The notes below the pieces were generated by a model that searched no databases, was not told the DNA's origin, and saw nothing but the letters and a program-made list of their open reading frames with translations. 64,000 bases of DNA from Vogesella sp. LIG4. GTDB taxonomy: Bacteria; Pseudomonadota; Gammaproteobacteria; Burkholderiales; Chromobacteriaceae. Within the stretch, counting starts at the first letter, position 1; each line of letters begins with the position of its first letter. The position numbers and the translations under genes were made by a program. This document shows, piece after piece, positions 1 to 64,000 of this stretch. Location of the stretch: the NCBI RefSeq assembly GCF_900090205.1, contig NZ_LT607802.1:2728828-2792827 (forward strand), in the 5' to 3' direction.

Positions 1-1
1 G

Positions 2-364
2 CAATCCACTCAGGAAATCGCCGCCATCATCGGCGCCATCCAGAATGTGTCCAGCAGCGCTGCCGAACGCATGCAGGGCGTGGTGAGCAATGTGGAAAGC
101 GGGGTGAGCGAGGCCGGCAAGGCGCGCGGCGCCATCCAGTCGATTGCCGAAGTAGCCGGCCAGAGCCGGCACCTGGTGGGTGAAATCAGCCACGCCATCC
201 GCGAGCAGGGCTCTGCGGCCAACAGTATTGCGCTGCAGGTGGAAAGCGTGGCGCAGATGGCGGAGGAAAACTCGGCAGCGGCGGCGCTGGTTACCGATCT
301 GGCCAGCCGGCTGCACCAGCTGTCACAGGCGATGCAGCAGGAAGTGGCGGTGTATCGGGTGTGA
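2..364 (+). CDS. Methyl-accepting chemotaxis protein, C-terminal fragment
   Basis: This open frame enters from the left edge and ends with TGA at 362-364, leaving about 120 residues. The sequence is an Ala/Gln/Glu/Ser-rich amphipathic helix typical of the cytoplasmic signalling coiled coil of chemotaxis receptors. It starts in the segment just after the conserved hairpin tip (QEIAAIIGAIQNVSSSAAE), followed by heptads such as IREQGSAANSIALQVE and MAEENSAAAALV. In the family this part carries the adaptation helix, and it normally signals to CheA through CheW. No C-terminal NWETF-type pentapeptide is present, because it ends QEVAVYRV. The ligand-binding part lies outside the window, so the stimulus cannot be inferred. 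Confidence 0.85.
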   Translation, partial: QSTQEIAAIIGAIQNVSSSAAERMQGVVSNVESGVSEAGKARGAIQSIAEVAGQSRHLVGEISHAIREQGSAANSIALQVESVAQMAEENSAAAALVTDLASRLHQLSQAMQQEVAVYRV

Positions 365-420
365 TGCTGCGCAGTTGCAGCAATCGCTACTGCACACTTG
401 TTCTGCGCCAGACTGTGTGA

Positions 421-660
421 ATCCGCTACGCGGATGATGATTCTGGTGCCGGTTCCGCCCGGCGGACGGGGTACTTTCTTTTGCTTCGCCAAAAGAAAGT
501 ACCCAAAGAAAAGGCGCCCCGGGGCTGCTCGAAACCCCGTGCAAAAAGGCACGCCCCAGGCGCCGCCGAACTCGCCCCTCGCTAACGGCTCGGGACTCAG
601 ACAGATCGGCGTCTTAAAACCTGGGGCAAATTAATACAATTTCGCCCGGCTCGCGCCGAC
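421..660. repeat. Betaproteobacterial-type intergenic repeat with long hairpin
   Basis: This gene-free stretch carries a perfect 15-bp stem (469-483 with 490-504, loop CTTCGC) built from GGGTACTTTCTTTTG and its complement. It is followed by GC-rich text running into CAATTTCGCCCGGCTCGC at about 640. From memory, similar text occurs between genes in many betaproteobacteria and is often mis-annotated as small ORFs. The left edge (ATCCGCTACGCGGATGATGATT, in part) reappears at about 46423-46444. The short ORFs that cross it are not believed to be genes. The stem could end transcription of the receptor gene. Confidence 0.6.
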
Positions 661-728
661 GGGTTCAGGGCAAGTCGATACCGTTCTAACACCTGTACGC
701 TTGGGAGCGATTGCCTAAGCGAATACTC

Positions 729-1499
729 TCACCCCAGCGCCAGTGCCAGGTAGTCGTAATCACGGCGTGCGGCGGCCACCTGGGTCAGGTCCAGGCTGAT
801 GTCCAGCATCTGTTCATCCTCGCCGCTAGCCAGCAGCAGGGTATTGCCGTACGGGTCGGCCACCTGGCTTTCGCCGCAGAAGGTGTAGTCGTCGCCCGGC
901 CCCACGCGGTTGCACATGGCCACGAATAGCTGGTTCTCCATCGCGCGCATCGGCACCGCCATGCGGTGCACCCGGCCGTAGGGCTGCATATTGCCGTCCA
1001 GCACCACGATCAGCTCCGCGCCCTGGTGCGCCAGCTGGCGCGCGGTTTCCGGGAACTCGATGTCGAAGCAGATCAGCAGGCCGATGCGGATGCCGCGCCA
1101 AGTCACCACCGGAAACTGCCGGCCGCGCTGGAACACGCCCTGGTCCGACAGGTAGAGGTGCGATTTGCGGTAGTCGAGCACGATGCTGCCATCGGCATCG
1201 ATCAGCAGCCCGCAGTTGTAGTAGCCGTCGTCGCGGCGCTCGGCCACGCCGATGGCGACAGCCACCCGGGCAGCCTGCGCGGCGGCGCGCAGTGCGCTTA
1301 CCACCGGGCCGTCCAGCGGCTCGGCCAGCTCGGCGATATTGCCGGCAGTGGGAAAGCCGGGGACGAAGGTTTCCGGCAGCACCAGCAGATCAGCCTGGCC
1401 GCTGGCGGCGTGAATGGCGGCCAGTGCCTTTTCCAGGTTGGCCGCAGGGTCGCCATCGCGGCAGCTGGCCTGCAGCAGGCGCAGTTTCAGTGTGCTCAT
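729..1499 (-). CDS. Nitrilase-superfamily carbon-nitrogen hydrolase
   Basis: A 256-residue protein that fits one nitrilase/amidase domain. The three expected catalytic residues are visible: Glu43 in LVLPETF, Lys112 in DYRKSHLY and Cys144 in GLLICFDIEFPE. Family members hydrolyse amides or N-carbamoyl compounds and some nitriles in the cytosol, through a cysteine thioester. It is the last gene of the minus-strand operon that starts with the ureohydrolase, 45 bp after the permease gene. A role in deamidating a product or side product of the imported nitrogen compound is an inference. The exact substrate cannot be read from sequence; omega-amidase or N-carbamoylputrescine amidase activities are alternatives. 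Confidence 0.85.
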   Translation of the reverse strand: MSTLKLRLLQASCRDGDPAANLEKALAAIHAASGQADLLVLPETFVPGFPTAGNIAELAEPLDGPVVSALRAAAQAARVAVAIGVAERRDDGYYNCGLLIDADGSIVLDYRKSHLYLSDQGVFQRGRQFPVVTWRGIRIGLLICFDIEFPETARQLAHQGAELIVVLDGNMQPYGRVHRMAVPMRAMENQLFVAMCNRVGPGDDYTFCGESQVADPYGNTLLLASGEDEQMLDISLDLTQVAAARRDYDYLALALG

Positions 1500-1544
1500 A
1501 TGATTCGGGCCCGACCTGGCTGAGCAGGCCGGGCCTCGCTCCTT

Positions 1545-3026
1545 TTAGGCTGCCGGTTCGTAGGCCACACCCTTGTCATGGGCGTGGTGCGGGTCGAAGC
1601 GCAGGCTGGCCAGTGCCTGCTCGCTGGCCTCGATGGCCGGTTGCTCCGCCGGCAGGTCCAGGCTGCGGCTCAGCAGGTAGTAGGCCACGCCGGCTACCAG
1701 CAGGCCCACCAGCCAGCCGATGTCCACGCCGCCCAACCGGGTGGCGATGGGGCCGGTATACACCCCCGGCAGCACGAAGAACGGCACGGTGGCGGCAAAG
1801 CCCAGCAGGTAGGCGGCCAGGCCCTGCTTGCCCCAGATGCCGTAGATGCCATGCGGGGTGAACAGGTGGGTAATGGCATAGCGGCCACGGCGTACATAGA
1901 AGTAGTCCACCAGGTTGACGGCGGTCCAGGGCACCAGCAGGTACAGCATGATGGTCAGCGCGGCGAACAGCATCTCGATGGCGTTGACGCTGGTGGCCAG
2001 CGAAATCGCCGTCCACAGCGCGGTGAGCAGCACGATCACCACCACGCGCAGCGCACGGGTTGGCCGCACGGTCTTCAGCGAATCCATGGCGGTGACCACG
2101 GTGAGCATGCCGCTGTAGGCGTTCAACCCCATGGTGGCCACCATGGCGGTGATGGACGACAGCGCGATCAGCGCGCCAAAGCCGTGGAACACCGCATTGC
2201 CGGACTGGTACAGCGCCACCAGGCCGTCGCTGGCGCCCAGGCGGGTAGCCAGCCAGGCGCCCATGGCGATCAGCCAGATCGCCGACGAGGCCGCACCCAG
2301 GAACACCGAGGCGATGATGGAGCGCGCCGGGGTATTGCGCGGCAGGTAGCGCGAGTAGTCGGACACATACGGCGCGTAGGTGATGTTGTAGCTGGCGCTG
2401 GCGGCGATCTGCGCGGCAAACGCCACCAGGCTGAAGCCGCCCGCGCTCGGCACCTTGCCGCCGGCACCGCCGGTGAGGATGGCGTAGCTCAGCACCAGGT
2501 ACAGCGGCAGGCTGAGGTAGAACACCCAGCGGAACACGCGGTGCAGCCAGTCATGGCCGTAGATCGCCAGCAGCATGCCGATCAGCGAGGTGATGACGGT
2601 CACCACGGTGGCGTTCCAGCCGAAGATGCCGTTCAGGCCGCTGGCCATCAGCACCACGTCCACCACGTTGAAGCCGACAAAGGTGAACAGCGTGCCGATC
2701 AGCACCAGCGACACGCCGCGGTAGCCGAACTGCGCCCGCGACTGGATCATCTGCGGCAGGCCAAGCTCGGCACCCTGCGAGGCGTGAAAGGCCATGAACA
2801 GCGTGCCGAACAGGATGCCGATGGCGCCGGCCAGCGCGGTGTAGCCCAGCGACAGGCCCATGCTGGGGCCGATGAAGCCGATGGCGATGGTGAAAAACTG
2901 GAAATTGCCGAGGAACCAGAACGGCCCCTGGTCGCGCACGCGGCCATGGCGCTCGTGTTCCGGTACGTAATCGATGGAACGTACTTCGATACCGCCGCGT
3001 GGCGGTTCGCCAGTGTGATTTGGCAT
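1545..3026 (-). CDS. NCS1-family cytosine/purine-type permease
   Basis: A 493-residue integral membrane protein with about twelve hydrophobic segments. Its N-terminal signature is that of nucleobase:cation symporter-1 proteins (DQGPFWFLGNFQFFTIAIG, then GPSMGLSLGYTALAG). Family members import nucleobases, hydantoins, allantoin or thiamine precursors with H+ or Na+. It lies 87 bp after the aldehyde dehydrogenase gene and 45 bp before the amidase, so it is probably cotranscribed and supplies the operon with its substrate. Because the operon contains a ureohydrolase, the cargo may be a guanidino compound instead of a nucleobase. That is an inference from context. The C-terminal about 40 residues are hydrophilic. 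Confidence 0.85.
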   Translation of the reverse strand: MPNHTGEPPRGGIEVRSIDYVPEHERHGRVRDQGPFWFLGNFQFFTIAIGFIGPSMGLSLGYTALAGAIGILFGTLFMAFHASQGAELGLPQMIQSRAQFGYRGVSLVLIGTLFTFVGFNVVDVVLMASGLNGIFGWNATVVTVITSLIGMLLAIYGHDWLHRVFRWVFYLSLPLYLVLSYAILTGGAGGKVPSAGGFSLVAFAAQIAASASYNITYAPYVSDYSRYLPRNTPARSIIASVFLGAASSAIWLIAMGAWLATRLGASDGLVALYQSGNAVFHGFGALIALSSITAMVATMGLNAYSGMLTVVTAMDSLKTVRPTRALRVVVIVLLTALWTAISLATSVNAIEMLFAALTIMLYLLVPWTAVNLVDYFYVRRGRYAITHLFTPHGIYGIWGKQGLAAYLLGFAATVPFFVLPGVYTGPIATRLGGVDIGWLVGLLVAGVAYYLLSRSLDLPAEQPAIEASEQALASLRFDPHHAHDKGVAYEPAA

Positions 3027-3113
3027 TGTCTTCTCCTAGTAGACATGAATTCAGCGCCCCTGTTTGTTGTTGTGCGGGGCCTGATTGCGTTACTGCACTG
3101 CTGTACTGCCGGC

Positions 3114-4556
3114 TCAGATGGCCGTTACGACATGCCGTATCTCCTGAAAGGCGGCGAGGCCCCATGGCCCCAGTTCACGCCCGAGGCCGCTTTGCTTGCA
3201 GCCGCCCCAGGCAGTTTGCGGAAAAATCAGCTGCGGGCTGTTCACCCAGGCCAGCCCCACTTCCAGCTCGGCGGCCAGCCGTTCAGCACGGGCGGCATCG
3301 CCGCCGACCACGGTGGCCACCAGGCCGAAATCGCTGTCGTTGGCCAGCGCCACCGCTTCGGCGTCGTCCGCGAAGGCGCGCACGCAGGCCACCGGGCCGA
3401 ATATCTCTTCGCGCCACAGCCGGCTGTGCGCCGGCAGCTCGGCAAACACCGTCGGCTGCAGGAAGTAACCGCGCGCATGCTGCGCCGGGCGCTGCCCGCC
3501 GGCGAGCAGGCGACCGCCATCGGCCAGGCCCTGGGTGATATAGCCCTGCACCCGCTGGTACTGCGCGGCGCTGATCAGCGGGCCGATGTCGGCCTCGCTG
3601 CCGCCAATGCGAAGGTTGGCCGCAGCGGCGGCAAAGCGGGCAACGAACTCGGCGTATAGCGGCTGCGCAACCAGGATGCGCGCGGTGGCCGAGCACATCT
3701 GGCCGGCGTTGAAGAAGGCGCCGCCCACGGCCAGCTGCACCGCCTGCTCCAGCTCGGCGTCGTCCAGCACGATCAGCGCCGACTTGCCGCCCAGCTCCAG
3801 GCTGACGCGCGCCATGCGTTCGGCAGCGGTGCGCATCACCGCCTGGCCGCTCTTGTTGCTGCCGGTGAAGGAGATCTTGTCCACGCCGGGGTGGCTGCTC
3901 AATGCCGCGCCCACGTCGCCGCCGCCGCACACCAGGTTGACCACGCCGGCAGGCAGGCCGGCGGCATGGATGATACGCAGCAGCTCGATTTCCGCCAGCG
4001 GGGTGAGTTCGGATGGCTTCAGCACCACGCTGCAGCCTGCGGCCAACGCTGGCGCCAGTTTCCAGGCTGTGGTCACCATCGGGAAATTCCACGGCACGAT
4101 CAAGGCCGCCACACCCACCGGCTCGCGGCGCACGCTGGCGCGGAAGCCTTCGTCCGGCAGCGCCACGGCAGCAGGCTGCTGGCCATCGCTTTGCAGGCAC
4201 AGCCCGGCGTAGTAGTCGAAGGTGCCGATGACATCCTGCACGTCCAGCTCGGCTTCCAGCCGCGGCTTGCCGTTATTGCGCATCTGCAGCGCAATGAGCC
4301 GTTCGCGGGCGGCATCCACGCCGCTGGCAATGGCGCGCAGCAGCTCGCCGCGCTGGCGCGCCGGCAGCCGGCGCCAGCCTGGTAGCGCCTGGCGGGCAGT
4401 CTGTACTGCGGCATCCACCTGGGCGGCATCGGCCGCGGCCAGGGTGGCCAGCACGCTTTCATCGGCGGGGTTGGTCACCGTCAGCGTGGCGCCCTTGCCC
4501 GGCTGCCAGAGGTTGCCGATCAGCACCGCCTGCGGCGGGGTGAGGTGTTCGCTCAT
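3114..4556 (-). CDS. NAD(P)-dependent aldehyde dehydrogenase
   Basis: A 480-residue member of the aldehyde dehydrogenase superfamily. Visible landmarks are Asn157 in VPWNFPM, the LKPSE cofactor segment near residue 180, Glu254 in LELGGKSA and the catalytic Cys288 in FNAGQMCSA. The start was taken at the second Met (ATGAGC), because the GAGGGG ribosome-binding site touches the first ATG but is well spaced from the second. It follows the NTF2-like gene by 10 bp. Overall it resembles betaine- or aminoaldehyde dehydrogenases. With a ureohydrolase next door, 4-guanidinobutyraldehyde or 4-aminobutyraldehyde are reasonable substrates, but this is inference. Confidence 0.85.
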   Translation of the reverse strand: MSEHLTPPQAVLIGNLWQPGKGATLTVTNPADESVLATLAAADAAQVDAAVQTARQALPGWRRLPARQRGELLRAIASGVDAARERLIALQMRNNGKPRLEAELDVQDVIGTFDYYAGLCLQSDGQQPAAVALPDEGFRASVRREPVGVAALIVPWNFPMVTTAWKLAPALAAGCSVVLKPSELTPLAEIELLRIIHAAGLPAGVVNLVCGGGDVGAALSSHPGVDKISFTGSNKSGQAVMRTAAERMARVSLELGGKSALIVLDDAELEQAVQLAVGGAFFNAGQMCSATARILVAQPLYAEFVARFAAAAANLRIGGSEADIGPLISAAQYQRVQGYITQGLADGGRLLAGGQRPAQHARGYFLQPTVFAELPAHSRLWREEIFGPVACVRAFADDAEAVALANDSDFGLVATVVGGDAARAERLAAELEVGLAWVNSPQLIFPQTAWGGCKQSGLGRELGPWGLAAFQEIRHVVTAI

Positions 4557-4566
4557 GTTCATCCCC

Positions 4567-4956
4567 TCAGGCTGCCGGCAGCGGCGACAGGTGTTCGTGC
4601 ACCGCCAGCCAGGCGCCGTCAGCCTGGCGCTGGAACACGATGGTTTCGCGCTCCTGCAGCTGCTGCTCGCCCTCGAAGCCGGCGATCACGGTATCGACGT
4701 GGTGGGTGAAGATCGCCACCTCGCCCAGCAGCTGCACCTGCTGCTGGCTGGAGTTGCAGCGCTGCACGCGAAAGCCGTAGTCGCGCTCCCACTGCTGCCA
4801 CAGCGCCTGGTAGGCGGCGCGGCTGTCCAGGCGCTGTGCGCTGGTGTGGAACACGAAGCTGGCTTCGGGTGCGAAGGCGGCGAAGTAGGCGGCGGTGTCG
4901 TGGCGGGCGAAGGCGTCCACCAGCTGCGCGGCGGCAGCGAGTACTTGTTGTTGCAT
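4567..4956 (-). CDS. NTF2/SnoaL-like small protein
   Basis: A 129-residue protein with the pattern of NTF2-like folds: an N-terminal helix (AAQLVDAFARHDTAAYFAAF), then alternating strands ending in WLAVHEHLSPLP. The start at MQQQ is supported by GGGGAG seven bases upstream. A longer frame exists, but its extra residues look like frame noise from the ureohydrolase 3' end. It sits between the ureohydrolase (10-bp gap) and the aldehyde dehydrogenase (10-bp gap), so it is almost certainly translated from the same mRNA. Such proteins can be isomerases, hydrolases or ligand binders, and no catalytic role is evident here. Confidence 0.75.
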   Translation of the reverse strand: MQQQVLAAAAQLVDAFARHDTAAYFAAFAPEASFVFHTSAQRLDSRAAYQALWQQWERDYGFRVQRCNSSQQQVQLLGEVAIFTHHVDTVIAGFEGEQQLQERETIVFQRQADGAWLAVHEHLSPLPAA

Positions 4957-4966
4957 CACGCTCCCC

Positions 4967-5920
4967 TTAGCTGCGGTACTCGACGCCGGGCAGCACGCAC
5001 AGCATCTCGAAGGCAAGGTTGGCCGCAAGCAGCGCGGTGGTGCCCAGCGGGTCGTACGGCGGGGATACTTCCACTAGGTCGGCGCCCACCAGGTTGACGC
5101 CCTTGAGGCCGCGGATGATCTCCAGCGCCTGCGGCACGGTGAGGCCGGCGATTTCCGGGGTGCCGGTGCCGGGGGCGAATGCCGGGTCGATGCCGTCGAT
5201 GTCGAAGCTCAGGTACACCGGGCCGTCGCCCAGCATCTCGCGCACCTGCTGCATCAGCGGCGCCAGCGATTTGCCCCAGCAGTCCTCGGCCTGCACCACG
5301 CGGAAGCCCTGCTCGCGGCACCAGTCGAAATCCTCGGCGGCGTAGCCGGTGCCGCGCAGGCCGATCTGCACCACGCGGTTGCAGTCCAGCAGGCCTTCTT
5401 CCACCGCGCGGCGGAACGGCGTGCCGTGGGCGATCTTCTCGCCGAACATGGTGTCGTTCACGTCGGCATGGGCATCCACGTGCACCACGCCCACCTTGCC
5501 GTACTGCTTGTGCATGGCGCGCAGGATGGGCAGGGCGATGGTGTGGTCGCCGCCCAGGGTGATGGGGCGGCAGCCGCCGGCGATGATGTCGTCGAAGGCT
5601 TGCTCGATGCGCAGGATGGAGTCGTGCAGGTTGTACGGGTTGGTGGCCACGTCACCGATGTCGGCCACGCGCAGCGAATCGAACGGTGCGGCGCGGGTGG
5701 CCATATTGTAGGGGCGCAGCAGCACCGATTCGGCGCGGATCTGGCGCGGGCCCAGGCGGGTGCCGGTGCGGTTGGACGTGCCCAGGTCGAAAGGCACGCC
5801 CACGAAGCAGGCATCCAGCCCGGCGCTGGAATCGCATTGCGGCAGGCGCATCATGCTGGCAATGCCGCCGAAACGCGGCATCTCGTTGCCGCTCATCGGC
5901 TGGAAGGTAGGATGGGACAT
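4967..5920 (-). CDS. Ureohydrolase: agmatinase/guanidinobutyrase family
   Basis: A 317-residue enzyme of the arginase/agmatinase fold. All manganese ligands are present: His126 in GGDHTIALP, Asp149/His151/Asp153 in VDAHADVND, and Asp240/Asp242 in SFDIDGIDPAF. Family members cleave a guanidino group to urea plus an amine. The length and the GTGTPE segment fit guanidinobutyrase or agmatinase equally well. The start at MSHPTF has GGAGA spaced ten bases upstream; an in-frame ATG eight codons earlier lacks one. It is the first gene of the minus-strand operon and is divergent from a LysR regulator, which would be expected to control it. A ~140-bp repeat lies just upstream of the start. Confidence 0.85.
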   Translation of the reverse strand: MSHPTFQPMSGNEMPRFGGIASMMRLPQCDSSAGLDACFVGVPFDLGTSNRTGTRLGPRQIRAESVLLRPYNMATRAAPFDSLRVADIGDVATNPYNLHDSILRIEQAFDDIIAGGCRPITLGGDHTIALPILRAMHKQYGKVGVVHVDAHADVNDTMFGEKIAHGTPFRRAVEEGLLDCNRVVQIGLRGTGYAAEDFDWCREQGFRVVQAEDCWGKSLAPLMQQVREMLGDGPVYLSFDIDGIDPAFAPGTGTPEIAGLTVPQALEIIRGLKGVNLVGADLVEVSPPYDPLGTTALLAANLAFEMLCVLPGVEYRS

Positions 5921-5938
5921 CTTGGTTTCTCCACTTGT

Positions 5939-6079
5939 GGGCATCTCTAAAAACTCAGCTTTCGTCGCGATACTGCGTTGCTCACAAAAAATCCCTCCTT
6001 ACATATCAAACATATGCGGCGTCGGGATTTTTCATTCACGCCTTGTCTCGCTTAGAAACCCGGGTTTTTCGAGGCACCC
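5939..6079 (+). repeat. MITE-like repeat family A, copy 1
   Basis: About 141 bp bounded by imperfect inverted ends (GGGCATCTCTAAAAAC and GTTTTTCGAGGCACCC). The middle contains a complementary pair around TACATATCAAACATATGCG (AAAAAATCCC with GGGATTTTT). Closely matching copies are at 15226-15368 (opposite orientation) and 52525-52666, with a decayed copy near 7985-8105. This copy begins 18 bp upstream of the ureohydrolase start codon, so it must form part of that gene's leader or promoter region. Confidence 0.8.
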
Positions 6080-6169
6080 TTGCGTCGTTCCCGGTAAACC
6101 CGGAATCTGTTGTGTGAATCGAGTGTAGAAACCTTGTCACAAGGGAAGAATTACAGACTTGCAACCTTC

Positions 6170-6189
6170 ACATTGAAGCGCATCAATGT
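6170..6189. promoter_or_regulatory. Candidate LysR-type operator
   Basis: The interrupted palindrome ACATTGA-N6-TCAATGT lies 22 bp upstream of the lysR start, in the divergent intergenic region. It contains the T-N11-A pattern common to LysR-family sites (ATTGA...TCAAT). It probably serves for autoregulation and for control of the ureohydrolase operon. The assignment is by position and symmetry only. Confidence 0.45.
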
Positions 6190-6210
6190 AAGGAAAGCGG
6201 AGAGGAACGA

Positions 6211-7107
6211 ATGCTCAACAACCTGCACGACCTGGACCTGCGCCTGATTCGGGTCTTCCTGGCGGTGGTGGAGGCCGGCGGTGTAACGCCGGCGCAATCG
6301 GCGCTGAATGTGTCGCAGTCCACCATCAGCATCCAGCTGTCCACGCTGGAAACCCGGCTCGGTTTCCGGCTGTGCGAGCGCGGCCGCGGCGGCTTCAGCC
6401 TCACGGCGAAGGGCGAGAACTTCGTCATTTCGGCGCGCCGCCTGCTGCTGGCCATCGACGATTTCTGCGTCGAGGCACGGCACATGGGCAAGCGCCTGGT
6501 GGGCAGCATCAACCTCGGCCTGATCGGCAATACCCCGGTGCAGCAGAACATCCGCATCAGCCAGGCCATTGCCCGTTTTCGCCAGCGCGACGAGGCGGTG
6601 AAGTTCTCGGTGCAGGTGCGCCCGCCGGGTGACCTGGAAGAACAGGTGCTGAACGGCCAGCTGCACCTGGCGGTGGGTTACTTCTGGCACCGGCTGCCCA
6701 GCCTGGAATACACGCCGCTGTTCGTGGAGCGGCAGGTGGCCTACTGCGGCCAGGGCCACCCGCTGTTCGAGTGTGCCGGCGCGCTGGAGTCCGGCGAGGT
6801 GGCCGACTACGACTGGGCCTGGCGTGGCTACCCGCTGCCGGAGGCGCAGCACGCCACCTCGCAACGCCACGTCACCGCGGTGGCGGACAATATGGAAGCC
6901 ATCGCCGTGCTGTTGTTGTCCGGCTTTCACCTGGGCTATCTGCCGGAACACTTCGCCACCCCGTACGTGGAGCAGGGCCTGCTGCGGGCGCTCAACCCGC
7001 AGCAACTGCACTACTCGGTGACCTTCCACGTGCTGACCCGACGCGAGCCGCAGCGCGGCGACATCCTCAAGGCCTTTCTGGAAGACCTGCGCAGCGAATA
7101 CCTGTAG
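6211..7107 (+). CDS. LysR-family transcriptional regulator
   Basis: A 298-residue protein with an N-terminal winged helix-turn-helix at residues 5-65 (RLIRVFLAVVEAGGVTPAQ, then STISIQLSTLETRLG). It is followed by a periplasmic-binding-like effector domain from about residue 90 to the end. GAGAGG stands seven bases before the ATG. It is divergent from the ureohydrolase operon, the usual arrangement for a LysR activator and its target. In pseudomonads a LysR-type regulator controls guanidinobutyrase, which fits the proposed role. The effector cannot be named from sequence. Confidence 0.88.
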   Translation: MLNNLHDLDLRLIRVFLAVVEAGGVTPAQSALNVSQSTISIQLSTLETRLGFRLCERGRGGFSLTAKGENFVISARRLLLAIDDFCVEARHMGKRLVGSINLGLIGNTPVQQNIRISQAIARFRQRDEAVKFSVQVRPPGDLEEQVLNGQLHLAVGYFWHRLPSLEYTPLFVERQVAYCGQGHPLFECAGALESGEVADYDWAWRGYPLPEAQHATSQRHVTAVADNMEAIAVLLLSGFHLGYLPEHFATPYVEQGLLRALNPQQLHYSVTFHVLTRREPQRGDILKAFLEDLRSEYL

Positions 7108-7122
7108 CGGCAGGGCGCTTGG

Positions 7123-7258
7123 AGCGTGTTCACGATCTAGCGGGCTAGAGCGAGACAAGGCGAAAACTGGGGGCGCGTAATTGACATGCAGTCAATGCGC
7201 ATCCCTGAGCCGGATTCACGCCGTATCGCCGACGCGCAGCAGATCGTGAACAGGCGCT
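7123..7258. repeat. Inverted-end repeat family B, copy 1
   Basis: About 136 bp with terminal inverted repeats (GTTCACGATCT at 7128-7138 and AGATCGTGAAC at 7241-7251). The interior contains ATGCGCATCCCTGAGCCG and CGCCGTATCGCCG. A second copy at about 21689-21814 matches through the same interior blocks and inverted ends. The right end touches the stop codon of the minus-strand DUF1348 gene (7258-7260). There is no ORF inside, so any mobility would need a transposase in trans. Confidence 0.7.
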
Positions 7259-7722
7259 TACAGCCCGAGCTGCGACAGCGAGGGGTGATCGTCCGGGCGC
7301 GGGCCGTGCGGCCAGTGGTACAGCCGCTCGCTTTCCTTGATCGCCAGATCGTTGATGCTGGCAATGCGCACGCGCATCAGGCCGTGCTCGTCGAACTCCC
7401 AGTTCTCGTTGCCGTAACTGCGGAACCACTGGCCGCTGTCGTCGCGCCATTCGTAGGCAAAGCGCACTGCAATGCGGTTGCCGGTAAACGCCCACAGTTC
7501 CTTGATCAGCCGGTAATCGATCTCGCGCTGCCACTTGCGGGTAAGAAACGCCGCAATCGCCTCGCGGCCCTGCAGGAACTCGCTGCGGTTGCGCCAGCGG
7601 CTGTCCTCGGTATACGCCAGCGCAACACGCGCCGGGTCGCGGCTGTTCCAGGCATCTTCCGCCATGCGCACTTTCTGCGCGGCGGTGGTGGCATCAAACG
7701 GGGGCAGGGGTGGTCGGGACAT
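7258..7722 (-). CDS. DUF1348 (NTF2-like) family protein
   Basis: A 154-residue protein recognised as DUF1348/SnoaL-like from its conserved core: [37 protein letters not shown], and the C-terminal run [17 protein letters not shown]. The family is widespread and of unknown biochemical role, with a small cone-shaped NTF2 fold. The start at MSRPP is favoured by GGAG seven bases upstream; two earlier in-frame Mets lack this. It appears to be a single-gene unit. Its stop codon directly abuts repeat family B. Nothing nearby ties it to a pathway. Confidence 0.8.
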
Positions 7723-7984
7723 GATGTGCTCCATGGCTGGGGGCTGACGGGCAGACAAGGCCGGGCAAGGTTGGCCGCATGGTGGTGCTACTGGCAGGCG
7801 TGGCAGCGCAGCCGGCTACGCTGCCGGAGCCTTATGCTGCCCGATATTGCTGTGGCGTGCATGGTATTGCTGCCGGATGCGGCCAACATGGCGTGCCGCC
7901 TGGCGCAAGCGGCACAGCGCGCAGTGCTCGACGCGTATCAATCTTCATGTTTGCGTATGCCTGGCGTGTGCTTGCAGTAATGAA

Positions 7985-8105
7985 CTCACGCCAGCCCACG
8001 TCGCGATATTGCATTGCTCGCGAAGTTCATCCTTGCATATCAACTATATGCAGCGTCGAGTTTTTTCTCGCCTTGCCCTGTTTGGAAGCCGTTTTTTACG
8101 AAGTT
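7985..8105 (+). repeat. MITE-like repeat family A, decayed copy
   Basis: The blocks CGCGATATTGCATTGCTCGC, CCTTGCATATCAACTATATG and GCAGCGTCGAGTTTTTTCTC follow the order of the better-conserved copies, but with many substitutions and damaged ends. It is placed upstream of the S53 peptidase gene. Confidence 0.55.
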
Positions 8106-8586
8106 CCTCTGATTCAGCTTGTCGAAATTGACGAGCCACAATGATTGAATGCTTATTCATGATGTTTTCAATATTAAGATAACAGTGAATATTTATAAGG
8201 GTCGTGTGCATGTAATTAACGCATGCTACAAATTGCAATGTTTGGTATTTTCTGGTGGCGTGAAGTGGTGTGAAAAACGTTGCGCCTAATTAAGCTAAGC
8301 ACGGTCTGCAGGTTGGAAAGCCAAGATGGCTTCCTGTCGATAGCCTTGCAGGATAAATATTTGAAATACTGCAGAGAACCCAAGGTGGTTTTGTATTCCC
8401 CTTTTTAACACTGATCTGAATATTTTTCGGAAATTCATATTTATATTTAATGTGCTGGTGCGCTAGTGGCTGTTTTTTAATGAATTGCTGTGCGGCCGGC
8501 GTGGCGTGGGGAGTCTGCTTGTTGAATTCTTGTGGTGATCCATGACTTTTGTTTTTTCACGATAGTACTATCAGTTTGATGGTCTA

Positions 8587-8631
8587 TCCTGCATGAATGG
8601 AGTGTATGTCACTCTTCCCATTAATGCAGGA
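8587..8631 (+). promoter_or_regulatory. Hairpin covering the ribosome-binding site of the S53 peptidase
   Basis: CCTGCATGAATGG (8588-8600) pairs with CCATTAATGCAGG (8618-8630) with one mismatch, plus an outer T-A pair. The 3' arm takes in the first part of the AGGAGG ribosome-binding site (8628-8633), which precedes the ATG at 8643. In mRNA this would hide the site, so translation may depend on melting or on a bound factor. The structure is seen in the sequence; the regulatory role is inference. Confidence 0.5.
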
Positions 8632-8642
8632 GGGTTTGAATA

Positions 8643-9917
8643 ATGAATAATTTCATCCTGATGGCATTGCATTTTGCCAGGGCAATACTGGTGGTGAGCT
8701 TGTTTGGCTCCGCCGGCTTGGCCGCAGCACAAAATGCGATGATCCTGCCGAAGGCGGGAGTGGCGTATTACCACATTCCTGTATGCCCAGGCCCTGCGAA
8801 TGCCGGCACGGTTCGCTGTCACGCTCATGTTTTAACCGACATCAAGGGGGTGCCGCAGGCTACCAAGGCTGGCGGTAGCGGTACGCCTGTACTGCCATCC
8901 AGCGGTTTTGGCAGCCCGCAATTCCAGGGCGCCTACGGTTTGAGTGGCTTGAGCGGTAGCCCCGGTAGCGGTATGACGGTGGCGATTGTGGATGCTTACG
9001 ATAACCCCAGGGCCGAGCAGGATCTGGCGTATTACAGTACTGCGTGGGGGTTGCCGAGTTGTACTACGGCGAACGGCTGCTTCCGGAAAGTAAACCAGAA
9101 CGGCGGAACCAACTATCCGCGCGCCAATGCCGGCTGGGCGCTGGAAATCGCCCTTGACGTGCAGACCGTGCATGCAGTGTGCCCGAATTGCAGGATTCTG
9201 CTGGTCGAGGCAAGTAGCAGCAGTATCAGCAACCTGCTTGCCGCCGAGAATTATGCGGCTGCCCATGCGAATGTCGTTTCCAACTCCTGGGGCTCAAGCG
9301 AATTTTCAGGTGAAGCCAGCTACGATACGTATTTCGGCCGGGTTCTGACCACCGTATCGTCAGGCGATTCAGGCTATGGCGCGCAATGGCCTGCCGCTTC
9401 GCGTAATGTCATTGCCGTGGGGGGGACTACCCTGATGTTGAGCGTGACGGGCAGTAGTTACACGCGTTATAGCGAAGCTGTTTGGTCCGGCTCGGGCTCC
9501 GGCTGCAGTAAATATTTGCCGCAAAGCGTTTGGCAATCAAATTACTTCCTCATCCATGGCAATCCATCCCCTAGCTGCAATAATCGGGTAATTGCCGATG
9601 TGGCCGCCGATGCAGACCCCGGCACCGGGGCGGCTGTATATGATTCTTACGGCTATAACGGCCAGTCGGGTTGGTTTGTTGTCGGTGGTACCTCGCTCGC
9701 CTCGCCGATTATTGCCGCAATCTACGCTATGGCTGGCAACGGGCTGGATACTGCATCGATTTACAGGAACGTGAATTACGGCTCAACGATTTATGATGTG
9801 AAATCCGGATCAAATTCCAACTCGGGCTGCAGCGATAATCTGTGTTCTGGCCTGCCTGGTTTTGATGGCCCTAGCGGGCTGGGCACCCCGATCGGTGTGG
9901 GGGCATTCACGCCGTAG
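8643..9917 (+). CDS. Secreted S53 (sedolisin/kumamolisin-like) serine-carboxyl peptidase
   Basis: A 424-residue secreted protein with a signal peptide ending near GLAAAQ (residue 30). The S53 catalytic set is present: Glu168 and Asp172 (WALEIALDVQ), Asp242 of the oxyanion hole (SSGDSGYG) and Ser351 in GGTSLASP. The C-terminal calcium site is represented by DVKSGSN near residue 385 and GPSGLGTPIG. S53 enzymes are acid endopeptidases related to subtilisins. Most have a large N-terminal prodomain; here only about 70 residues separate the signal peptide from the catalytic domain. The DNA is less GC-rich than its neighbours and contains none of the 10-mers, which suggests transfer. A hairpin overlaps the ribosome-binding site. 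Confidence 0.88.
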   Translation: MNNFILMALHFARAILVVSLFGSAGLAAAQNAMILPKAGVAYYHIPVCPGPANAGTVRCHAHVLTDIKGVPQATKAGGSGTPVLPSSGFGSPQFQGAYGLSGLSGSPGSGMTVAIVDAYDNPRAEQDLAYYSTAWGLPSCTTANGCFRKVNQNGGTNYPRANAGWALEIALDVQTVHAVCPNCRILLVEASSSSISNLLAAENYAAAHANVVSNSWGSSEFSGEASYDTYFGRVLTTVSSGDSGYGAQWPAASRNVIAVGGTTLMLSVTGSSYTRYSEAVWSGSGSGCSKYLPQSVWQSNYFLIHGNPSPSCNNRVIADVAADADPGTGAAVYDSYGYNGQSGWFVVGGTSLASPIIAAIYAMAGNGLDTASIYRNVNYGSTIYDVKSGSNSNSGCSDNLCSGLPGFDGPSGLGTPIGVGAFTP

Positions 9918-10244
9918 CTACGGTAGCAAGGCTGCTTGCTTTATTTCTGTTTGCCCAGGCCGGCGTCTGGCGTTAACGGGCAGGGCGAGCCTGCCGGACG
10001 GCAAATGGCAGCGGCGGAGCGCGCTGGCCGCGAATGATTGCGTGGGCACGTGTCGGCCAGGCGGCGTGCAAGGCGAAAATGTTTCATGAACTGGAAAAGG
10101 CACCTGGGAGGTGCCTTTTCATATGTGCAAGGGGCCGGGTAGTTTTGTCTTGTACTTGGGTCCGAGAGGGACAACACGTAATCACTGCCTTGGGCGTACT
10201 GGCAAATACGACCCGGCGGTTGCGGCAATGGCCTGCCTTGCACC
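9918..10244. other. Convergent intergenic region
   Basis: No supported gene in these 327 bases. The main feature is an intrinsic terminator at 10095-10119. The frames that run through it have no family resemblance or convincing starts. Confidence 0.5.
10095..10119. terminator. Bidirectional intrinsic terminator
   Basis: A perfect 11-bp stem, AAAAGGCACCT-GGG-AGGTGCCTTTT, with T/A runs on both sides. It lies between the convergent S53 peptidase and Mrr-like genes and could serve both. Confidence 0.75.
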
Positions 10245-11168
10245 TTAAACCTGGCGCATTCCCAGCGTGTGCTTGCAGCGCGGGTAGTGCTGGCAGCCCC
10301 AGAAACTGGCCCGGCCGGCCTTGCCGCTTACCGCGCGCATGCGGCCGCCACAGCCGGGGCAGGTGGGAATGTGGTAATCGCCAGCCGTGGCAAAACGCAG
10401 CAGCTCGTCCCGTGCCGGCTGCGGCAGACGCAGGAACATCATCAGCAGCATCTCGCCATCCATCAGCGTGATGTTGTTGCTGCTGGCGACTGCTTTGGCA
10501 TCATCGCTGTACTGGCCGCAGGTCATGAAAAACGCCTTGGCGATCTTCTCGTGCGTCATCACCCCCAGCAGCTCGCGCACCGGCTTCACCCCGACAAACC
10601 GTTCACCCCAGGCCTTGCACTGCACGATGGAAGTGGCACGGCCGGAATCATCCTGGAACAGGCGGATATCGATGCCGCCATCCGGCCCCAGCGGCGTGGT
10701 CTCCGCGCGTATGCCCTTCAGCTCATAAAACTTCTGGCACACATCCTCGAAGCGCTTCCACTCCAGCGCGCGTATCAACTCCAGCGACCAGTTGGCCGCA
10801 AGCCCGTCCACCGGTGCCGGCTCGCTCTGCGTGGCAGGGGAGGTCATCAAGTCGCTGACGCGGGTGTCGTAATGCGACGGCTCAGCCTGCACCGGCTTGA
10901 GCGGCGCCAGCTTGCCCGCGCTGCCTCCATCTTGCTGCCGGCTGCGCAGCCAGGACAGTAACGCCAGCAATAACAGGGAACCGGCCACCAGCCAGGCCAG
11001 CTGCGACAGCATGATCACCACGATGGCAAACACCGGGTTGCCACCAAGCACCGCCGGCAATACCGCCTTCATCACGATGAAAGCCACCCCCGCCAGTACC
11101 GCGCTGACCTGCCACGGCGCGGCAATCAACTCTGCGGCCAACCCTTGCTTGCGTGATCTGCGTGCCAT
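10245..11168 (-). CDS. Membrane-anchored Mrr-type restriction endonuclease with zinc ribbon
   Basis: A 307-residue protein in three parts. Residues 18-75 hold two hydrophobic segments separated by a short loop. Residues 125-245 form an Mrr-like PD-(D/E)XK nuclease domain, with Glu141, Asp167 in GGIDIRL and the QCK pair Gln183/Lys185. The C-terminus has a topoisomerase-type zinc ribbon with Cys270, Cys273, Cys292 and Cys298. Related proteins are annotated as restriction endonucleases that may cut modified DNA, but their targets are mostly untested. Anchoring in the inner membrane would place the nuclease where DNA enters the cell. It is a single gene beside toxin-antitoxin and HEPN genes. Its coding sequence holds two of the 10-mers, so it is not obviously recent. 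Confidence 0.82.
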   Translation of the reverse strand: MARRSRKQGLAAELIAAPWQVSAVLAGVAFIVMKAVLPAVLGGNPVFAIVVIMLSQLAWLVAGSLLLLALLSWLRSRQQDGGSAGKLAPLKPVQAEPSHYDTRVSDLMTSPATQSEPAPVDGLAANWSLELIRALEWKRFEDVCQKFYELKGIRAETTPLGPDGGIDIRLFQDDSGRATSIVQCKAWGERFVGVKPVRELLGVMTHEKIAKAFFMTCGQYSDDAKAVASSNNITLMDGEMLLMMFLRLPQPARDELLRFATAGDYHIPTCPGCGGRMRAVSGKAGRASFWGCQHYPRCKHTLGMRQV

Positions 11169-11259
11169 GTGAGTGTCTCGGAATAGTCTGATGGCATTCT
11201 AGGCGGCATATTTATGTCATGCAATTTGTGGGTGACTGGGCAAGTCCATCCAGCGCAAG

Positions 11260-11292
11260 ACGCATAAGGAGTACGACAAATGGAAACCATGA
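11260..11292 (+). pseudogene. Possible C-terminal remnant of a HigB-like toxin
   Basis: The short open stretch reads THKEYDKWKP and then stops, eight or more bases inside the following antitoxin frame. An HKEYDK-like ending and an overlap with the antitoxin start recall HigB-type toxins. There is no intact upstream toxin frame, because a stop precedes the piece by nine codons. The resemblance is short and could be chance. Confidence 0.25.
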
Positions 11293-11689
11293 ACATTGCG
11301 GATCTGGCCACGCACTTTAGCGCCCTGAGCCGTGTAGTGCCGCTGCGCCCATTCGAAGTGAAGAAGACTACGAGCGGGCTATGGCAGTGATGAATACGCT
11401 GCTGGACGCTGGTGCGGCTGACGAACAGCACACGCTTGCCGATCTGGTGGCCACCCTGGGTGAACTGGTTGCCGACTACGATGCTGTTCACTACCAACTA
11501 CCGGACGTGACCGGGGCGGATGCGCTACGTTTCCTGATGCAGCAGCACCAGCTGACGCAATCTGACCTACCGGAAATCGGCACCCAGGGCGTGGTGTCGG
11601 AAATACTGCGCGGCAAGCGGGAACTGAACGTGCGGCATATCCGTGCGCTGGTGGGGCGCTTCCACGTGCCAGCGTCGGTGTTTATCTAG
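11280..11689 (+). pseudogene. HigA-like antitoxin, apparently frameshifted
   Basis: The 3' part (11381-11689, 102 residues) encodes a HigA-type regulator with an HTH around FLMQQHQLTQSDLPEI and the ending ISEILRGKREL-like VVSEILRGKRELNVRHIRAL. The expected N-terminus is present in another frame from the ATG at 11280 (ATHFSALSRVVPLRP). The product would be continuous if one C were added in the CGCCCATTCG run near 11346-11355, giving RPIRSEEDYERAMAVMN. As read, translation from 11280 stops at 11391. This may be a real mutation or a sequencing error. The cognate toxin gene upstream is missing or reduced to a fragment. An intrinsic terminator follows. Confidence 0.65.
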
Positions 11690-11728
11690 AGTATGCAGCC
11701 TGCAGTGAAGCAAGTGAGTTGCAACAAG

Positions 11729-11756
11729 TAAAAAGCCACCTGACGGTGGCTTTTTT
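11729..11756 (+). terminator. Intrinsic terminator after the antitoxin frame
   Basis: The stem AAAAAGCCACC-TGA-CGGTGGCTTTTTT sits 40 bp after the HigA-like stop codon, with a T-run on the plus strand. Confidence 0.8.
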
Positions 11757-11966
11757 ACTGTACTGCTTGGCGTGCCAAAGAGGATGCAGCTGGGCAATGG
11801 CTCAATAGTTTTTCTGTCAATCTCAAGTCAGACAAGACGACTTCTGCTTTCGACCCTAAGCGGAAGTTGGATACTTCAGAAAGCTGACATTCAACGTCTG
11901 AATTCACTGATCTGCGCGCCTTTTCGCGCAAATCAGGTGGAACAATGGGTTAGACCACACGGCCGC

Positions 11967-12554
11967 CTAAAGGCCAATAACCCTATTCCAGTCCGCTACA
12001 TACATATATATCCGCTGGAATTCACTAGGTAAGAGCATTCGGTTATGGGCGATGAAATTACGAGCCTTCTCCAGTTCATCCATCCGCTGTTTGAGCCAAT
12101 GCTGAGATGGCATCAAGGCTTCGAAATGTTTCCAGCTTTCCAGGATGATTGACGCCAATTGGCCGAAGTCAACGAAGCCAAGGATGTCTGACTTCTCCCC
12201 TTCGAGCCATGAATCATCAAATGCGGTCTTCTGTCGGGATTCAGCATGCTGCTTGATCTTTGCAGGAAGTTTGTTGGCCCACTCCGGCCCCTCCTTTTCC
12301 TCAAGCGTTTCGCGTATTAGAGAGCGAACTTCGTTTTCAAAGCAGTGAAGGACCGCATACAGGCGAGCCATCTCAAGAGCACCGTTTCGACGCGATACCC
12401 CAAAAGGGGCTAGTGCCTCGGACAAGAGCCGTTCTTCGGCTTGACTATGATCGGCACCAACTTGGATACCAGCAGCCTGAAATTGCCCAGCCTCTGATTC
12501 AAACATGAGGCCCCGAAACATATAGTCGCGCAGGTCTTTTCTGATGTCAGTCAA
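11967..12554 (-). CDS. Swt1-type HEPN domain protein
   Basis: A 195-residue, helix-rich protein. The C-terminal part has the arrangement LEKARNFIAHNRML, in which Arg165 and His170 form the RX4H motif of HEPN ribonucleases, as in Swt1-like HEPN proteins. HEPN domains of this kind are commonly toxins or effectors that cut RNA. The preceding gene encodes a DUF5343 protein whose 3' end overlaps this start by 8 bp, so the two are probably translated together. Codon use is much less GC-biased than in flanking genes, and no 10-mer occurs from 11142 to 14001, both signs of acquisition. The RNA target and trigger are unknown. Confidence 0.72.
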   Translation of the reverse strand: MTDIRKDLRDYMFRGLMFESEAGQFQAAGIQVGADHSQAEERLLSEALAPFGVSRRNGALEMARLYAVLHCFENEVRSLIRETLEEKEGPEWANKLPAKIKQHAESRQKTAFDDSWLEGEKSDILGFVDFGQLASIILESWKHFEALMPSQHWLKQRMDELEKARNFIAHNRMLLPSEFQRIYMYVADWNRVIGL

Positions 12555-13158
12555 GGAGGTGCTCCTTCAAGGATTTGAAGATTGCGTTGAATACCTCGAT
12601 GTCTTTTGTTGCGGGTAGGTGTATCTGGATGTTGTAGTGCAGAGATGGACGACTGTGCGCCTTTGTCAATGCCTCGGCAGCTTCTTTTGGGGGCGGTGCC
12701 TCTTGGGGGGCAACCTTGATCTCTGGTTGGGCCGGTGGCTTCGAATTCAAGTCAGCGAGATCCAACAAAGCAAAGAACGTTGCTGCCATCAGTTTTGCAG
12801 TGTTGGGACTTGCGTTGTGGGCACTCTTGAATTTGCCTTCGATTAGGTCGCGGTCAGCGGTAGTGGGCTTTGCTTTGATCGTAAAAAGATCACCATAGGC
12901 CTCTTTGATCGCTTCGGCCATCACCTGCCGTGGGTGAGCACCGCGATAGTCGTGATAGCGGCTCGTAGGTGTACCTTCCGCCGACAGGAAGCCCAGCGCC
13001 TTCAAGATTGGGATTACGGCGCGGAAATTGGATGATGTATATCCCCAATCCTTCAGATGCTGATTTGTGAACTTGTCGGGAGCGGCTGCTTCCGAAATGC
13101 GCTGAAATATTTCAGGCAACTGACCATAAACCTGCACGTAGGCATTTGTGAGTGCCAT
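12547..13158 (-). CDS. DUF5343 family protein, partner of the HEPN gene
   Basis: A 203-residue protein recognised as DUF5343-like. Its N-terminal 90 residues look like a small DNA-binding fold (FTNQHLKDWGYTSSNFRAVI, then ILKALGFLSAEGTPTSRYHDY). A second helical block follows (LMAATFFALLDLADL). Then come a proline-rich linker (QEAPPPKEAAEAL) and a C-terminal strand-helix unit (LHYNIQIHLPATKDIEVFNAI). It is upstream of and overlaps the HEPN gene. The arrangement suggests an antitoxin, sensor or DNA-binding partner of the HEPN protein, but no experiment is known to me for this family. Base composition is low-GC for this genome. Confidence 0.65.
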   Translation of the reverse strand: MALTNAYVQVYGQLPEIFQRISEAAAPDKFTNQHLKDWGYTSSNFRAVIPILKALGFLSAEGTPTSRYHDYRGAHPRQVMAEAIKEAYGDLFTIKAKPTTADRDLIEGKFKSAHNASPNTAKLMAATFFALLDLADLNSKPPAQPEIKVAPQEAPPPKEAAEALTKAHSRPSLHYNIQIHLPATKDIEVFNAIFKSLKEHLLD

Positions 13159-14071
13159 TCAAATCTCCCCCTGCGCCGTTGTATGGCATTGAAATTACCC
13201 GATGGAGTCCGATTATCAAGGATGAATCATGCGGACAGCATCCATGCCCGTCCGCTTTGGACGTGCTTTTGTGTCTGGCTGCTAATAGCCGATTTCAGTC
13301 GTTAAGACTCCCGACTTGGTAACACGGGGGGCTACGGCTATATCCCGAAAAATGCCCTTGTCCTTGTTGATGGTGTCCGCTATGTTAGTTAATGTCAACG
13401 GCAACTACTTCCTTGGTCTACAGGCGGCGCACAAATCCTAGATCGTGAGGGCAGGCATAGAGGCCTATATCAGTCCCTCGGGCTACGTACACTCTTGCGT
13501 CACACTTCTCATATATCGAAAGCCGACATGACAACTTCCCCTTTGCTAACAAGGGTTTGGAGTTGTTCAGTCTTCGGCTGATGCTATGGCTCCATTCCCG
13601 AACCTGAACGGAGCCATCATGTCTCTGACTACTCATGTCGAGTCGGATCTGACGGCGTGTGAGACACGCTTTCTGCTGGCCGGCCACGACATGGTGCAGT
13701 GCACCTGCTACCTGCATCGCGCTGCACACTCGATTTCCCCTTCCTGAGCATTGAAAAAGAACGCTTGCGCCAAGCCAGCCAGCGGGATACCTGCGTGCTG
13801 ATTCTTGGCGGCATGGCGTGGTCGCTCAAGCCGTATGGCAGTGCCTCGGGCTATTGGTAGGAGATCAAGAGCGCGAATGTCAGCGTGAAATTTGGAAAGT
13901 AATGAAAGGCTTGGACTTGCAGAGCCCGGGCTTGCTGAGCATGGCTATTGTGAGCTTGATTGGGATGTGGGAGAGGAAGAGGCTGCGGTGCTGTGGCCAA
14001 TGTTGGCCGCACAAGGAAATGTCGAGCAGAAACGCAAAAAAGCCACCCGAAGGTGGCTTTTTTGTTTCTAC
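13159..14071. other. Degenerate gene-poor region next to the tRNA genes
   Basis: No intact gene can be supported in these 913 bases. One broken protein-like piece is an ATG frame at 13619-13747, followed in another frame by ERLRQASQRDTCVLILGG ending in a stop near 13860. The piece at 13890-14030 encodes Glu/Leu-rich text without known relatives. Composition is mixed, and the only 10-mer (14002-14011) is at the right edge. The region looks like the worn boundary of inserted DNA. Confidence 0.45.
14036..14063 (-). terminator. Terminator after tRNA-Glu
   Basis: AAAAAAGCCACC-CGA-AGGTGGCTTTTTT forms a strong stem with T-runs on both strands, 9 bp beyond the encoded CCA end of tRNA-Glu on the minus strand. 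Confidence 0.8.
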
Positions 14072-14147
14072 TGGCGTCCCCACGGGGATTCGAACCCCGG
14101 TTATCGCCGTGAAAGGGCGGTGTCCTAGGCCTCTAGACGATGGGGAC
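14072..14147 (-). tRNA. tRNA-Glu (UUC)
   Basis: The minus-strand sequence begins GTCCCCATCGTCTAGAGGCC and folds as a 76-nt cloverleaf including an encoded CCA end (14072-14074). The anticodon TTC corresponds to GAA at 14111-14113 on the plus strand. The T-arm GGGGTTCGAATCCCC is intact. Confidence 0.95.
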
Positions 14148-14175
14148 AAAAAATCCGGCCAGCGGCCGGATTTTC
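14148..14175 (-). terminator. Intrinsic terminator between the two tRNA genes
   Basis: On the minus strand, AAAATCCGGCC-GCT-GGCCGGATTTTTT lies after tRNA-Ala, and its T-run ends at the first base of tRNA-Glu. The 11-bp stem is perfect. No separate promoter for tRNA-Glu fits in the gap, so read-through or RNA processing must be involved. Confidence 0.7.
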
Positions 14176-14186
14176 TGAGGTGTTGG

Positions 14187-14262
<76 letters not shown>

Positions 14263-14292
14263 ACAGACGCTGCGTCGTTCAACGCGGAGCAC

Positions 14293-14321
14293 ATATTAGT
14301 TCACGGCTTTCGTGGCGTCAA
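14293..14321 (-). promoter_or_regulatory. Sigma-70 promoter of tRNA-Ala
   Basis: On the minus strand, TTGACG (14316-14321) and TAATAT (14293-14298) are separated by 17 bp, about 30 bp upstream of the tRNA-Ala 5' end. A GC-rich stretch follows the -10 box, as is common in stringently controlled stable RNA promoters. Confidence 0.75.
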
Positions 14322-14405
14322 GCATAAATTTTGCAAGCAGTGAAAACAGGCCGCTGCCGCGCTTCGCTTATAATGCGCGCTTTGCCTGTAGATGGATGCG
14401 CGCCG

Positions 14406-15254
14406 ATGGCGGTGGATCATTACGAGAACTTTCCGGTAGGGTCGCTGGCGCTGCCGCGGCGCATGCGCAAGGCGGTGCATGTGATCTACCGTTTTGCGCG
14501 CCATGCCGACGATATTGCCGACGAGGGCGATGCCCCTGCGGTGGAAAGGTTGGCCGCATTGCAGGCGCTGCGCGAGGAGCTGGACCGCATCGCCGCCGGC
14601 GAGCCGGCGCAACAGCCGCTGATGCAGGCGCTGGCCGGTGTCATTGCCGAACGGCAACTGCCGCTGCAGCCGTTCTATGACTTGCTATCGGCGTTCAGCC
14701 AGGACGTGGAAAAGACCCGCTACCAGGATTTTGCCGAGCTGGTGGACTACTGCCGCCGTTCCGCCAACCCGGTGGGGCGGCTGATGCTGGCGCTGTACGG
14801 CGAGCACGACAGCCGCAGCATGGCGATGTCGGATGGCATCTGCACCGCGCTGCAGCTGATCAATTTCTGGCAGGACGTGGCCATAGACTGGCAGAAGGGC
14901 CGGGTGTACATCCCGCAGGAAGATCTGGCGAAATTCCGCATCAGCGAGCAGCAGATTGCGCGCGGCAATGCCGGCGGCGTGTGGCCGATGCTGATGGATA
15001 AAGAGGTGAAGCGCGCGCTGGCCATGCTGCAGGCCGGCTCGCCGCTGGCGCTCAAGCTCAAGGGGCGTTTTGGCCTGGAGCTGCGCATGATCGTGCTGGG
15101 CGGCGAGCGCATTCTGAAAAAGATTCACGATGCCCGTGGCGATGTGTTCAACCATCGCCCGGTACTGGGCTGGAGAGACTGGCCCGTGATTATCGGCAAG
15201 GCGCTGTGGGCGCCGTTTGCCAGACGGGCAACCCGAAAAACGCCGGGTTTCTAA
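14406..15254 (+). CDS. hpnC: HpnC, squalene synthase partner enzyme
   Basis: A 282-residue trans-isoprenyl diphosphate synthase-like protein. The two Asp-rich motifs of the squalene/phytoene synthase family are FARHADDIADEGD and NFWQDVAIDWQKGR. In bacteria HpnC converts presqualene diphosphate to hydroxysqualene, between HpnD and HpnE. The start MAVDHYENFPVGSL is the family's usual N-terminus; longer frames upstream run into the tRNA promoter. The C-terminal residues after about APFARRA are encoded by a family A repeat that also supplies the stop codon, so the natural end may have been replaced. hpnD and hpnE follow, giving a complete route to squalene. No squalene-hopene cyclase is in the window. 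Confidence 0.9.
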   Translation: MAVDHYENFPVGSLALPRRMRKAVHVIYRFARHADDIADEGDAPAVERLAALQALREELDRIAAGEPAQQPLMQALAGVIAERQLPLQPFYDLLSAFSQDVEKTRYQDFAELVDYCRRSANPVGRLMLALYGEHDSRSMAMSDGICTALQLINFWQDVAIDWQKGRVYIPQEDLAKFRISEQQIARGNAGGVWPMLMDKEVKRALAMLQAGSPLALKLKGRFGLELRMIVLGGERILKKIHDARGDVFNHRPVLGWRDWPVIIGKALWAPFARRATRKTPGF

Positions 15255-15368
15255 GCGAGACAAGGCGCGAATGAAAAATCCCGACGCCGCATATGTCTGA
15301 TATGTAAGGAGGGATTTTTCGTGAGCAACGCAGTATCGCGACGAAAGCGGGTGTTTTTCGAGGTGCCC
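15226..15368 (-). repeat. MITE-like repeat family A, copy in hpnC 3' end
   Basis: A 143-bp copy in reverse orientation with ends GGGCAACCCGAAAAAC and GTTTTTCGAGGTGCCC, and the shared core CATATGTCTGATATGTAAGG. Its left 29 bases form the last codons and stop of hpnC, and its right end lies 11 bp before the hpnD start. Confidence 0.85.
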
Positions 15369-15379
15369 AGACGAGGGAG

Positions 15380-16231
15380 ATGGGTGTGACCCCACAACAA
15401 TATTGTGAAGACAAGGCGGCGAAAAGCGGTTCCAGCTTTTACGCCAGCTTCCGCTACCTGCCCAAGGAGCAGCGCGATGCCATGGTGGCGCTGTACGCCT
15501 TCTGCCGCGAGGTGGACGACGTGGTGGACGAGATCCACGACGACAACGTGGCGCGCACCACGCTGGCCTGGTGGCGCACCGAGCTGGCAGCCATGTACCA
15601 GGGCACGCCCAATCACCCGGTGATGCGCGCGCTGCAGCCGCAGGTGGCGCGTTTCGACCTGCCGCAGGAGTGGTTTGCCGAGATCATCGACGGCATGCAG
15701 ATGGACCTGGACGTGCCGCGCTACAACCGTTTCAGCGACCTGCAACTGTACTGCCACCGTGTAGCCGGGGTGGTGGGGCAGCTGTCGGCGCAGATCTTCG
15801 GCTACCAGGATCGCGCCACGCTGAAATACGCGCACGAGCTGGGGCTGGCGTTCCAGCTCACCAATATCATCCGCGACGTGGGCGAGGATGCGCGTCGTGG
15901 CCGGCTGTATCTGCCGGTGGAGGACCTGCAGCGCTTCGGCGTGCCGGCGGCGGATGTGCTGGCCTACAAGGAAAGCCCACAGTTCACCGAGCTGATGCAG
16001 TTCCAGATTGCTCGGGCACACGAGCATTACCGTCGTGCCTGGGCGCTGCTGCCACAGGGCGACCGCAAGGCGCAGCGCATCGGTCTGGTGATGGCTGCCA
16101 TTTACCGCGCCACGCTGGACGAAATCGCGCTGGACGGCCCGGGCAAGGTGCTGAACCAGCGGTTGTCGCTGTCGCCGGGGCGCAAGATCTGGCTGGCGTG
16201 GAAGACCTGGAACTTCGGCTACAAGCCGTGA
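15380..16231 (+). CDS. hpnD: HpnD, presqualene diphosphate synthase
   Basis: A 283-residue enzyme of the squalene/phytoene synthase family that joins two farnesyl diphosphates. The first Asp-rich motif is FCREVDDVVDEIHDD near residues 42-56 and the second is NIIRDVGEDARRGR near residue 165, both needed for Mg2+-diphosphate binding. Typical family blocks YCHRVAGVVG and YAHELGLAFQLTN are present. The ATG has GAGGGAG ten bases upstream, next to the end of the family A repeat. Its stop TGA overlaps the GTG start of hpnE, showing translational coupling. Confidence 0.92.
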   Translation: MGVTPQQYCEDKAAKSGSSFYASFRYLPKEQRDAMVALYAFCREVDDVVDEIHDDNVARTTLAWWRTELAAMYQGTPNHPVMRALQPQVARFDLPQEWFAEIIDGMQMDLDVPRYNRFSDLQLYCHRVAGVVGQLSAQIFGYQDRATLKYAHELGLAFQLTNIIRDVGEDARRGRLYLPVEDLQRFGVPAADVLAYKESPQFTELMQFQIARAHEHYRRAWALLPQGDRKAQRIGLVMAAIYRATLDEIALDGPGKVLNQRLSLSPGRKIWLAWKTWNFGYKP

Positions 16232-17502
16232 CACCGCGCGTTGCCATCATCGGCGCCGGCTGGGCCGGCCTGGCAGCCGCCATCGAGCTGGCCGATGCGG
16301 CCAACCTTACCGTGTTCGAAGCCGGCCGCGTGCCCGGCGGCCGCGCCCGCGCGGTGGAGCTGGACGGCATGCGGCTGGACAACGGCCAGCACATCCTGAT
16401 CGGCGCCTACCGCGACAGCCTGCGGCTGATGCAGCGGGTAGGGGTGGATACCGCTGCAACGTTGGCCGCACAGCCGCTGAGCTGGCAGCAGGTGGACGGC
16501 ATCAGCATGCGCTGCCCCTCGTGGCCGGCGCCGTGGCAGCTGCTGGCCGGCCTGCTCGGCGCGCGCGGCCTGCGCTGGCGAGACAAGCTGGCGCTGCTGC
16601 GCCTGTTGACCTGGCTCAGGGTGCAAGGCTGGCGAATCGGGCAGGATGTCGCCGCACTGGCCTGGCTGCGTGAGCACGGGCAGGGCGAGCGGCTGCTGGA
16701 TTGCTTCTGGACGCCGCTGATCCTGGCCACGCTCAACACGCCGCCGGCGCAGGCTTCCATGCAGCTGCTGGCCAATGTGCTGCGCGACAGCCTTGGCTCG
16801 CCGCGCGGTGCGGACAGCCGGCTGCTGCTGCCGCGCGTCAATCTGGGCGCGCTGTTTGCCGAGCCGGCGCTGCAATGGTTGGCCGCACGCGGCGCCGATA
16901 TTCGCCTGGGGCAGCGCATCGCCGCGGTGGACTGGCGCAGCCGCAGCGTGGCCGGCGAGCGTTTCGACGCCATCATCGTGGCCACCGCGCCCTACCATGC
17001 TTTACGACTGGTGGATGCGCCCGCCTTGCAAAACTTGCTCAAGGCATGGCAATACCAGCCGATAAGCACCGTATACCTGCAGTTTGCCGACCGGGTGGTG
17101 TTGCCGGCGGCAATGACCGGGCAGGTGCACGGGTTGGGGCAGTGGTGGTTCGACCGCGAGGCCTTGAGTGGCGAAGCCGGGCTGGTGTCGGTGGTGATCA
17201 GTGCGCAGGGGGCGCACGAATCGCTATCGCACGATGAGCTGGTGCGGCGCTGCGAGGCGGAATTGCGCCGCGCCGTACCGCAACTGCCGCCGCTGCGGCA
17301 AGGCCGGGTAATTACCGAACGGCGTGCCACCTTTGCGGCCAACGTAGCCTTGCCACGCCCCGATGTGCGACTTCCCGTAAAATCGGGCTACCTGGCGGGT
17401 GACTGGCTATGTGCCGACTACCCGGCTACTCTCGAAGGAGCAGTACGCAGCGGCATTGCCGCCGCCGGAGCCCTCATGCAGGACTGGACAACAAAACAAT
17501 GA
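16228..17502 (+). CDS. hpnE: HpnE, FAD-dependent hydroxysqualene dehydroxylase
   Basis: A 424-residue flavoprotein that reduces hydroxysqualene to squalene, the last step of the HpnCDE route. The N-terminus carries the dinucleotide-binding loop IIGAGWAGLAAAIEL and the amine-oxidase-like motif EAGRVPGGRARA. The LDNGQHILIGAY segment near residue 55 is typical of the family. The GTG start overlaps the hpnD stop (GTGA), and the longer upstream frame is a shadow of hpnD. Near the C-terminus, LAGDWLCADYPATLEGAVRS is the second FAD-contact block. Four 10-mers lie within the gene. Its stop overlaps the next ATG (ATGA). Confidence 0.9.
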   Translation: MTPRVAIIGAGWAGLAAAIELADAANLTVFEAGRVPGGRARAVELDGMRLDNGQHILIGAYRDSLRLMQRVGVDTAATLAAQPLSWQQVDGISMRCPSWPAPWQLLAGLLGARGLRWRDKLALLRLLTWLRVQGWRIGQDVAALAWLREHGQGERLLDCFWTPLILATLNTPPAQASMQLLANVLRDSLGSPRGADSRLLLPRVNLGALFAEPALQWLAARGADIRLGQRIAAVDWRSRSVAGERFDAIIVATAPYHALRLVDAPALQNLLKAWQYQPISTVYLQFADRVVLPAAMTGQVHGLGQWWFDREALSGEAGLVSVVISAQGAHESLSHDELVRRCEAELRRAVPQLPPLRQGRVITERRATFAANVALPRPDVRLPVKSGYLAGDWLCADYPATLEGAVRSGIAAAGALMQDWTTKQ

Positions 17503-18254
17503 TGCAGACTTTTGACGATAACTATCTGGCCGGCCGCGTAATTCTGGTGACCGGCGCTACCCAAGGGGTAGGCCGCGAAACCGCGCTGGCCGCCGCACGC
17601 CATGGCGCTACCGTGGTACTGCTGGCGCGCAGCGTGCGCGGGCTGGAAAAGATTTACGACGAAATCGTGGCGCAGGGCTCGCCGGAGCCGGTGGCGATTC
17701 CGCTGGACCTGCTGGAAGCCACCGACGACGCCTTCAACACCCTGGCGTACCAGATCAAGCACGCGGTTGGGCGGCTGGATGGCATCGTGCACTGCGCGCA
17801 GCATTTCTTTGCACTGTCGCCGCTTACCGACCAGCGTATCGACGAGTGGATGAACCAGTACCGCATCAATACCGTGGCGCCGTTCGCACTCACCCGAGCC
17901 TGCCTGCCGCTGCTGAAGGCGGCGGAAGACGCCAGCGTGGTGTTCATCGGCGAAACCCACGGCCAGCAGCCGGGGCCGTTCTGGGGCGCGTTCGGCGCTT
18001 CCAAGGCCGGGCTGAACTACCTGATGCAGGTGGCGGCGTCGGAATGGGACATGTTCCCCAATCTGCGGGTGAATCTGCTGGTGCCGGGGCCGGTCAATTC
18101 GCCGTTCCGCGTGCGTACCCACCCGGGCGAGGACAAGAGCGAGCGCGGCAACCTGGTCGACCTGATGCCGCACATGCTGTACTGGATGGGCGGCGCCAGC
18201 CGCGGCCGCAGCGGCGAAATCATCGCGCTGGATCTGCGCACCAACAAGGCATAA
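17499..18254 (+). CDS. Short-chain dehydrogenase-like protein without the catalytic tyrosine
   Basis: A 251-residue Rossmann protein related to YciK-type short-chain dehydrogenases. The cofactor loop is intact (VTGATQGVG, residues 17-25), as is the structural Asn in INTVAPFALT. The active site is changed: YxxxK reads FGASK (Phe165, Lys169), and the preceding Ser position falls in FIGETHG, where Glu or Thr replaces it. It may therefore bind NAD(P) without the standard chemistry, or use another residue. The start codon overlaps the hpnE stop, so it is coupled to squalene synthesis, but a role there is only suggested by position. Confidence 0.82.
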   Translation: MMQTFDDNYLAGRVILVTGATQGVGRETALAAARHGATVVLLARSVRGLEKIYDEIVAQGSPEPVAIPLDLLEATDDAFNTLAYQIKHAVGRLDGIVHCAQHFFALSPLTDQRIDEWMNQYRINTVAPFALTRACLPLLKAAEDASVVFIGETHGQQPGPFWGAFGASKAGLNYLMQVAASEWDMFPNLRVNLLVPGPVNSPFRVRTHPGEDKSERGNLVDLMPHMLYWMGGASRGRSGEIIALDLRTNKA

Positions 18255-18263
18255 GGACGAACG

Positions 18264-18884
18264 ATGCGGGCTTATCTGCTGTTGCCAGCCATGATGTTGC
18301 TGACCGGGTGCAACTGGGTCATGAACATCAGCGGCCTGGCGGCCGAATCCAACAAGGCGATCGGGGCCTCGTGCCGCCAGACCGGCCGCTCGCTGGAGGA
18401 GTGCTACAGCCGCAACCCGGAGGCCGACAAGGCGCAGATTTTCGCCGGCTGGCGCGAAATGCAGGACTACATGGCCAAGAACAAGCTTGAGACCATGCAC
18501 CCGATGTCGGAAGCGCCCCCGCCTGCCAGCGGGGATGCCTCCGGCCCGGCTGATGCCCGCGCCGATTCGCCGGCTCAAAAAAAAAGTAGTGCCCTGAGCG
18601 GCAAGGCGGCAGCAGCGGGGGCGGTAGCCGCGCCGCCTGCTGCCACCAAGCCGGTGGAGGTGCGCAAGCCGCTGACCAACGAGGAAGCGGAAGCGATGGC
18701 CAAGCACGACCCGCTGCTGGATTCCATCCTCTCCACCGTGCGCGGCGAAGACAAGCCCAAGGCGCTGGAGAAGAAGAAAGACCCGCAGGCCGGTAACGAT
18801 AACCGCCTGCTCAACATCCTCAACGAAATCAACAGCAGCCAGCCCGAGAAGGGCGCACCCGACAAGCCGGCCAGCTCGCACTGA
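18264..18884 (+). CDS. Predicted lipoprotein of unknown function
   Basis: A 206-residue protein with a short signal sequence and lipobox LLTGC (Cys16), predicting an acylated, membrane-bound protein. Residues 20-75 form a compact Cys-containing block (ASCRQTGRSLEECYSRNP). The rest is low-complexity, rich in Ala, Pro, Lys and Glu. A run of nine A residues at 18577-18585 lies within the coding sequence and could allow slippage. It is 9 bp after the dehydrogenase-like gene and probably in the same mRNA. I do not recognise the family. Confidence 0.7.
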   Translation: MRAYLLLPAMMLLTGCNWVMNISGLAAESNKAIGASCRQTGRSLEECYSRNPEADKAQIFAGWREMQDYMAKNKLETMHPMSEAPPPASGDASGPADARADSPAQKKSSALSGKAAAAGAVAAPPAATKPVEVRKPLTNEEAEAMAKHDPLLDSILSTVRGEDKPKALEKKKDPQAGNDNRLLNILNEINSSQPEKGAPDKPASSH

Positions 18885-18969
18885 GCTGCCGCGCATCCTG
18901 CTGCCGATTGGGCTTGCCTGCCAGCCGCCTTGCCGGCAGACTCGGCATCCGCAGTGCGGATACTCATTC

Positions 18970-20334
<1,365 letters not shown>

Positions 20335-20338
20335 CGCC

Positions 20339-20899
20339 ATGACACCTACCGACGCCGATATCGAAGCCGAACGCCCCTACCTGCTGCGCTACGCCCGCGC
20401 CCAGCTGCACGATGTTGCCGCGGCGGAAGACGCGGTGCAGGACACGCTGCTGGCGGCATTGCAGGGCAGGGAGCGTTTCAGTGGCAGCTCCAGCCTGCGC
20501 ACCTGGCTTACCTCCATCCTGCGTTTCAAGCTGGTGGACACCGTGCGCCGCCAGTCGCGCGAAACCACGGTGGACCTGGGCGAAGACCTGGACCTGGCCG
20601 ACCTGGATGGCGTGTTCGACGCCAGCGGCCACTGGGCGCATGCGGTGCGCGGCTGGGGCGCGCCGGAGGAAAGCCTGCTGGCGCGGCAGTTCTGGCAGGT
20701 GTACCAGCAGTGCGCGCAGGTGATGCCAAAACGCACCGCCATGGTGTTCGCCATGCGCGAGGTGATGGACATGGACATCGCCGACATCTGTAAGAATCTG
20801 GGCATTACTGCGGCTAACTGCTCAGTGATGCTGTACCGCGCACGCCTGAGCCTGCGCGAGTGCCTGGAAACACGCTGGTTCCAGCGGGAGGGAACATGA
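20339..20899 (+). CDS. ECF-type RNA polymerase sigma factor
   Basis: A 186-residue sigma-70 family protein. Region 2 covers residues 12-80 (YLLRYARAQLHDVAAAEDAVQ, in part, then FSGSSSLRTWLTSILRFKLVD). Region 4 covers about residues 125-178 (RTAMVFAMREVMDMDIADIC ... NCSVMLYRARLSLRECL). The next gene encodes a 58-residue zinc-finger anti-sigma factor, and its ATG overlaps this stop codon. That pairing is typical for small sigma factors controlled by a redox- or stress-sensitive partner. Targets are unknown. Confidence 0.88.
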   Translation: MTPTDADIEAERPYLLRYARAQLHDVAAAEDAVQDTLLAALQGRERFSGSSSLRTWLTSILRFKLVDTVRRQSRETTVDLGEDLDLADLDGVFDASGHWAHAVRGWGAPEESLLARQFWQVYQQCAQVMPKRTAMVFAMREVMDMDIADICKNLGITAANCSVMLYRARLSLRECLETRWFQREGT

Positions 20900-21072
20900 T
20901 GCTCAATTGCCGTCAGGCCAGCCGCCTGATTTCCGAAGCCATGGACCGGCCATTGAGCCGCGCCGAACAGGCGCGCCTGGCGATGCACCTGATGCTGTGC
21001 AGCAACTGCCGCAACTTCCGCCAGCAGATGCGCCAGCTGCGCGAGGGCATTCGCAAGGGGCGTGAGCTGTAA
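20896..21072 (+). CDS. Small zf-HC2-type anti-sigma factor
   Basis: A 58-residue protein beginning MMLNCRQASRLISEAMDRPL. The motif HLMLCSNC (HX3CX2C), with an upstream Cys, fits the zinc-binding anti-sigma domain of the ZAS group. There is no transmembrane segment, so it is cytoplasmic. The start overlaps the sigma gene's stop (ATGA), which favours balanced synthesis. It probably holds the ECF sigma inactive until a signal disturbs the zinc site. Confidence 0.82.
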   Translation: MMLNCRQASRLISEAMDRPLSRAEQARLAMHLMLCSNCRNFRQQMRQLREGIRKGREL

Positions 21073-21158
21073 AGGTTGGCTGCATGTGGTGTTAACTGCC
21101 GTAGCCCGGGCAAGCGCAGCGCATCCGGGGAAGCGCAGGAAATGGCAAGTCACAAAGC

Positions 21159-21184
21159 AAGGGCGGGTCCACGGACCCGCCCTT
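21159..21184. terminator. Terminator after the sigma/anti-sigma pair
   Basis: AAGGGCGGGTCC-AC-GGACCCGCCCTT is a perfect 12-bp stem. The T-run is weak, but it is well placed between convergent genes. Confidence 0.6.
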
Positions 21185-21227
21185 GTCACGTTCTTCCTGC
21201 GCGGGCATGGCCTGCGGCCAACCTTTC

Positions 21228-21560
21228 CTACCGCTGACGGCCGCAGGCCTTGGGACAGCTGGCGCACTGTTCGGCCATGCCGGCGCATTCCAGCGATTGC
21301 TTCAGCGAGCACACCGAACGGCGGCAGGCGATGAACTTCACGTTTTCCTCGTTGGCCAGCTGGCGGAAGTGCTTCATCACGTTGTGGCCAAGGAAGTCGG
21401 TGAACAGGATCAGCAGCTCGGTGCCAGCCGGCAGGCGGTCCAGCTTGCGCTGATGCGAGCTGTTGCGGCCGCTCAGGTGTTTATGGATGTTGATGCCGAA
21501 AGAAGTGAGTACCCCCGGAATATTGCCCAGGGTGTCGGCGCCGACCAGCATGGCATTCAT
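21228..21560 (-). CDS. DUF2325 family protein
   Basis: A 110-residue protein beginning MNAMLVGADTLGNIPGVL, with the typical DUF2325 pattern of a Rossmann-like half domain. It includes LLILFTDFLGHNVMKHFRQL and the following KFIACRRSVCSL, and ends in a Cys-rich tail (CASCPKACGRQR). AGGA precedes the ATG. DUF2325 proteins are small, cytosolic and of unknown function, and are often found in beta- and gammaproteobacteria. It stands alone here, convergent with the sigma/anti-sigma operon. Confidence 0.75.
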   Translation of the reverse strand: MNAMLVGADTLGNIPGVLTSFGINIHKHLSGRNSSHQRKLDRLPAGTELLILFTDFLGHNVMKHFRQLANEENVKFIACRRSVCSLKQSLECAGMAEQCASCPKACGRQR

Positions 21561-21688
21561 GGTGTTGTCCTGAGGTTCTGGATGTGCCCATCTTAGCCAG
21601 CTGGAAAAATTTAATCAATAACAATTCTCATTTAGATTTGATCTGGGTCATGGCATTGCCCGGTGGATGCGCAGCCATAAGTCCCGGC

Positions 21689-21814
21689 ACCTGTTTGCGA
21701 TCCAGCGCGCTGGGGCGCGATAAGGCGATAACGGCGGAGGATGCAGGTCAACGCGCATCCCCGAGCCGAATCCAGCGCCGTATCGCCGCAGCACGTAAAC
21801 AGGTTCTCAGGCGC
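21689..21814. repeat. Inverted-end repeat family B, copy 2
   Basis: About 126 bp matching the copy at 7123-7258 through CGCGCATCCCCGAGCCG, CGCCGTATCGCCG and inverted ends (CCTGTTTGCGATC and CACGTAAACAGG). The stop codon of the EF-hand-like gene (21807-21809) lies within its right end. Confidence 0.65.
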
Positions 21815-22847
21815 TCAGGTCCACCTGCGAGATCATCCCGACGCTGCCATTCTCGTTCAGGTAGACGCCGGCCTTGCGCAGCTGGCCCTGGGTGGCGCCC
21901 TGGCTGTCGGCAAAGCGGAAGCCGGCATCGGTGCTGGGCAGCAGCAGCGCGCCAATGCCCAGCTCGGACAGCGGGGTGAGCTTGCTCTGGCCGTCCGCGG
22001 TCTGCTGCCATAGCTTGAGGTTGGCAAATGCGGGGTCGCCTTCGTCGATGGCGCCGTTGTGGTCGCTGTCCAGCTTCGCCAGCTCGGCAAAGCCGTTGCC
22101 GCTTTGCGGGCCGAACAGTTCGCTGTTGTCGTCCACCTTGCCGTTGCCGTTGTTGTCCTGCACCAGCCAGCCGCCGTTGCCGGGCATCGGCATGGCGTCC
22201 GGCTTACCGTCGCCGTTCACGTCGAAACTGACGCTGGCGCCGGACAGCGCACCGGCGTCGTTGCCCAGTGTCAGCATCAGCGGGTCGTGCGTGGCGGCGC
22301 CAAAGTTCAGCGTCTGGCTGCTGTGAATATCCAGGCTGCGCTGCAGGCTGACATCCAGCTGGAAGCTGAACTGGCGCCCGTCGCCGGTGGTGATGCTGCC
22401 GCTGGCGGAAAACTGCAGCGACTCCTGTTCCTGGTAGTGGAAGTCCTGCTGCACACGCATCGCCGTTTGCGGAGCGTTGCTGCCTGGCGCTGCGGTGGTT
22501 GGAGGAGGGGGCGTGGCGCTGCTGTTGCTGGCGGCATCGTTGGCCGCAGGCTGGCCGCCGGTAAGCTGGCGCAGGTCCTGCAGCGAAATATGGATGCCGA
22601 AGGCCTTTTCCAGGATGCCGCGCAGCAGCGCCAGTTCGGGTGTCAGGCCATCGTTGTTGTCGGCTGCGTCACCCAGGCTGGCGGCCTTGCCGGCGTCGCT
22701 GAGGGTGACGGTGTCGGTGCTGGCAGCGGCTGGGCTGGCGGTGCTGGCCGCGCCCTCCTGCCAGATGGCAATGCTCTGCTGCACGCTGCTGGATTGCTGG
22801 TACTGATACTGGGTGCCCAGCGCCAGCGACATGGTGTCTACTTTCAT
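21807..22847 (-). CDS. Calcium-binding (EF-hand/dockerin-like) repeat protein
   Basis: A 346-residue acidic protein. Residues 1-60 are Ser/Ala/Gln-rich, and the middle (about 140-200) has beta-type repeats. The C-terminal part contains at least three Ca2+-loop motifs: DVNGDGKPDA, DNNGNGKVDDNSE and DSDHNGAIDEGD. No signal peptide is evident, so it may be exported by another route or be cytosolic. Similar proteins in betaproteobacteria carry VCBS-like calcium motifs and lack a defined function. GGAGG precedes the ATG. The 3' end runs into a family B repeat, so the last residues may be affected by that insertion. Confidence 0.7.
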   Translation of the reverse strand: MKVDTMSLALGTQYQYQQSSSVQQSIAIWQEGAASTASPAAASTDTVTLSDAGKAASLGDAADNNDGLTPELALLRGILEKAFGIHISLQDLRQLTGGQPAANDAASNSSATPPPPTTAAPGSNAPQTAMRVQQDFHYQEQESLQFSASGSITTGDGRQFSFQLDVSLQRSLDIHSSQTLNFGAATHDPLMLTLGNDAGALSGASVSFDVNGDGKPDAMPMPGNGGWLVQDNNGNGKVDDNSELFGPQSGNGFAELAKLDSDHNGAIDEGDPAFANLKLWQQTADGQSKLTPLSELGIGALLLPSTDAGFRFADSQGATQGQLRKAGVYLNENGSVGMISQVDLSA

Positions 22848-22970
22848 AAGGCTGCCTCCTGCGTCCTGCGCAGCTTATATCGGCAGTAAACAGCGCTTGC
22901 TTAGCGCTGTTTCATGAATTTCTGACAGATATACCGGCGGAAAGGCCGCGATGGCGCCATTGCCGGCTTG

Positions 22971-24653
<1,683 letters not shown>

Positions 24654-24931
24654 GGCTGGCCGTTCAGGGCGGGTGCGACTGGCGCGGGGTGGCAGAAAAT
24701 GGCAAACAAGTATCGAAGATTCGCCGTGGCTTCACAATAGCATTGGCCGGTGGCTGCGGCGGGCCCGGGCCGCCGGCAATGGCGCCGCGCTGCGATTGCG
24801 GCTTGGTTGCCGCGGCAGGTGGTGGTATTGTGCAGGTCATTTTGTTCAAACCGGCAACACCCTCTCGGGGGCCGCGGCGAACCGGCACGCACCGGTTGAA
24901 CCGACGGCCCGTGGGCTTGTCTCTTTACGCT

Positions 24932-25633
24932 ATGAAATTTTTGCAATACTTGCTCGCCTGCGTGCTGGCTGGCTGTGTGACGCTGGCGCAGGCCGCGCCT
25001 GACAAGACCACGGATACCAAGCCGGCAGACGATGCTGCCGCGGACCCGATTGCCCACTTTTCCAGCCCAGGCGAAGAGGCCGTGGGCGATTTGCTGCTGC
25101 AGGCCATGAGCCTGCTCGGCGTAGCCTACCGCTTTGGCGGCAGCAGCCCGGAAAGCGGCCTGGATTGCTCCGGCTTCATCCAGTACGTATTCAAGAAATC
25201 GCTGCACGTCACCTTGCCGCGCACCGCGGCGGAGATGGCGCGGGTTGGCCGCGAGGTGCCGCAGGCCGAACTCAAGCCCGGCGATCTGGTCTTCTTCAAT
25301 ACCCGCGGTTTCCGCTACTCCCACGTCGGCATCTACCTGGGCAACAACAAGTTCATCCATTCGCCGCGTACCGGCAAGAATATCGAGGTGGCCAACATTA
25401 CCCAGAGCTACTGGGTGAGCCACTACAATGGCGCCCGCCGCGTGGCGCGCGGTGTGGGCGTGGCGCCGGAAGCGAATAGCAGCGCCGCCACCGACAGCGC
25501 CGATAACACGCCGGTGGCCGGCAAGAAGGGCAAGAAGCACGCCGGCAAGGACAAGGCTGCGGGCAAGAAAGCCCACGGCAAGGCCGCCAAGGCCGCCGGT
25601 GGCAAGAAGAAAAAGCTCAAGAAGAAGGTCTGA
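24932..25633 (+). CDS. NlpC/P60 cell-wall endopeptidase with basic tail
   Basis: A 233-residue exported protein. The signal peptide covers residues 1-22 (LACVLAGCVTLAQA). The NlpC/P60 domain spans residues 60-170, with catalytic Cys in GLDCSGFIQYVF, His in YSHVGIYLG and a third residue in KFIHSPRTG. Such enzymes cut peptide bonds in peptidoglycan stems. After about residue 185 comes a strongly basic Lys/Ala/Gly tail (KKGKKHAGKDKAAGKKAHGK), which could bind wall polymers or nucleic acid. Longer upstream frames are not credible, because the signal peptide begins at this ATG. Confidence 0.88.
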   Translation: MKFLQYLLACVLAGCVTLAQAAPDKTTDTKPADDAAADPIAHFSSPGEEAVGDLLLQAMSLLGVAYRFGGSSPESGLDCSGFIQYVFKKSLHVTLPRTAAEMARVGREVPQAELKPGDLVFFNTRGFRYSHVGIYLGNNKFIHSPRTGKNIEVANITQSYWVSHYNGARRVARGVGVAPEANSSAATDSADNTPVAGKKGKKHAGKDKAAGKKAHGKAAKAAGGKKKKLKKKV

Positions 25634-25672
25634 TCGCTCCTGCGGCCAACCTTTGGCGGTTGGCCGGCAAGA

Positions 25673-25708
25673 GGGCGCCGCGAAACCCCCGGGTTTTTCG
25701 CGGTGCCC
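25673..25708. repeat. Solo inverted repeat resembling fused family A ends
   Basis: GGGCGCCGCGAAA and TTTTTCGCGGTGCCC flank CCCCCGGG, giving a nearly perfect 36-bp palindrome. The arms match the ends of the family A element, without its middle. It lies after a hairpin built from GCGGCCAACC/GGTTGGCCG at 25641-25668. Confidence 0.5.
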
Positions 25709-25764
25709 GAGAGTCTGGTAACAGATGCCCGCGCTTGCGGGCATCGACATTTGCAAGGTGAAGC

Positions 25765-25977
25765 ATGAATCTGGAATTGCCGATCTGGCACGCCCCCGAT
25801 GGCAGTGTGGTGTCCTGCACCGAGAAGGTGAAGGTAATGACCGAAAACATGGAAGAGCTGGCGCAGGTGGCGCAGGACGCTTTCGAGGACGCCATCCTGA
25901 TGGGCTGCGACGAGCAGCAGGTGCGCAACTTCCTGGTGACGCTGATGCAGCGGCTGGAAAACCCCTACCAAGGCTGA
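25765..25977 (+). CDS. Small conserved protein upstream of lolC
   Basis: A 70-residue acidic protein (start MNLELPIWHAPDGSVVSC) with one predicted helix block (EELAQVAQDAFEDAILMG) and the ending NFLVTLMQRLENPYQG. AAGG stands just upstream of the ATG. The gene ends 4 bp before the GTG start of lolC, so it is probably the first gene of the lol operon. Its composition and codon use look like those of a real gene. I do not know a function. Confidence 0.65.
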   Translation: MNLELPIWHAPDGSVVSCTEKVKVMTENMEELAQVAQDAFEDAILMGCDEQQVRNFLVTLMQRLENPYQG

Positions 25978-25981
25978 CCCT

Positions 25982-27221
25982 GTGCACTTAAATTTCGAGG
26001 CTTTCATCGGCCTGCGCTATCTGCGCGCGCGCCGTCGCAACGGTTTCATTTCCTTCATTTCCCTGCTGTCGGTCATCGGCATCGCCCTGGGCGTGGCGGC
26101 GCTGATCGTGGTGCTGTCGGTAATGAACGGCTTTCAGCAGGAGATCCGCGGCCGCATGTTGTCGGTGGTGTCGCACCTGGAAGTCTCCAGCTATGAAGGC
26201 CGCATCGCCGGCTGGCAGCCGCTGCTGGGCAAGCTGGTGCAGCAGCCGCACGTGCTGGCGGCGGCGCCCTATGTCAATGCGCAGGGGCTGTTGTCCAGCG
26301 GCGGTAACGTACGTGGCGCCATGGTGCGTGGCGTGGAGCCGCCGGCCGAGAGCAAGGTGGTGAGCCTGGGCAAGGAGATGCTGCGCGGCAAGCTGGAATC
26401 GCTGCAGCCAGGCAGCTACAACATCGTGCTGGGGGTGGAGCTGGCGCGTGCGCTTGGGGTGGAAGTGGGCGACAAGGTGACGCTGATCACCCCGCAGGGC
26501 AATGTCACTCCGGCCGGCATGATGCCGCGCCTCAAGCAGTTCACCGTCGGCGGCATCTTCAAGGCCGGCATGTTCGAATACGACGCCTCGCTGGCAATGA
26601 TCTCGCTGCGCGACGCGCAGGTGCTGTTCCGCCTGGGGCAGGATGTGTCCGGCGTACGCCTGAAGCTGGACGACCCGCTGCTGGCGCCGCGCATGAAGGC
26701 GGAACTGGCGCCGGTGCTTGCGGCCAACCAGATCGCCAGCGACTGGACCGACATGAACGCCAACTACTTCCGCGCGGTGCAGATCGAGAAACGCATGATG
26801 TTCATCATCCTGACGCTGATCGTGGCGGTGGCAGCCTTCAACCTGGTGTCCACCCTGGTGATGGTGGTAACCGACAAGCAGGCCGACATCGCCATCCTGC
26901 GCACCCTGGGCGCGAGCCCGGCCAGCATCATGAAGATCTTCGTGATCCAGGGCTCGGTGGCCGGGGTGCTGGGCACCATCGCCGGCGTGGGCGGCGGCCT
27001 GCTGCTGGCCATCAACCTGAGCAGCGTGCAGCATGCCATTGAAAGCATCATCGGCGCGCGGCTGCTGTCCAGCGATGTGTACATGATCGACTTCCTGCCG
27101 GTGGACGTGCAGCCCGCCGATGTCACCACCATTGCGGTGATCTCGCTGCTGCTGTCGCTGCTGGCCACGATTTACCCGAGCTGGCGCGCAGCGCGCACCC
27201 GCCCGGCGGAGGCGCTGCGCT

Positions 27222-27229
<8 letters not shown>
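25982..27229 (+). CDS. lolC: LolC/LolE, lipoprotein-releasing permease
   Basis: A 415-residue inner-membrane protein with the LolC/E plan. It has one transmembrane segment near residues 25-50 ([20 protein letters not shown]), a large periplasmic domain of about 220 residues, then three segments near 270-295, 315-345 and 375-400. With LolD it extracts outer-membrane lipoproteins from the inner membrane and passes them to LolA. The start is GTG, with AAGG nine bases upstream. Only one permease gene is present beside lolD, so it may be the fused-role LolF type working as a homodimer. lolD overlaps its end by 8 bp. Confidence 0.92.
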
Positions 27230-27905
<676 letters not shown>

Positions 27906-27927
27906 ACCGAATCGACAAGGAAAGCGC

Positions 27928-29211
27928 ATGCTGGGGCACGGTACCGAACCGTTGACTTTCGACCGCCTGATGGGGGCATTGCAGGGGCCGACCGGCTGGC
28001 TGGAACTGGCCATTGCCGTGGTCTGCGTGCTGCTGGCCTATGGGCTGACGCGCCGCATCTACACCCGCTATTTCGGCCCGGCGCCAGACAGCTGGGGTTT
28101 TGGCAAATACCTGGCCTACCGGCTGGTGTTCCCGCTGTCCGCCCAGCTGCTGATGCAACTGGGCGAGCTGGGCTGGCACCTGGTGCATCACGGCAAGTCG
28201 GAGCTGCTGCTGGTGATCGCCACGCTGCTGTTCTGGCTGTCGGTGATCCGCGTGCTCACCGCGGTGGTGCGCCATGCGCTGCCGTCCGGCAAGTTCGAGC
28301 GCAACGGCGAAAACTTCGTGGCCATGCTGCTGTGGCTGGGCTTTGCCAGCTGGGCCACCGGCTTCGACGTGGTGGTGGTGGACTGGCTGGAATCCATCAG
28401 CTTCCGCGTGGGCAAGAACGAAATCAACCTGCTGATGATCCTGTCCGCCCTGGTGTGGGTGTCGGTGATCATGGTGGGCGCGCTGTGGGTGAGCAAGCTC
28501 ATCGAAAAAAAGGTGATGCGGCTGGGCGAGGTGGATCTCAACCTGCGGCTGGTGTTCATCAAGCTGGCGCGCACGCTGCTGATCATCACCGCGGTGCTGG
28601 TGGCGCTGCCCATCGTCGGCATCGACCTCACCGTGCTGTCGGTGTTCGGCGGTGCGCTGGGCGTGGGCCTGGGTTTCGGCTTGCAGAAGATTGCCAGTAA
28701 CTACGTGTCCGGCTTCATCATCCTGCTGGAGCGCTCGATCCGCATCGGCGACCGGCTGATGGTGGAAAACCGCACCGGCTACGTCAGCAAGATCACTTCA
28801 CGCTACGTGGTACTGAAAACCTCCGACGGCTCCGAGGCGCTGGTGCCCAACGACACACTGATCGCCAGCACCGTGGTGAACCAGTCCTACTCCGACAAGG
28901 CGCTGTGGATCAGCCTGCCGGTGCAGGTGGCCTACGGAACCGACCTTGACCAGGCGCTGCTGCTGCTGCGCCAGGCGGCAGAGCACCCGCGGGTGAAGCA
29001 GGACCCGGCGCCGGCCTCCTTTGTGGTGGCCTTTGCCGAAGCCGGCATCAATCTGGAGCTGGGCATCTGGGTGCGGGACCCGGAAAACGGCATGCTGGGC
29101 CTGCGTTCCGATATCAATCTGCGCATCTGGCGCCTGTTCGGCGAGCACGACATCCAGATCCCGTATCCGCAGCGCGAAGTGCGCCTGCTGAACGGGCCGG
29201 CAGAAGCCTAG
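27928..29211 (+). CDS. MscS-family mechanosensitive channel
   Basis: A 427-residue membrane protein with about five predicted segments. The pore-lining helix is the Gly/Ala-rich sequence FGGALGVGLGFGLQKIASNY near residue 240. It is followed by the conserved GFIILLERSIRIGDR and a beta-rich cytoplasmic domain to the end. MscS-type channels open on membrane tension and release solutes during osmotic downshock. The gene starts 22 bp after lolD and is followed 10 bp later by a response regulator. Confidence 0.9.
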   Translation: MLGHGTEPLTFDRLMGALQGPTGWLELAIAVVCVLLAYGLTRRIYTRYFGPAPDSWGFGKYLAYRLVFPLSAQLLMQLGELGWHLVHHGKSELLLVIATLLFWLSVIRVLTAVVRHALPSGKFERNGENFVAMLLWLGFASWATGFDVVVVDWLESISFRVGKNEINLLMILSALVWVSVIMVGALWVSKLIEKKVMRLGEVDLNLRLVFIKLARTLLIITAVLVALPIVGIDLTVLSVFGGALGVGLGFGLQKIASNYVSGFIILLERSIRIGDRLMVENRTGYVSKITSRYVVLKTSDGSEALVPNDTLIASTVVNQSYSDKALWISLPVQVAYGTDLDQALLLLRQAAEHPRVKQDPAPASFVVAFAEAGINLELGIWVRDPENGMLGLRSDINLRIWRLFGEHDIQIPYPQREVRLLNGPAEA

Positions 29212-29221
29212 GGAGACAGCC

Positions 29222-29836
29222 ATGCAACGACTCGCGGTGATCGATGACGACCTGGCGGTGCGCCAGTCGCTGCTGTGGCTGCTGGAATCGCCCAGCCTGG
29301 CGGTAAGCGGCTACGACAGCGCCGAAGCCTTCCTGGCCGACAGCGCTGCGGCCAACTTCAACTGCCTGATCGTCGATCTGCGCATGGGCGGCATGAGCGG
29401 CATCATGCTGCTGGAAAAACTGGCCGCCTGGCCGTACAGCCCACCGGTGCTGATGCTCACCGCGCATGGCGACGTGCCGCACGCGGTGGCGGCATTCAAG
29501 CAGGGGGTGGTGGATTTCCTGGAAAAACCGTTCGACGACCAGCACCTGCTGACACTGGTGGAAGAGTGCCTGGCGCGCGACAGCGAGTCGCGCGAGCGCT
29601 TCGTGCGCCGCCGGCAGGTTGCCGCCGCGCTGCAGACGCTCACCGAGCGCGAGCGCGAGGTGATGCAGCTGATCCTGGCCGGGCTGCTCAACAAGCAGAT
29701 TGCCGAGGAGCTGGCCATCAGCATGAAGACGGTGGAAGTGCACCGCGCGCGGGTGTTTGACAAGATGGGCGTGAAGTCGGCGGTGGAACTGGCCGGGCTG
29801 ATCGGCATCCTGGACGACAAGGGCGGCAAGGCATGA
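29222..29836 (+). CDS. FixJ/NarL-type response regulator
   Basis: A 204-residue regulator. The receiver domain (residues 1-118) has acidic residues in VIDDDLAVRQ, the phosphoacceptor Asp52 in LIVDLRMGGMSG, and Lys in FLEKPFDD. A LuxR-type helix-turn-helix fills residues 135-195 (LTEREREVMQLILAGLLNKQ ... SMKTVEVHRARVF). No histidine kinase gene is adjacent, so its partner must be elsewhere. Its stop codon overlaps the nudB start (ATGA). Confidence 0.88.
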   Translation: MQRLAVIDDDLAVRQSLLWLLESPSLAVSGYDSAEAFLADSAAANFNCLIVDLRMGGMSGIMLLEKLAAWPYSPPVLMLTAHGDVPHAVAAFKQGVVDFLEKPFDDQHLLTLVEECLARDSESRERFVRRRQVAAALQTLTEREREVMQLILAGLLNKQIAEELAISMKTVEVHRARVFDKMGVKSAVELAGLIGILDDKGGKA

Positions 29837-30276
29837 AGCCGCCCAAGCAACCGGTGTCGGTGCTGGTGGTGATCCATACCCCCGACCTGCAGATACTGCT
29901 GATCGAGCGCGCCGACCGCCCCGGCTACTGGCAGTCGGTCACCGGCAGCCGCGAGGGCGACGAGGCGCTGATCGACACCGCGCGCCGCGAAGTGGCGGAG
30001 GAAACCGGCATTGTTGCGGCCAACCTTTGCGACTGGCAGCAGCAGAACGTCTACGAAATCTACCCGCAGTGGCGCCACCGCTATGCGCCGGGCGTCACCC
30101 ACAACACAGAGCACGTGTTCAGCCTGGCCCTGCCCGCGCCGCAGCCGGTACGGCTGGCCGAGGGCGAGCACCTGGCCTGGCAGTGGCTGCCATGGCAGCA
30201 GGCCGCGGCGCTGGTGTTCTCTCCTTCCAATGCCGAAGCCATATTCGATTTGGCGAAACGTACCGGTTTGGCATAG
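29833..30276 (+). CDS. nudB: NudB, dihydroneopterin triphosphate pyrophosphohydrolase
   Basis: A 147-residue Nudix hydrolase. The Nudix box is visible as GSREGDEALIDTARREVAEE followed by TGI (GX5EX7REUXEEXGU). The flanking text PGYWQSVTG and WRHRYAPGVTHNTEHVF matches NudB, which removes pyrophosphate from dihydroneopterin triphosphate in folate synthesis. The start overlaps the response-regulator stop by 4 bp. Confidence 0.9.
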   Translation: MKPPKQPVSVLVVIHTPDLQILLIERADRPGYWQSVTGSREGDEALIDTARREVAEETGIVAANLCDWQQQNVYEIYPQWRHRYAPGVTHNTEHVFSLALPAPQPVRLAEGEHLAWQWLPWQQAAALVFSPSNAEAIFDLAKRTGLA

Positions 30277-30408
30277 TTGACACAGTATTGCCTATCAAGA
30301 CTCGGATTTCTTTCTAGTTAATCCTTATCAATCGCAGCATTTCCGCTTCGGCACTATGATGGAGTCAAGAGAGCGCATGTCATGCGCCCAGGCTTCGAGG
30401 GTAGGGCA

Positions 30409-31119
30409 ATGAAGGTGGTGGATTACAGCAAACTCCGGGTACTGGTGGTGGATGACCAGTTGCTGGTGCGCACCCTGCTGAGCCGCGCACTGCGCGACCT
30501 GGGCGTGGCGGAAGAGGGGATCTATCAGGCAGTAGACGGCGCCACTGCCAAGCGGGCGCTGGATGCCAAGACGGTGGACCTGGTGCTGTGCGATCTGCAG
30601 ATGGAGCCGATCAACGGCATGGATCTGCTGAAGGAAATCCGCTGCGGCATGACGCTGAACGCCTCCACGCTGCCATTCGTGTTCCTGTCCGGCCATGCCG
30701 AGCGCGACAACATCGTGCTGGCCGCCAAACTGCACGCCGACGGCTTCATCATCAAACCCCCGAAACCCGCCGAGCTGGAGCGCCATCTGCAGGAGGCGCT
30801 GAGCCGGCCGCGCCCGGAGCCGGACCCGTTTGCCTACTGCTCCATTCCCACCGGCACCCGTCATGACAAATACCTGTTCAGCGAGATGATAGAAGAGGCC
30901 GCCCGCGCCATGGACGAGGACCAGACGCCGGTGGAGGCGGTGGCGCTGGAGGAGGTGAAGCCGGGCCGCGTGCTGGGTGCCGACTTGCGCACCGGCAGCG
31001 GTCACCTGCTGTTGCAGCGCGGTGCCAGCATCACCCGCACCCAGCTGCGCGTACTGCAGGAGCATGCCGAGCGTTTCGGTGTCAGCCACCTGGTGCTGAC
31101 CTGGACCGAACACCCCTAG
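30409..31119 (+). CDS. Response regulator with HD-GYP-leader-like tail
   Basis: A 236-residue protein. The receiver domain (about 8-135) has Asp15/Asp16, phosphoacceptor Asp62 in [15 protein letters not shown] and Lys116 in FIIKPPKP. The C-terminal segment from about residue 170 ([20 protein letters not shown] and [19 protein letters not shown]) resembles the leader that precedes HD-GYP domains, but no HD domain follows. The ATG was chosen for its AGGGTAGG site; an upstream frame start lacks one. It lies 13 bp before the hybrid kinase gene, so it is the likely partner of that kinase. Confidence 0.82.
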
Positions 31120-31132
31120 CCGGCGGCGCGAC

Positions 31133-34100
31133 ATGAAGCAGACAGTCAGTCAGACCGCCGCCATCGGGCGGGCGATCCAGCTTACCGTGCTGCTGCTGGG
31201 CTGCATGCAGCTGGTGGCGTCCGGGCTGCTGTTGTGGTCCGGTTACCAGGGCTACCGCCAGGCGCGCGACCATGCCTTGCTGAACCAGGCCAACCTGGGG
31301 CTGTTCAGCGCCACCCGCCTGCTGGCGCGGGAGCACGAACTGACCATGGACAGCATCCTGGCACGTGATCACGCACCGGCCGGGCTGCCGGCGGAGCTGG
31401 CCGCCAGCAGGCGGCAGGTGGATGCCGCCTTCCGTGCGCTGCTGCCGGAGGCGGATGCCCAGCGCCAGCAGCACAGCACAGTGCAGCTGGAGCGGCTGCA
31501 GCACTACCTGCAGCAGCTGGCACGGCAACGGCAGGAGGTGGATGCGCTGCCGCTGCAGGCGGTGCGCGCCTCCGGCGAGAGCGAGCTGGCCGGCTGGAAC
31601 CATGGCATCGGGCCGCTGTTCGACGTGCTCGACAAGCTGCTGCAGCAGGACAGCTTCTGGTTGTCCGACGAAGCCGACCCGGTGCTCAACCGCATGGCGG
31701 TGCTCAAATACGAAGCCTGGAGCCTGGGCTATATGCTGCAGGCCGAATCCGCCGCCCTGCAGCAGCGTGCCTACCTTGCCCACCAGCTCAACAGCAGCGA
31801 GGAATACGAACTGATGCGGCGGCAGGAGAAAGGCGTGCTGCTGCTGGAAAGCCTGCGGCGCGGCATCCCCTTTGTTGACGCGCCGGCACTGCAGCAGTCG
31901 CTGCTGCGTTTCAGCGACGCGGCGGACGAGCTGCACGCGGCCACCGCGCGCCAGCTGCAGGTGCTGGGCAAGCCCGGCGCGGCGCCGCAGTCCAGCGCGC
32001 AATACCGGCAGATCAATGCCCGCCTCAGCCGCGAGCTGGGTACCCTGTTCGGCAAGTTGAGCGAGCTGATGGCACAGCGGGTAGATGCGCACAAGACCCG
32101 CTACCAGCTGCAGCTGCTGCTGCACAGCGGCGTGTCGCTGTTGGCGCTGGGGCTGTACTGCTACCTGTGGCTGCGCATGCGCGGCAGCATTCTGTGGCCG
32201 TTGCGGCGCATGCAGCGGGTGCTGGATGCCGCCGGCGAGGCCATCCTCACCCTGGATGCCGAAGGCCGCATCGTTGCGGCCAACCGTGCCGCCAGCGAAT
32301 TGTTCGCCTGTACACCGGCCTGGCTGGCAGGCCTGGCCGCCCGCCGTCTGCTGGCCTCCACCGCCCTGGACGACAAATGGCTGCCGGCGGCGGAGCAGGC
32401 GGCGGTGGCATGGGAGGAGCAGGCGCGCCGCGCCGACGGCAGCCGCTTTCATGCCGCGCTGTCGCTCACCCCGCTGCCGGAGGACAGCGACGGCGTGGAC
32501 CGTTTCCTGCTGATGGTGCGCAACGAGCAGGACCGTCATGAGGCGCAGCAGTCCCTGCAGAGCAGCATGCGGCTGCTGGCGGCCATCCACCACATGGAAA
32601 GCCTGCTGTTCGCGCGCCAGCCGCGGCACAGCGTGTACCAGGAAATACTGAACAGCCTGCTGCAGTACTGTCGGTCCGAACAAGGCTTCATCCTGGCGTT
32701 GACGGCCGACATCGCCGGCCAGCCGGCGGGTTTCCAGTTGCAGGCCATTACCGAGGACAGCCAGCTGCCGCCGTGGGCGGAGGCCTGGCTGGAGCAGCCG
32801 GCCCAGGTGCTGCCGCAGCGGCAGGGCGATGCCTGGGTGCAGAACGGCTGGAGCCTGCTGCCGGTGCAGTTGAATGCGCGCACTTTGCTGCTGGCCGGGG
32901 TGTGCGGTGTGGACATCAGCCATGCGCAGAGCGTGGAGCTGCAACCGCTGCTGGCCGCCTGCGGCAGCATCGTCAGCTTCTACCTGGAGGAGGACCGCCG
33001 CCGGGCATCCGAGCAGGAGTTGCGCCAGGTGCTGCAGATGGAGGAGGCGATCTACGCCGCCTCGCCGATCGGGCTGCTGCGTGTCGATGGCGAATTCCGC
33101 ATCCTGCGCAGCAATGCCGCCGCCTGCCGGCTGTTCGGCCGTAGCGAGGCGCAGCTGGCTGGCAGCACGCTGCGCACCCTGCTGGCCGACGATGACGCCT
33201 GGCCGGTGTTGCAGGCGGGGCTGCAGCGGGCGCGCGACGACGCGCGGCTGCAGGGGCTGGAAGTCGAATTCGCCACCGGCGAGCAGCAGCGGCTGTGGGC
33301 GCTGTTGAGCGGGCAGCGCCTGTTGCCGGACACCCCGCTGCCGGACCTGATGCTGGCCTGCCTGGATATCTCCGACCGGCGGGCGGCGCAGCAGGCCGCG
33401 CTACAGGCGCTGGACATGAGCGCCGCGGCGCGCCGCCAGCTGGAGGTGGCGATCGAATCGCTGCCGGAAGCGTTTGCCTTTTTCGATACGCAGGACCGGC
33501 TGGTGCTGTGCAACCGGCGCTATGCCGAGCTGGTCGGCTCCGAACAGCCGCCGGTGGGGCTGCAGGGCTGGAGCTTTGCCGCGCTGCTGCAGGCGGGGCT
33601 GGAAGCCGGCGAGCACCCGGAAGACCGCTTTTCCCACGCGCAATGGCAGGAGGAGCGGCTGCGGCGCCACGCCAGCGGGCAGGCGGCGTTCCAGCTCAGC
33701 GTGGGCGAGCGCTGGTACCAGCTGAGCGACCATGCCATACCGGGTGGCGGCTCGGTGTGCATCTATGCCGACATCACCGAATTGAAACAGCAGGAAATGG
33801 ACCTGCTGCTGGCGCGCGACCAGGCGGAGCAGGCCAACCGCACCAAGAGCGCCTTCCTCGCCACCATCAGCCACGAGATCCGCACCCCGATGAACGGCGT
33901 GCTGGGCATGCTGGAACTGCTGGCGTTTACCCGGCTGGATGCCGAGCAGCGCGATCATATCGACACCATCCAGGAATCGGCGCAGACCCTGTTGCGGCTG
34001 ATCGACGACATTCTGGATTTTTCCAAGATCGAAGCCGGCAGGCTGGATATCCTGCCGGAGCCCACGTCGGTGCCGGTACTGCTGCAGCGGGTGTACCAGC

Positions 34101-35380
34101 TGTACAGCGAGAACGCCGCGCGCAAGGGGCTGAAACTGCTGCTGGACATCGACCCGGCGGTGGCCGGCCTGCTGCTGGTGGACCCGCTGCGGCTGCGGCA
34201 GATCCTGCAGAACTTCTGCAGCAATGCGGTGAAGTTCACCGAGCAGGGCGAGATCGTGCTGCGGGTGAGCTGCCTGGACGAGGATGCCGTGCAGCAGACG
34301 CTGCGCTTCGCGGTGCAGGACAGCGGCATCGGCATCGCGGCGGAAAACCTGGCGCGGCTGTTCGAGCCGTTCACCCAGGCGGAAAGCACCACCACGCGGC
34401 GCTTTGGCGGCACCGGGCTGGGGCTGGCCATCTGCCGGCGTCTGGCGCACCTGATGGGTGGGCGGGTCCGGCTGGAAAGCATGCCAGGGCAGGGCACCAC
34501 GGCGATGCTGGATATCGCCCTGTCGCGCAGCGAACAGCCGCTGCCGCCGCAAGCGCTGCCGGAGCAGGCGCTGCGCCAGCCGGCCAGGCCGCAGCAGCTG
34601 CCGGTGCTGCTGGCGGAAGACAACCCCACCAACCGCAAGCTCATCAGCAAGCAGTTCGAGCTGCTGGGCTACCCGGTGGTGCTGGCCGAGGACGGCATAG
34701 CGGCGCTGCACCTGTGGCAGCGGCAGCCGTTCGCGCTGATTCTTACCGACTGCCACATGCCGCGCATGGATGGCTACGAGCTGGCCAGCACCATCCGCTA
34801 CTACGAGGATGCACTGGAAGACGCGCGCCATATTCCCATCATCGCCTGCACCGCCAACGCCAGCCAGGAGGAGGTGAACCGCACCCGGGAGGCCGGCATG
34901 GATGATTTCCTGCCCAAGCCGCTGGGGCTGGAGGCGCTGTCGGCGATGCTGGAAAAATGGCTGCACCACAGCGGTGGCCCGGCTGTGGCGGCTGCCGCGC
35001 CGATGACGCCGGCTGCGGCCAACGTGCCGGTGCAAGACGACCCGGCCGAGCCGGTGCTGGACCGCGAGGTACTGGCGGTATACAGCAATGGCGACTGGCC
35101 GGTGGAGCGCGACATCCTGGCCGATTTCCTGCACAGCAACGACGAAGACATGCAGGCGCTGCAGCAGGCGGTGGCTGCGGCCAACCTGGAGCAGGTGGTG
35201 TGGGCAGCGCACCGCATCAAGGGTGCCAGCCGCATGGTGGGCGCCGCGCAGCTGGCCACGGCGGCCGCGGCGCTGGAAGCCAGCGGCCGCAGCGGCGAAG
35301 CGGCGTGGCTGGGGGAAGGCTGGCAGCAGCTGCAGCAGGCAATGCACAGGCTGGATGGCTGGCTGGCGGCACAGCCTTGA
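31133..35380 (+). CDS. Hybrid sensor histidine kinase with receiver and Hpt domains
   Basis: A 1415-residue membrane kinase. The order is: transmembrane segment near residues 15-38; a helical periplasmic sensor of about 280 residues; a second segment near 325-345; PAS at about 355-470; a GAF-like region to about 620; PAS regions at about 635-755 and 770-885; HisKA with His914 in [11 protein letters not shown]; HATPase ([26 protein letters not shown]); a receiver with Asp1206 ([13 protein letters not shown]); and Hpt with His1360 ([14 protein letters not shown]). It can therefore run a full His-Asp-His relay, with the final Asp perhaps in the regulator encoded just upstream. The signal is unknown. 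Confidence 0.93.
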
Positions 35381-35389
35381 GCGCTTGCC

Positions 35390-36391
35390 TCAAGTAGACC
35401 CGCGCAGCAGCAGCTCACCCGCCAGATTGCACGATTGCGGCGGCGCCTCGCCCTTGAGCATGGCCAGCAGCGCCGCCACCATCTCCGGCAGCGGCTGGCG
35501 GTAGCTGGTGATGTCGAACGACGGTGTGGCAGCCAGCTCGTCGCCGTCGTAGCCGACAATGGCCAGATCCTGCGGCACGCGCAGGCCGAATTCGTGGCGT
35601 GCGGTTTCGATGACGCCTATCGCCAGCGCGTCGTTCTCGCACATCAGCACATCGATGCGCTGCGCCGGCGGCGTGGCCTGCAGATAGGCGCGCAGCGCCG
35701 CCGCCGCCGCGTGGCGGTCGTAGCTGCCGGCCGGCAGCTCCGGCACCGCAATGCCCAGCTGTTGCTGCCAGAAAGCGGCGAAATGGCCCTGGCGCCCCAG
35801 CGCGGTGGACAGCGAGCGCGGCCCGGACATGAAGCCGGGGCGGCGGTAGCCGCGCTGCCACAGGTGCTGGTTGATTTCCTGCATCGATTGGCGCGCATCG
35901 CAGGACACCGCCGGAATATGGGCGATGGTGCTCTCGCGCGCCAGCACGTACAGCGGCGGGCGCGAGGCCGGCAGCTGTGCGTCGTTGAGCTTTTCGTCGT
36001 GGAAGTCGGTGCCCAGCAGCACCACGGCGTCCACCTGGCGCTGGTCGGCGTCCAGCACTGCCGACAGGTGGTCCAGCTCCTGGTTGATGTTGATCAGGAT
36101 GGCGGCCATGCCGGCGGCCTGCAGCGCCTGGGTCAGCGCTTCCAGCACCGGCAGCTTGTAGGGGTTGGCAAAGTCGTCCACCAGCACCGCCACCAGGTTG
36201 GTGGTCTTGGTGGCCAGGCTGCGCGCCAGCAGGTTGGGGCGGTAACCGAGCTTGGCTGCCTCCTCCAGCACGCGCTGGCGGCTGTGTTCGGCAATGGAGG
36301 CGCCGGGGGTGAAGGCACGGGTCACCGTCCACTTGGATACCCCGGCGGCGAGTGCCACGTCGGCGGCGGTGGCGCGGCTGGATTTGCTCAT
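35390..36391 (-). CDS. LacI-family regulator next to the inositol genes
   Basis: A 333-residue repressor. Its N-terminal HTH (TAADVALAAGVSKWTVTRAF) and hinge (GYRPNLLARSLATKTTNLVA) are typical of LacI/GalR proteins, followed by a sugar-binding domain. It is divergent from a TIM-barrel isomerase, a dehydrogenase and a sugar-binding protein. The intergenic region holds three TTTGCAACCGGTWGCAAA sites that suit a LacI dimer, so this protein is their likely reader. A GAA-N6-TTC palindrome 15 bp upstream of its ATG suggests that the RpiR-type regulator controls it in turn. The start has AGGAG seven bases before it. Confidence 0.88.
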   Translation of the reverse strand: MSKSSRATAADVALAAGVSKWTVTRAFTPGASIAEHSRQRVLEEAAKLGYRPNLLARSLATKTTNLVAVLVDDFANPYKLPVLEALTQALQAAGMAAILININQELDHLSAVLDADQRQVDAVVLLGTDFHDEKLNDAQLPASRPPLYVLARESTIAHIPAVSCDARQSMQEINQHLWQRGYRRPGFMSGPRSLSTALGRQGHFAAFWQQQLGIAVPELPAGSYDRHAAAAALRAYLQATPPAQRIDVLMCENDALAIGVIETARHEFGLRVPQDLAIVGYDGDELAATPSFDITSYRQPLPEMVAALLAMLKGEAPPQSCNLAGELLLRGST

Positions 36392-36405
36392 GCAACGCTC
36401 CTGCT

Positions 36406-36417
36406 GAAAATATTTTC
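36406..36417. promoter_or_regulatory. IolR-type box upstream of the LacI gene
   Basis: GAAAATATTTTC is a perfect 12-bp palindrome of the form GAA-N6-TTC. On the minus strand it overlaps a possible -10 element (AATATT) 17 bp after TTGCGG. It matches the boxes at 43065, 47606, 49807 and 55796. Confidence 0.6.
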
Positions 36418-36446
36418 CAATTTCTATTTTACCGCAAAAAAATTTC

Positions 36447-36476
36447 TTGACTCTGTCTGGCAGCGCTGTCTATTGT
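36447..36476 (+). promoter_or_regulatory. Predicted promoter of the 36697-39627 unit
   Basis: TTGACT (36447-36452) and TATTGT (36471-36476) are 18 bp apart. The expected transcription start falls at or just inside the first LacI-type operator (36483-36500), the classic position for repression. Confidence 0.6.
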
Positions 36477-36482
36477 AACGGC

Positions 36483-36500
36483 AATGCAACCGGTAGCAAG
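36483..36500. promoter_or_regulatory. LacI-type operator O1
   Basis: AATGCAACCGGTAGCAAG aligns with the perfect palindrome at 36627 with four differences. It overlaps the predicted transcription start of the downstream genes. Confidence 0.6.
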
Positions 36501-36571
36501 GCCGCGCAACCATGCGGCCAACTTGCTGCGGCATGGATGGCAGCCAGTGTGCTGCCATTATCCGGTACGCG

Positions 36572-36589
36572 TTTGCAACCGGTAGCAAA
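36572..36589. promoter_or_regulatory. LacI-type operator O2
   Basis: TTTGCAACCGGTAGCAAA differs at one base from the symmetric site O3. It lies in the untranslated leader, 125 bp before the first start codon. Confidence 0.65.
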
Positions 36590-36626
36590 TTTCGCCAGAC
36601 AGTAGCGGCAAATTTTTTTGCTGTGC

Positions 36627-36644
36627 TTTGCAACCGGTTGCAAA
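36627..36644. promoter_or_regulatory. LacI-type operator O3, perfect palindrome
   Basis: TTTGCAACCGGTTGCAAA is an 18-bp perfect palindrome with the central CG step usual for LacI/GalR operators. O2 and O3 centres are 55 bp apart, so looping or cooperative binding is possible. Confidence 0.7.
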
Positions 36645-36696
36645 ACAGCAAGCGGCAGGCGCCACCTGCCAGCACACAACACAAGGAGACAAACAC

Positions 36697-37506
36697 ATGG
36701 CTATCGATACCGCCGCCAAGTCCTGCCCCTTCACCCTGGCCGTCTGCGCCGAGATGGTGTTCCGCGAGCTGCCCGTTACCGAGCGCATCCGCCGCATCGA
36801 CGCGCTGGGCTTCCAGGTGGAGATCTGGGACTGGACCCGCCACGACATCGCCGCGCTGGCGCGCACCGGCGCCACCTTTTCCTCCATGACCGGCTACATC
36901 CGCGGCACGCTGGCCGACGATGCCGGCGCCGCCGAGCTGCTGCACACCGCGCGCGAGTCGATTCCGGTGGCGCGCGAGCTGGGCATTCCGCGCCTGAACC
37001 TGCACGGCACCGGCCTCGACAGCAAGGGCCTGCCGGTGCAGCCGGCAGGCGAGGTGAGCGGCGCCATGTGGCTGAAGGCGCGCGACACCCTGTCGCGGCT
37101 GGCCGAACTGGGCGAGCGCGAAGGGGTGACCTTCGTGCTGGAAAACCTCAACACCGCAGTGGATCACCCCGGCGTACCGTTCGCCCGCGCCGCGGACTGC
37201 CTGGCGCTGGTGGCGGCGGTGAACGCGCCCAGCCTCAAGCTGATGCTGGACCTGTACCACGCGCAGATCGGCGAGGGAAACCTGATTTCCCTGCTGCGCC
37301 AGGCGCTGCCGCACATCGGCGAAATCCAGGTGGCCGACGTGCCGGGCCGCTGCGAGCCGGGCAGCGGCGAGATCAACTACCCGGCGATAGCCCGCGCGCT
37401 GTACGACATGGGCTACCGCGGCCAGATCGGCATGGAGGCGTTTGCCTCCGGCGACGACGAACTGGCGCTGCAACGCTTCCGCGACGCTTTCAGCCTGGCG
37501 CTGTAA
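36697..37506 (+). CDS. TIM-barrel isomerase (hydroxypyruvate isomerase-like)
   Basis: A 269-residue AP-endonuclease-2/xylose-isomerase-like barrel. Blocks such as ARELGIPRLNLHGTG, FVLENLN, LKLMLDLYHAQIGEGN and the ending QVADVPGRCEPGSGEINY with IGMEAF match hydroxypyruvate isomerase-like proteins (Hyi). They contain the acidic and His residues that bind a divalent metal in this fold. It is the first gene after the LacI-controlled promoter, with AAGGAG before the ATG. Next to inositol dehydrogenases it probably acts on a keto-inositol or another keto-sugar; the exact substrate is open. Confidence 0.8.
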   Translation: MAIDTAAKSCPFTLAVCAEMVFRELPVTERIRRIDALGFQVEIWDWTRHDIAALARTGATFSSMTGYIRGTLADDAGAAELLHTARESIPVARELGIPRLNLHGTGLDSKGLPVQPAGEVSGAMWLKARDTLSRLAELGEREGVTFVLENLNTAVDHPGVPFARAADCLALVAAVNAPSLKLMLDLYHAQIGEGNLISLLRQALPHIGEIQVADVPGRCEPGSGEINYPAIARALYDMGYRGQIGMEAFASGDDELALQRFRDAFSLAL

Positions 37507-37542
37507 GGGCACCCCGCATTCCATACCCACTAGGAGACAGAC

Positions 37543-38574
37543 ATGAACAGCAAGAAACCGGTGGCTGCCGCCCTGATCGGCGCCGGCCGCATCGGCAGCT
37601 CGCACGCCAATATCGTGGCCAACCGCCTGACCAATGCCACCCTGGCCGCCATTGCCGACCCGGCGCCGGGCGCCGCCGCCAGACTGGCCGACAAACTGGC
37701 CTGCCCGCTGGCCTACACCGAGGTGGACGAGTTGCTGGCCAACCCGGACATCGACGCGGTGATCATCGCCTCGCCGGCGCGCTTTCACACCAACCTGGCG
37801 GTGGCTGCCGCCGAGGCCGGCAAGGCGGTGTTCTGCGAGAAGCCTATGGCGCTGACCCTGGCCGACGCCGACCGCGCCATCGCTGCCGCACAGGCTGCCG
37901 GCGTGCCGCTGCAGGTGGGCTTCAACCGCCGCTGGGACCGTGCCTTCGCCGATGCCCACCGCGCCATCCGCGCCGGCAGGATCGGCACCCCGCAGCTGCT
38001 GCGCTCGCTCACCCGCGACCCCGGCCCCTTCGGTGGCGACCCGGCGCGCATTCCGCCGTGGACCATCTTCTTCGAAACCCTTATCCACGACTTCGACACC
38101 CTGCTGTGGCTGAACGCCGGCGCCCGCCCGCTGGAGGTGTACGCGGTGGCCGATGCGCTTGTGCGGCCGGACTGCAAGCACATGGGGCATCTGGATACCG
38201 CGGTGGTGACCATCCGCTTCGACAACGGCGCGGTGGCGGTGGCCGAGGCCAATTTCAGCGCGCTGTACGGCTACGACGTGCGCGGCGAGGTGTTCGGCTC
38301 CGGCGGCATGGTCAGCATGGGCGATGTGCGCCGCTCCAGCCTGGCGCTGTTCGACGCCCAGGGCGTGTCGCAGGACACCTGGCGGCTGGACAGCGACATG
38401 TTCATCGACGGCTACACCGCCGAGCTGTCGGCGTTCATGGACGCGGTGAAGAGCGGCAAGCCGGCAGGGCCGGACGGGCTGGATGCCCGCCGCGCGCTGG
38501 AAGTGGCGCTGGCCTGCATCGCCTCGGTGGAGCAGAAGCGCCCGGTGGTGCTGAGCGAAATCAGCGCTGGCTGA
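37543..38574 (+). CDS. Gfo/Idh/MocA oxidoreductase, probable inositol dehydrogenase (1)
   Basis: A 343-residue NAD(P)-dependent dehydrogenase. The N-terminal Rossmann motif is LIGAGRIGSSHA. The family catalytic signature CEKPMAL follows near residue 95, and the C-terminal domain holds the HDFDTLLWL segment with the active-site Asp/His pattern. It resembles IolG-like enzymes that oxidise inositols or related polyols to keto forms. It lies 36 bp after the TIM-barrel gene in the same unit. The true myo-inositol dehydrogenase is more likely the gene at 43193, so this one may act on an isomer or methyl ether. Confidence 0.82.
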   Translation: MNSKKPVAAALIGAGRIGSSHANIVANRLTNATLAAIADPAPGAAARLADKLACPLAYTEVDELLANPDIDAVIIASPARFHTNLAVAAAEAGKAVFCEKPMALTLADADRAIAAAQAAGVPLQVGFNRRWDRAFADAHRAIRAGRIGTPQLLRSLTRDPGPFGGDPARIPPWTIFFETLIHDFDTLLWLNAGARPLEVYAVADALVRPDCKHMGHLDTAVVTIRFDNGAVAVAEANFSALYGYDVRGEVFGSGGMVSMGDVRRSSLALFDAQGVSQDTWRLDSDMFIDGYTAELSAFMDAVKSGKPAGPDGLDARRALEVALACIASVEQKRPVVLSEISAG

Positions 38575-38579
38575 TACCT

Positions 38580-38609
38580 AAGGTTGGCCGCAAGCCTGCG
38601 GCCAACCTT
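38580..38609. terminator. Hairpin made of paired uptake-like 10-mers
   Basis: AAGGTTGGCCGCA-AGCC-TGCGGCCAACCTT is a perfect 13-bp stem formed by two copies of the 10-mer in opposite orientation. It is between the dehydrogenase and the binding-protein gene and could be a partial terminator or a 3' stabiliser. Confidence 0.6.
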
Positions 38610-38688
38610 TATGGAGCCAGGACGTTGCATTGCGCCGGCCCGGCCGGCGTATCAGGTGGCAGTACAAAACACACAGGAGACACACCCA

Positions 38689-39627
38689 ATGAAACGCTTC
38701 ATCAAACACGCCGCTTCGCTCACCCTGTTCGCGCTTGCCATGCAGGCGCTGCCGGCATCCGCCGCCCGGCTGGGCGTCACCATGGCAACCTTCGACAACA
38801 ACTTCCTGACCATCCTGCGCAACAATATGCAGAAGGCCGCCAGCGGCAAGCCGGGGGTCAGCCTGCAGCTGGAGGACGCGCAGAACGACGTGGGCCGCCA
38901 GATCAGCCAGGTGCAGAACTTCATCGCGCAGAAGGTGGACGCCATCATCGTCAGCTCGGTGGATACCAGCACCACGCCCAAGCTTACCAGGCTGGCGCAG
39001 GCCGCCGGTATTCCGCTGGTGTACGTGAACCGCATGCCCAGCGACAAGACGCTGCCGGCCAAAGTGGCCTTTGTCGGCTCCGATGACGCGGTGTCCGGCA
39101 CCATCCAGATGAAGGAAGTGTGCCGGCTGCTGAACGGCAAGGGCAATGTCGCCATCGTGATGGGCGACCTGGCCACCCAGGAAGCGCGCCTGCGCACCCG
39201 CTTCGAGGAAGAAGTGGTGTCCAAGGCACCGTGCAACGGCATCAAGGTGGTGGAGAAGCAGAGCGCCAAGTGGTCGCGCACCGAGGGCCGCGACTTGGTG
39301 ATGAACTGGCTGACCGCCGGGCTGAAGTTCGACGCCATCATCGCCAACAACGATGAAATGGCGCTGGGTGCCATCCAGGCGCTGAAGAGCGCCAACAAGC
39401 TGGGCAATACCGTGGTGGCCGGCATCGACGCCACCCAGGACGCGCTGGGCGCGATGAAGGCCGGCGAGATGAAGGTGACGGTGTTCCAGGATGCCGCCGC
39501 CCAGGGCAAGGGCGCGGTGGAAGCGGCGCTGAAACTGGCCGCCGGCGAGAAAGTGCCGGCGATGATCTGGGTGCCGTACGAGCTGGTCACCCCGGCCAAC
39601 TACAAGGGCTACCTGAGCCGTAACTGA
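38689..39627 (+). CDS. Periplasmic inositol/sugar-binding protein (second copy)
   Basis: A 312-residue type I periplasmic binding protein with a signal peptide ending ALPASA. It is very similar, by eye well over half identical, to the protein encoded at 49962, sharing blocks such as NFIAQKVDAI, IPLVYVNR, KWSRT and NNDEMALGAIQALK. It should bind inositol or a close relative for ABC uptake. No ATPase or permease gene follows, so it probably shares IatA/IatP encoded at 50968-53765. AGGAG precedes the ATG. Expression would follow the LacI-type sites upstream of 36697, in contrast to the IolR-type control of the other copy. Confidence 0.85.
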   Translation: MKRFIKHAASLTLFALAMQALPASAARLGVTMATFDNNFLTILRNNMQKAASGKPGVSLQLEDAQNDVGRQISQVQNFIAQKVDAIIVSSVDTSTTPKLTRLAQAAGIPLVYVNRMPSDKTLPAKVAFVGSDDAVSGTIQMKEVCRLLNGKGNVAIVMGDLATQEARLRTRFEEEVVSKAPCNGIKVVEKQSAKWSRTEGRDLVMNWLTAGLKFDAIIANNDEMALGAIQALKSANKLGNTVVAGIDATQDALGAMKAGEMKVTVFQDAAAQGKGAVEAALKLAAGEKVPAMIWVPYELVTPANYKGYLSRN

Positions 39628-39710
39628 TGCGTAGCGGCGGCGCATGGCTGGGGGGCAGGCGCCGCCGCCGCTGGCATCTCGTGTTTCCCTCAAGCCTTGC
39701 TGGTGTTGCT

Positions 39711-39734
39711 GGCGCCCTGCGGGGCGCCTTTTTT
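39711..39734 (+). terminator. Intrinsic terminator after the binding-protein gene
   Basis: GGCGCCC-TGCG-GGGCGCC followed by TTTTTT ends the 36697-39627 unit. Confidence 0.8.
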
Positions 39735-39827
39735 ATTGTGCCAAGCCTTGCCATGACGCAAGGCAGCCGCTGGCCGGGGTACTAAGCTGATAAGGGCAGA
39801 AACGAAGCCTGACGAACAGGGCAAACC

Positions 39828-40577
39828 ATGAAAAGCATCAGCGTGGTCACTTACAATTTGCACAAGGGGATGTCGCCGCTCGGGCGGCGGGCATTGATGC
39901 CGGAAATCGCCGGCGCATTGCAGGGGCTGGACCCGGACGTGCTGTTCCTGCAGGAGGTGCAGGGCCGCCATCTGGAACGCGAGCAGCAGCACCAGGGTTG
40001 GCCGCAGCATGATTTCCTGGCCGGACAGCTGACGCGCCACGCCAGCTACGGCATGAATGCGCGCTACGATCACGGCCACCACGGCAATGCGGTGCTGTCG
40101 CGCTTTCCCATTGCCGCCGCGGCCAACCATGACCTGACGGTGAACCGCCTGGAGCAGCGCGGCCTGCTGCACACGCTGATCCAGCCGCAGGGCTGGGCGC
40201 AGCCGGTGGCCTGCCTGTGCGGCCACTTCAACCTGCTGGCGCGCGACCGCCGCCGCCAGTACCAGGTGCTGCTGCGCTACATCCGCCAGCACATTCCCGC
40301 CGACATGCCGCTGATCCTGGCCGGTGACTTCAACGATTGGCAGCGCGAGGCCGACGAGCTGCTGAAGGCCGCTACCGGCCTGGCGGAAGCCTTCGTCAGC
40401 CACACCGGCCGCCATGCGCGCAGCTTCCCGGCGCGGCTGCCGCTGCTGCCGCTGGACCGTATCTACCTGCGCGGGCTGGAGGTGGAGTCGGTGGTGGTAT
40501 GCCGCGGCCAGCCGTGGTCGCATCTGTCCGACCACCTGCCGCTGCTGGCGCGGGTGCGGCCGCGCGGGCGGCATTGA
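39828..40577 (+). CDS. Endonuclease/exonuclease/phosphatase family protein (YbhP-like)
   Basis: A 249-residue Mg2+-dependent phosphoesterase of the EEP fold. The catalytic set is visible: VTYNLHKG (Asn), FLQEVQG (Glu), LAGDFNDWQ (Asp/Asn) and the C-terminal SDHLPLLA (Asp-His). Length and motifs resemble E. coli YbhP. Family members act on DNA, phospholipids or inositol phosphates, so a link to the surrounding inositol genes is possible but unsupported. It has a transcription unit of its own, with terminators before and after. Confidence 0.82.
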   Translation: MKSISVVTYNLHKGMSPLGRRALMPEIAGALQGLDPDVLFLQEVQGRHLEREQQHQGWPQHDFLAGQLTRHASYGMNARYDHGHHGNAVLSRFPIAAAANHDLTVNRLEQRGLLHTLIQPQGWAQPVACLCGHFNLLARDRRRQYQVLLRYIRQHIPADMPLILAGDFNDWQREADELLKAATGLAEAFVSHTGRHARSFPARLPLLPLDRIYLRGLEVESVVVCRGQPWSHLSDHLPLLARVRPRGRH

Positions 40578-40669
40578 AGCATGCCCGGCTGCGATGAGAC
40601 TTTCCGGATGCGCTGCGCTGCGCCGGGCGCCGAAACCGGGCAATGGCGAGTGCCGCACGCGGAAAAGAC

Positions 40670-40703
40670 GTTGGCCGCACGCCGGTAACGGCGTGCGGCC
40701 AAC
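40670..40703. terminator. Hairpin made of paired uptake-like 10-mers
   Basis: GTTGGCCGCACGCCG-GTAA-CGGCGTGCGGCCAAC is a perfect 15-bp stem whose outer ten bases on each arm are the 10-mer. It lies between the convergent genes at 40577 and 40762. Confidence 0.65.
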
Positions 40704-40761
40704 ATGGGCTTTGCCCGCCCGGAGCAGCCAAAGGCGTATCCGGGGGTGAGCAGGCGCGGTG

Positions 40762-41775
40762 TTACAGGCTCACCGCCTCACCGCTGCGGAAGGCCTGGGT
40801 GATGGCCAGACCGATGCGGGTGGCTTCGCGCGCGTCGGCCAGGGTAACCGGCGACGGGCGGTCGTGGCGGATGGTGTCCACGAACACCTGCGCCTCGGTG
40901 ACGAAGGCTTCGGCAAAGCGCTGGTAGAAGTCCTGCACGCACTCGTTGCGCACGCCGTGGGCGTCGCTGATTTCCACCCGGTTGGCGCGCGGGTTGGCGC
41001 CCACGCTCAGGCGGCCTTCGGTGGCGAAGATCTCGGTGAGCGTCTCATGGCCGTGGGCCTGGGTGCGCGAGGCGTAGAAGCAGGCCAGCTGGCCGCCTTC
41101 GAACTCGCACATCGCCACGCCGTTATCCACGTCCTGGTGCTCGGCCAGCGCCGGGTGCAGCGCATTGGTGCCGGTGGCCCATACCCGCTTGGGCTTGGGG
41201 TTGCCCAGCAGCCAGCGCGCCAGGTCGATGTCGTGGATGCTGCAATCCATGAAAATGCCGCCGCTGCTGGCGGAGAAGCGCACGAAGAAGCCGGATTCGT
41301 CGTTCTTGTCGCAGGTTTGCGAGCGCAGCAGGTAGGGGCGGCCCACGCTGCCGTCGGCCAGCTTGCCGGCGGCGTCGCGGTAGCTGGCGTCGAAGCGGCG
41401 CACGAAGCCTATCATCACCTTGAGCTGCGGGTGGCGCGCGGCTTCTTCCTCTACTGCCAGGCAGTCTTCCACGTTCAGCGCCAGCGGCTTTTCGCAGAAC
41501 ACATGCTTGCCGGCCTTGAGCGCGGCAATGATCTGCGCGGCGTGCAGCGAGGTGGGGGTAACCAGGAATACCGCATCGACATTGCTGTCCTGCAGTACGG
41601 CTTCGTAGTCCTGGTACAGGGTGACGCCTGGCAGGGCGGTGGCGGCCCAGTCGCGTTCCTCCGCTAGCGGGCTGCAGGCGGCAACCAGTTGCGCGCCGTG
41701 GGTTTGCTGCAGGTTGGCCGCATGGCGGCGGCCGAGGCGGCCGAGGCCGATGATGGCAAGACGTACTGTAGTCAC
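40762..41775 (-). CDS. Gfo/Idh/MocA oxidoreductase, inositol-type dehydrogenase (2)
   Basis: A 337-residue dehydrogenase with Rossmann motif IIGLGRLGRRHA, the signature FCEKPLAL and the FMDCSIHDIDLARWLLG segment carrying the active-site Asp/His. It resembles scyllo- or myo-inositol dehydrogenase relatives. The GTG start at 41775 was chosen because AAGGA is eight bases upstream; an ATG six codons earlier overlaps that site. It is the last of a minus-strand series 46153-40762 (TIM barrel, IolI-like, IolG, then two more dehydrogenases). Confidence 0.82.
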   Translation of the reverse strand: MTTVRLAIIGLGRLGRRHAANLQQTHGAQLVAACSPLAEERDWAATALPGVTLYQDYEAVLQDSNVDAVFLVTPTSLHAAQIIAALKAGKHVFCEKPLALNVEDCLAVEEEAARHPQLKVMIGFVRRFDASYRDAAGKLADGSVGRPYLLRSQTCDKNDESGFFVRFSASSGGIFMDCSIHDIDLARWLLGNPKPKRVWATGTNALHPALAEHQDVDNGVAMCEFEGGQLACFYASRTQAHGHETLTEIFATEGRLSVGANPRANRVEISDAHGVRNECVQDFYQRFAEAFVTEAQVFVDTIRHDRPSPVTLADAREATRIGLAITQAFRSGEAVSL

Positions 41776-41918
41776 GGGTCTGTCCTTATGCATTGGGCGC
41801 CACGCCTGCTTGCTGCCAGCCCGGGGCTGCCGTTCCTATCGTCCCTGGGCGGCCATGCAGGCCGCTGTAACGCGACAGTTCCGGGCTGCTGCAAGGTGCA
41901 AGCAGGTATGGCAATGAT

Positions 41919-42905
41919 TTACAGCGCGATGACGCGGCCTTCCTGCCAGGAGCGGGTGGCGGCGTCGGCCAGCTCCAGTGCCTTCACGCCGTCCTGCACC
42001 GTGGTGCGCGGGGTTTCGCCGCGGCTGATCACCGCGAAGAAGTGCGCCATCTCGCCGGCGTAGGCGGCCTGGTAGCGCTCCAGGAAGAAGTGTTCCGGCA
42101 GGTCGGTGGCTACCTGCTTGCTGCCGTAGGCGGTGACTTCGGTGGGGCGGTGGTTGCCGGCCTGCAGCATGCCCAGGCTACCCTGCACCTCGAAGCGCTG
42201 GTCGTAGCCGTAGGCGGCGCGGCGGGTGGTGTTGATCTGGCACAGGCGGCCGCTGCGGGTGCGCAGGGTCACGGCGGTGCAGTCGGCGTCGCCGGCGTCG
42301 GCAATGGCCGGGTCGGTGAGTACGCTGGCGCTGGCGTGCACGCTGACCACTTCATCGGCCAGGATCCAGCGGCAGATGTCGAAGTCGTGGATCAGCATGT
42401 CCTTGAAGATGCCGCCGGAGCGTTTGATGTAGTCCACCGGCGGGGCGCCCGGGTCGCGGCTGGTGACGATCAGCATTTCCGGGGTGCCGATCTCGCCGGC
42501 CTCGATGCGTGCCTTCACCGCGGCGAAGGTGGGGTCGTAGCGGCGCTGGAAGCCGATCAGGCACGGCACGCCGGCGGCTGCCACCGCGGCGGCGCAGTCG
42601 CGGGCGCGAGCCAGGTCGAGATCCACCGGTTTTTCGCAGAAGATGGCCTTGCGCGCGGCGGCGGCGCGCAGGATCAGTTCGGCATGGGTGTCGGTGCTGC
42701 TGGCGATCACCACGGCGCCCACGCTGCTGTCGTTCATCGCGGTATCGGTGTCGGTAACCGTGGCGCCGTACTGTTCGGCCAGCGCGGCGGCGGACGGGGC
42801 GTGGGTGTCCACCACGTATTTCAGGCGCACGCCTTGGTGGGCGAAAAGGTTGGCCGCATGAATCTTGCCGATGCGGCCGGCACCGAACAGGGCTACGTCA
42901 ATCAT
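41919..42905 (-). CDS. Gfo/Idh/MocA oxidoreductase, inositol-type dehydrogenase (3)
   Basis: A 328-residue dehydrogenase beginning MIDVALFGAGRIGKIHA, with IFCEKPVDLD and KDMLIHDFDICRWIL as the catalytic signatures. It is close to IolG-type proteins often annotated inositol 2-dehydrogenase. The start has GGAG nine bases upstream; the longer frame runs into the promoter. Its own promoter (43053-43080, minus strand) contains an IolR-type box, so it should respond to the RpiR regulator. Substrate preference among inositol isomers is unknown. Confidence 0.84.
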   Translation of the reverse strand: MIDVALFGAGRIGKIHAANLFAHQGVRLKYVVDTHAPSAAALAEQYGATVTDTDTAMNDSSVGAVVIASSTDTHAELILRAAAARKAIFCEKPVDLDLARARDCAAAVAAAGVPCLIGFQRRYDPTFAAVKARIEAGEIGTPEMLIVTSRDPGAPPVDYIKRSGGIFKDMLIHDFDICRWILADEVVSVHASASVLTDPAIADAGDADCTAVTLRTRSGRLCQINTTRRAAYGYDQRFEVQGSLGMLQAGNHRPTEVTAYGSKQVATDLPEHFFLERYQAAYAGEMAHFFAVISRGETPRTTVQDGVKALELADAATRSWQEGRVIAL

Positions 42906-43052
42906 GGTGATCTCCGGGGAGTGTAGAGCCGCTAATAAAACCCCTGCTGCGGCGTGGGGTCGCCTTGCCTCGGGTGCTTTATTAGCGGCTCTGGCCATGC
43001 GCAGACCATTCTGCGCTGACACCCGATGCGGGCGGGCCGTTGTTGTCGGTGC

Positions 43053-43080
43053 AGTATATGATTAGAAATAAATTTCTCAA
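43053..43080 (-). promoter_or_regulatory. Promoter with IolR-type box in the spacer
   Basis: On the minus strand, TTGAGA (43075-43080) and TATACT (43053-43058) are 16 bp apart. The palindrome GAAATAAATTTC (43065-43076) sits between and overlaps them. A second related stretch, AGAAAATTTT, is at 43094-43103. Binding there would block RNA polymerase on the gene at 42905. Confidence 0.7.
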
Positions 43081-43140
43081 ATATTAATTAACTAGAAAAT
43101 TTTGACCGACAGCAGGCTGTGCCTGTCACGCAACAGCGCA

Positions 43141-43181
43141 CAGGCTGCCGGCACACTGACAGTGATCGTGCCGGCAGCCTG
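43141..43181 (-). terminator. Hairpin after iolG
   Basis: CAGGCTGCCGGCAC pairs perfectly with GTGCCGGCAGCCTG across a 13-base loop, directly after the minus-strand gene ending at 43193. There is no T-run, so it may protect the 3' end instead of terminating transcription. Confidence 0.45.
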
Positions 43182-43192
43182 CTGCTGTGGGC

Positions 43193-44227
<1,035 letters not shown>

Positions 44228-44240
44228 CTACGCTTGGAGC

Positions 44241-44265
44241 TTGGCCGCATGGCTTGCGGCCAACC
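44241..44265 (-). repeat. Imperfect inverted pair of uptake-like 10-mers
   Basis: TTGGCCGCA-TGGCT-TGCGGCCAA forms a 9-bp stem between iolI and iolG. One arm is a perfect 10-mer (44255-44264); the other lacks its first base. Confidence 0.5.
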
Positions 44266-44339
44266 TTGTGGGATGCCTTTAAAGGCCTGGCTTCGCAGGG
44301 GCCGGCAGCGCCTGAACAACGCACGTCAGCAGCCAGGGC

Positions 44340-45158
44340 TCAGCCCAGCGAGTGGCGGATGTAGTCCATGCTGGTGCGCAGCAGCGCTTCGCTGTCGCCG
44401 GCCTCCATGATCTCGGCGGCGAACGGCTCGAACGACACCACGCCGTCGTAGCCGCGTGCCAGCAGGATGGCCAGCTGGCGCAGGTTGCCCAGGCGGTCGG
44501 CATCGCCTACCAGCACGCGGTGGCCGTCGCGCATCTGGCTGTCGGCCAGCTCTTTCGATTCCACACCGGAGATGTGCACCAGGCCGGTAAGCTCGGGGTA
44601 GAAGATGTCTTCGCCGGACAGGTGGTGGTGGAAGGTGTCATGCACCAGCTGGTAGTGGCGCTCGCCGGCGGCGTCGAAAATCGCCTTCACCGCGTCGGAC
44701 TTGCGGCGCAGTGAACACTCCTCGAAGCCCAGCGGCTCCACCAGGCCGCTAATGCCGTGGTCGTCCAGGATGGGGCGCAGCTGTTTGAGCGCCTTCACCA
44801 GGTCGCTGTAGCGCTCGCTCGGGCTGCGCTTGTCTTCCCGGCTGTTCAGCGGGCACATCACCAGCGCCTCGGCGCCGCAGTCGCGGGCGTAGGCGGCCAG
44901 TTTCACCGCGCGCGCCTGCAGGTCGGCATCGAACACATCGAACGGGTACAGCGCGTTGATGGAGCGGATGCGGATATTGGCCGCCTGCGCCGCCTCGCGG
45001 ATGCTGGCCGGGCTGGTGCCGTCGCTGATCTCCACGCCGTTCAGGTCGTTGCGGATCTCGATGGTGCTCACGCCCAGGCGGCGGCACATGGCCAGGTAGT
45101 CCTGGAACGACAGGCGCGGTGCGCTGATACGGTTGATGGCAAAGTCGATGCGGCTCAT
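44340..45158 (-). CDS. iolI: IolI-like 2-keto-myo-inositol isomerase
   Basis: A 272-residue TIM-barrel protein. The pattern INRISAPRLSFQDYLAMCRR, RSINALYPFD, LVMCPLN, LVEPLGFEECSLRRKSDAV, QLVHDTFHHHLSGE and VHISGVE matches IolI. The Glu, Asp and His residues in EPLGFEE, VHDTFHHH and the final SFEPFA would bind the divalent metal. IolI interconverts 2-keto-myo-inositol and 1-keto-D-chiro-inositol, so the cell may also use D-chiro-inositol. It lies upstream of iolG in the minus-strand series. Confidence 0.88.
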   Translation of the reverse strand: MSRIDFAINRISAPRLSFQDYLAMCRRLGVSTIEIRNDLNGVEISDGTSPASIREAAQAANIRIRSINALYPFDVFDADLQARAVKLAAYARDCGAEALVMCPLNSREDKRSPSERYSDLVKALKQLRPILDDHGISGLVEPLGFEECSLRRKSDAVKAIFDAAGERHYQLVHDTFHHHLSGEDIFYPELTGLVHISGVESKELADSQMRDGHRVLVGDADRLGNLRQLAILLARGYDGVVSFEPFAAEIMEAGDSEALLRTSMDYIRHSLG

Positions 45159-45253
45159 GTTCGGTGTCTCCGGTTGCTTGTTCAGGTAAAGCGGGGCCTG
45201 CCCCGCGCCAGCCTTATGGCCGCCGCGGGGAGGCAGGAAAGCGGTGGCTGGTG

Positions 45254-46153
45254 TTAACGGGTGTATTTATCGAGGTAGCGCTGGATCTCGCCGCGCATGA
45301 AGCGCGCTGACTCGTCGGCGCGTTCTTCCCAGGCGAACACGCAGGACGACAGCACGCCGTCGAAGCCGATGTCGGCCAGGGTGGCGAAGAACACGTCCCA
45401 GTCGATCTCGCCCTGGCCGATGTCCAGGTGCTGGTGTACGCGGATGTGGCCGGAGCCGGGCGGGTTGACGATGTAGCGCAGCTGCGAGCTGGCCTTGTGG
45501 TTGAAGGTGTCGGCCACGCGCACATGGGCCAGTACCGGCGCGGCGGCGCGCAGCATGGCGGCCATGTCGTCGCCGTAGTAGAAGGTGTGCGGCGCGATGT
45601 AGGACAGCTTGACGTGGCGGGAGCCCAGCACCTGCACGATGTCCAGCGCCGGGGCCAGGGTTTCCACCCAGTCTTCCGGATGCGGCTCCACCGACAGGGT
45701 GATGTCCTCGCGCTCCAGGATGGGCAGCAGCTCTTCCATCGAGCGCCACCAGGCGGCCTCGCACATCTCTTTGGTATTGGTGCCGGCGCCCTGGCCGACG
45801 GAGCGCTCCGGCGAGGCACCGCGGCCGAATTCGGAGATCATCAGCCGGCAGTCCATTTCCACCGCCACTTCGATGGCCTTCTTCCAGCACTTCACCGCCC
45901 ACTGCCGCTCGTCCTCGAACGGGCTGGCCCAGCGGTACATCGGCTGCAGGGTGGCCAGGCCGACGCCATGCTCGCGCAGCGCGCGCTTGAAGCCGGCGAT
46001 GCGAGCGGCGTGGGCACGCGGCATCACCCACCAGTCGAGGAAGTCGGCGCGCGGCGACAGTTCGATCTGGTCGTAGCCCAGCTCGGTGGTCTTGCGCACC
46101 AGCGCCGGCAGGTCGAGGTGGCGGTGCATATAGGGGTCGAGCGCGATTTTCAT
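45254..46153 (-). CDS. TIM-barrel sugar isomerase/epimerase of the inositol cluster
   Basis: A 299-residue AP-endonuclease-2-like barrel. Segments KIALDPYMHRHLDLP, LGYDQIELSPRADFL, SEFGRGASPERSVGQ, LSVEPHPEDWVE and RVADTFNHKASSQLRY hold the acidic and His residues expected of a metal site. The start MKIALD is supported by GGAGA; the longer frame is upstream noise. It is the first gene of the minus-strand series and is divergent from a LacI regulator. It probably handles a keto-inositol or a ring-modified derivative; IolE and IolI have their own genes here, so a distinct reaction is likely. Confidence 0.78.
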   Translation of the reverse strand: MKIALDPYMHRHLDLPALVRKTTELGYDQIELSPRADFLDWWVMPRAHAARIAGFKRALREHGVGLATLQPMYRWASPFEDERQWAVKCWKKAIEVAVEMDCRLMISEFGRGASPERSVGQGAGTNTKEMCEAAWWRSMEELLPILEREDITLSVEPHPEDWVETLAPALDIVQVLGSRHVKLSYIAPHTFYYGDDMAAMLRAAAPVLAHVRVADTFNHKASSQLRYIVNPPGSGHIRVHQHLDIGQGEIDWDVFFATLADIGFDGVLSSCVFAWEERADESARFMRGEIQRYLDKYTR

Positions 46154-46526
46154 GATGATCTTCTCCAGGTTGCCGCACCCTGTTCGAGTGCTGTGTTGTG
46201 CGCTCAATCTAGGGGCTGGCGAACGGAAGATCAGCTGCAATATTGACGATAAATCGTCAAAATGAGATTGAACCGACGGGTGGCTGGCTGGATGATGGCG
46301 AGCGGCAGGGGAAAAGAACGCTGGCCGCAGGGAGGCTTGGCGTTACGCCATACCCGTGCGACGTGCGGGTAGGTTGGGTTGAGCGTAGCGAAGCCCAACG
46401 TTTACCGCCTTATCCGGTTTTGTATCCGCTGCGCGGATGATGATTTGAAGTCGCCGGCTCCGCTGGGCGCACACTCCATGAAGTATGCGGCCAACGTTGC
46501 ATGGCACCACCACCACGGAAGCACAT
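46154..46526. other. Divergent intergenic region with a short repeat
   Basis: These 373 bases separate the TIM-barrel gene and the LacI gene. They contain a hairpin-forming piece, GTTGGGTT...AAGCCCAAC (about 46373-46399). They also hold a block similar to the window's first repeat (ATCCGCTGCGCGGATGATGATT, in part, about 46423-46444) and one 10-mer at 46485-46494. No clear GAA-N6-TTC or GCAACCGG site was found. Confidence 0.5.
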
Positions 46527-47579
46527 ATGGACCATCCACCCCGCCGCAAGAAAACCGCGCGCTTCGTCGAGATCGCCGCGCTGGCCGGCGTCAGCGTCGC
46601 CACCGTCGACCGGGTGCTCAACGAACGCGGCAGCGTGTCGGCCAGGGCGCGGGCGCAGGTGGTGGAGGCGGCGCGCCAGCTGGGGGTGCCGCGGCTGCTG
46701 CCGGATGCGCGCCACGGGCTGATCCATATTGATATCGTGCTGCCGGACAACCGCACGCCGTTCTTCCAGCGGCTGAACCGGGCGCTGCAGCGTGGCGTGG
46801 CGATGCTGGACAAACGGCTGGTGGTGCACCGGGTGTGGACGCCGGATCAGGACGAAGCAGCACTGCTGCGTGCCATCGGCCCGCGCCGTTACCCGCGCCA
46901 GGCGCTGATCGTGGCGGCGCCGGACACGCCGGCGGTGCGCGCCGCGCTGCAGCAGGCGCGCTCGCGCGGCGAGCATATCGCCCTGGTGGTGACGCGGGTG
47001 GACGAGGTGGCGGGGGCCGGCTATTTCGGCATCGACAACCATGCCGCCGGGCGCACCGCCGGCTACCTGCTGGGCCGGCTGTGCCGCAAGGTTGGCCGCA
47101 TCCTGCTGCTGAGCAGCCGCCGCGACTACCGCGGCCATATCGAGCGCAGCAGCGGTTGCCGCGAGGTGCTGCAGGCGCAGTTTCCGCAGTTGCAGTGCGA
47201 CGAGGCGCTGCGCGAAACCTACGATGACCCGGACAGGTGCTACTGGGCAGTCAGCGAGGCGTTTCGCCGCGGCGACGTGATTGCCGGCATCTACAATACC
47301 GGCGCAGGCTCGCCCGGCATCGAGGCGGCGCTGCGGCGCTTTGCGGTGGACAAGGTGTGCTGGGTGACGCACGAGCTGTCGGACGATCATCGGCAATACC
47401 TGCAGCAGGGCCTGCTGGACGTGGTGCTGGACCAGGACCCGGATACCCAGGCCATCCGCGCCTTGCAGCATGTGCTGGCGGCGCTGGAAATGGCGCCGGC
47501 CACCGGCGCGCCGGCGCAGGGTGGCGAGTTCCGCCTGTACTTCGCCGAGAACATGGGGCCGCAGCCCTACCTGGCCTGA
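46527..47579 (+). CDS. LacI-family regulator, sugar-binding type
   Basis: A 350-residue regulator with HTH FVEIAALAGVSVATVDRVLN and a hinge SARARAQVVEAARQLG. The C-terminal domain belongs to the ribose-binding-like group (IDIVLPDNRTPFFQRLNRAL ... LLLSSRRDYRGHIERSSGC). In related organisms such LacI proteins accompany inositol or polyol uptake genes. The start was set at MDHPPRRKK, since the longer frame begins in repeat DNA. It is divergent from the TIM-barrel gene and lies 160 bp before iolD. Its operator is not obvious; it may sense a different inositol isomer from the first LacI protein. Confidence 0.85.
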   Translation: MDHPPRRKKTARFVEIAALAGVSVATVDRVLNERGSVSARARAQVVEAARQLGVPRLLPDARHGLIHIDIVLPDNRTPFFQRLNRALQRGVAMLDKRLVVHRVWTPDQDEAALLRAIGPRRYPRQALIVAAPDTPAVRAALQQARSRGEHIALVVTRVDEVAGAGYFGIDNHAAGRTAGYLLGRLCRKVGRILLLSSRRDYRGHIERSSGCREVLQAQFPQLQCDEALRETYDDPDRCYWAVSEAFRRGDVIAGIYNTGAGSPGIEAALRRFAVDKVCWVTHELSDDHRQYLQQGLLDVVLDQDPDTQAIRALQHVLAALEMAPATGAPAQGGEFRLYFAENMGPQPYLA

Positions 47580-47605
47580 GCAGTGCAGCGTGGCAGCAAC
47601 AATAC

Positions 47606-47671
47606 GAAAAAATTTTCTATTGATTTTATTTTGAGAAAATAATTTGCAAAGCGTCGGCGATCCTATATCTT
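47606..47671 (+). promoter_or_regulatory. iolD promoter with two IolR-type boxes
   Basis: GAAAAAATTTTC (47606-47617) and GAAAATAATTTGC (47635-47647) precede and overlap TTGCAA (47644-47649). TATCTT (47666-47671) follows at 16 bp. The layout matches the ibpA and iolC promoters. Confidence 0.65.
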
Positions 47672-47740
47672 GAGCGGGTAGCCGCCGCAAAGGGCGGGGT
47701 GGGCCAGGGCTGGCCGCAAGCATGGATCAAGGAGACACAG

Positions 47741-49597
47741 GTGAAGACGGTACGTTTGACGATGGCACAGGCGCTGGTGCGCTACCTGGCCGCGCAGTAT
47801 GTGGAAGCCGCGGACGGCTCGCGCGAGCAGCTGTTCGGCGGGGTGTGGGCGATCTTCGGCCACGGCAACGTGGCCGGCCTGGGTGAAGCGCTGTACGCCA
47901 TGCGCGACAAGCTGCCCACCTTCCGCGCCCATAACGAGCAGGGCATGGCGCTGGCCGCCACCGCCTACGCCAAGGCGCATTTCCGCCGCCGCATGATGGC
48001 GATCAGCACCTCCATCGGCCCCGGCTGCACCAATCTGGTGACCGCTGCCGCCACCGCCCACGTCAACCGCCTGCCGCTGCTGCTGCTGCCGGGCGATATC
48101 TTCATCACCCGCGCGCCGGACCCGGTGCTGCAGCAGGTGGAAGACTTCCACGACGGCGGCGTGTCGGCGGTGGACAGCCTGCGCCCGGTGTCGCGCTATT
48201 TCGACCGCATCGTGGTACCGGAGCAGCTGCTGACCGCGCTGCCGCGCGCCATCGCCTACCTGACCGACCCGGCGCTGTGCGGCCCGGTAACGCTGGCGCT
48301 GCCGCAGGACGTGCAGGCCATGGCCTTCGACTGGCCGGAATCCTTCTTCGACGAGCGCACCGTGCGCTTTCGCCAGCCGCCGGCCGAGGCAGCCGAGGTG
48401 GCGGCGCTGGCGGCGATCCTGAAAACCGCCAAGCGCCCGATGATCGTTTCCGGTGGCGGCGTGCTGTACAGCAAGGGCGGCGTGGATGCGCTGCGCAGCT
48501 TTGCCGAGCGCCATGGCATCCCGGTAGGCGAGAGCCAGGGCGGCAAGGGCGCGCTGGCGTGGGATCACCCGCTGCTGGCCGGCTCGGTGGGCGTCACCGG
48601 TACGCCTGCGGCCAACGCCATTGCGCAGGATGCCGACGTGGTGCTGGCAGTGGGCACCCGGCTGCAGGACTTCACCACCGGCTCGCACGCGCTGTATGCG
48701 CAGGCCCGGCTGCTGTCCATCAACGTCAATACCTTCGATGCCATCAAGTGGGGCGGCACCAGCATCCAGGCCGATGCCAGCGCCGGTCTGGCCGCGCTGT
48801 CCGCTGCGCTGGGCGACTGGCGTGCCGATGCCGGCTGGGAGGCGCAGACACGCAAGCTGTGCGACGGCTGGCGCCGCCAGCTGGCGGAAATCGTGGTCAG
48901 CTCGCGCGCCGCGCTGCCCACCTATGCCGAAGCCATCGGCGCGGTGCAGGCCTCTGCGGCCAACTCTGCCGACAACGACATCGTGGTCTGCGCGGCCGGC
49001 ACGCTGCCGGCGGAGCTGCACAAGCTGTGGCGCACCAGCCGCCCCGGCGGCTACCACATGGAGTACGGCTACTCCTGCATGGGCTACGAAGTGGCCGGCG
49101 GCCTGGGCGCCAAGATGGCGCAGCCCGATCGCGAGGTCATCGTGATGGTGGGCGACGGCAGCTACATGATGCTGAACAACGAACTGGCCACCTCGGTGAT
49201 GCTGGGGCAGAAGATCATCGTGGTGCTGCTGGACAATGCCGGCTACGCCTGCATCAACCGCCTGCAGCAGGCCTGCGGCGGTGCGCAGTTCAACAATATG
49301 TACGAGCACTGCCTGACCGGGCCGGATGGCGCGCCGGCCATCGATTTCGAGCTCAACGCCCGCTCGCTGGGGGCGGAGGCGGAAACGGTACGCAGCGTGG
49401 CCGAGCTGGAAGCGGCGATGCGGCGTGCGCGCGCGTCGAAGAAGAGCTATCTGATCAGCCTGCAGGTGGACGGCCCGCAGTGCACGCCCGAAGGCGGCAG
49501 CTGGTGGCAGGTGGGCATTCCGGAGGTGTCGGAGCGCAGCGAGGTGCGCGACGCCCGTGCCCGCTACGAGGATGCCGTGCGCCGCCAGCGTTATTGA
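47741..49597 (+). CDS. iolD: IolD, trihydroxycyclohexane-1,2-dione hydrolase
   Basis: A 618-residue thiamine-diphosphate enzyme that opens the inositol ring to 5-deoxy-glucuronate. The N-terminal domain has the cofactor Glu in AHNEQGMALAATAYAK. The C-terminal domain has the diphosphate/Mg2+ motif VGDGSYMMLNNELATSVML, followed by LDNAGYACINRLQ. Length and text match IolD rather than acetolactate synthases. The start is GTG (47741) with GGAG six bases before; 14 extra upstream codons in frame overlap that site. A terminator follows at 49617. Confidence 0.92.
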   Translation: MKTVRLTMAQALVRYLAAQYVEAADGSREQLFGGVWAIFGHGNVAGLGEALYAMRDKLPTFRAHNEQGMALAATAYAKAHFRRRMMAISTSIGPGCTNLVTAAATAHVNRLPLLLLPGDIFITRAPDPVLQQVEDFHDGGVSAVDSLRPVSRYFDRIVVPEQLLTALPRAIAYLTDPALCGPVTLALPQDVQAMAFDWPESFFDERTVRFRQPPAEAAEVAALAAILKTAKRPMIVSGGGVLYSKGGVDALRSFAERHGIPVGESQGGKGALAWDHPLLAGSVGVTGTPAANAIAQDADVVLAVGTRLQDFTTGSHALYAQARLLSINVNTFDAIKWGGTSIQADASAGLAALSAALGDWRADAGWEAQTRKLCDGWRRQLAEIVVSSRAALPTYAEAIGAVQASAANSADNDIVVCAAGTLPAELHKLWRTSRPGGYHMEYGYSCMGYEVAGGLGAKMAQPDREVIVMVGDGSYMMLNNELATSVMLGQKIIVVLLDNAGYACINRLQQACGGAQFNNMYEHCLTGPDGAPAIDFELNARSLGAEAETVRSVAELEAAMRRARASKKSYLISLQVDGPQCTPEGGSWWQVGIPEVSERSEVRDARARYEDAVRRQRY

Positions 49598-49616
49598 TTG
49601 CCGCTGCCGTTTTGCC

Positions 49617-49638
49617 AAAGCCACCTGCGGGTGGCTTT
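49617..49638 (+). terminator. Intrinsic terminator after iolD
   Basis: AAAGCCACC-TGC-GGGTGGCTTT followed by TT ends the iolD unit 20 bp after its stop codon. Confidence 0.78.
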
Positions 49639-49961
49639 TTGCTTTACAGTCGCTCCCCCTGCGCTGCGATCTGCTGTTATGGTCGGCGGCGGTGTGGCGC
49701 CGGTGCCGCACCGCCTGGCCTTGGTTTGGTTTGTCTATCTTGTTGTTTTTGTGTTGTTTTTGTCTGTTTTCTGCGCCTGGCGGTGGCAAGTCATCTGTCA
49801 AATTTGGAAATAAATTTCTGCAAAATTTTTACTGTGAAATTTTATTTGCAATTCTGCGAGTGACCTTTTATCTTACGGGTACGGATTCGCCGGGCCGCGG
49901 CAAGCAGCCCCCTCCCGCAGCGGTATTGGCGACCGAGTACACCAAAAAAGGAGAGACACCG
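49639..49961. other. Regulatory region before ibpA
   Basis: No gene is supported. The right half becomes AT-rich and holds two IolR-type boxes and a promoter (49807-49874). The TTTGTTTTTG-rich stretch near 49740-49770 has no recognised function. Confidence 0.55.
49807..49874 (+). promoter_or_regulatory. ibpA-iatA promoter with two IolR-type boxes
   Basis: GAAATAAATTTC (49807-49818) is identical to the boxes at 43065 and 55796. A second box, GAAATTTTATTTGC (49836-49849), overlaps the -35 TTGCAA (49846-49851). The -10 TATCTT (49869-49874) follows at 17 bp. Confidence 0.7.
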
Positions 49962-50900
49962 ATGAAACGCATCACCAAGCTTGCAGGTTCCCTGGTTTTC
50001 CTGTCCCTGACCGCCGCTGCCATGCCGGCCTCCGCCGCCAAGATCGGCGTCACCATGTCCGCCTTCGACGACAACTTCCTCACCGTGCTGCGCAACGGCA
50101 TGAAGAACTACGCCGAAAGCAAGAAGGACGTGAACGTGCAGTTTGAAGATGCGCAGAACGACATCGGCCGCCAGCTTTCCCAGATCCAGAACTTCATCGC
50201 CCAGAAAGTGGACGCCATCGTGGTGAACGTGGTGGACACCGAGGTCACCCCGAAGATCACCAAGATGGTGGCTGCGTCCGGTATCCCGCTGGTGTACGTG
50301 AACCGCCTGCCGGCCGACCGCGTGCTGCCGGCCAAGGTGGCTTTTGTTGGCTCCAATGAAAGCGAATCCGGCACCCTGCAGATGAAAGAGGTGTGCCGCC
50401 TGATGAACGGCAAGGGCAATATCGTGGTGATGATGGGCGACCTGGCCAACCAGGCAGCCCGCCAGCGCACCAAGGACGTGGAAGACGTGATCTCCACCTC
50501 GTCCTGCAAGGGCATCAAGATCGTGGAGAAGCAGACCGCCAAGTGGTCGCGTACCGATGGCCGTGACCTGATGATGAACTGGCTGAGCGCCGGGGTGAAA
50601 TTCGACGCCGTGGTATCCAACAACGACGAAATGGCCCTGGGCGCCATCCAGGCGCTGAAAGCTTCCAAGCGCCTGAACGGCACCGTGGTGGCCGGCGTGG
50701 ATGCCACCCGCGATGCACTGACCGCGATGAAGGCCGGCGAGCTGAAAGTGACCGTGTTCCAGAACGCTGCCGGCCAGGGCCGCGGCGCAATCGACACCGC
50801 GCTGAAGCTGGTGCATGGCGAGAAAGTGCAGGCGATGAACTACATTCCGTTCGAACTGGTTACCCCGGGCAACCTGAAGAACTACGAAGCTCGCAACTAA
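49962..50900 (+). CDS. ibpA: Periplasmic myo-inositol-binding protein
   Basis: A 312-residue exported type I binding protein. Its signal peptide (AGSLVFLSLTAAAMPASA) is followed by a mature start AKIGVTMSAFDDNFL. Segments QNFIAQKVDAIVVNVVDT, IPLVYVNRLPAD and SNNDEMALGAIQAL resemble inositol-binding IbpA proteins. It delivers inositol to the IatA/IatP transporter encoded directly downstream. AAAGGAG precedes the ATG. A near-paralogue is encoded at 38689. Confidence 0.9.
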   Translation: MKRITKLAGSLVFLSLTAAAMPASAAKIGVTMSAFDDNFLTVLRNGMKNYAESKKDVNVQFEDAQNDIGRQLSQIQNFIAQKVDAIVVNVVDTEVTPKITKMVAASGIPLVYVNRLPADRVLPAKVAFVGSNESESGTLQMKEVCRLMNGKGNIVVMMGDLANQAARQRTKDVEDVISTSSCKGIKIVEKQTAKWSRTDGRDLMMNWLSAGVKFDAVVSNNDEMALGAIQALKASKRLNGTVVAGVDATRDALTAMKAGELKVTVFQNAAGQGRGAIDTALKLVHGEKVQAMNYIPFELVTPGNLKNYEARN

Positions 50901-50967
50901 GTACGTCTGACCGTTCTGCCGGCGGTGTCAGCCTGCTGCCGCCGGCAAGTAATAAGGAATACTCGCC

Positions 50968-52509
50968 ATGCTGAGCTTAGCCCCAGAGAAGGTTGCCACT
51001 GCCCAGGCAGCCGCCACCCGGAACGCAGTGCCGTTGATCGAAGTGAAGGGTGTGCGCAAGGAGTTCCCGGGTGTGGTGGCACTGGACGATGCTTCGTTCT
51101 GTCTGCGCCGCGGCACCGTACACGCCCTGATGGGCGAGAACGGCGCCGGCAAGTCCACGCTGATGAAAATCCTCGCCGGCGTCCAGCCGCCGGACAAGGG
51201 CATCTTCCGCCTCAACGGCAACGATGTGACCCTGACGTCGCCGCTGGATGCACTGGAAAAAGGCATCGCCATGATCCATCAGGAACTGAACCTGATGCCG
51301 TACATGACGGTAGCCGAGAATATCTGGATCCGCCGCGAGCCGCTGAACCGCCTCGGCCTGGTGGATCACCGCCGCATGAACCAGATCACCGCCGAGCTGC
51401 TGCAGCGGCTGGCCATCGATATCGACCCCGCAAGCCTGATCCGCGACCTGAGCATCTCCGCCCGCCAGATGGTGGAAATCGCCAAGGCGGTGTCCTACGA
51501 CTCCGACGTGCTGATCATGGACGAACCCACCTCGGCGCTGACCGAGCACGAGGTGGCCCACCTGTTCCGCATCATCAAGACGCTGCGCGAGCAGGGCAAG
51601 GGCATCATCTACATCACCCACAAGATGAACGAGCTGTCGGAAATTGCCGACGAAGTGACGGTATTCCGCGATGGCCGCTACATCGGCTGCATGCAGACCG
51701 AACGCCTGGACCGTGACGAGATCATCCGCATGATGGTTGGCCGCGAGGTCACCGAGATGTTTCCCAAGGAGCCGGCCAAGATTGGCGACGTGGTGCTGTC
51801 GGTGCAGGGCCTGACGCTGGATGGCGTGTTCCACGACGTGAGCTTCGAGCTGCACAGCGGCGAGATCCTGGGCGTGGCCGGCCTGATCGGCTCCGGCCGC
51901 AGCAATGTGGCGGAGACGCTGTTTGGCGTCACCCCGGCCAGCAGCGGCCACATCAGCATCTTCGGCCGCGAGGTGAAAGTGAGCTCGCCGCAGGTGGCGA
52001 TGGAACACGGCATGGCCTTCCTCACCGAGGACCGCAAGGACACCGGCTGCTTCCTCAACCTCAGCATCCTGGAAAACATGCAGATTTCGGTGCTGAACAG
52101 CGATAACGTGTCGGCCGGCTTCGTGCGGCAGAAAGCGCTGAGCCAGCTGTGCGAGGAGATGTCCGCCACGCTGCGGGTGAAGGCGCCGGGGCTGTACGAG
52201 CGGGTGGAGAACCTGTCCGGCGGCAACCAGCAGAAGGTGCTGATCGGCCGCTGGCTGCTGACCAACCCGCGCATTCTGATCCTGGACGAGCCGACCCGCG
52301 GCATCGACGTGGGCGCCAAGGCCGAGATCCACCGCCTGATTTCCCGGCTGGCCGGGCAGGGCGTGGCGGTGATCATGATCTCGTCGGAGCTGCCGGAAGT
52401 GCTGGGCATGAGCGACCGCATCATGGTGATGCACGAAGGAAGGATGACCGGCATCCTGGATCGCAGCGAAGCGGACCAGGTGAGCATCATGCAACTGGCG
52501 GCGCACTGA
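50968..52509 (+). CDS. iatA: IatA, inositol ABC transporter ATPase (double domain)
   Basis: A 513-residue sugar-type ABC protein with two nucleotide-binding halves. The first has Walker [14 protein letters not shown], signature [15 protein letters not shown] and Walker [13 protein letters not shown]. The second has a degenerate Walker A ([16 protein letters not shown]) with signature [15 protein letters not shown] and Walker [13 protein letters not shown], as in RbsA/MglA. It powers uptake with IatP and the IbpA-type binding proteins. A family A repeat separates it from iatP. Confidence 0.92.
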
Positions 52510-52524
52510 CCGCCGGGCAACACG

Positions 52525-52666
52525 GGGCACCTCGAAAAACGCCAGCTTTCGTTGCGATACAGCGTTACTCACAAAAAATTCCTCCTTACATATCAGCTAT
52601 ATGCTGCGTCGGAATTTTTTGTTCGCGCCTTGTCTCGCTTGGAAAGCCGGGTTTTTCGAGACGCCC
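52525..52666 (+). repeat. MITE-like repeat family A, copy between iatA and iatP
   Basis: About 142 bp with ends GGGCACCTCGAAAAAC and GTTTTTCGAGACGCCC, and the core CCTTACATATCAGCTATATG. It begins 16 bp after the iatA stop and ends 74 bp before iatP, inside an operon, with no obvious new promoter. Confidence 0.85.
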
Positions 52667-52739
52667 CACAGAGACAAGTGCCCAAACCTGAATCTCATAA
52701 CGGGACGGGGCGCCAGAGAACACACTGGAGGACGTAATC

Positions 52740-53765
52740 ATGGCAATCAGCAACACTGGACAGATCGGCAAACCGGGCGGGGTACCGCTGGCGAAACTGC
52801 GCCTGCCGGCCGAGGCCCGCATCTTCGCGGTACTGCTTGGGGTGGCGGCAATCTTCGAAATTCTGGGCTGGTTCCTGGTGGGGCAGAGCTTCCTCGCCAA
52901 CAAGGAACGCCTGCTGGTGATGATCCTGCAGGTATCGGTAATCGGCATCATCGCCGTGGGCGTAACGCAGATCATCATCATGGGAGGCATTGATCTGTCG
53001 TCCGGCTCGGTGGTGGCGCTCACTGCCATGGTGTCGGCCAGCCTGGCGCAGACTTCCGACCTGGGGCGGGCGGTGTTTCCCTCGCTCACCGACCTGCCGA
53101 TGGTGGTGCCATTGCTGTCCGGCCTGGTAGTGGGGCTGGCCTGTGGCCTGCTCAACGGCTTCGTGATTGCCCGCACCGCCATCCCGCCGTTCATTGCCAC
53201 CCTGGGGGTGATGGTGACCGCGCGTGGCCTGGCCAAGTGGTACACCAAGGGCGAGCCGATCAGCATGCTGTCCGACAGCTACGCCAGCATCGGCAGCGGC
53301 ATCACCCCGGTGCTGATCTTCCTGGGCGTGGCGGCACTGTTCCACATCGTGATGAGCTACACCCGCTACGGCAAATACACCTACGCCATCGGCGCCAACC
53401 GCTCGGCGGCACGTGTGTCCGGCATCAACGTCAACAAGCACCTGGTGCTGGTTTACACCATGGCGGGCCTGCTGTCCGGCCTGGCTGGTGTGGTGACCTC
53501 CGCCCGCGCCGTGTCCGGCCAGGCCGGCATGGGCATGATGTACGAGCTGGATGCGATTGCCGCGGCGGTGATCGGTGGCACTTCGCTGAACGGTGGCCTC
53601 GGCAAGATCACCGGTACCGTGATCGGCGTGCTGATCCTGGGTGTGGTGACTTCCGGCTTTACCTTCCTGCGCATCGATGCCTACTACCAGGAGATCGTGA
53701 AGGGCATCATCATCGTGGTGGCCGTGGTGGCGGATCAGTACCGTCAGCGCAACCGTCGCAGCTGA
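52740..53765 (+). CDS. iatP: IatP, inositol ABC transporter permease
   Basis: A 341-residue membrane protein of the ribose/xylose permease family with eight to ten hydrophobic segments. Marker segments are IIIMGGIDLSSGSVVALTAM and GKYTYAIGANRSAARVSGIN, which form the ATPase contact region. AIAAAVIGGTSLNGGLGKITG is also typical. GGAGG precedes the ATG. It completes the transporter with IatA and the IbpA-type binding proteins. Twelve bases after its stop a 10-mer hairpin may terminate the unit. Confidence 0.92.
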   Translation: MAISNTGQIGKPGGVPLAKLRLPAEARIFAVLLGVAAIFEILGWFLVGQSFLANKERLLVMILQVSVIGIIAVGVTQIIIMGGIDLSSGSVVALTAMVSASLAQTSDLGRAVFPSLTDLPMVVPLLSGLVVGLACGLLNGFVIARTAIPPFIATLGVMVTARGLAKWYTKGEPISMLSDSYASIGSGITPVLIFLGVAALFHIVMSYTRYGKYTYAIGANRSAARVSGINVNKHLVLVYTMAGLLSGLAGVVTSARAVSGQAGMGMMYELDAIAAAVIGGTSLNGGLGKITGTVIGVLILGVVTSGFTFLRIDAYYQEIVKGIIIVVAVVADQYRQRNRRS

Positions 53766-53777
53766 TCCCCGCGCGCA

Positions 53778-53807
53778 AAGGTTGGCCGCAAGCATGCGGC
53801 CAACCTT
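53778..53807 (+). terminator. Hairpin made of paired uptake-like 10-mers after iatP
   Basis: AAGGTTGGCCGCA-AGCA-TGCGGCCAACCTT is a perfect 13-bp stem followed by GTTGCTGTTT. It is nearly identical to the hairpin at 38580 and sits where the iat operon should end. Confidence 0.65.
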
Positions 53808-54007
53808 GTTGCTGTTTCCTGCCCGGCATTGCCGGGCTTATTTTTTGGGGCGGGGGTACCGCAGGGCAGGTGGCGGTACGCCATACCCGCGCGAAGTTGG
53901 CGCGGCGCCCCTGTGGTGTTGGTGAATACCGTGTTGACCGGCGCACCCGGCAGGGCAGCCGGGCGCGGCACAAGGCGTTGCCATCATCATTTTACCGGAG
54001 TATCCGC

Positions 54008-54928
54008 ATGGCCCAGGCCCGCCTGCCGCTGACTGTTTCCCCCGCCGACGCCGTGTTGCTGCTGGTGACCCTGCTGGCCGCCGCCGGCTGGCTGTTTTCC
54101 AAGGCAGTGCTGCAGTTCATGCCGCCGTTGCTGTTCATGGCGCTGCGTTTCGGGCTTAGCGGCCTGTTGCTGCTGGCGCTGGCCCGCAGCCAGGGCCAGG
54201 TATTGCCGCAGCACGGGCTGCGCAGCTGCGCGCGTGGCGGCTGCCTGCTGGGTGTGGCGATGATGTTCTGGATCAGCGGCCTGCAACTGAGCAGCAATCT
54301 GGGCGTGGCCGCCTTTATCAGCAGCCTGGGCATCGTGCTGGCGCCGTTCGCCGCGCGTCTGCTGTTCGCGGTGCCGCTGTCGCGCGCCGCCTGGGGGGCG
54401 ATGCTGTGTGCCGGGTTGGGCATGGCGTGCATGTCGCTGCGCGGCGACGGCACGGTACATGCCGCCGACTGGCTGCTGTTGCTGGCCGCCGCCGGCCAGG
54501 CGGCCTACCTGGCGGCAAACAGCCGTGACATGGCGCGGCTGCCGGTGCTGCTGGCGATTGCCTTGCAGCTGCTGGTGGCGGCGCTGTGGTGTCTGGCGGG
54601 GAGTGTGCTGCTGGAGTCCTGGCAGGCGGTGTCGCTGCTGCAGGGCTGGCTGCCGCTGGCGGCCAGTGTGCTGCTGGCCACCTGTCTGCGCTTTGTGCTG
54701 CAGGGCTGGGGGCAGGGGCGGATGCCGGTGGCGCGTTCGGCTTTCATCCTGCTGCTGGAGCCGGTGTGGACGGCACTGTTGGCCGCATGGTGGTTCGGCA
54801 CCGGCTTTGCGCCGCAGCAGTGGCTGGGGGCGGCGCTGGTGCTGGCCGCCCTGTTGCTCAGTCGTCGTAGGCCCCGGCGTCCTTCGTCTCTTCCACCACC
54901 AGTTCCATGCGGTAGGACAGGGCAATGA
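54008..54928 (+). CDS. DMT/EamA-family transporter
   Basis: A 306-residue membrane protein with about ten hydrophobic segments in two EamA-like halves. Typical text includes FMALRFGLSGLLLLAL, SSNLGVAAFISSLGIVLAPF and SAFILLLEPVWTALLAAWWF. Members export or import small metabolites, amino acids or sugars; the cargo is unknown. The start at MAQARL follows a weak GGAG. Its last 71 bp overlap the convergent iolR gene, so the two transcripts would be complementary there. It is not clearly part of the inositol pathway. Confidence 0.8.
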   Translation: MAQARLPLTVSPADAVLLLVTLLAAAGWLFSKAVLQFMPPLLFMALRFGLSGLLLLALARSQGQVLPQHGLRSCARGGCLLGVAMMFWISGLQLSSNLGVAAFISSLGIVLAPFAARLLFAVPLSRAAWGAMLCAGLGMACMSLRGDGTVHAADWLLLLAAAGQAAYLAANSRDMARLPVLLAIALQLLVAALWCLAGSVLLESWQAVSLLQGWLPLAASVLLATCLRFVLQGWGQGRMPVARSAFILLLEPVWTALLAAWWFGTGFAPQQWLGAALVLAALLLSRRRPRRPSSLPPPVPCGRTGQ

Positions 54929-55724
54929 ACAGCGCCTGGCACAGGCTGATGGTGCTGCTCATGGAGCGGAAGGCAAAGGCGGTACCTTCCTTGACGGTAA
55001 GAATGGTGTCGGCGTTGCGCGCCAGCGGGCTCATCTTGCTGTCGGTGATCACCAGCAGCCTGGCCTTGTTCTGGCTGGCTACCCGCGCGCAGTAGCGGGT
55101 TTCGCGGCCGTAGGGCTGGAAGCTGATGGCGATCATCAGGTCGCCCTCGCGGATGCTGCGCACCTGCTCGTGGTACATGCCGCCCAGGCCGGAGATCAGG
55201 TGTACGCGCTTTTGCGTGTGCTGCAGCGCGTAGCTGATATAGGACGCGATGGGAAACATGCGGCGCACGCCCACCACATAGATGTTGTCGGCCTGGTGCA
55301 GCAGCTCCACCGCGGCGTCGATGGCCGCCGGTTCCAGCGACTGCGCCAACTCGTCCAGCCCCTGCTGGCAGGCGGCCAGGAAGTTCTGCGCCATCTCGGT
55401 GTTGGTCTGCGGGTTGTTCTGGCTGGCGATCACATTGCGGATGCGCTTCTGGTAGCTGTTGATGCTGGGCTGCGCCGGCACAAAGGCTTCGCGGAACAGC
55501 GCCTGCATGTCGGAGAAGCCGGAAAAGCCGAAGCGTTGCGCAAAGCGCACGATGGCCGACGGCTGTACGCCGCAGGCCAGGGCGATGTCGGTGATGCGTT
55601 CCAGCACCAGGGTCTGGCGGTGTTCTTCGATGTATTTGGCGATGACTTTAAGTTGCTTGCTGAGCCCCTCGTACTCCTCGGAAATACGCTGCATCAGCTT
55701 GTCGGCGGTCATTTCGTTGCTCAT
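54858..55724 (-). CDS. iolR: RpiR-family regulator, probable IolR
   Basis: A 288-residue regulator. The N-terminal RpiR-type HTH (residues 10-85) includes KVIAKYIEEHRQ, ITDIALACGVQPSAIVRFA and GFSGFSDMQALFREAF. The C-terminal SIS sugar-phosphate-binding domain includes IYVVGVRRMFPIASYISYAL and DLMIAISFQPYGRET. In rhizobia the RpiR-type IolR represses inositol genes through GGAA-N6-TTCC sites. The same type of site is found at five promoter regions here, including one between this gene and iolC. The ATG at 55724 is preferred over a TTG nine codons earlier. Confidence 0.88.
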   Translation of the reverse strand: MSNEMTADKLMQRISEEYEGLSKQLKVIAKYIEEHRQTLVLERITDIALACGVQPSAIVRFAQRFGFSGFSDMQALFREAFVPAQPSINSYQKRIRNVIASQNNPQTNTEMAQNFLAACQQGLDELAQSLEPAAIDAAVELLHQADNIYVVGVRRMFPIASYISYALQHTQKRVHLISGLGGMYHEQVRSIREGDLMIAISFQPYGRETRYCARVASQNKARLLVITDSKMSPLARNADTILTVKEGTAFAFRSMSSTISLCQALFIALSYRMELVVEETKDAGAYDD

Positions 55725-55795
55725 TGTTGTGCGCGCCTTGTGTATGGACAACTACATCTTAAAACGAAATGCGGCAGCTCGAAAAAAAAATTCCA

Positions 55796-55863
55796 GAAAT
55801 AAATTTCCACTAGAAAATAAATACGAAAAAAAATTTGCATTCACGTTCCGTCAGCAGTAATCT
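55796..55863 (+). promoter_or_regulatory. iolC promoter with IolR-type boxes
   Basis: GAAATAAATTTC (55796-55807) lies upstream of a second stretch, GAAAAAAAATTTGC (55825-55838), that overlaps the -35 TTGCAT (55835-55840). TAATCT (55858-55863) follows at 17 bp. The region is shared with the divergent iolR gene, so autoregulation is likely. Confidence 0.7.
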
Positions 55864-55937
55864 AGTTTCAACACGGTAGCCGTTGCCCCCACCATCGCGT
55901 CGAACGAACGCGGCAACAGCGGACTGCAACTCATGGA

Positions 55938-57890
55938 ATGGACATCATGCAAAACCAGACAACCTTCGCTTCCGACCGTAGCTTCGACGTGATCTGCCTG
56001 GGCCGCCTGGCGGTGGATCTGTACGCCCGCCAGCTGGGGGCGCGTCTGGAAGATGCCAGCAGCCTGGCCAAGTACCTGGGTGGCTCGTCGGGCAATATCG
56101 CCTTCGGCACCGCCCGCCTGGGCCTGAAGTCGGCCATGCTGTCGCGTGTCGGCGACGAACAGATGGGCCGCTTCCTGCTGGAAACGCTGACCCGCGAGGG
56201 CTGCGATGTCAGCCAGGTGAAGATCGACAGCGAACGCCTCACCGGCCTGGTGCTGCTGGGCATCAAGGATCGCGATACCTTCCCGCTGCTGTTCTACCGC
56301 GAGAACTGTGCCGACATGGCGCTGTGCGAGGACGATATCGATGAAGGTTTCATCGCCAGCAGCAAGAGCCTGCTGGTCACCGGCACCCACCTGTCCACCG
56401 AGAAGGTGAATGCCGCCAGCCGCAAGGCGCTGGCCTTTGCCCGCAAGCACAATGTGCGCACCGTGCTGGATATCGATTACCGCCCGGTGCTGTGGGGCCT
56501 GACCGGCCGCGGCGATGGCGAGCAGCGTTTCATCGCCAATGATGGCGTCAGCGCCCACCTGCAATCGGTGCTGCCGCTGTTCGACCTGATCGTGGGGACC
56601 GAAGAGGAATTCCAGATCGCCGGCGGCAAGCCGGCGCTGCTGGACTGCCTGCAGGTGGTGCGCCAGTTGGCGCCGCAGGCGGTGCTGGTGGTCAAGCGCG
56701 GCCCGCTGGGCTGCGCGGTGATCGACGGCGAGGTGCCGGCCGATATCGACGCTGCCTTCACCGTGAAGGGCGCGCAGGTGGAAGTAATGAACGTGCTGGG
56801 TGCCGGTGATGCCTTCCTGTCCGGCTTCCTGTCGGTATGGCTGCGCGGTGGCAATTACGCCGCTGCCTGCCGCACGGCGAATGCCTGCGGCGCGCTAACG
56901 GTATCGCGCCATGGCTGCTCGGTGGCCATGCCCACCCAGGACGAACTGGATTATTTCCTGGGCCTGCCGGTAACGCCACAACGCCCGGGCGAGGATGCCA
57001 CGCTCACCCGTCTGCACCGCGTCAGCGTCAAGCGCCCGCAGTGGGACAATCTGTGCGTGTTCGCCTTCGATCACCGCAACCAGTTCTTCGAGCTGGCGCG
57101 CAAGAACGGCGTGGCGGAAAGCCGCATCACCCGCCTGAAGGAGCTGCTGGTGCAGGCGGTAGGGCAGACCGAGGAAGCCAACAAGCTGCAGGGGCGTATC
57201 GGCATCCTGGTGGATGACCGCTACGGCGAGGATGCCATGTACGCCGCCACCGGCCGTGGCTGGTGGATCGGCCGCCCAATCGAGCTGCCGGGTTCCAACC
57301 CGCTGGAGTTCGACCATGGCCGCGCCATGGCTGCGCGCCTGGAATTCTGGCCGCAGGAACACATCATCAAGTGTCTGGTGCAGTACCACCCGGACGACGA
57401 GGTGGGCAACCGCCTGGAGCAGGAAGCACAGGTGCGCGCGGTTTACGACATGGCGCGCATCAGCGGCCACGAGTTGCTGCTGGAAGTGATCCCGTCCAGG
57501 AAGCTGCCGCAGCAGGCGGATACCGTGCTGCGTGCCATGAAGCGCTTCTACAACCTGGGCATCTATCCGGAGTGGTGGAAGCTGGAATCGATGAGCGCCG
57601 AGCAATGGGCCGAAGTGGATACCCTGCTGGAAGAGCGCGACCCGTACTGCCGCGGCGTGGTGCTGCTGGGCCTGAATGCCCCGGTGAGCGAACTGCGCAA
57701 GGGCTTCGAGCAGGCGCGGGGCAGCCGCAGCTGCCGCGGCTTCATGGTTGGCCGCACGCTGTTCCAGGAACCGTCGCAGCGCTGGCTGGCCGGCGAAATC
57801 GACGATGCCGGCCTGATTGCCGCCGCCCGTCACAACTTTGAAACGCTGATCGACATCTGGCAGGCGCAGCGCCGCCAGGCTCAGCAATAA
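55938..57890 (+). CDS. iolC: IolC kinase fused to DUF2090 (IolJ-like) domain
   Basis: A 650-residue two-domain protein. Residues 15-335 form a PfkB-type kinase, 5-dehydro-2-deoxygluconokinase, with YLGGSSGNIAFGTARLG, LDIDYRPVLWG and the catalytic NVLGAGDAFLSGF. Residues 350-645 are a DUF2090 domain (NLCVFAFDHRNQFFELARK, then WWIGRPIELPGSNPLEFDHG). This domain is thought to act as the aldolase that splits the phosphorylated product into dihydroxyacetone phosphate and malonate semialdehyde, replacing IolJ. No separate IolJ gene is in the window. An ATG three codons later (55947) is an equally possible start. Confidence 0.9.
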   Translation: MDIMQNQTTFASDRSFDVICLGRLAVDLYARQLGARLEDASSLAKYLGGSSGNIAFGTARLGLKSAMLSRVGDEQMGRFLLETLTREGCDVSQVKIDSERLTGLVLLGIKDRDTFPLLFYRENCADMALCEDDIDEGFIASSKSLLVTGTHLSTEKVNAASRKALAFARKHNVRTVLDIDYRPVLWGLTGRGDGEQRFIANDGVSAHLQSVLPLFDLIVGTEEEFQIAGGKPALLDCLQVVRQLAPQAVLVVKRGPLGCAVIDGEVPADIDAAFTVKGAQVEVMNVLGAGDAFLSGFLSVWLRGGNYAAACRTANACGALTVSRHGCSVAMPTQDELDYFLGLPVTPQRPGEDATLTRLHRVSVKRPQWDNLCVFAFDHRNQFFELARKNGVAESRITRLKELLVQAVGQTEEANKLQGRIGILVDDRYGEDAMYAATGRGWWIGRPIELPGSNPLEFDHGRAMAARLEFWPQEHIIKCLVQYHPDDEVGNRLEQEAQVRAVYDMARISGHELLLEVIPSRKLPQQADTVLRAMKRFYNLGIYPEWWKLESMSAEQWAEVDTLLEERDPYCRGVVLLGLNAPVSELRKGFEQARGSRSCRGFMVGRTLFQEPSQRWLAGEIDDAGLIAAARHNFETLIDIWQAQRRQAQQ

Positions 57891-57934
57891 GCACGGCTGT
57901 TACCCCCAAACACAGACAAGAGACGGACAACACT

Positions 57935-58834
57935 ATGACTGCCACATTCAAGGTACGCATCGGCATCAACCCGATTTCCTGGTGTAACGACGACCTGCCG
58001 TCGCTGGGCGGCGAAACTCCGCTGGAAACCATCCTGCGCGAGGGCAGCGAGATCGGCTACCAGGGTTTCGAGCTGGGTAACAAATTCCCGCGCGACTCGG
58101 AGGCACTGAAGGCGGTGCTGGAACCGTACGGCGTGGCCTGTGTGTCCGGCTGGTACTCCGGCTACCTGGCGGAGCGTTCCGCCGAGGAAGAAATCGCCGC
58201 GGTGGAAAGCCATCTGCGCCTGCTGGTGGAAAACGATTGCAAGGTGATGGTGTACGGCGAAGTGGGCGGCTCCATCCAGGGCAGGATCGACACTCCGCTG
58301 TTCAAGCGGCCAACCTTTACCAGCGAGGAAGCCTGGCAGCAGTACGCCGAGCGTCTGAGCAAGTTCGCCCGCCACCTGGCATCGCGCGGCATCAAGCTGG
58401 CCTACCACCACCACATGGGGGCCTTCGTGGAAACGCCGGCCGACGTGGACAAGCTGATGGCGCTGACCGGGCCGGAAGTGGGCCTGCTGTTCGATACCGG
58501 CCACATGTACTTTGCCGGCGGCGATCCGCTCACCGAACTGGACAAGCACATCAACCGCGTGGTGCACGTGCACTGCAAGGATGTGCGCGCCGAGGTGCTG
58601 CGTCTGGCACGCAACGGCAGCTGGAGCTTCCTGCAGTCGGTGCTCAACGGTGCCTTCACCGTGCCGGGTGACGGCGACATCCAGTTCGGCCCCATCATCC
58701 ACCGCCTGGCGCAGCATGGTTACCAGGGCTGGCTGGTGGTGGAGGCGGAGCAGGACCCGACCATCGCGCCGAGCTACGAATACGCGCAGAAGGGCTTCAA
58801 CACCCTGCAGGCGCTGGTTGCGCGCGAATCCTGA
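57935..58834 (+). CDS. iolE: IolE, myo-inosose-2 dehydratase
   Basis: A 299-residue TIM-barrel enzyme that removes water from 2-keto-myo-inositol. The IolE start pattern INPISWCNDDLPSLGG is clear. It is followed by GYQGFELGNKFPRD, LAYHHHMGAFVETPADVDKL, GLLFDTGHMYFAGGDP, VHVHCKDVRAEVL and WLVVEAEQDPTIAPS, which hold the metal-binding Glu, Asp and His residues. It follows iolC by 44 bp and precedes iolB by 10 bp. Confidence 0.94.
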   Translation: MTATFKVRIGINPISWCNDDLPSLGGETPLETILREGSEIGYQGFELGNKFPRDSEALKAVLEPYGVACVSGWYSGYLAERSAEEEIAAVESHLRLLVENDCKVMVYGEVGGSIQGRIDTPLFKRPTFTSEEAWQQYAERLSKFARHLASRGIKLAYHHHMGAFVETPADVDKLMALTGPEVGLLFDTGHMYFAGGDPLTELDKHINRVVHVHCKDVRAEVLRLARNGSWSFLQSVLNGAFTVPGDGDIQFGPIIHRLAQHGYQGWLVVEAEQDPTIAPSYEYAQKGFNTLQALVARES

Positions 58835-58844
58835 GGAGGCTCAC

Positions 58845-59642
58845 ATGAATTTGCTGGTGAAGGCGGACAAGGCAGGCAAGCCGCTGGTGGACGTGACCCC
58901 GGCATCGGCCGGCTGGACCCACGTGGGTTTCCGTGCGGTAAAGCTGGCGCCGCGGGAGCGCGAGCTGTGGCAGCAGCCGGGCCGCGAGTGCTGCGTGGTG
59001 ATCCTGGCCGGCAAGGTCAGCGTGCGGGTGGGCGAGCAGCTGTGGAGCCACCTGGGCGAGCGCCAGAGCGTGTTCGACGACATGGCGCCGTACGCGGTGT
59101 ACGCACCACCGGGGGCGGAGGTGGAAGTGACTGCCGAAAGCGCTGCCGAAGTGGCGTTCTGCTCAGCACCGTCGGCCGGCAACCACCCAGCGCGGCTGAT
59201 CACCCCGGACAGCATGCAGCGCAGCGTGCGCGGCAAGGAAGCCAATACCCGCTACGTGACCGACATCCTGCCGCAGACCGAGCCGGCGGACGGCCTGCTG
59301 GTGGTGGAGGTGCGCACCCCGTCCGGCCATTCCTCCAGTTACCCGCCGCACAAGCACGACCGCGATGCCTTGCCGGAAGAAAGCATTCTGGAAGAAACCT
59401 ACTACCACCGGCTGAACCCGGCGCAGGGCTTTGCCTTCCAGCGCGTGTACACCGACGACCGCCGCATCGACCAGGCCATGGCGGTGGAAGACCACGACGT
59501 GGTGATGGTGCCGGAAGGCTACCACCCGGTGAGCGTGCCCTACGGCTATGAATCCTACTATCTCAATGTGATGGCCGGGCCGAAGCGCGAATGGTGCTTC
59601 AAGAACGACCCGGCGCACGAGTGGATCATCGCCAAGCCGTAA
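58845..59642 (+). CDS. iolB: IolB, 5-deoxy-glucuronate isomerase
   Basis: A 265-residue cupin-type isomerase turning 5-deoxy-glucuronate into 2-deoxy-5-keto-gluconate. Family segments [36 protein letters not shown] (metal-binding His residues), [20 protein letters not shown] and [20 protein letters not shown] are complete. The start MNLLVKAD has GAGGAGG eight bases upstream; longer frames are shadows of iolE. Confidence 0.94.
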
Positions 59643-59728
59643 CCCAACCCACCCGACATGACGAACAGGGCCGGCCCGCCTGCGGGCCGCCAGGGCAGCG
59701 CTTTGCCCGCCAGCAGAGGACTACGCAT

Positions 59729-61225
59729 ATGAACCGCATCATTTCCCACTACATCAACGGTCAGCACAGCGCCGGCACCGGTACGCGCAACAGCGCCGTT
59801 TACAACCCCGCCAGCGGCAAGGTACAGGCCGAGGTGGTACTGGCCGAGCAGGCCGATGTCAATGCCGTTGTCGCCGCCGCCAGGGCCGCCTTTCCGGCCT
59901 GGAGTGAAACCGCGCCGCTGCGCCGCGCCCGCATCATGTTCAAGTTCAAGATGCTGCTGGAAGCGCGCCAGGACGAACTGGCGGCGCTGATCAGCAGCGA
60001 GCACGGCAAGGTGCATTCCGATGCGCTGGGCGAAGTGACCCGTGGTCTGGAAGTGGTGGAGTTCGCCTGCGGCATTCCGCAGCTGCTGAAAGGCGAGTAC
60101 ACCGAACAGGTTGGCCGCGGCATCGACGCCTGGACCATGCGCCAGGCGCTGGGCGTGGTGGCCGGCATCACCCCGTTCAACTTCCCGGCCATGGTGCCGA
60201 TGTGGATGTTCCCGGTGGCCATTGCCTGCGGCAACACTTTCATCCTCAAGCCGTCGGAGCGTGACCCGTCCGCCGCGCTGTTCATTGCCGAACTGCTGAG
60301 CGAAGCCGGTCTGCCGGACGGCGTGTTCAACGTGCTGCAGGGCGACAAGCTGGCGGTGGACGGCCTGCTGACCCACCCGGACGTGCAGGCGGTGAGCTTC
60401 GTCGGCTCCACGCCGATTGCGCAGTACATCTACGAAACCGGCGCCCGTCACGGCAAGCGCGTGCAGGCGCTGGGCGGTGCCAAGAACCATATGGTGGTAA
60501 TGCCGGATGCCGACCTGGAGCAGACCGTTGATGCGCTGATGGGCGCGGCCTACGGTTCCGCCGGCGAGCGCTGCATGGCGATCTCGGTGGCGGTGGCGGT
60601 GGGCGACGTGGCCGACAAGCTGGTGGCCAGCCTGTCCGAGCGCCTCAAGACGCTGAAAGTGGGGCCGGGCAGCGACCCTAAGTCGGAAATGGGCCCGCTG
60701 GTGACCCGCGCCCACTTCGACAAGGTGTGCGGCTACGTGGCGCGCGGCGTGGAAGAGGGCGCCAGCCTGGTGGTGGACGGCCGCGGCCTGACCGTGCCGG
60801 GCTGCGAGGACGGCTTCTTCCTGGGGGGCTGCCTGTTCGACAACGTCACCACCGACATGACCATCTATAAGGAAGAGATTTTCGGCCCGGTGCTGGCCAT
60901 CGTGCGCGTGGACAGCTTTGCCGAGGCGGTGGAGATGATCAACGCCCATGCCTTCGGCAACGGTACCGCCATCTTCACCCGCGACGGCGATGCCGCACGC
61001 GAATTCACCCATCGCATCCAGGTGGGCATGGTAGGCGTCAACGTGCCGCTGCCGGTGCCGATGGCCTTCCACAGTTTTGGCGGTTGGAAAGCCTCGCTGT
61101 TCGGCGATCATCACATGCATGGCCCGGAAGGCGTGCGTTTCTACACCCGCATGAAGGCGGTGACCACCCGCTGGCCGACCGGCATCCGCGCCGGCGCCGA
61201 GTTCGCCATGCCGACCATGAAGTAA
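59729..61225 (+). CDS. iolA: IolA/MmsA, methylmalonate-semialdehyde dehydrogenase
   Basis: A 498-residue CoA-acylating aldehyde dehydrogenase converting malonate semialdehyde to acetyl-CoA. The motifs are [39 protein letters not shown] and the catalytic Cys282 in [21 protein letters not shown] and the family ending [14 protein letters not shown] are also present. The start has AGAGGA before it. It is the last gene of the iolC-E-B-A unit, closed by a terminator at 61261. Confidence 0.94.
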
Positions 61226-61260
61226 ACCCTCACGCGACTCTCCCAAGACGCTGTGTTTAT

Positions 61261-61286
61261 GCCACCCCACGAGGGTGGCTTTTTTC
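61261..61286 (+). terminator. Intrinsic terminator after iolA
   Basis: GCCACCC-CACGA-GGGTGGC followed by TTTTTT, 35 bp after the iolA stop codon. Confidence 0.82.
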
Positions 61287-61363
61287 TGGCATCCAATTTG
61301 CTGCGCCTGGCCAGGCGGGCAGTGGTTTGCCAGCCGCCTGCTGGCGTGGCCATTGTGACTGTT

Positions 61364-61379
61364 GTGTTGTTTACAACAC
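61364..61379. promoter_or_regulatory. Isolated palindrome, GntR-like operator candidate
   Basis: GTGTTGTTTACAACAC has the core TTGTTTACAA, close to the TTGTNTACAA pattern of some GntR-family sites. No GntR gene or start codon is nearby, so the assignment is weak. Confidence 0.3.
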
Positions 61380-62532
61380 TTTTGATTAAAATCATTGCCA
61401 GTTGCGGCGGCAGCCTGCTGCGGCGGGCGGCATGGTTGGCCGCAAGGCCGGCAGGGGAGGTCGGCAGCGACGATATGCCGTTTGCTTTTTTGTTGCTGTC
61501 ATATTTGCTGGCGCAGGGTTTGCCGGGCCGCTGCTGGCCGCTGCGTGGCGGGCCGCAGTGGGCATGCTCCCGGAGCCTGCTGGGGCAAGGCCGACAGCCA
61601 GGGTGCCTGTTTGGCCCGATAACAACCGCGGGAAGGGGAGGAAACGACGTCGGCATTTCTCGCCGCTGGCCGCGATGCCGGACCACCTAGCGACTGTTTA
61701 CGATTATCGACGGCTGTTGTTGAGAATATTGAGCGCCATGTCAGTGCATGACCGCTGAAACGGCCATTTAATGGTGCAGAGCAGCGAAAAAGTGTTAAAC
61801 GGAAAAGACAGAAACAGGGCTTGCGTAAAATTTATTAAACAATATACTGGGTAAAGGTCGATACAGATGTGTTGGCCGAACCGTCCGGATGGCGCCGCGC
61901 AGGAGGAGACTGCGGTGTAAAAAAACAGCCACCGGTCGTCTTGGTAGTCCGACAGACGGTGCGCGTATCAGTAACGGGTACGACGAAAACAGCAACGGCA
62001 AACCTGGTGCGGCAAATCAATAAGTGCTGCAGCCAGGCGGAGAAATAGAGATGATCCGCTCCAGCGAACATCATCAGACATGCGGTGACAGACCAGGCCA
62101 TTTGGCAGGTGCAGGCGTAGTAGTAAGCGCGGCAGCTGCGGCAGGCTGTTTCCCGTTCCCAGGTACTTCCGAACAGTTCATTTTCGGCAAAGATGGCGGC
62201 CGTTTCGCCGCCGTACTGCCGCAGGCAACTGCCCAACTTCAAGCCCACAGCTCAGGGCCTCCCTTATATACTCGCTAGCCCGCCGGCGGCCCCTTCCCCG
62301 CAGGGTGGGACGATCGTGTGGATAGGGTGCATACTTAAGTTCGCCGGGCATAAACGGTGGGCATAAAATGGTCTTGGGCGATACTTCGTAGTCGTACGCC
62401 TTGGTGCGTGCCTGGCGGGACCTTGACCGGTAATCCGTTTTGGCAGTTGGAATGAATATCTTTGAGTGTCCAATGCAGAATCACGTCAAACCTGCATGGG
62501 CTGTTTCTGAAAACTTGTGGATGGGAAACTGT

Positions 62533-63633
62533 ATGAAAATCAAAAAATCAGTGAAGCTGCTGTGTTCCTTGATGCTGCTGGCGCCCAGCATGCATGCCGT
62601 GGCCGAGGACCAGATGCTGAACGTCTACAACTGGTCCGACTACATCGCGGATCAGACAATTCCTCGTTTCCAGTCTGAAACGCACGTCAAGGTGAAGTAC
62701 GACGTCTACGACAGCGACGACACCCTGCAAGCCAAGATGCTGACCGGCAAGGCCGGCTACGACATCGTGGTGCCGACTTCCAACTACATGGCACGCCAGA
62801 TCGAAGCCGGTATCTACCAGAAGCTCGACAAGTCCAAGCTGCCGAACCTGAAGAACCTGGATCCGGTCGTGATGGCGCAGGTTGCCGGTGCCGATCCGGG
62901 CAACAAGTTCGGTGTACCCTGGGCCTACGGTACCGATGGTCTGGGCTACAACCTGAACAAGGTTAATGCCGCTCTGGGTCCGAATGCCCCGCTGGACAGC
63001 TGGGACATCCTGTTCAAGCCGGAATACGTTTCCAAGCTGAAAGGTTGTGGCGTGTCGATGCTGGATCAGGCCGCCGACGTGTTTGCAGTAACGCTGCACT
63101 ACATTGGCCGCGATCCGAACAGCAAGAACCCGGCCGACTACCAGGCTGCGTTCGAAGCGCTGAAGAAAATCCGCCCCTACATCACCCAGTTCAACTCCTC
63201 CGGCTACATCAACGACCTGGCCAACGGCGACATCTGCTTCGCCCTGGGCTGGTCCGGTGACGTGAACATCGCCAAGCACCGCGCTGCCGAAGCCGGCAAG
63301 AGCTACAAGATCCAGTACACCATTCCGAAGAGCGGTGCCCCGATCTGGTTTGACGTGATGGTGATTCCGAAGGATGCAGCGCACCCGGAAAATGCTCACA
63401 AGTGGATCAACTACATTGAAGATCCGAAAGTGAACGCCGAGATCACCAACAAGGTGTTCTACCCGACCGCCAACGCGGAAGCCAAGAAGTACGTGAAGCC
63501 GGAGATCGCCAACGATCCGGCGGTATACCCGCCGCCGGCTGTCATGAAAACGCTTTTCCTGATGAAGCCGCTGCCGGCAGACATTCTGCGTCTGGAAAAC
63601 CGGCTGTGGACTCAACTCAAAACCGGTCACTAA
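62533..63633 (+). CDS. potF: PotF-like putrescine-binding protein
   Basis: A 366-residue periplasmic polyamine-binding protein. Its signal peptide (MKIKKSVKLLCSLMLLAPSM and following) ends near HAVAE. The mature start LNVYNWSDYIAD and segments YDIVVPTSNYMARQI, PWAYGTDGLGYN, FALGWSGDVNIAKHRA and IPKSGAPIWFDVM match PotF/SpuD. It feeds putrescine to a PotGHI transporter, whose ATPase gene begins downstream. The ATG at 62533 is preferred because GGGAAAC is suitably spaced. Codon use is less GC-biased, as in highly expressed genes. Confidence 0.92.
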   Translation: MKIKKSVKLLCSLMLLAPSMHAVAEDQMLNVYNWSDYIADQTIPRFQSETHVKVKYDVYDSDDTLQAKMLTGKAGYDIVVPTSNYMARQIEAGIYQKLDKSKLPNLKNLDPVVMAQVAGADPGNKFGVPWAYGTDGLGYNLNKVNAALGPNAPLDSWDILFKPEYVSKLKGCGVSMLDQAADVFAVTLHYIGRDPNSKNPADYQAAFEALKKIRPYITQFNSSGYINDLANGDICFALGWSGDVNIAKHRAAEAGKSYKIQYTIPKSGAPIWFDVMVIPKDAAHPENAHKWINYIEDPKVNAEITNKVFYPTANAEAKKYVKPEIANDPAVYPPPAVMKTLFLMKPLPADILRLENRLWTQLKTGH

Positions 63634-63680
63634 ACGACCAAATCTGCAACAATCTGTTTAAATAGCCCCGGTTTTCTGCT

Positions 63681-63703
63681 GCCGCCCGCCCCTGGCGGGC
63701 GGC
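63681..63703 (+). promoter_or_regulatory. GC-rich intra-operon hairpin between potF and potG
   Basis: GCCGCCCGCC-CCT-GGCGGGCGGC is a perfect 10-bp stem without a T-run. It may protect the 3' end of the potF message, so that binding protein is made in excess of the transporter. Confidence 0.5.
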
Positions 63704-63753
63704 AAGGGGCGGACTTTGCCTACTATATCTACAAGAGTGAAATAGAGAAGATC

Positions 63754-64000
63754 ATGACTATGCCCATGAGCCATCGTGAGAAGGAAGCCATCCAGGCATC
63801 AAAGGCTGACTTCATTCAGATTATCGACGTCGTCAAGAAGTTCGGCGATGCGACTGCCGTCAATCATGTGAGCCTGAGCGTGGCCAAGAACGAGCTGTTC
63901 GCTCTGCTGGGGAGCTCGGGGTGCGGTAAATCCACCCTGCTGCGCATCCTCGCCGGCTTCGAAACCGCCACCTCCGGCCGCGTGCTGATCGATGGCGACG
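63754..64000 (+). CDS. potG: PotG-like putrescine transporter ATPase, partial
   Basis: The first 82 codons of an ABC ATPase, cut by the window edge. It starts [14 protein letters not shown], continues [19 protein letters not shown] and has Walker [19 protein letters not shown], then [13 protein letters not shown]. The N-terminal extension and position after potF fit PotG of the putrescine importer. It would power uptake with PotH and PotI, expected beyond the window. Confidence 0.9.

Follow-up and report, generated by a model that had tools for sequence, protein, structure and literature searches.

A very abundant 10-base word in Vogesella: probable DNA uptake sequence of a new dialect set in the Chromobacteriaceae, with a ComP relative as candidate reader

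Introduction

Is GTTGGCCGCA, a 10-base word repeated throughout the 64,000-base window analyzed here (the whole stretch of Vogesella DNA under study), a DNA uptake sequence, and which protein could read it? The first-pass annotation had proposed an undescribed uptake-sequence dialect in a Chromobacteriaceae-like lineage, and the family was rightly named. DNA uptake sequences (DUS) have been described in another family, the Neisseriaceae. The relevant passages of Frye et al. (2013, PMC3630211) give CTG at +6 to +8 as common to all eight described dialects, and A at +10 as common to all described DUS. The same passages place the origin of the DUS system after the split from the Chromobacterium violaceum line, report no obvious DUS in five genomes (Laribacter, Lutiella, Pseudogulbenkiania and two Chromobacterium), and mention that BLAST found no ComP in C. 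violaceum. An open-licence PubMed Central text search for the motif string returned, among the matches listed, papers that look unrelated by title.

Results

Counting both strands, the window contained 45 exact copies of GTTGGCCGCA, 21 on the + strand and 24 on the − strand, against a mean of 0.55 (maximum 3) in dinucleotide shuffles of the window. The annotation had counted about 44 copies in near-equal orientations and expected well under one by chance; the observation is confirmed, and its ten example coordinates are all found below. The wider form that it described as frequent, AGGTTGGCCGCA, was exact at 18 of the 45 sites. All rows below are exact matches to GTTGGCCGCA, and positions relative to genes are those of the gene predictor.

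214..223, −, copy
1437..1446, +, copy, AGG form
2059..2068, +, copy
3615..3624, +, copy, AGG form
4038..4047, −, copy
5018..5027, +, copy, AGG form
7770..7779, +, copy, AGG form, intergenic
7878..7887, −, copy, intergenic
10791..10800, +, copy
11133..11142, −, copy
14002..14011, +, copy, intergenic, close to two tRNA genes
14549..14558, +, copy, AGG form
16296..16305, −, copy, AGG form
16461..16470, +, copy
16878..16887, +, copy
17334..17343, −, copy, intergenic (divergent)
19092..19101, −, copy
19737..19746, −, copy
21213..21222, −, copy, AGG form, intergenic (convergent)
22539..22548, +, copy
25641..25650, −, copy, AGG form, intergenic
26719..26728, −, copy
29347..29356, −, copy
30015..30024, −, copy, AGG form
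32275..32284, −, copy
35014..35023, −, copy
35176..35185, −, copy, AGG form
36513..36522, −, copy, intergenic (divergent)
38583..38606, both strands, inverted pair 38583+/38597−, both AGG form; stem AAGGTTGGCCGCA, 4-base loop; overlaps the predicted + gene start at 38584
39997..40006, +, copy
40670..40703, both strands, inverted pair 40670+/40694−; 15-base arms, 4-base loop; convergent genes either side
41713..41722, +, copy, AGG form
42849..42858, +, copy, AGG form
44255..44264, −, copy, AGG form; one-mismatch partner AGCTTGGCCGCA facing it at 44238-44249 (+)
46486..46495, −, copy
47091..47100, +, copy, AGG form
48607..48616, −, copy
48955..48964, −, copy
53781..53804, both strands, inverted pair 53781+/53795−, both AGG form; 4-base loop; convergent genes either side
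54778..54787, +, copy, intergenic (convergent)
57747..57756, +, copy
61435..61444, +, copy, intergenic

The whole genome contained 2,895 copies (1,458 forward and 1,437 reverse), against 8 (4 and 4) for the reversed word taken as control. The word also ranked first among over-represented 10-mers in 454 kb sampled across the 4.15-Mb genome, as the annotation would have it. At 324 sites, the preferred bases at positions −3 to −1 were A, A and G (56%, 56% and 52%). The core is strict, as single-base changes within it gave 0–6 copies each vs. 96 for the 12-mer. Little conservation was seen past ~13 bases, and a dispersed REP-type element was rejected on this ground.

Counts of this word (the CA dialect) covered 37 of the 61 family genomes and 24 genomes outside the family. 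All 13 Vogesella genomes counted contained 1,871–2,895 copies, about one per 1.4–2.1 kb in both orientations; the 24 other Chromobacteriaceae counted held 8–58 copies and the 24 outside genomes 2–40.

The gene map was obtained with a codon-bias predictor of our own (377 genes, 81.5% coding), and the split between genic and intergenic copies is therefore approximate: 213 copies lay inside genes, over 164 of the 377 predicted genes, and 108 of 324 were intergenic, in line with the description of copies both within genes and between them. The use in hairpins suggested from the window was borne out, with 29 inverted pairs vs. one direct pair within 60 bases. On this predicted map, 21 of the 29 inverted pairs fell between genes; convergent genes flanked 11 of the 21, and divergent genes flanked none.

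Two other words were found to be strong in sister genera, with the same GTTGGCCG stem ending in AA or AG. The AA word GTTGGCCGAA was strong in 8 of 61 family genomes, and the AG word GTTGGCCGAG, counted in family genomes only, in 2 of 61 (Crenobacter, assigned via an identical protein). Among 386 genomes of the order outside the family, GTTGGCCGAA reached at most 47 copies; in this sample, the AA word is confined to the Chromobacteriaceae. The core is CCG in each of the three dialects, and A at +10 is present in the CA and AA dialects and absent from the AG dialect. A strong signal of the tested words was not found in Chromobacterium and others. The same method was run as a positive control on 11 genomes from the family taken to be Neisseriaceae, and in 9 of them it detected 2,004–4,425 neisserial DUS.

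Of ComP and the other competence genes for which the annotation had advised a search, the genome encodes PilQ, ComEC-like, DprA-like and ComEA-like proteins, and a ComP relative (G000:C1:1559002-1559418). Directly upstream of the latter lies a gene for a GspH-domain prepilin (GspH/FimT-like), with a 4-base overlap (L023:8470-9006 vs. 9003), and a similar GspH-like sequence was found ~2–6 kb from comP in all four other genera examined.

A profile of the ComP relatives, searched against the Protein Data Bank, gave as best three matches the three ComP structures (2m3k, 5hz7 and 2nba), at E-values of 1.1e-18 to 1.5e-20 over the globular domain; single-sequence matches of the genome's own protein to these structures were weak (2.5e-4 at best). 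In a tree of pilins only (149 columns, flagged for few columns and long branches), the ComP relatives and the neisserial ComPs were joined at 100/99. This clade also includes 10 neisserial tandem paralogues and two Aquitalea pilins, and thus orthology is to the clade as a whole. With this reservation, the minor pilin of the genome is, judging by its sequence, a divergent orthologue of the neisserial ComP clade. It scored under the Pfam ComP_DUS cut-off (23.8 vs. 27.3 bits). PF16732 matched 56 of the 61 family genomes and was for this reason not retained to mark DUS receptors. The genome has two further PF16732 proteins, which match PilE/PilA pilins and were rejected as ComP.

All 23 genomes with a strong word had a match to the ComP relative at E ≤ 1.8e-12. 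Among them, G021 carries a divergent relative, which sits on a long branch together with the two Aquitalea pilins. Among 14 family genomes without a strong word in the same comparison, 7 matched at 2e-12 to 3e-9, 4 weakly and 3 not at all; in named Chromobacterium species, the ComP relative was present and a strong signal of the tested words was absent.

The relatives share with neisserial ComP the conserved stretch ALLENAHF(M/L)E...FK.(T/S)S..WP.LP. However, the two neisserial proteins compared have four cysteines, whereas the globular part of the relatives has two in 28 of 30 and three in 2 of 30; the C-terminal extension of neisserial ComP is also lacking. Of the tested Neisseria positions R78, K94 and K108 (mature numbering), only 94 is basic in the 13 Vogesella proteins (Arg in 13), positions 78 and 108 being non-basic. 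Among the 8 relatives of the AA dialect, 2 carry Lys at 78 and 4 carry Arg at 94.

Discussion

The words described here have much in common with neisserial DUS: both have a 10-mer core within a 12-mer, occur thousands of times in either orientation, form inverted pairs like those described for terminators, differ in dialect between genera, and are found in genomes that encode a ComP orthologue. The likeness of the motifs themselves appears modest. The CA dialect shares 8 of 12 bases with neisserial DUS (shuffle p = 0.083), the match to AGGTCGTCTGAA being exactly the 8 of 12 previously estimated by eye, and the AA 12-mer AGGTTGGCCGAA shares 9 of 12 with mucDUS and simDUS (p = 0.011). Where the neisserial core is CTG, the Chromobacteriaceae words have CCG, with G at +5, and G at +10 in two genomes. 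The proposal of an undescribed uptake-sequence dialect is supported by word rank, codon test and competence genes, but not as one more neisserial dialect: the eight described ones share a CTG core that the motif lacks, which points to a sister set of uptake sequences. The ComP relatives also bring counter-evidence, with fewer cysteines, a missing C-terminal extension, non-basic residues at 78 and 108 in Vogesella, a Pfam score under the cut-off, and 7 genomes in which a clear relative occurs without a strong word. The USS of the Pasteurellaceae is the same kind of system in a distant family. The extended Hin-USS matches the reverse complement TGCGGCCAACCTT at 10 of 13 bases, all three differences being T to C, and the AA and AG dialects at 9 and 8 of 13; only 5 bases of the 9-base USS core AAGTGCGGT are matched. 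This likeness was noticed post hoc and is probably due to chance.

Could such a word arise without any role in uptake? Codon usage or a repeated protein motif might generate it, as 154 of the 213 genic copies fall in two frames, Leu-Ala-Ala (56) and Ala-Ala-Asn (98), the latter with common codons. However, 200 synonymous-codon shuffles gave a mean of 5.1 genic copies (maximum 13) vs. the 213 observed, the codons required by the Leu-Ala-Ala frame are rare (TTG makes up 5.9% of Leu codons and GCA 8.6% of Ala codons), and a third of the copies are intergenic. This origin, which the annotation wished to see checked, is refuted and retains practically no probability. A chromosome-maintenance signal (Chi-like, FtsK-orienting or nucleoid site) or a methylation/restriction target is improbable but deserves more weight, as such sites are also very abundant and the word includes the palindrome GGCC. 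Yet Chi and FtsK sites are polar, while leading and lagging strands by GC skew carried 173 and 151 copies, with no clear strand bias and orientations also balanced genome-wide; a strand-polar signal of this type was rejected. Restriction usually causes avoidance of its sites, and inverted pairs between convergent genes and a 3′ end shifting from genus to genus suit uptake sequences. Slightly less credible still is an abundant word of obscure cause, with coincidental competence genes. HIP1 of cyanobacteria, a short word with thousands of copies in genomes and no accepted uptake role, offers a precedent, but GTTGGCCGCA is non-palindromic, tolerates almost no change, and is accompanied by a ComP relative in a family akin to the Neisseriaceae.

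The rival to be taken most seriously, although we consider it unlikely, accepts an uptake sequence and assigns its reading to a minor pilin other than the ComP relative, such as the GspH/FimT-like one overlapping the start of the comP relative. The position of this gene, its counterparts near comP in the other genera, and the cysteines and two basic positions that the relatives lack compared with neisserial ComP would all fit, and FimT pilins bind DNA in other bacteria. However, this binding is not known to be sequence-specific, and an orthologous relationship to a known uptake-sequence receptor was seen for the ComP relative alone among the pilins in the comparison.

We therefore regard AAGGTTGGCCGCA, with its strict 10-base core, as very probably a DNA uptake sequence with the ComP relative as its candidate reader, and the best reading of the words described here is that of a new set of uptake-sequence dialects in the Chromobacteriaceae, presumably read by this protein. 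We hypothesize that a minor pilin of the type IV pilus, with the ComP relative as the likeliest candidate, would bind free DNA at the cell surface with a preference for molecules carrying the word. Following the general scheme of competence, the retracting pilus would pull this DNA via PilQ to ComEA, and a single strand would enter the cell through ComEC and be recombined by DprA and RecA. As self DNA would thereby enter and recombine at a higher rate, the word would accumulate and persist. Also, intergenic inverted pairs may double as transcription terminators. Sister genera use other dialects and, as no strong signal of the tested words was seen in Chromobacterium and others, the system would have been lost several times or gained unevenly.

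These data open an evolutionary scenario whose chances we judge evenly balanced. ComP-mediated, sequence-tagged uptake of self DNA would predate the Neisseriaceae and would have been present in their common ancestor with the Chromobacteriaceae, where the word would have followed the pattern AGG-T/C-T-G-x-C-x-G-A-A; the CTG core, so far regarded as indispensable, would then be a neisserial specialization, and several losses would have followed (Chromobacterium, most of genus g6, genera g8 and g9). A dialect set and ComP relatives are now seen in the family of Chromobacterium, where several genomes were described as having no obvious DUS in the relevant passages of PMC3630211. Three dialects, apparent losses and a changed core would constitute a natural series from which the ComP residues that read each base could be worked out, and this family supplies environmental species for uptake work.

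Abundance and Form of the Word

The first-pass annotation had claimed a strong over-representation of the 10-mer GTTGGCCGCA (hereafter the CA word), and this was borne out. The window contained 45 exact copies where 0.55 would be expected, divided 21 to 24 between the strands; the word ranked first among the window's 10-mers, and all ten example coordinates of that annotation were correct. The same word was the top 10-mer in 454 kb sampled genome-wide (324 copies versus 6.35 expected). The complete genome, a single contig of 4,147,242 bases, carried 2,895 copies, i.e., one per 1.4 kb, with 1,458 and 1,437 on the two strands; the control, GTTGGCCGCA reversed, occurred 8 times.

The ten core positions were nearly invariant, as any single core change of the 12-mer AGGTTGGCCGCA left 0 to 6 copies versus 96 exact ones. 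The three bases 5′ of the core were favoured and variable (A 56%, A 56%, G 52%). Little was conserved past about 13 bases, thus a dispersed mobile repeat was ruled out as the source of the word. A reading as a polar signal was countered by the 173 leading and 151 lagging copies, the strand being set by GC skew for each stretch.

Position Relative to Genes and Inverted Pairs

On the approximate gene map of the 454 kb, 213 copies of the CA word fell in predicted genes, 108 in intergenic regions and 3 over an edge. The codon-bias predictor gave no gene at about 11.7–14.3 kb of the window, a stretch with two tRNA genes:
14075–14147, minus strand, tRNA gene
14190–14262, minus strand, tRNA gene

The genic copies were spread over 164 of the 377 predicted genes. 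Their favoured reading frames encoded Ala-Ala-Asn (n = 98, common codons) and Leu-Ala-Ala (n = 56, rare TTG plus GCA). Synonymous shuffling gave 5.1 genic copies (maximum 13 in 200 shuffles) versus the 213 real ones, which rules out protein or codon choice as their origin. Of the intergenic copies, 45 were between convergent genes (gaps of 17.0 kb in total), 48 between co-directional genes (42.2 kb) and 6 between divergent genes (11.7 kb); a further 9 were by the end of a stretch.

Pairs of the word within 60 bases were inverted in 29 cases and direct in one. Intergenic regions held 21 of the 29 inverted pairs (11 convergent, 9 co-directional, none divergent, and one of unassigned orientation). 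In 15 pairs the copies were separated by 3 to 17 bases, and several of these pairs had the form AAGGTTGGCCGCA-loop-TGCGGCCAACCTT. For the DNA uptake sequence (DUS) of Neisseriaceae, inverted pairs at terminators are among the features described in PMC3630211.

The other 14 inverted pairs abutted without a loop. Each formed an exact palindrome of 20 bases, with the copies in one order in 9 cases and in the other in 5, in 390 kb sampled outside the window (e.g., L034:10827-10846 and L040:3279-3298). Without a loop, they look more like sites read by a protein than like hairpins.

Distribution and Sister Words

All 13 genomes examined from the genus were rich in the CA word (1,871–2,895 copies). 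Counts were low in the 24 other family members searched (8–58) and in 24 genomes of other families (2–40). Related words were counted in the family's 61 genomes, namely GTTGGCCGAA (AA word) and GTTGGCCGAG (AG word). The AA word reached 183–2,168 copies in eight genomes (3/3 of genus g2, 2/2 of g3, 1/1 of g5, 1/1 of g10 and 1/10 of g6), the lowest two counts, 183 and 579, being weaker cases. The AG word had 1,590 and 1,940 copies in the two genomes of genus g4; in one of the two (L082), the ComP relative is the protein named for Crenobacter cavernae (P0010). In all, 23 of the 61 genomes were strong in one of the three words. The AA and AG words were not strong in the other 38, and the CA word was also lacking in the 14 of these searched for it. 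Outside the family, the AA word did not exceed 47 copies in any of 386 genomes (399 drawn from the order).

Counted by the same method, the positive control GYCGTCTGAA was found 2,004–4,425 times in 9 of the 11 genomes from f44, a family which we took as Neisseriaceae, and 3–19 times in five genomes of the window's own family.

Among individual loci, three of named Chromobacterium (L094, L095 and L124, 22 kb each) and single ones of Craterilacuibacter, Deefgea and Formivibrio had 0–1 copies of each word. A metagenome bin labelled "Neisseriaceae bacterium" (L091), close by its PilQ, had the CA word 8 times in 12.6 kb.

A slight excess of the AG word (92, 85) and the AA word (62, 45), versus at most 21 for controls, was seen in G027 and G036 of genus g8, and might reflect an uptake word that is decayed or of minor use. 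Also, a second common word around TTCGATCAGGGT(A/G)A was present in loci of two genera (L041–L043 of G013, L059–L060 of G020), with 4–7 copies of its parts per 40–60 kb.

ComP Relative and Probable Uptake Machinery

Genes for PilQ (E = 4e-140 against the NCBIfam PilQ model), ComEC, DprA and a small helix-hairpin-helix protein of the ComEA type were present in the genome. A 139-residue prepilin (G000:C1:1559002-1559418) adjoins aroB-aroK-pilQ, behind a GspH-domain prepilin. In a single-sequence search of the PDB, its best three matches were three structures of ComP, the pilin receptor of the DUS, all weak (2.5e-4, 1.3e-3 and 0.036). With a profile of 26 relatives, 20 of them from word-bearing genomes, the three ComP structures came on top at 1.5e-20 to 1.1e-18, spanning the globular part, followed from 1e-12 by general pilins, chiefly over the N-terminal helix. 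The predicted structure model was confident (mean pLDDT 88.6).

This ComP relative was matched in 23/23 word-bearing genomes (E = 1.8e-12 or better). In the same search, 14 word-free family members gave seven matches at 2e-12 to 3e-9, four weak ones and three with none. The closest named ComP relative came from V. facilis (P0021), at 56% identity; identities were 38–56% within the genus and at most 38% with other genera, so the genus is probably Vogesella. The profile also matched in all 11 f44 genomes at 6.5e-29 or better, and one of the sequences resembled the N. subflava structure 2nba. A tree built from 82 pilins grouped the ComP relatives of the two families together (100/99), apart from 22 other PF16732 and five PilE proteins. 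Two Aquitalea pilins and 10 neisserial tandem paralogues also fell in this clade, within which the separation of the families had poor support on the Chromobacteriaceae side (85/33).

Two f44 genomes, G147 and G224, presented a clear ComP relative, yet GYCGTCTGAA was nearly absent (2 and 5 copies); a different word may serve there, if any does. Also, comP was in two copies in the Neisseria-like genomes G424 (L181 and L188, identical) and G315 (L177 and L187, nearly identical).

The tripeptide Asn-Thr-Asp was present in the ComP relative of 20/23 word-bearing genomes versus 0/7 word-free genomes with an aligned relative, a comparison uncorrected for relatedness. The exceptions were G016 (NVD), G024 (NAD) and G021 (tripeptide missing). 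Within g6, the one word-bearing genome (G017) had it, and three aligned word-free members did not. This sequence pattern is a hint of co-evolution of the ComP relative with the word.

Relation to Known Uptake Sequences

The DUS dialects described in PMC3630211 have a CTG core and A at +10, whereas the Chromobacteriaceae words have CCG, and G at +10 in the AG dialect. As the core checked for was CTG and CCG was found, we kept them apart from the neisserial DUS dialects. The AA dialect matched the DUS at 9/12 positions (p = 0.011) and the CA dialect at 8/12 (p = 0.083), with p from shuffling across strands and offsets; this motif similarity is suggestive only. With the extended form of the Haemophilus USS, the reverse complement of AAGGTTGGCCGCA shared 10 of 13 bases, the three mismatches all being T to C (post-hoc shuffle p = 0.0008).

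Compared with neisserial ComP, the relatives found here have about half the cysteines and lack the C-terminal extension, and those of the genus carry no basic residue at 78 and 108, the places of R78 and K108. Substitutions of R78, K94 and K108 impaired binding or transformation in Neisseria, according to results in PMC12061091. The receptor may thus read DNA otherwise than neisserial ComP does, or this task may fall to the neighbouring pilin.

One account has the DUS arising once the line of C. violaceum had diverged, and names five genomes in which no obvious DUS was seen (PMC3630211). The dialects were still counted as eight in a 2025 text (PMC12616744), and other sources treat the DUS within Neisseriaceae (PMC10715097, PMC11316581). 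No earlier report of uptake sequences in Chromobacteriaceae was found in the open-licence literature. The words of the Chromobacteriaceae are putative uptake sequences that most likely work like the DUS.
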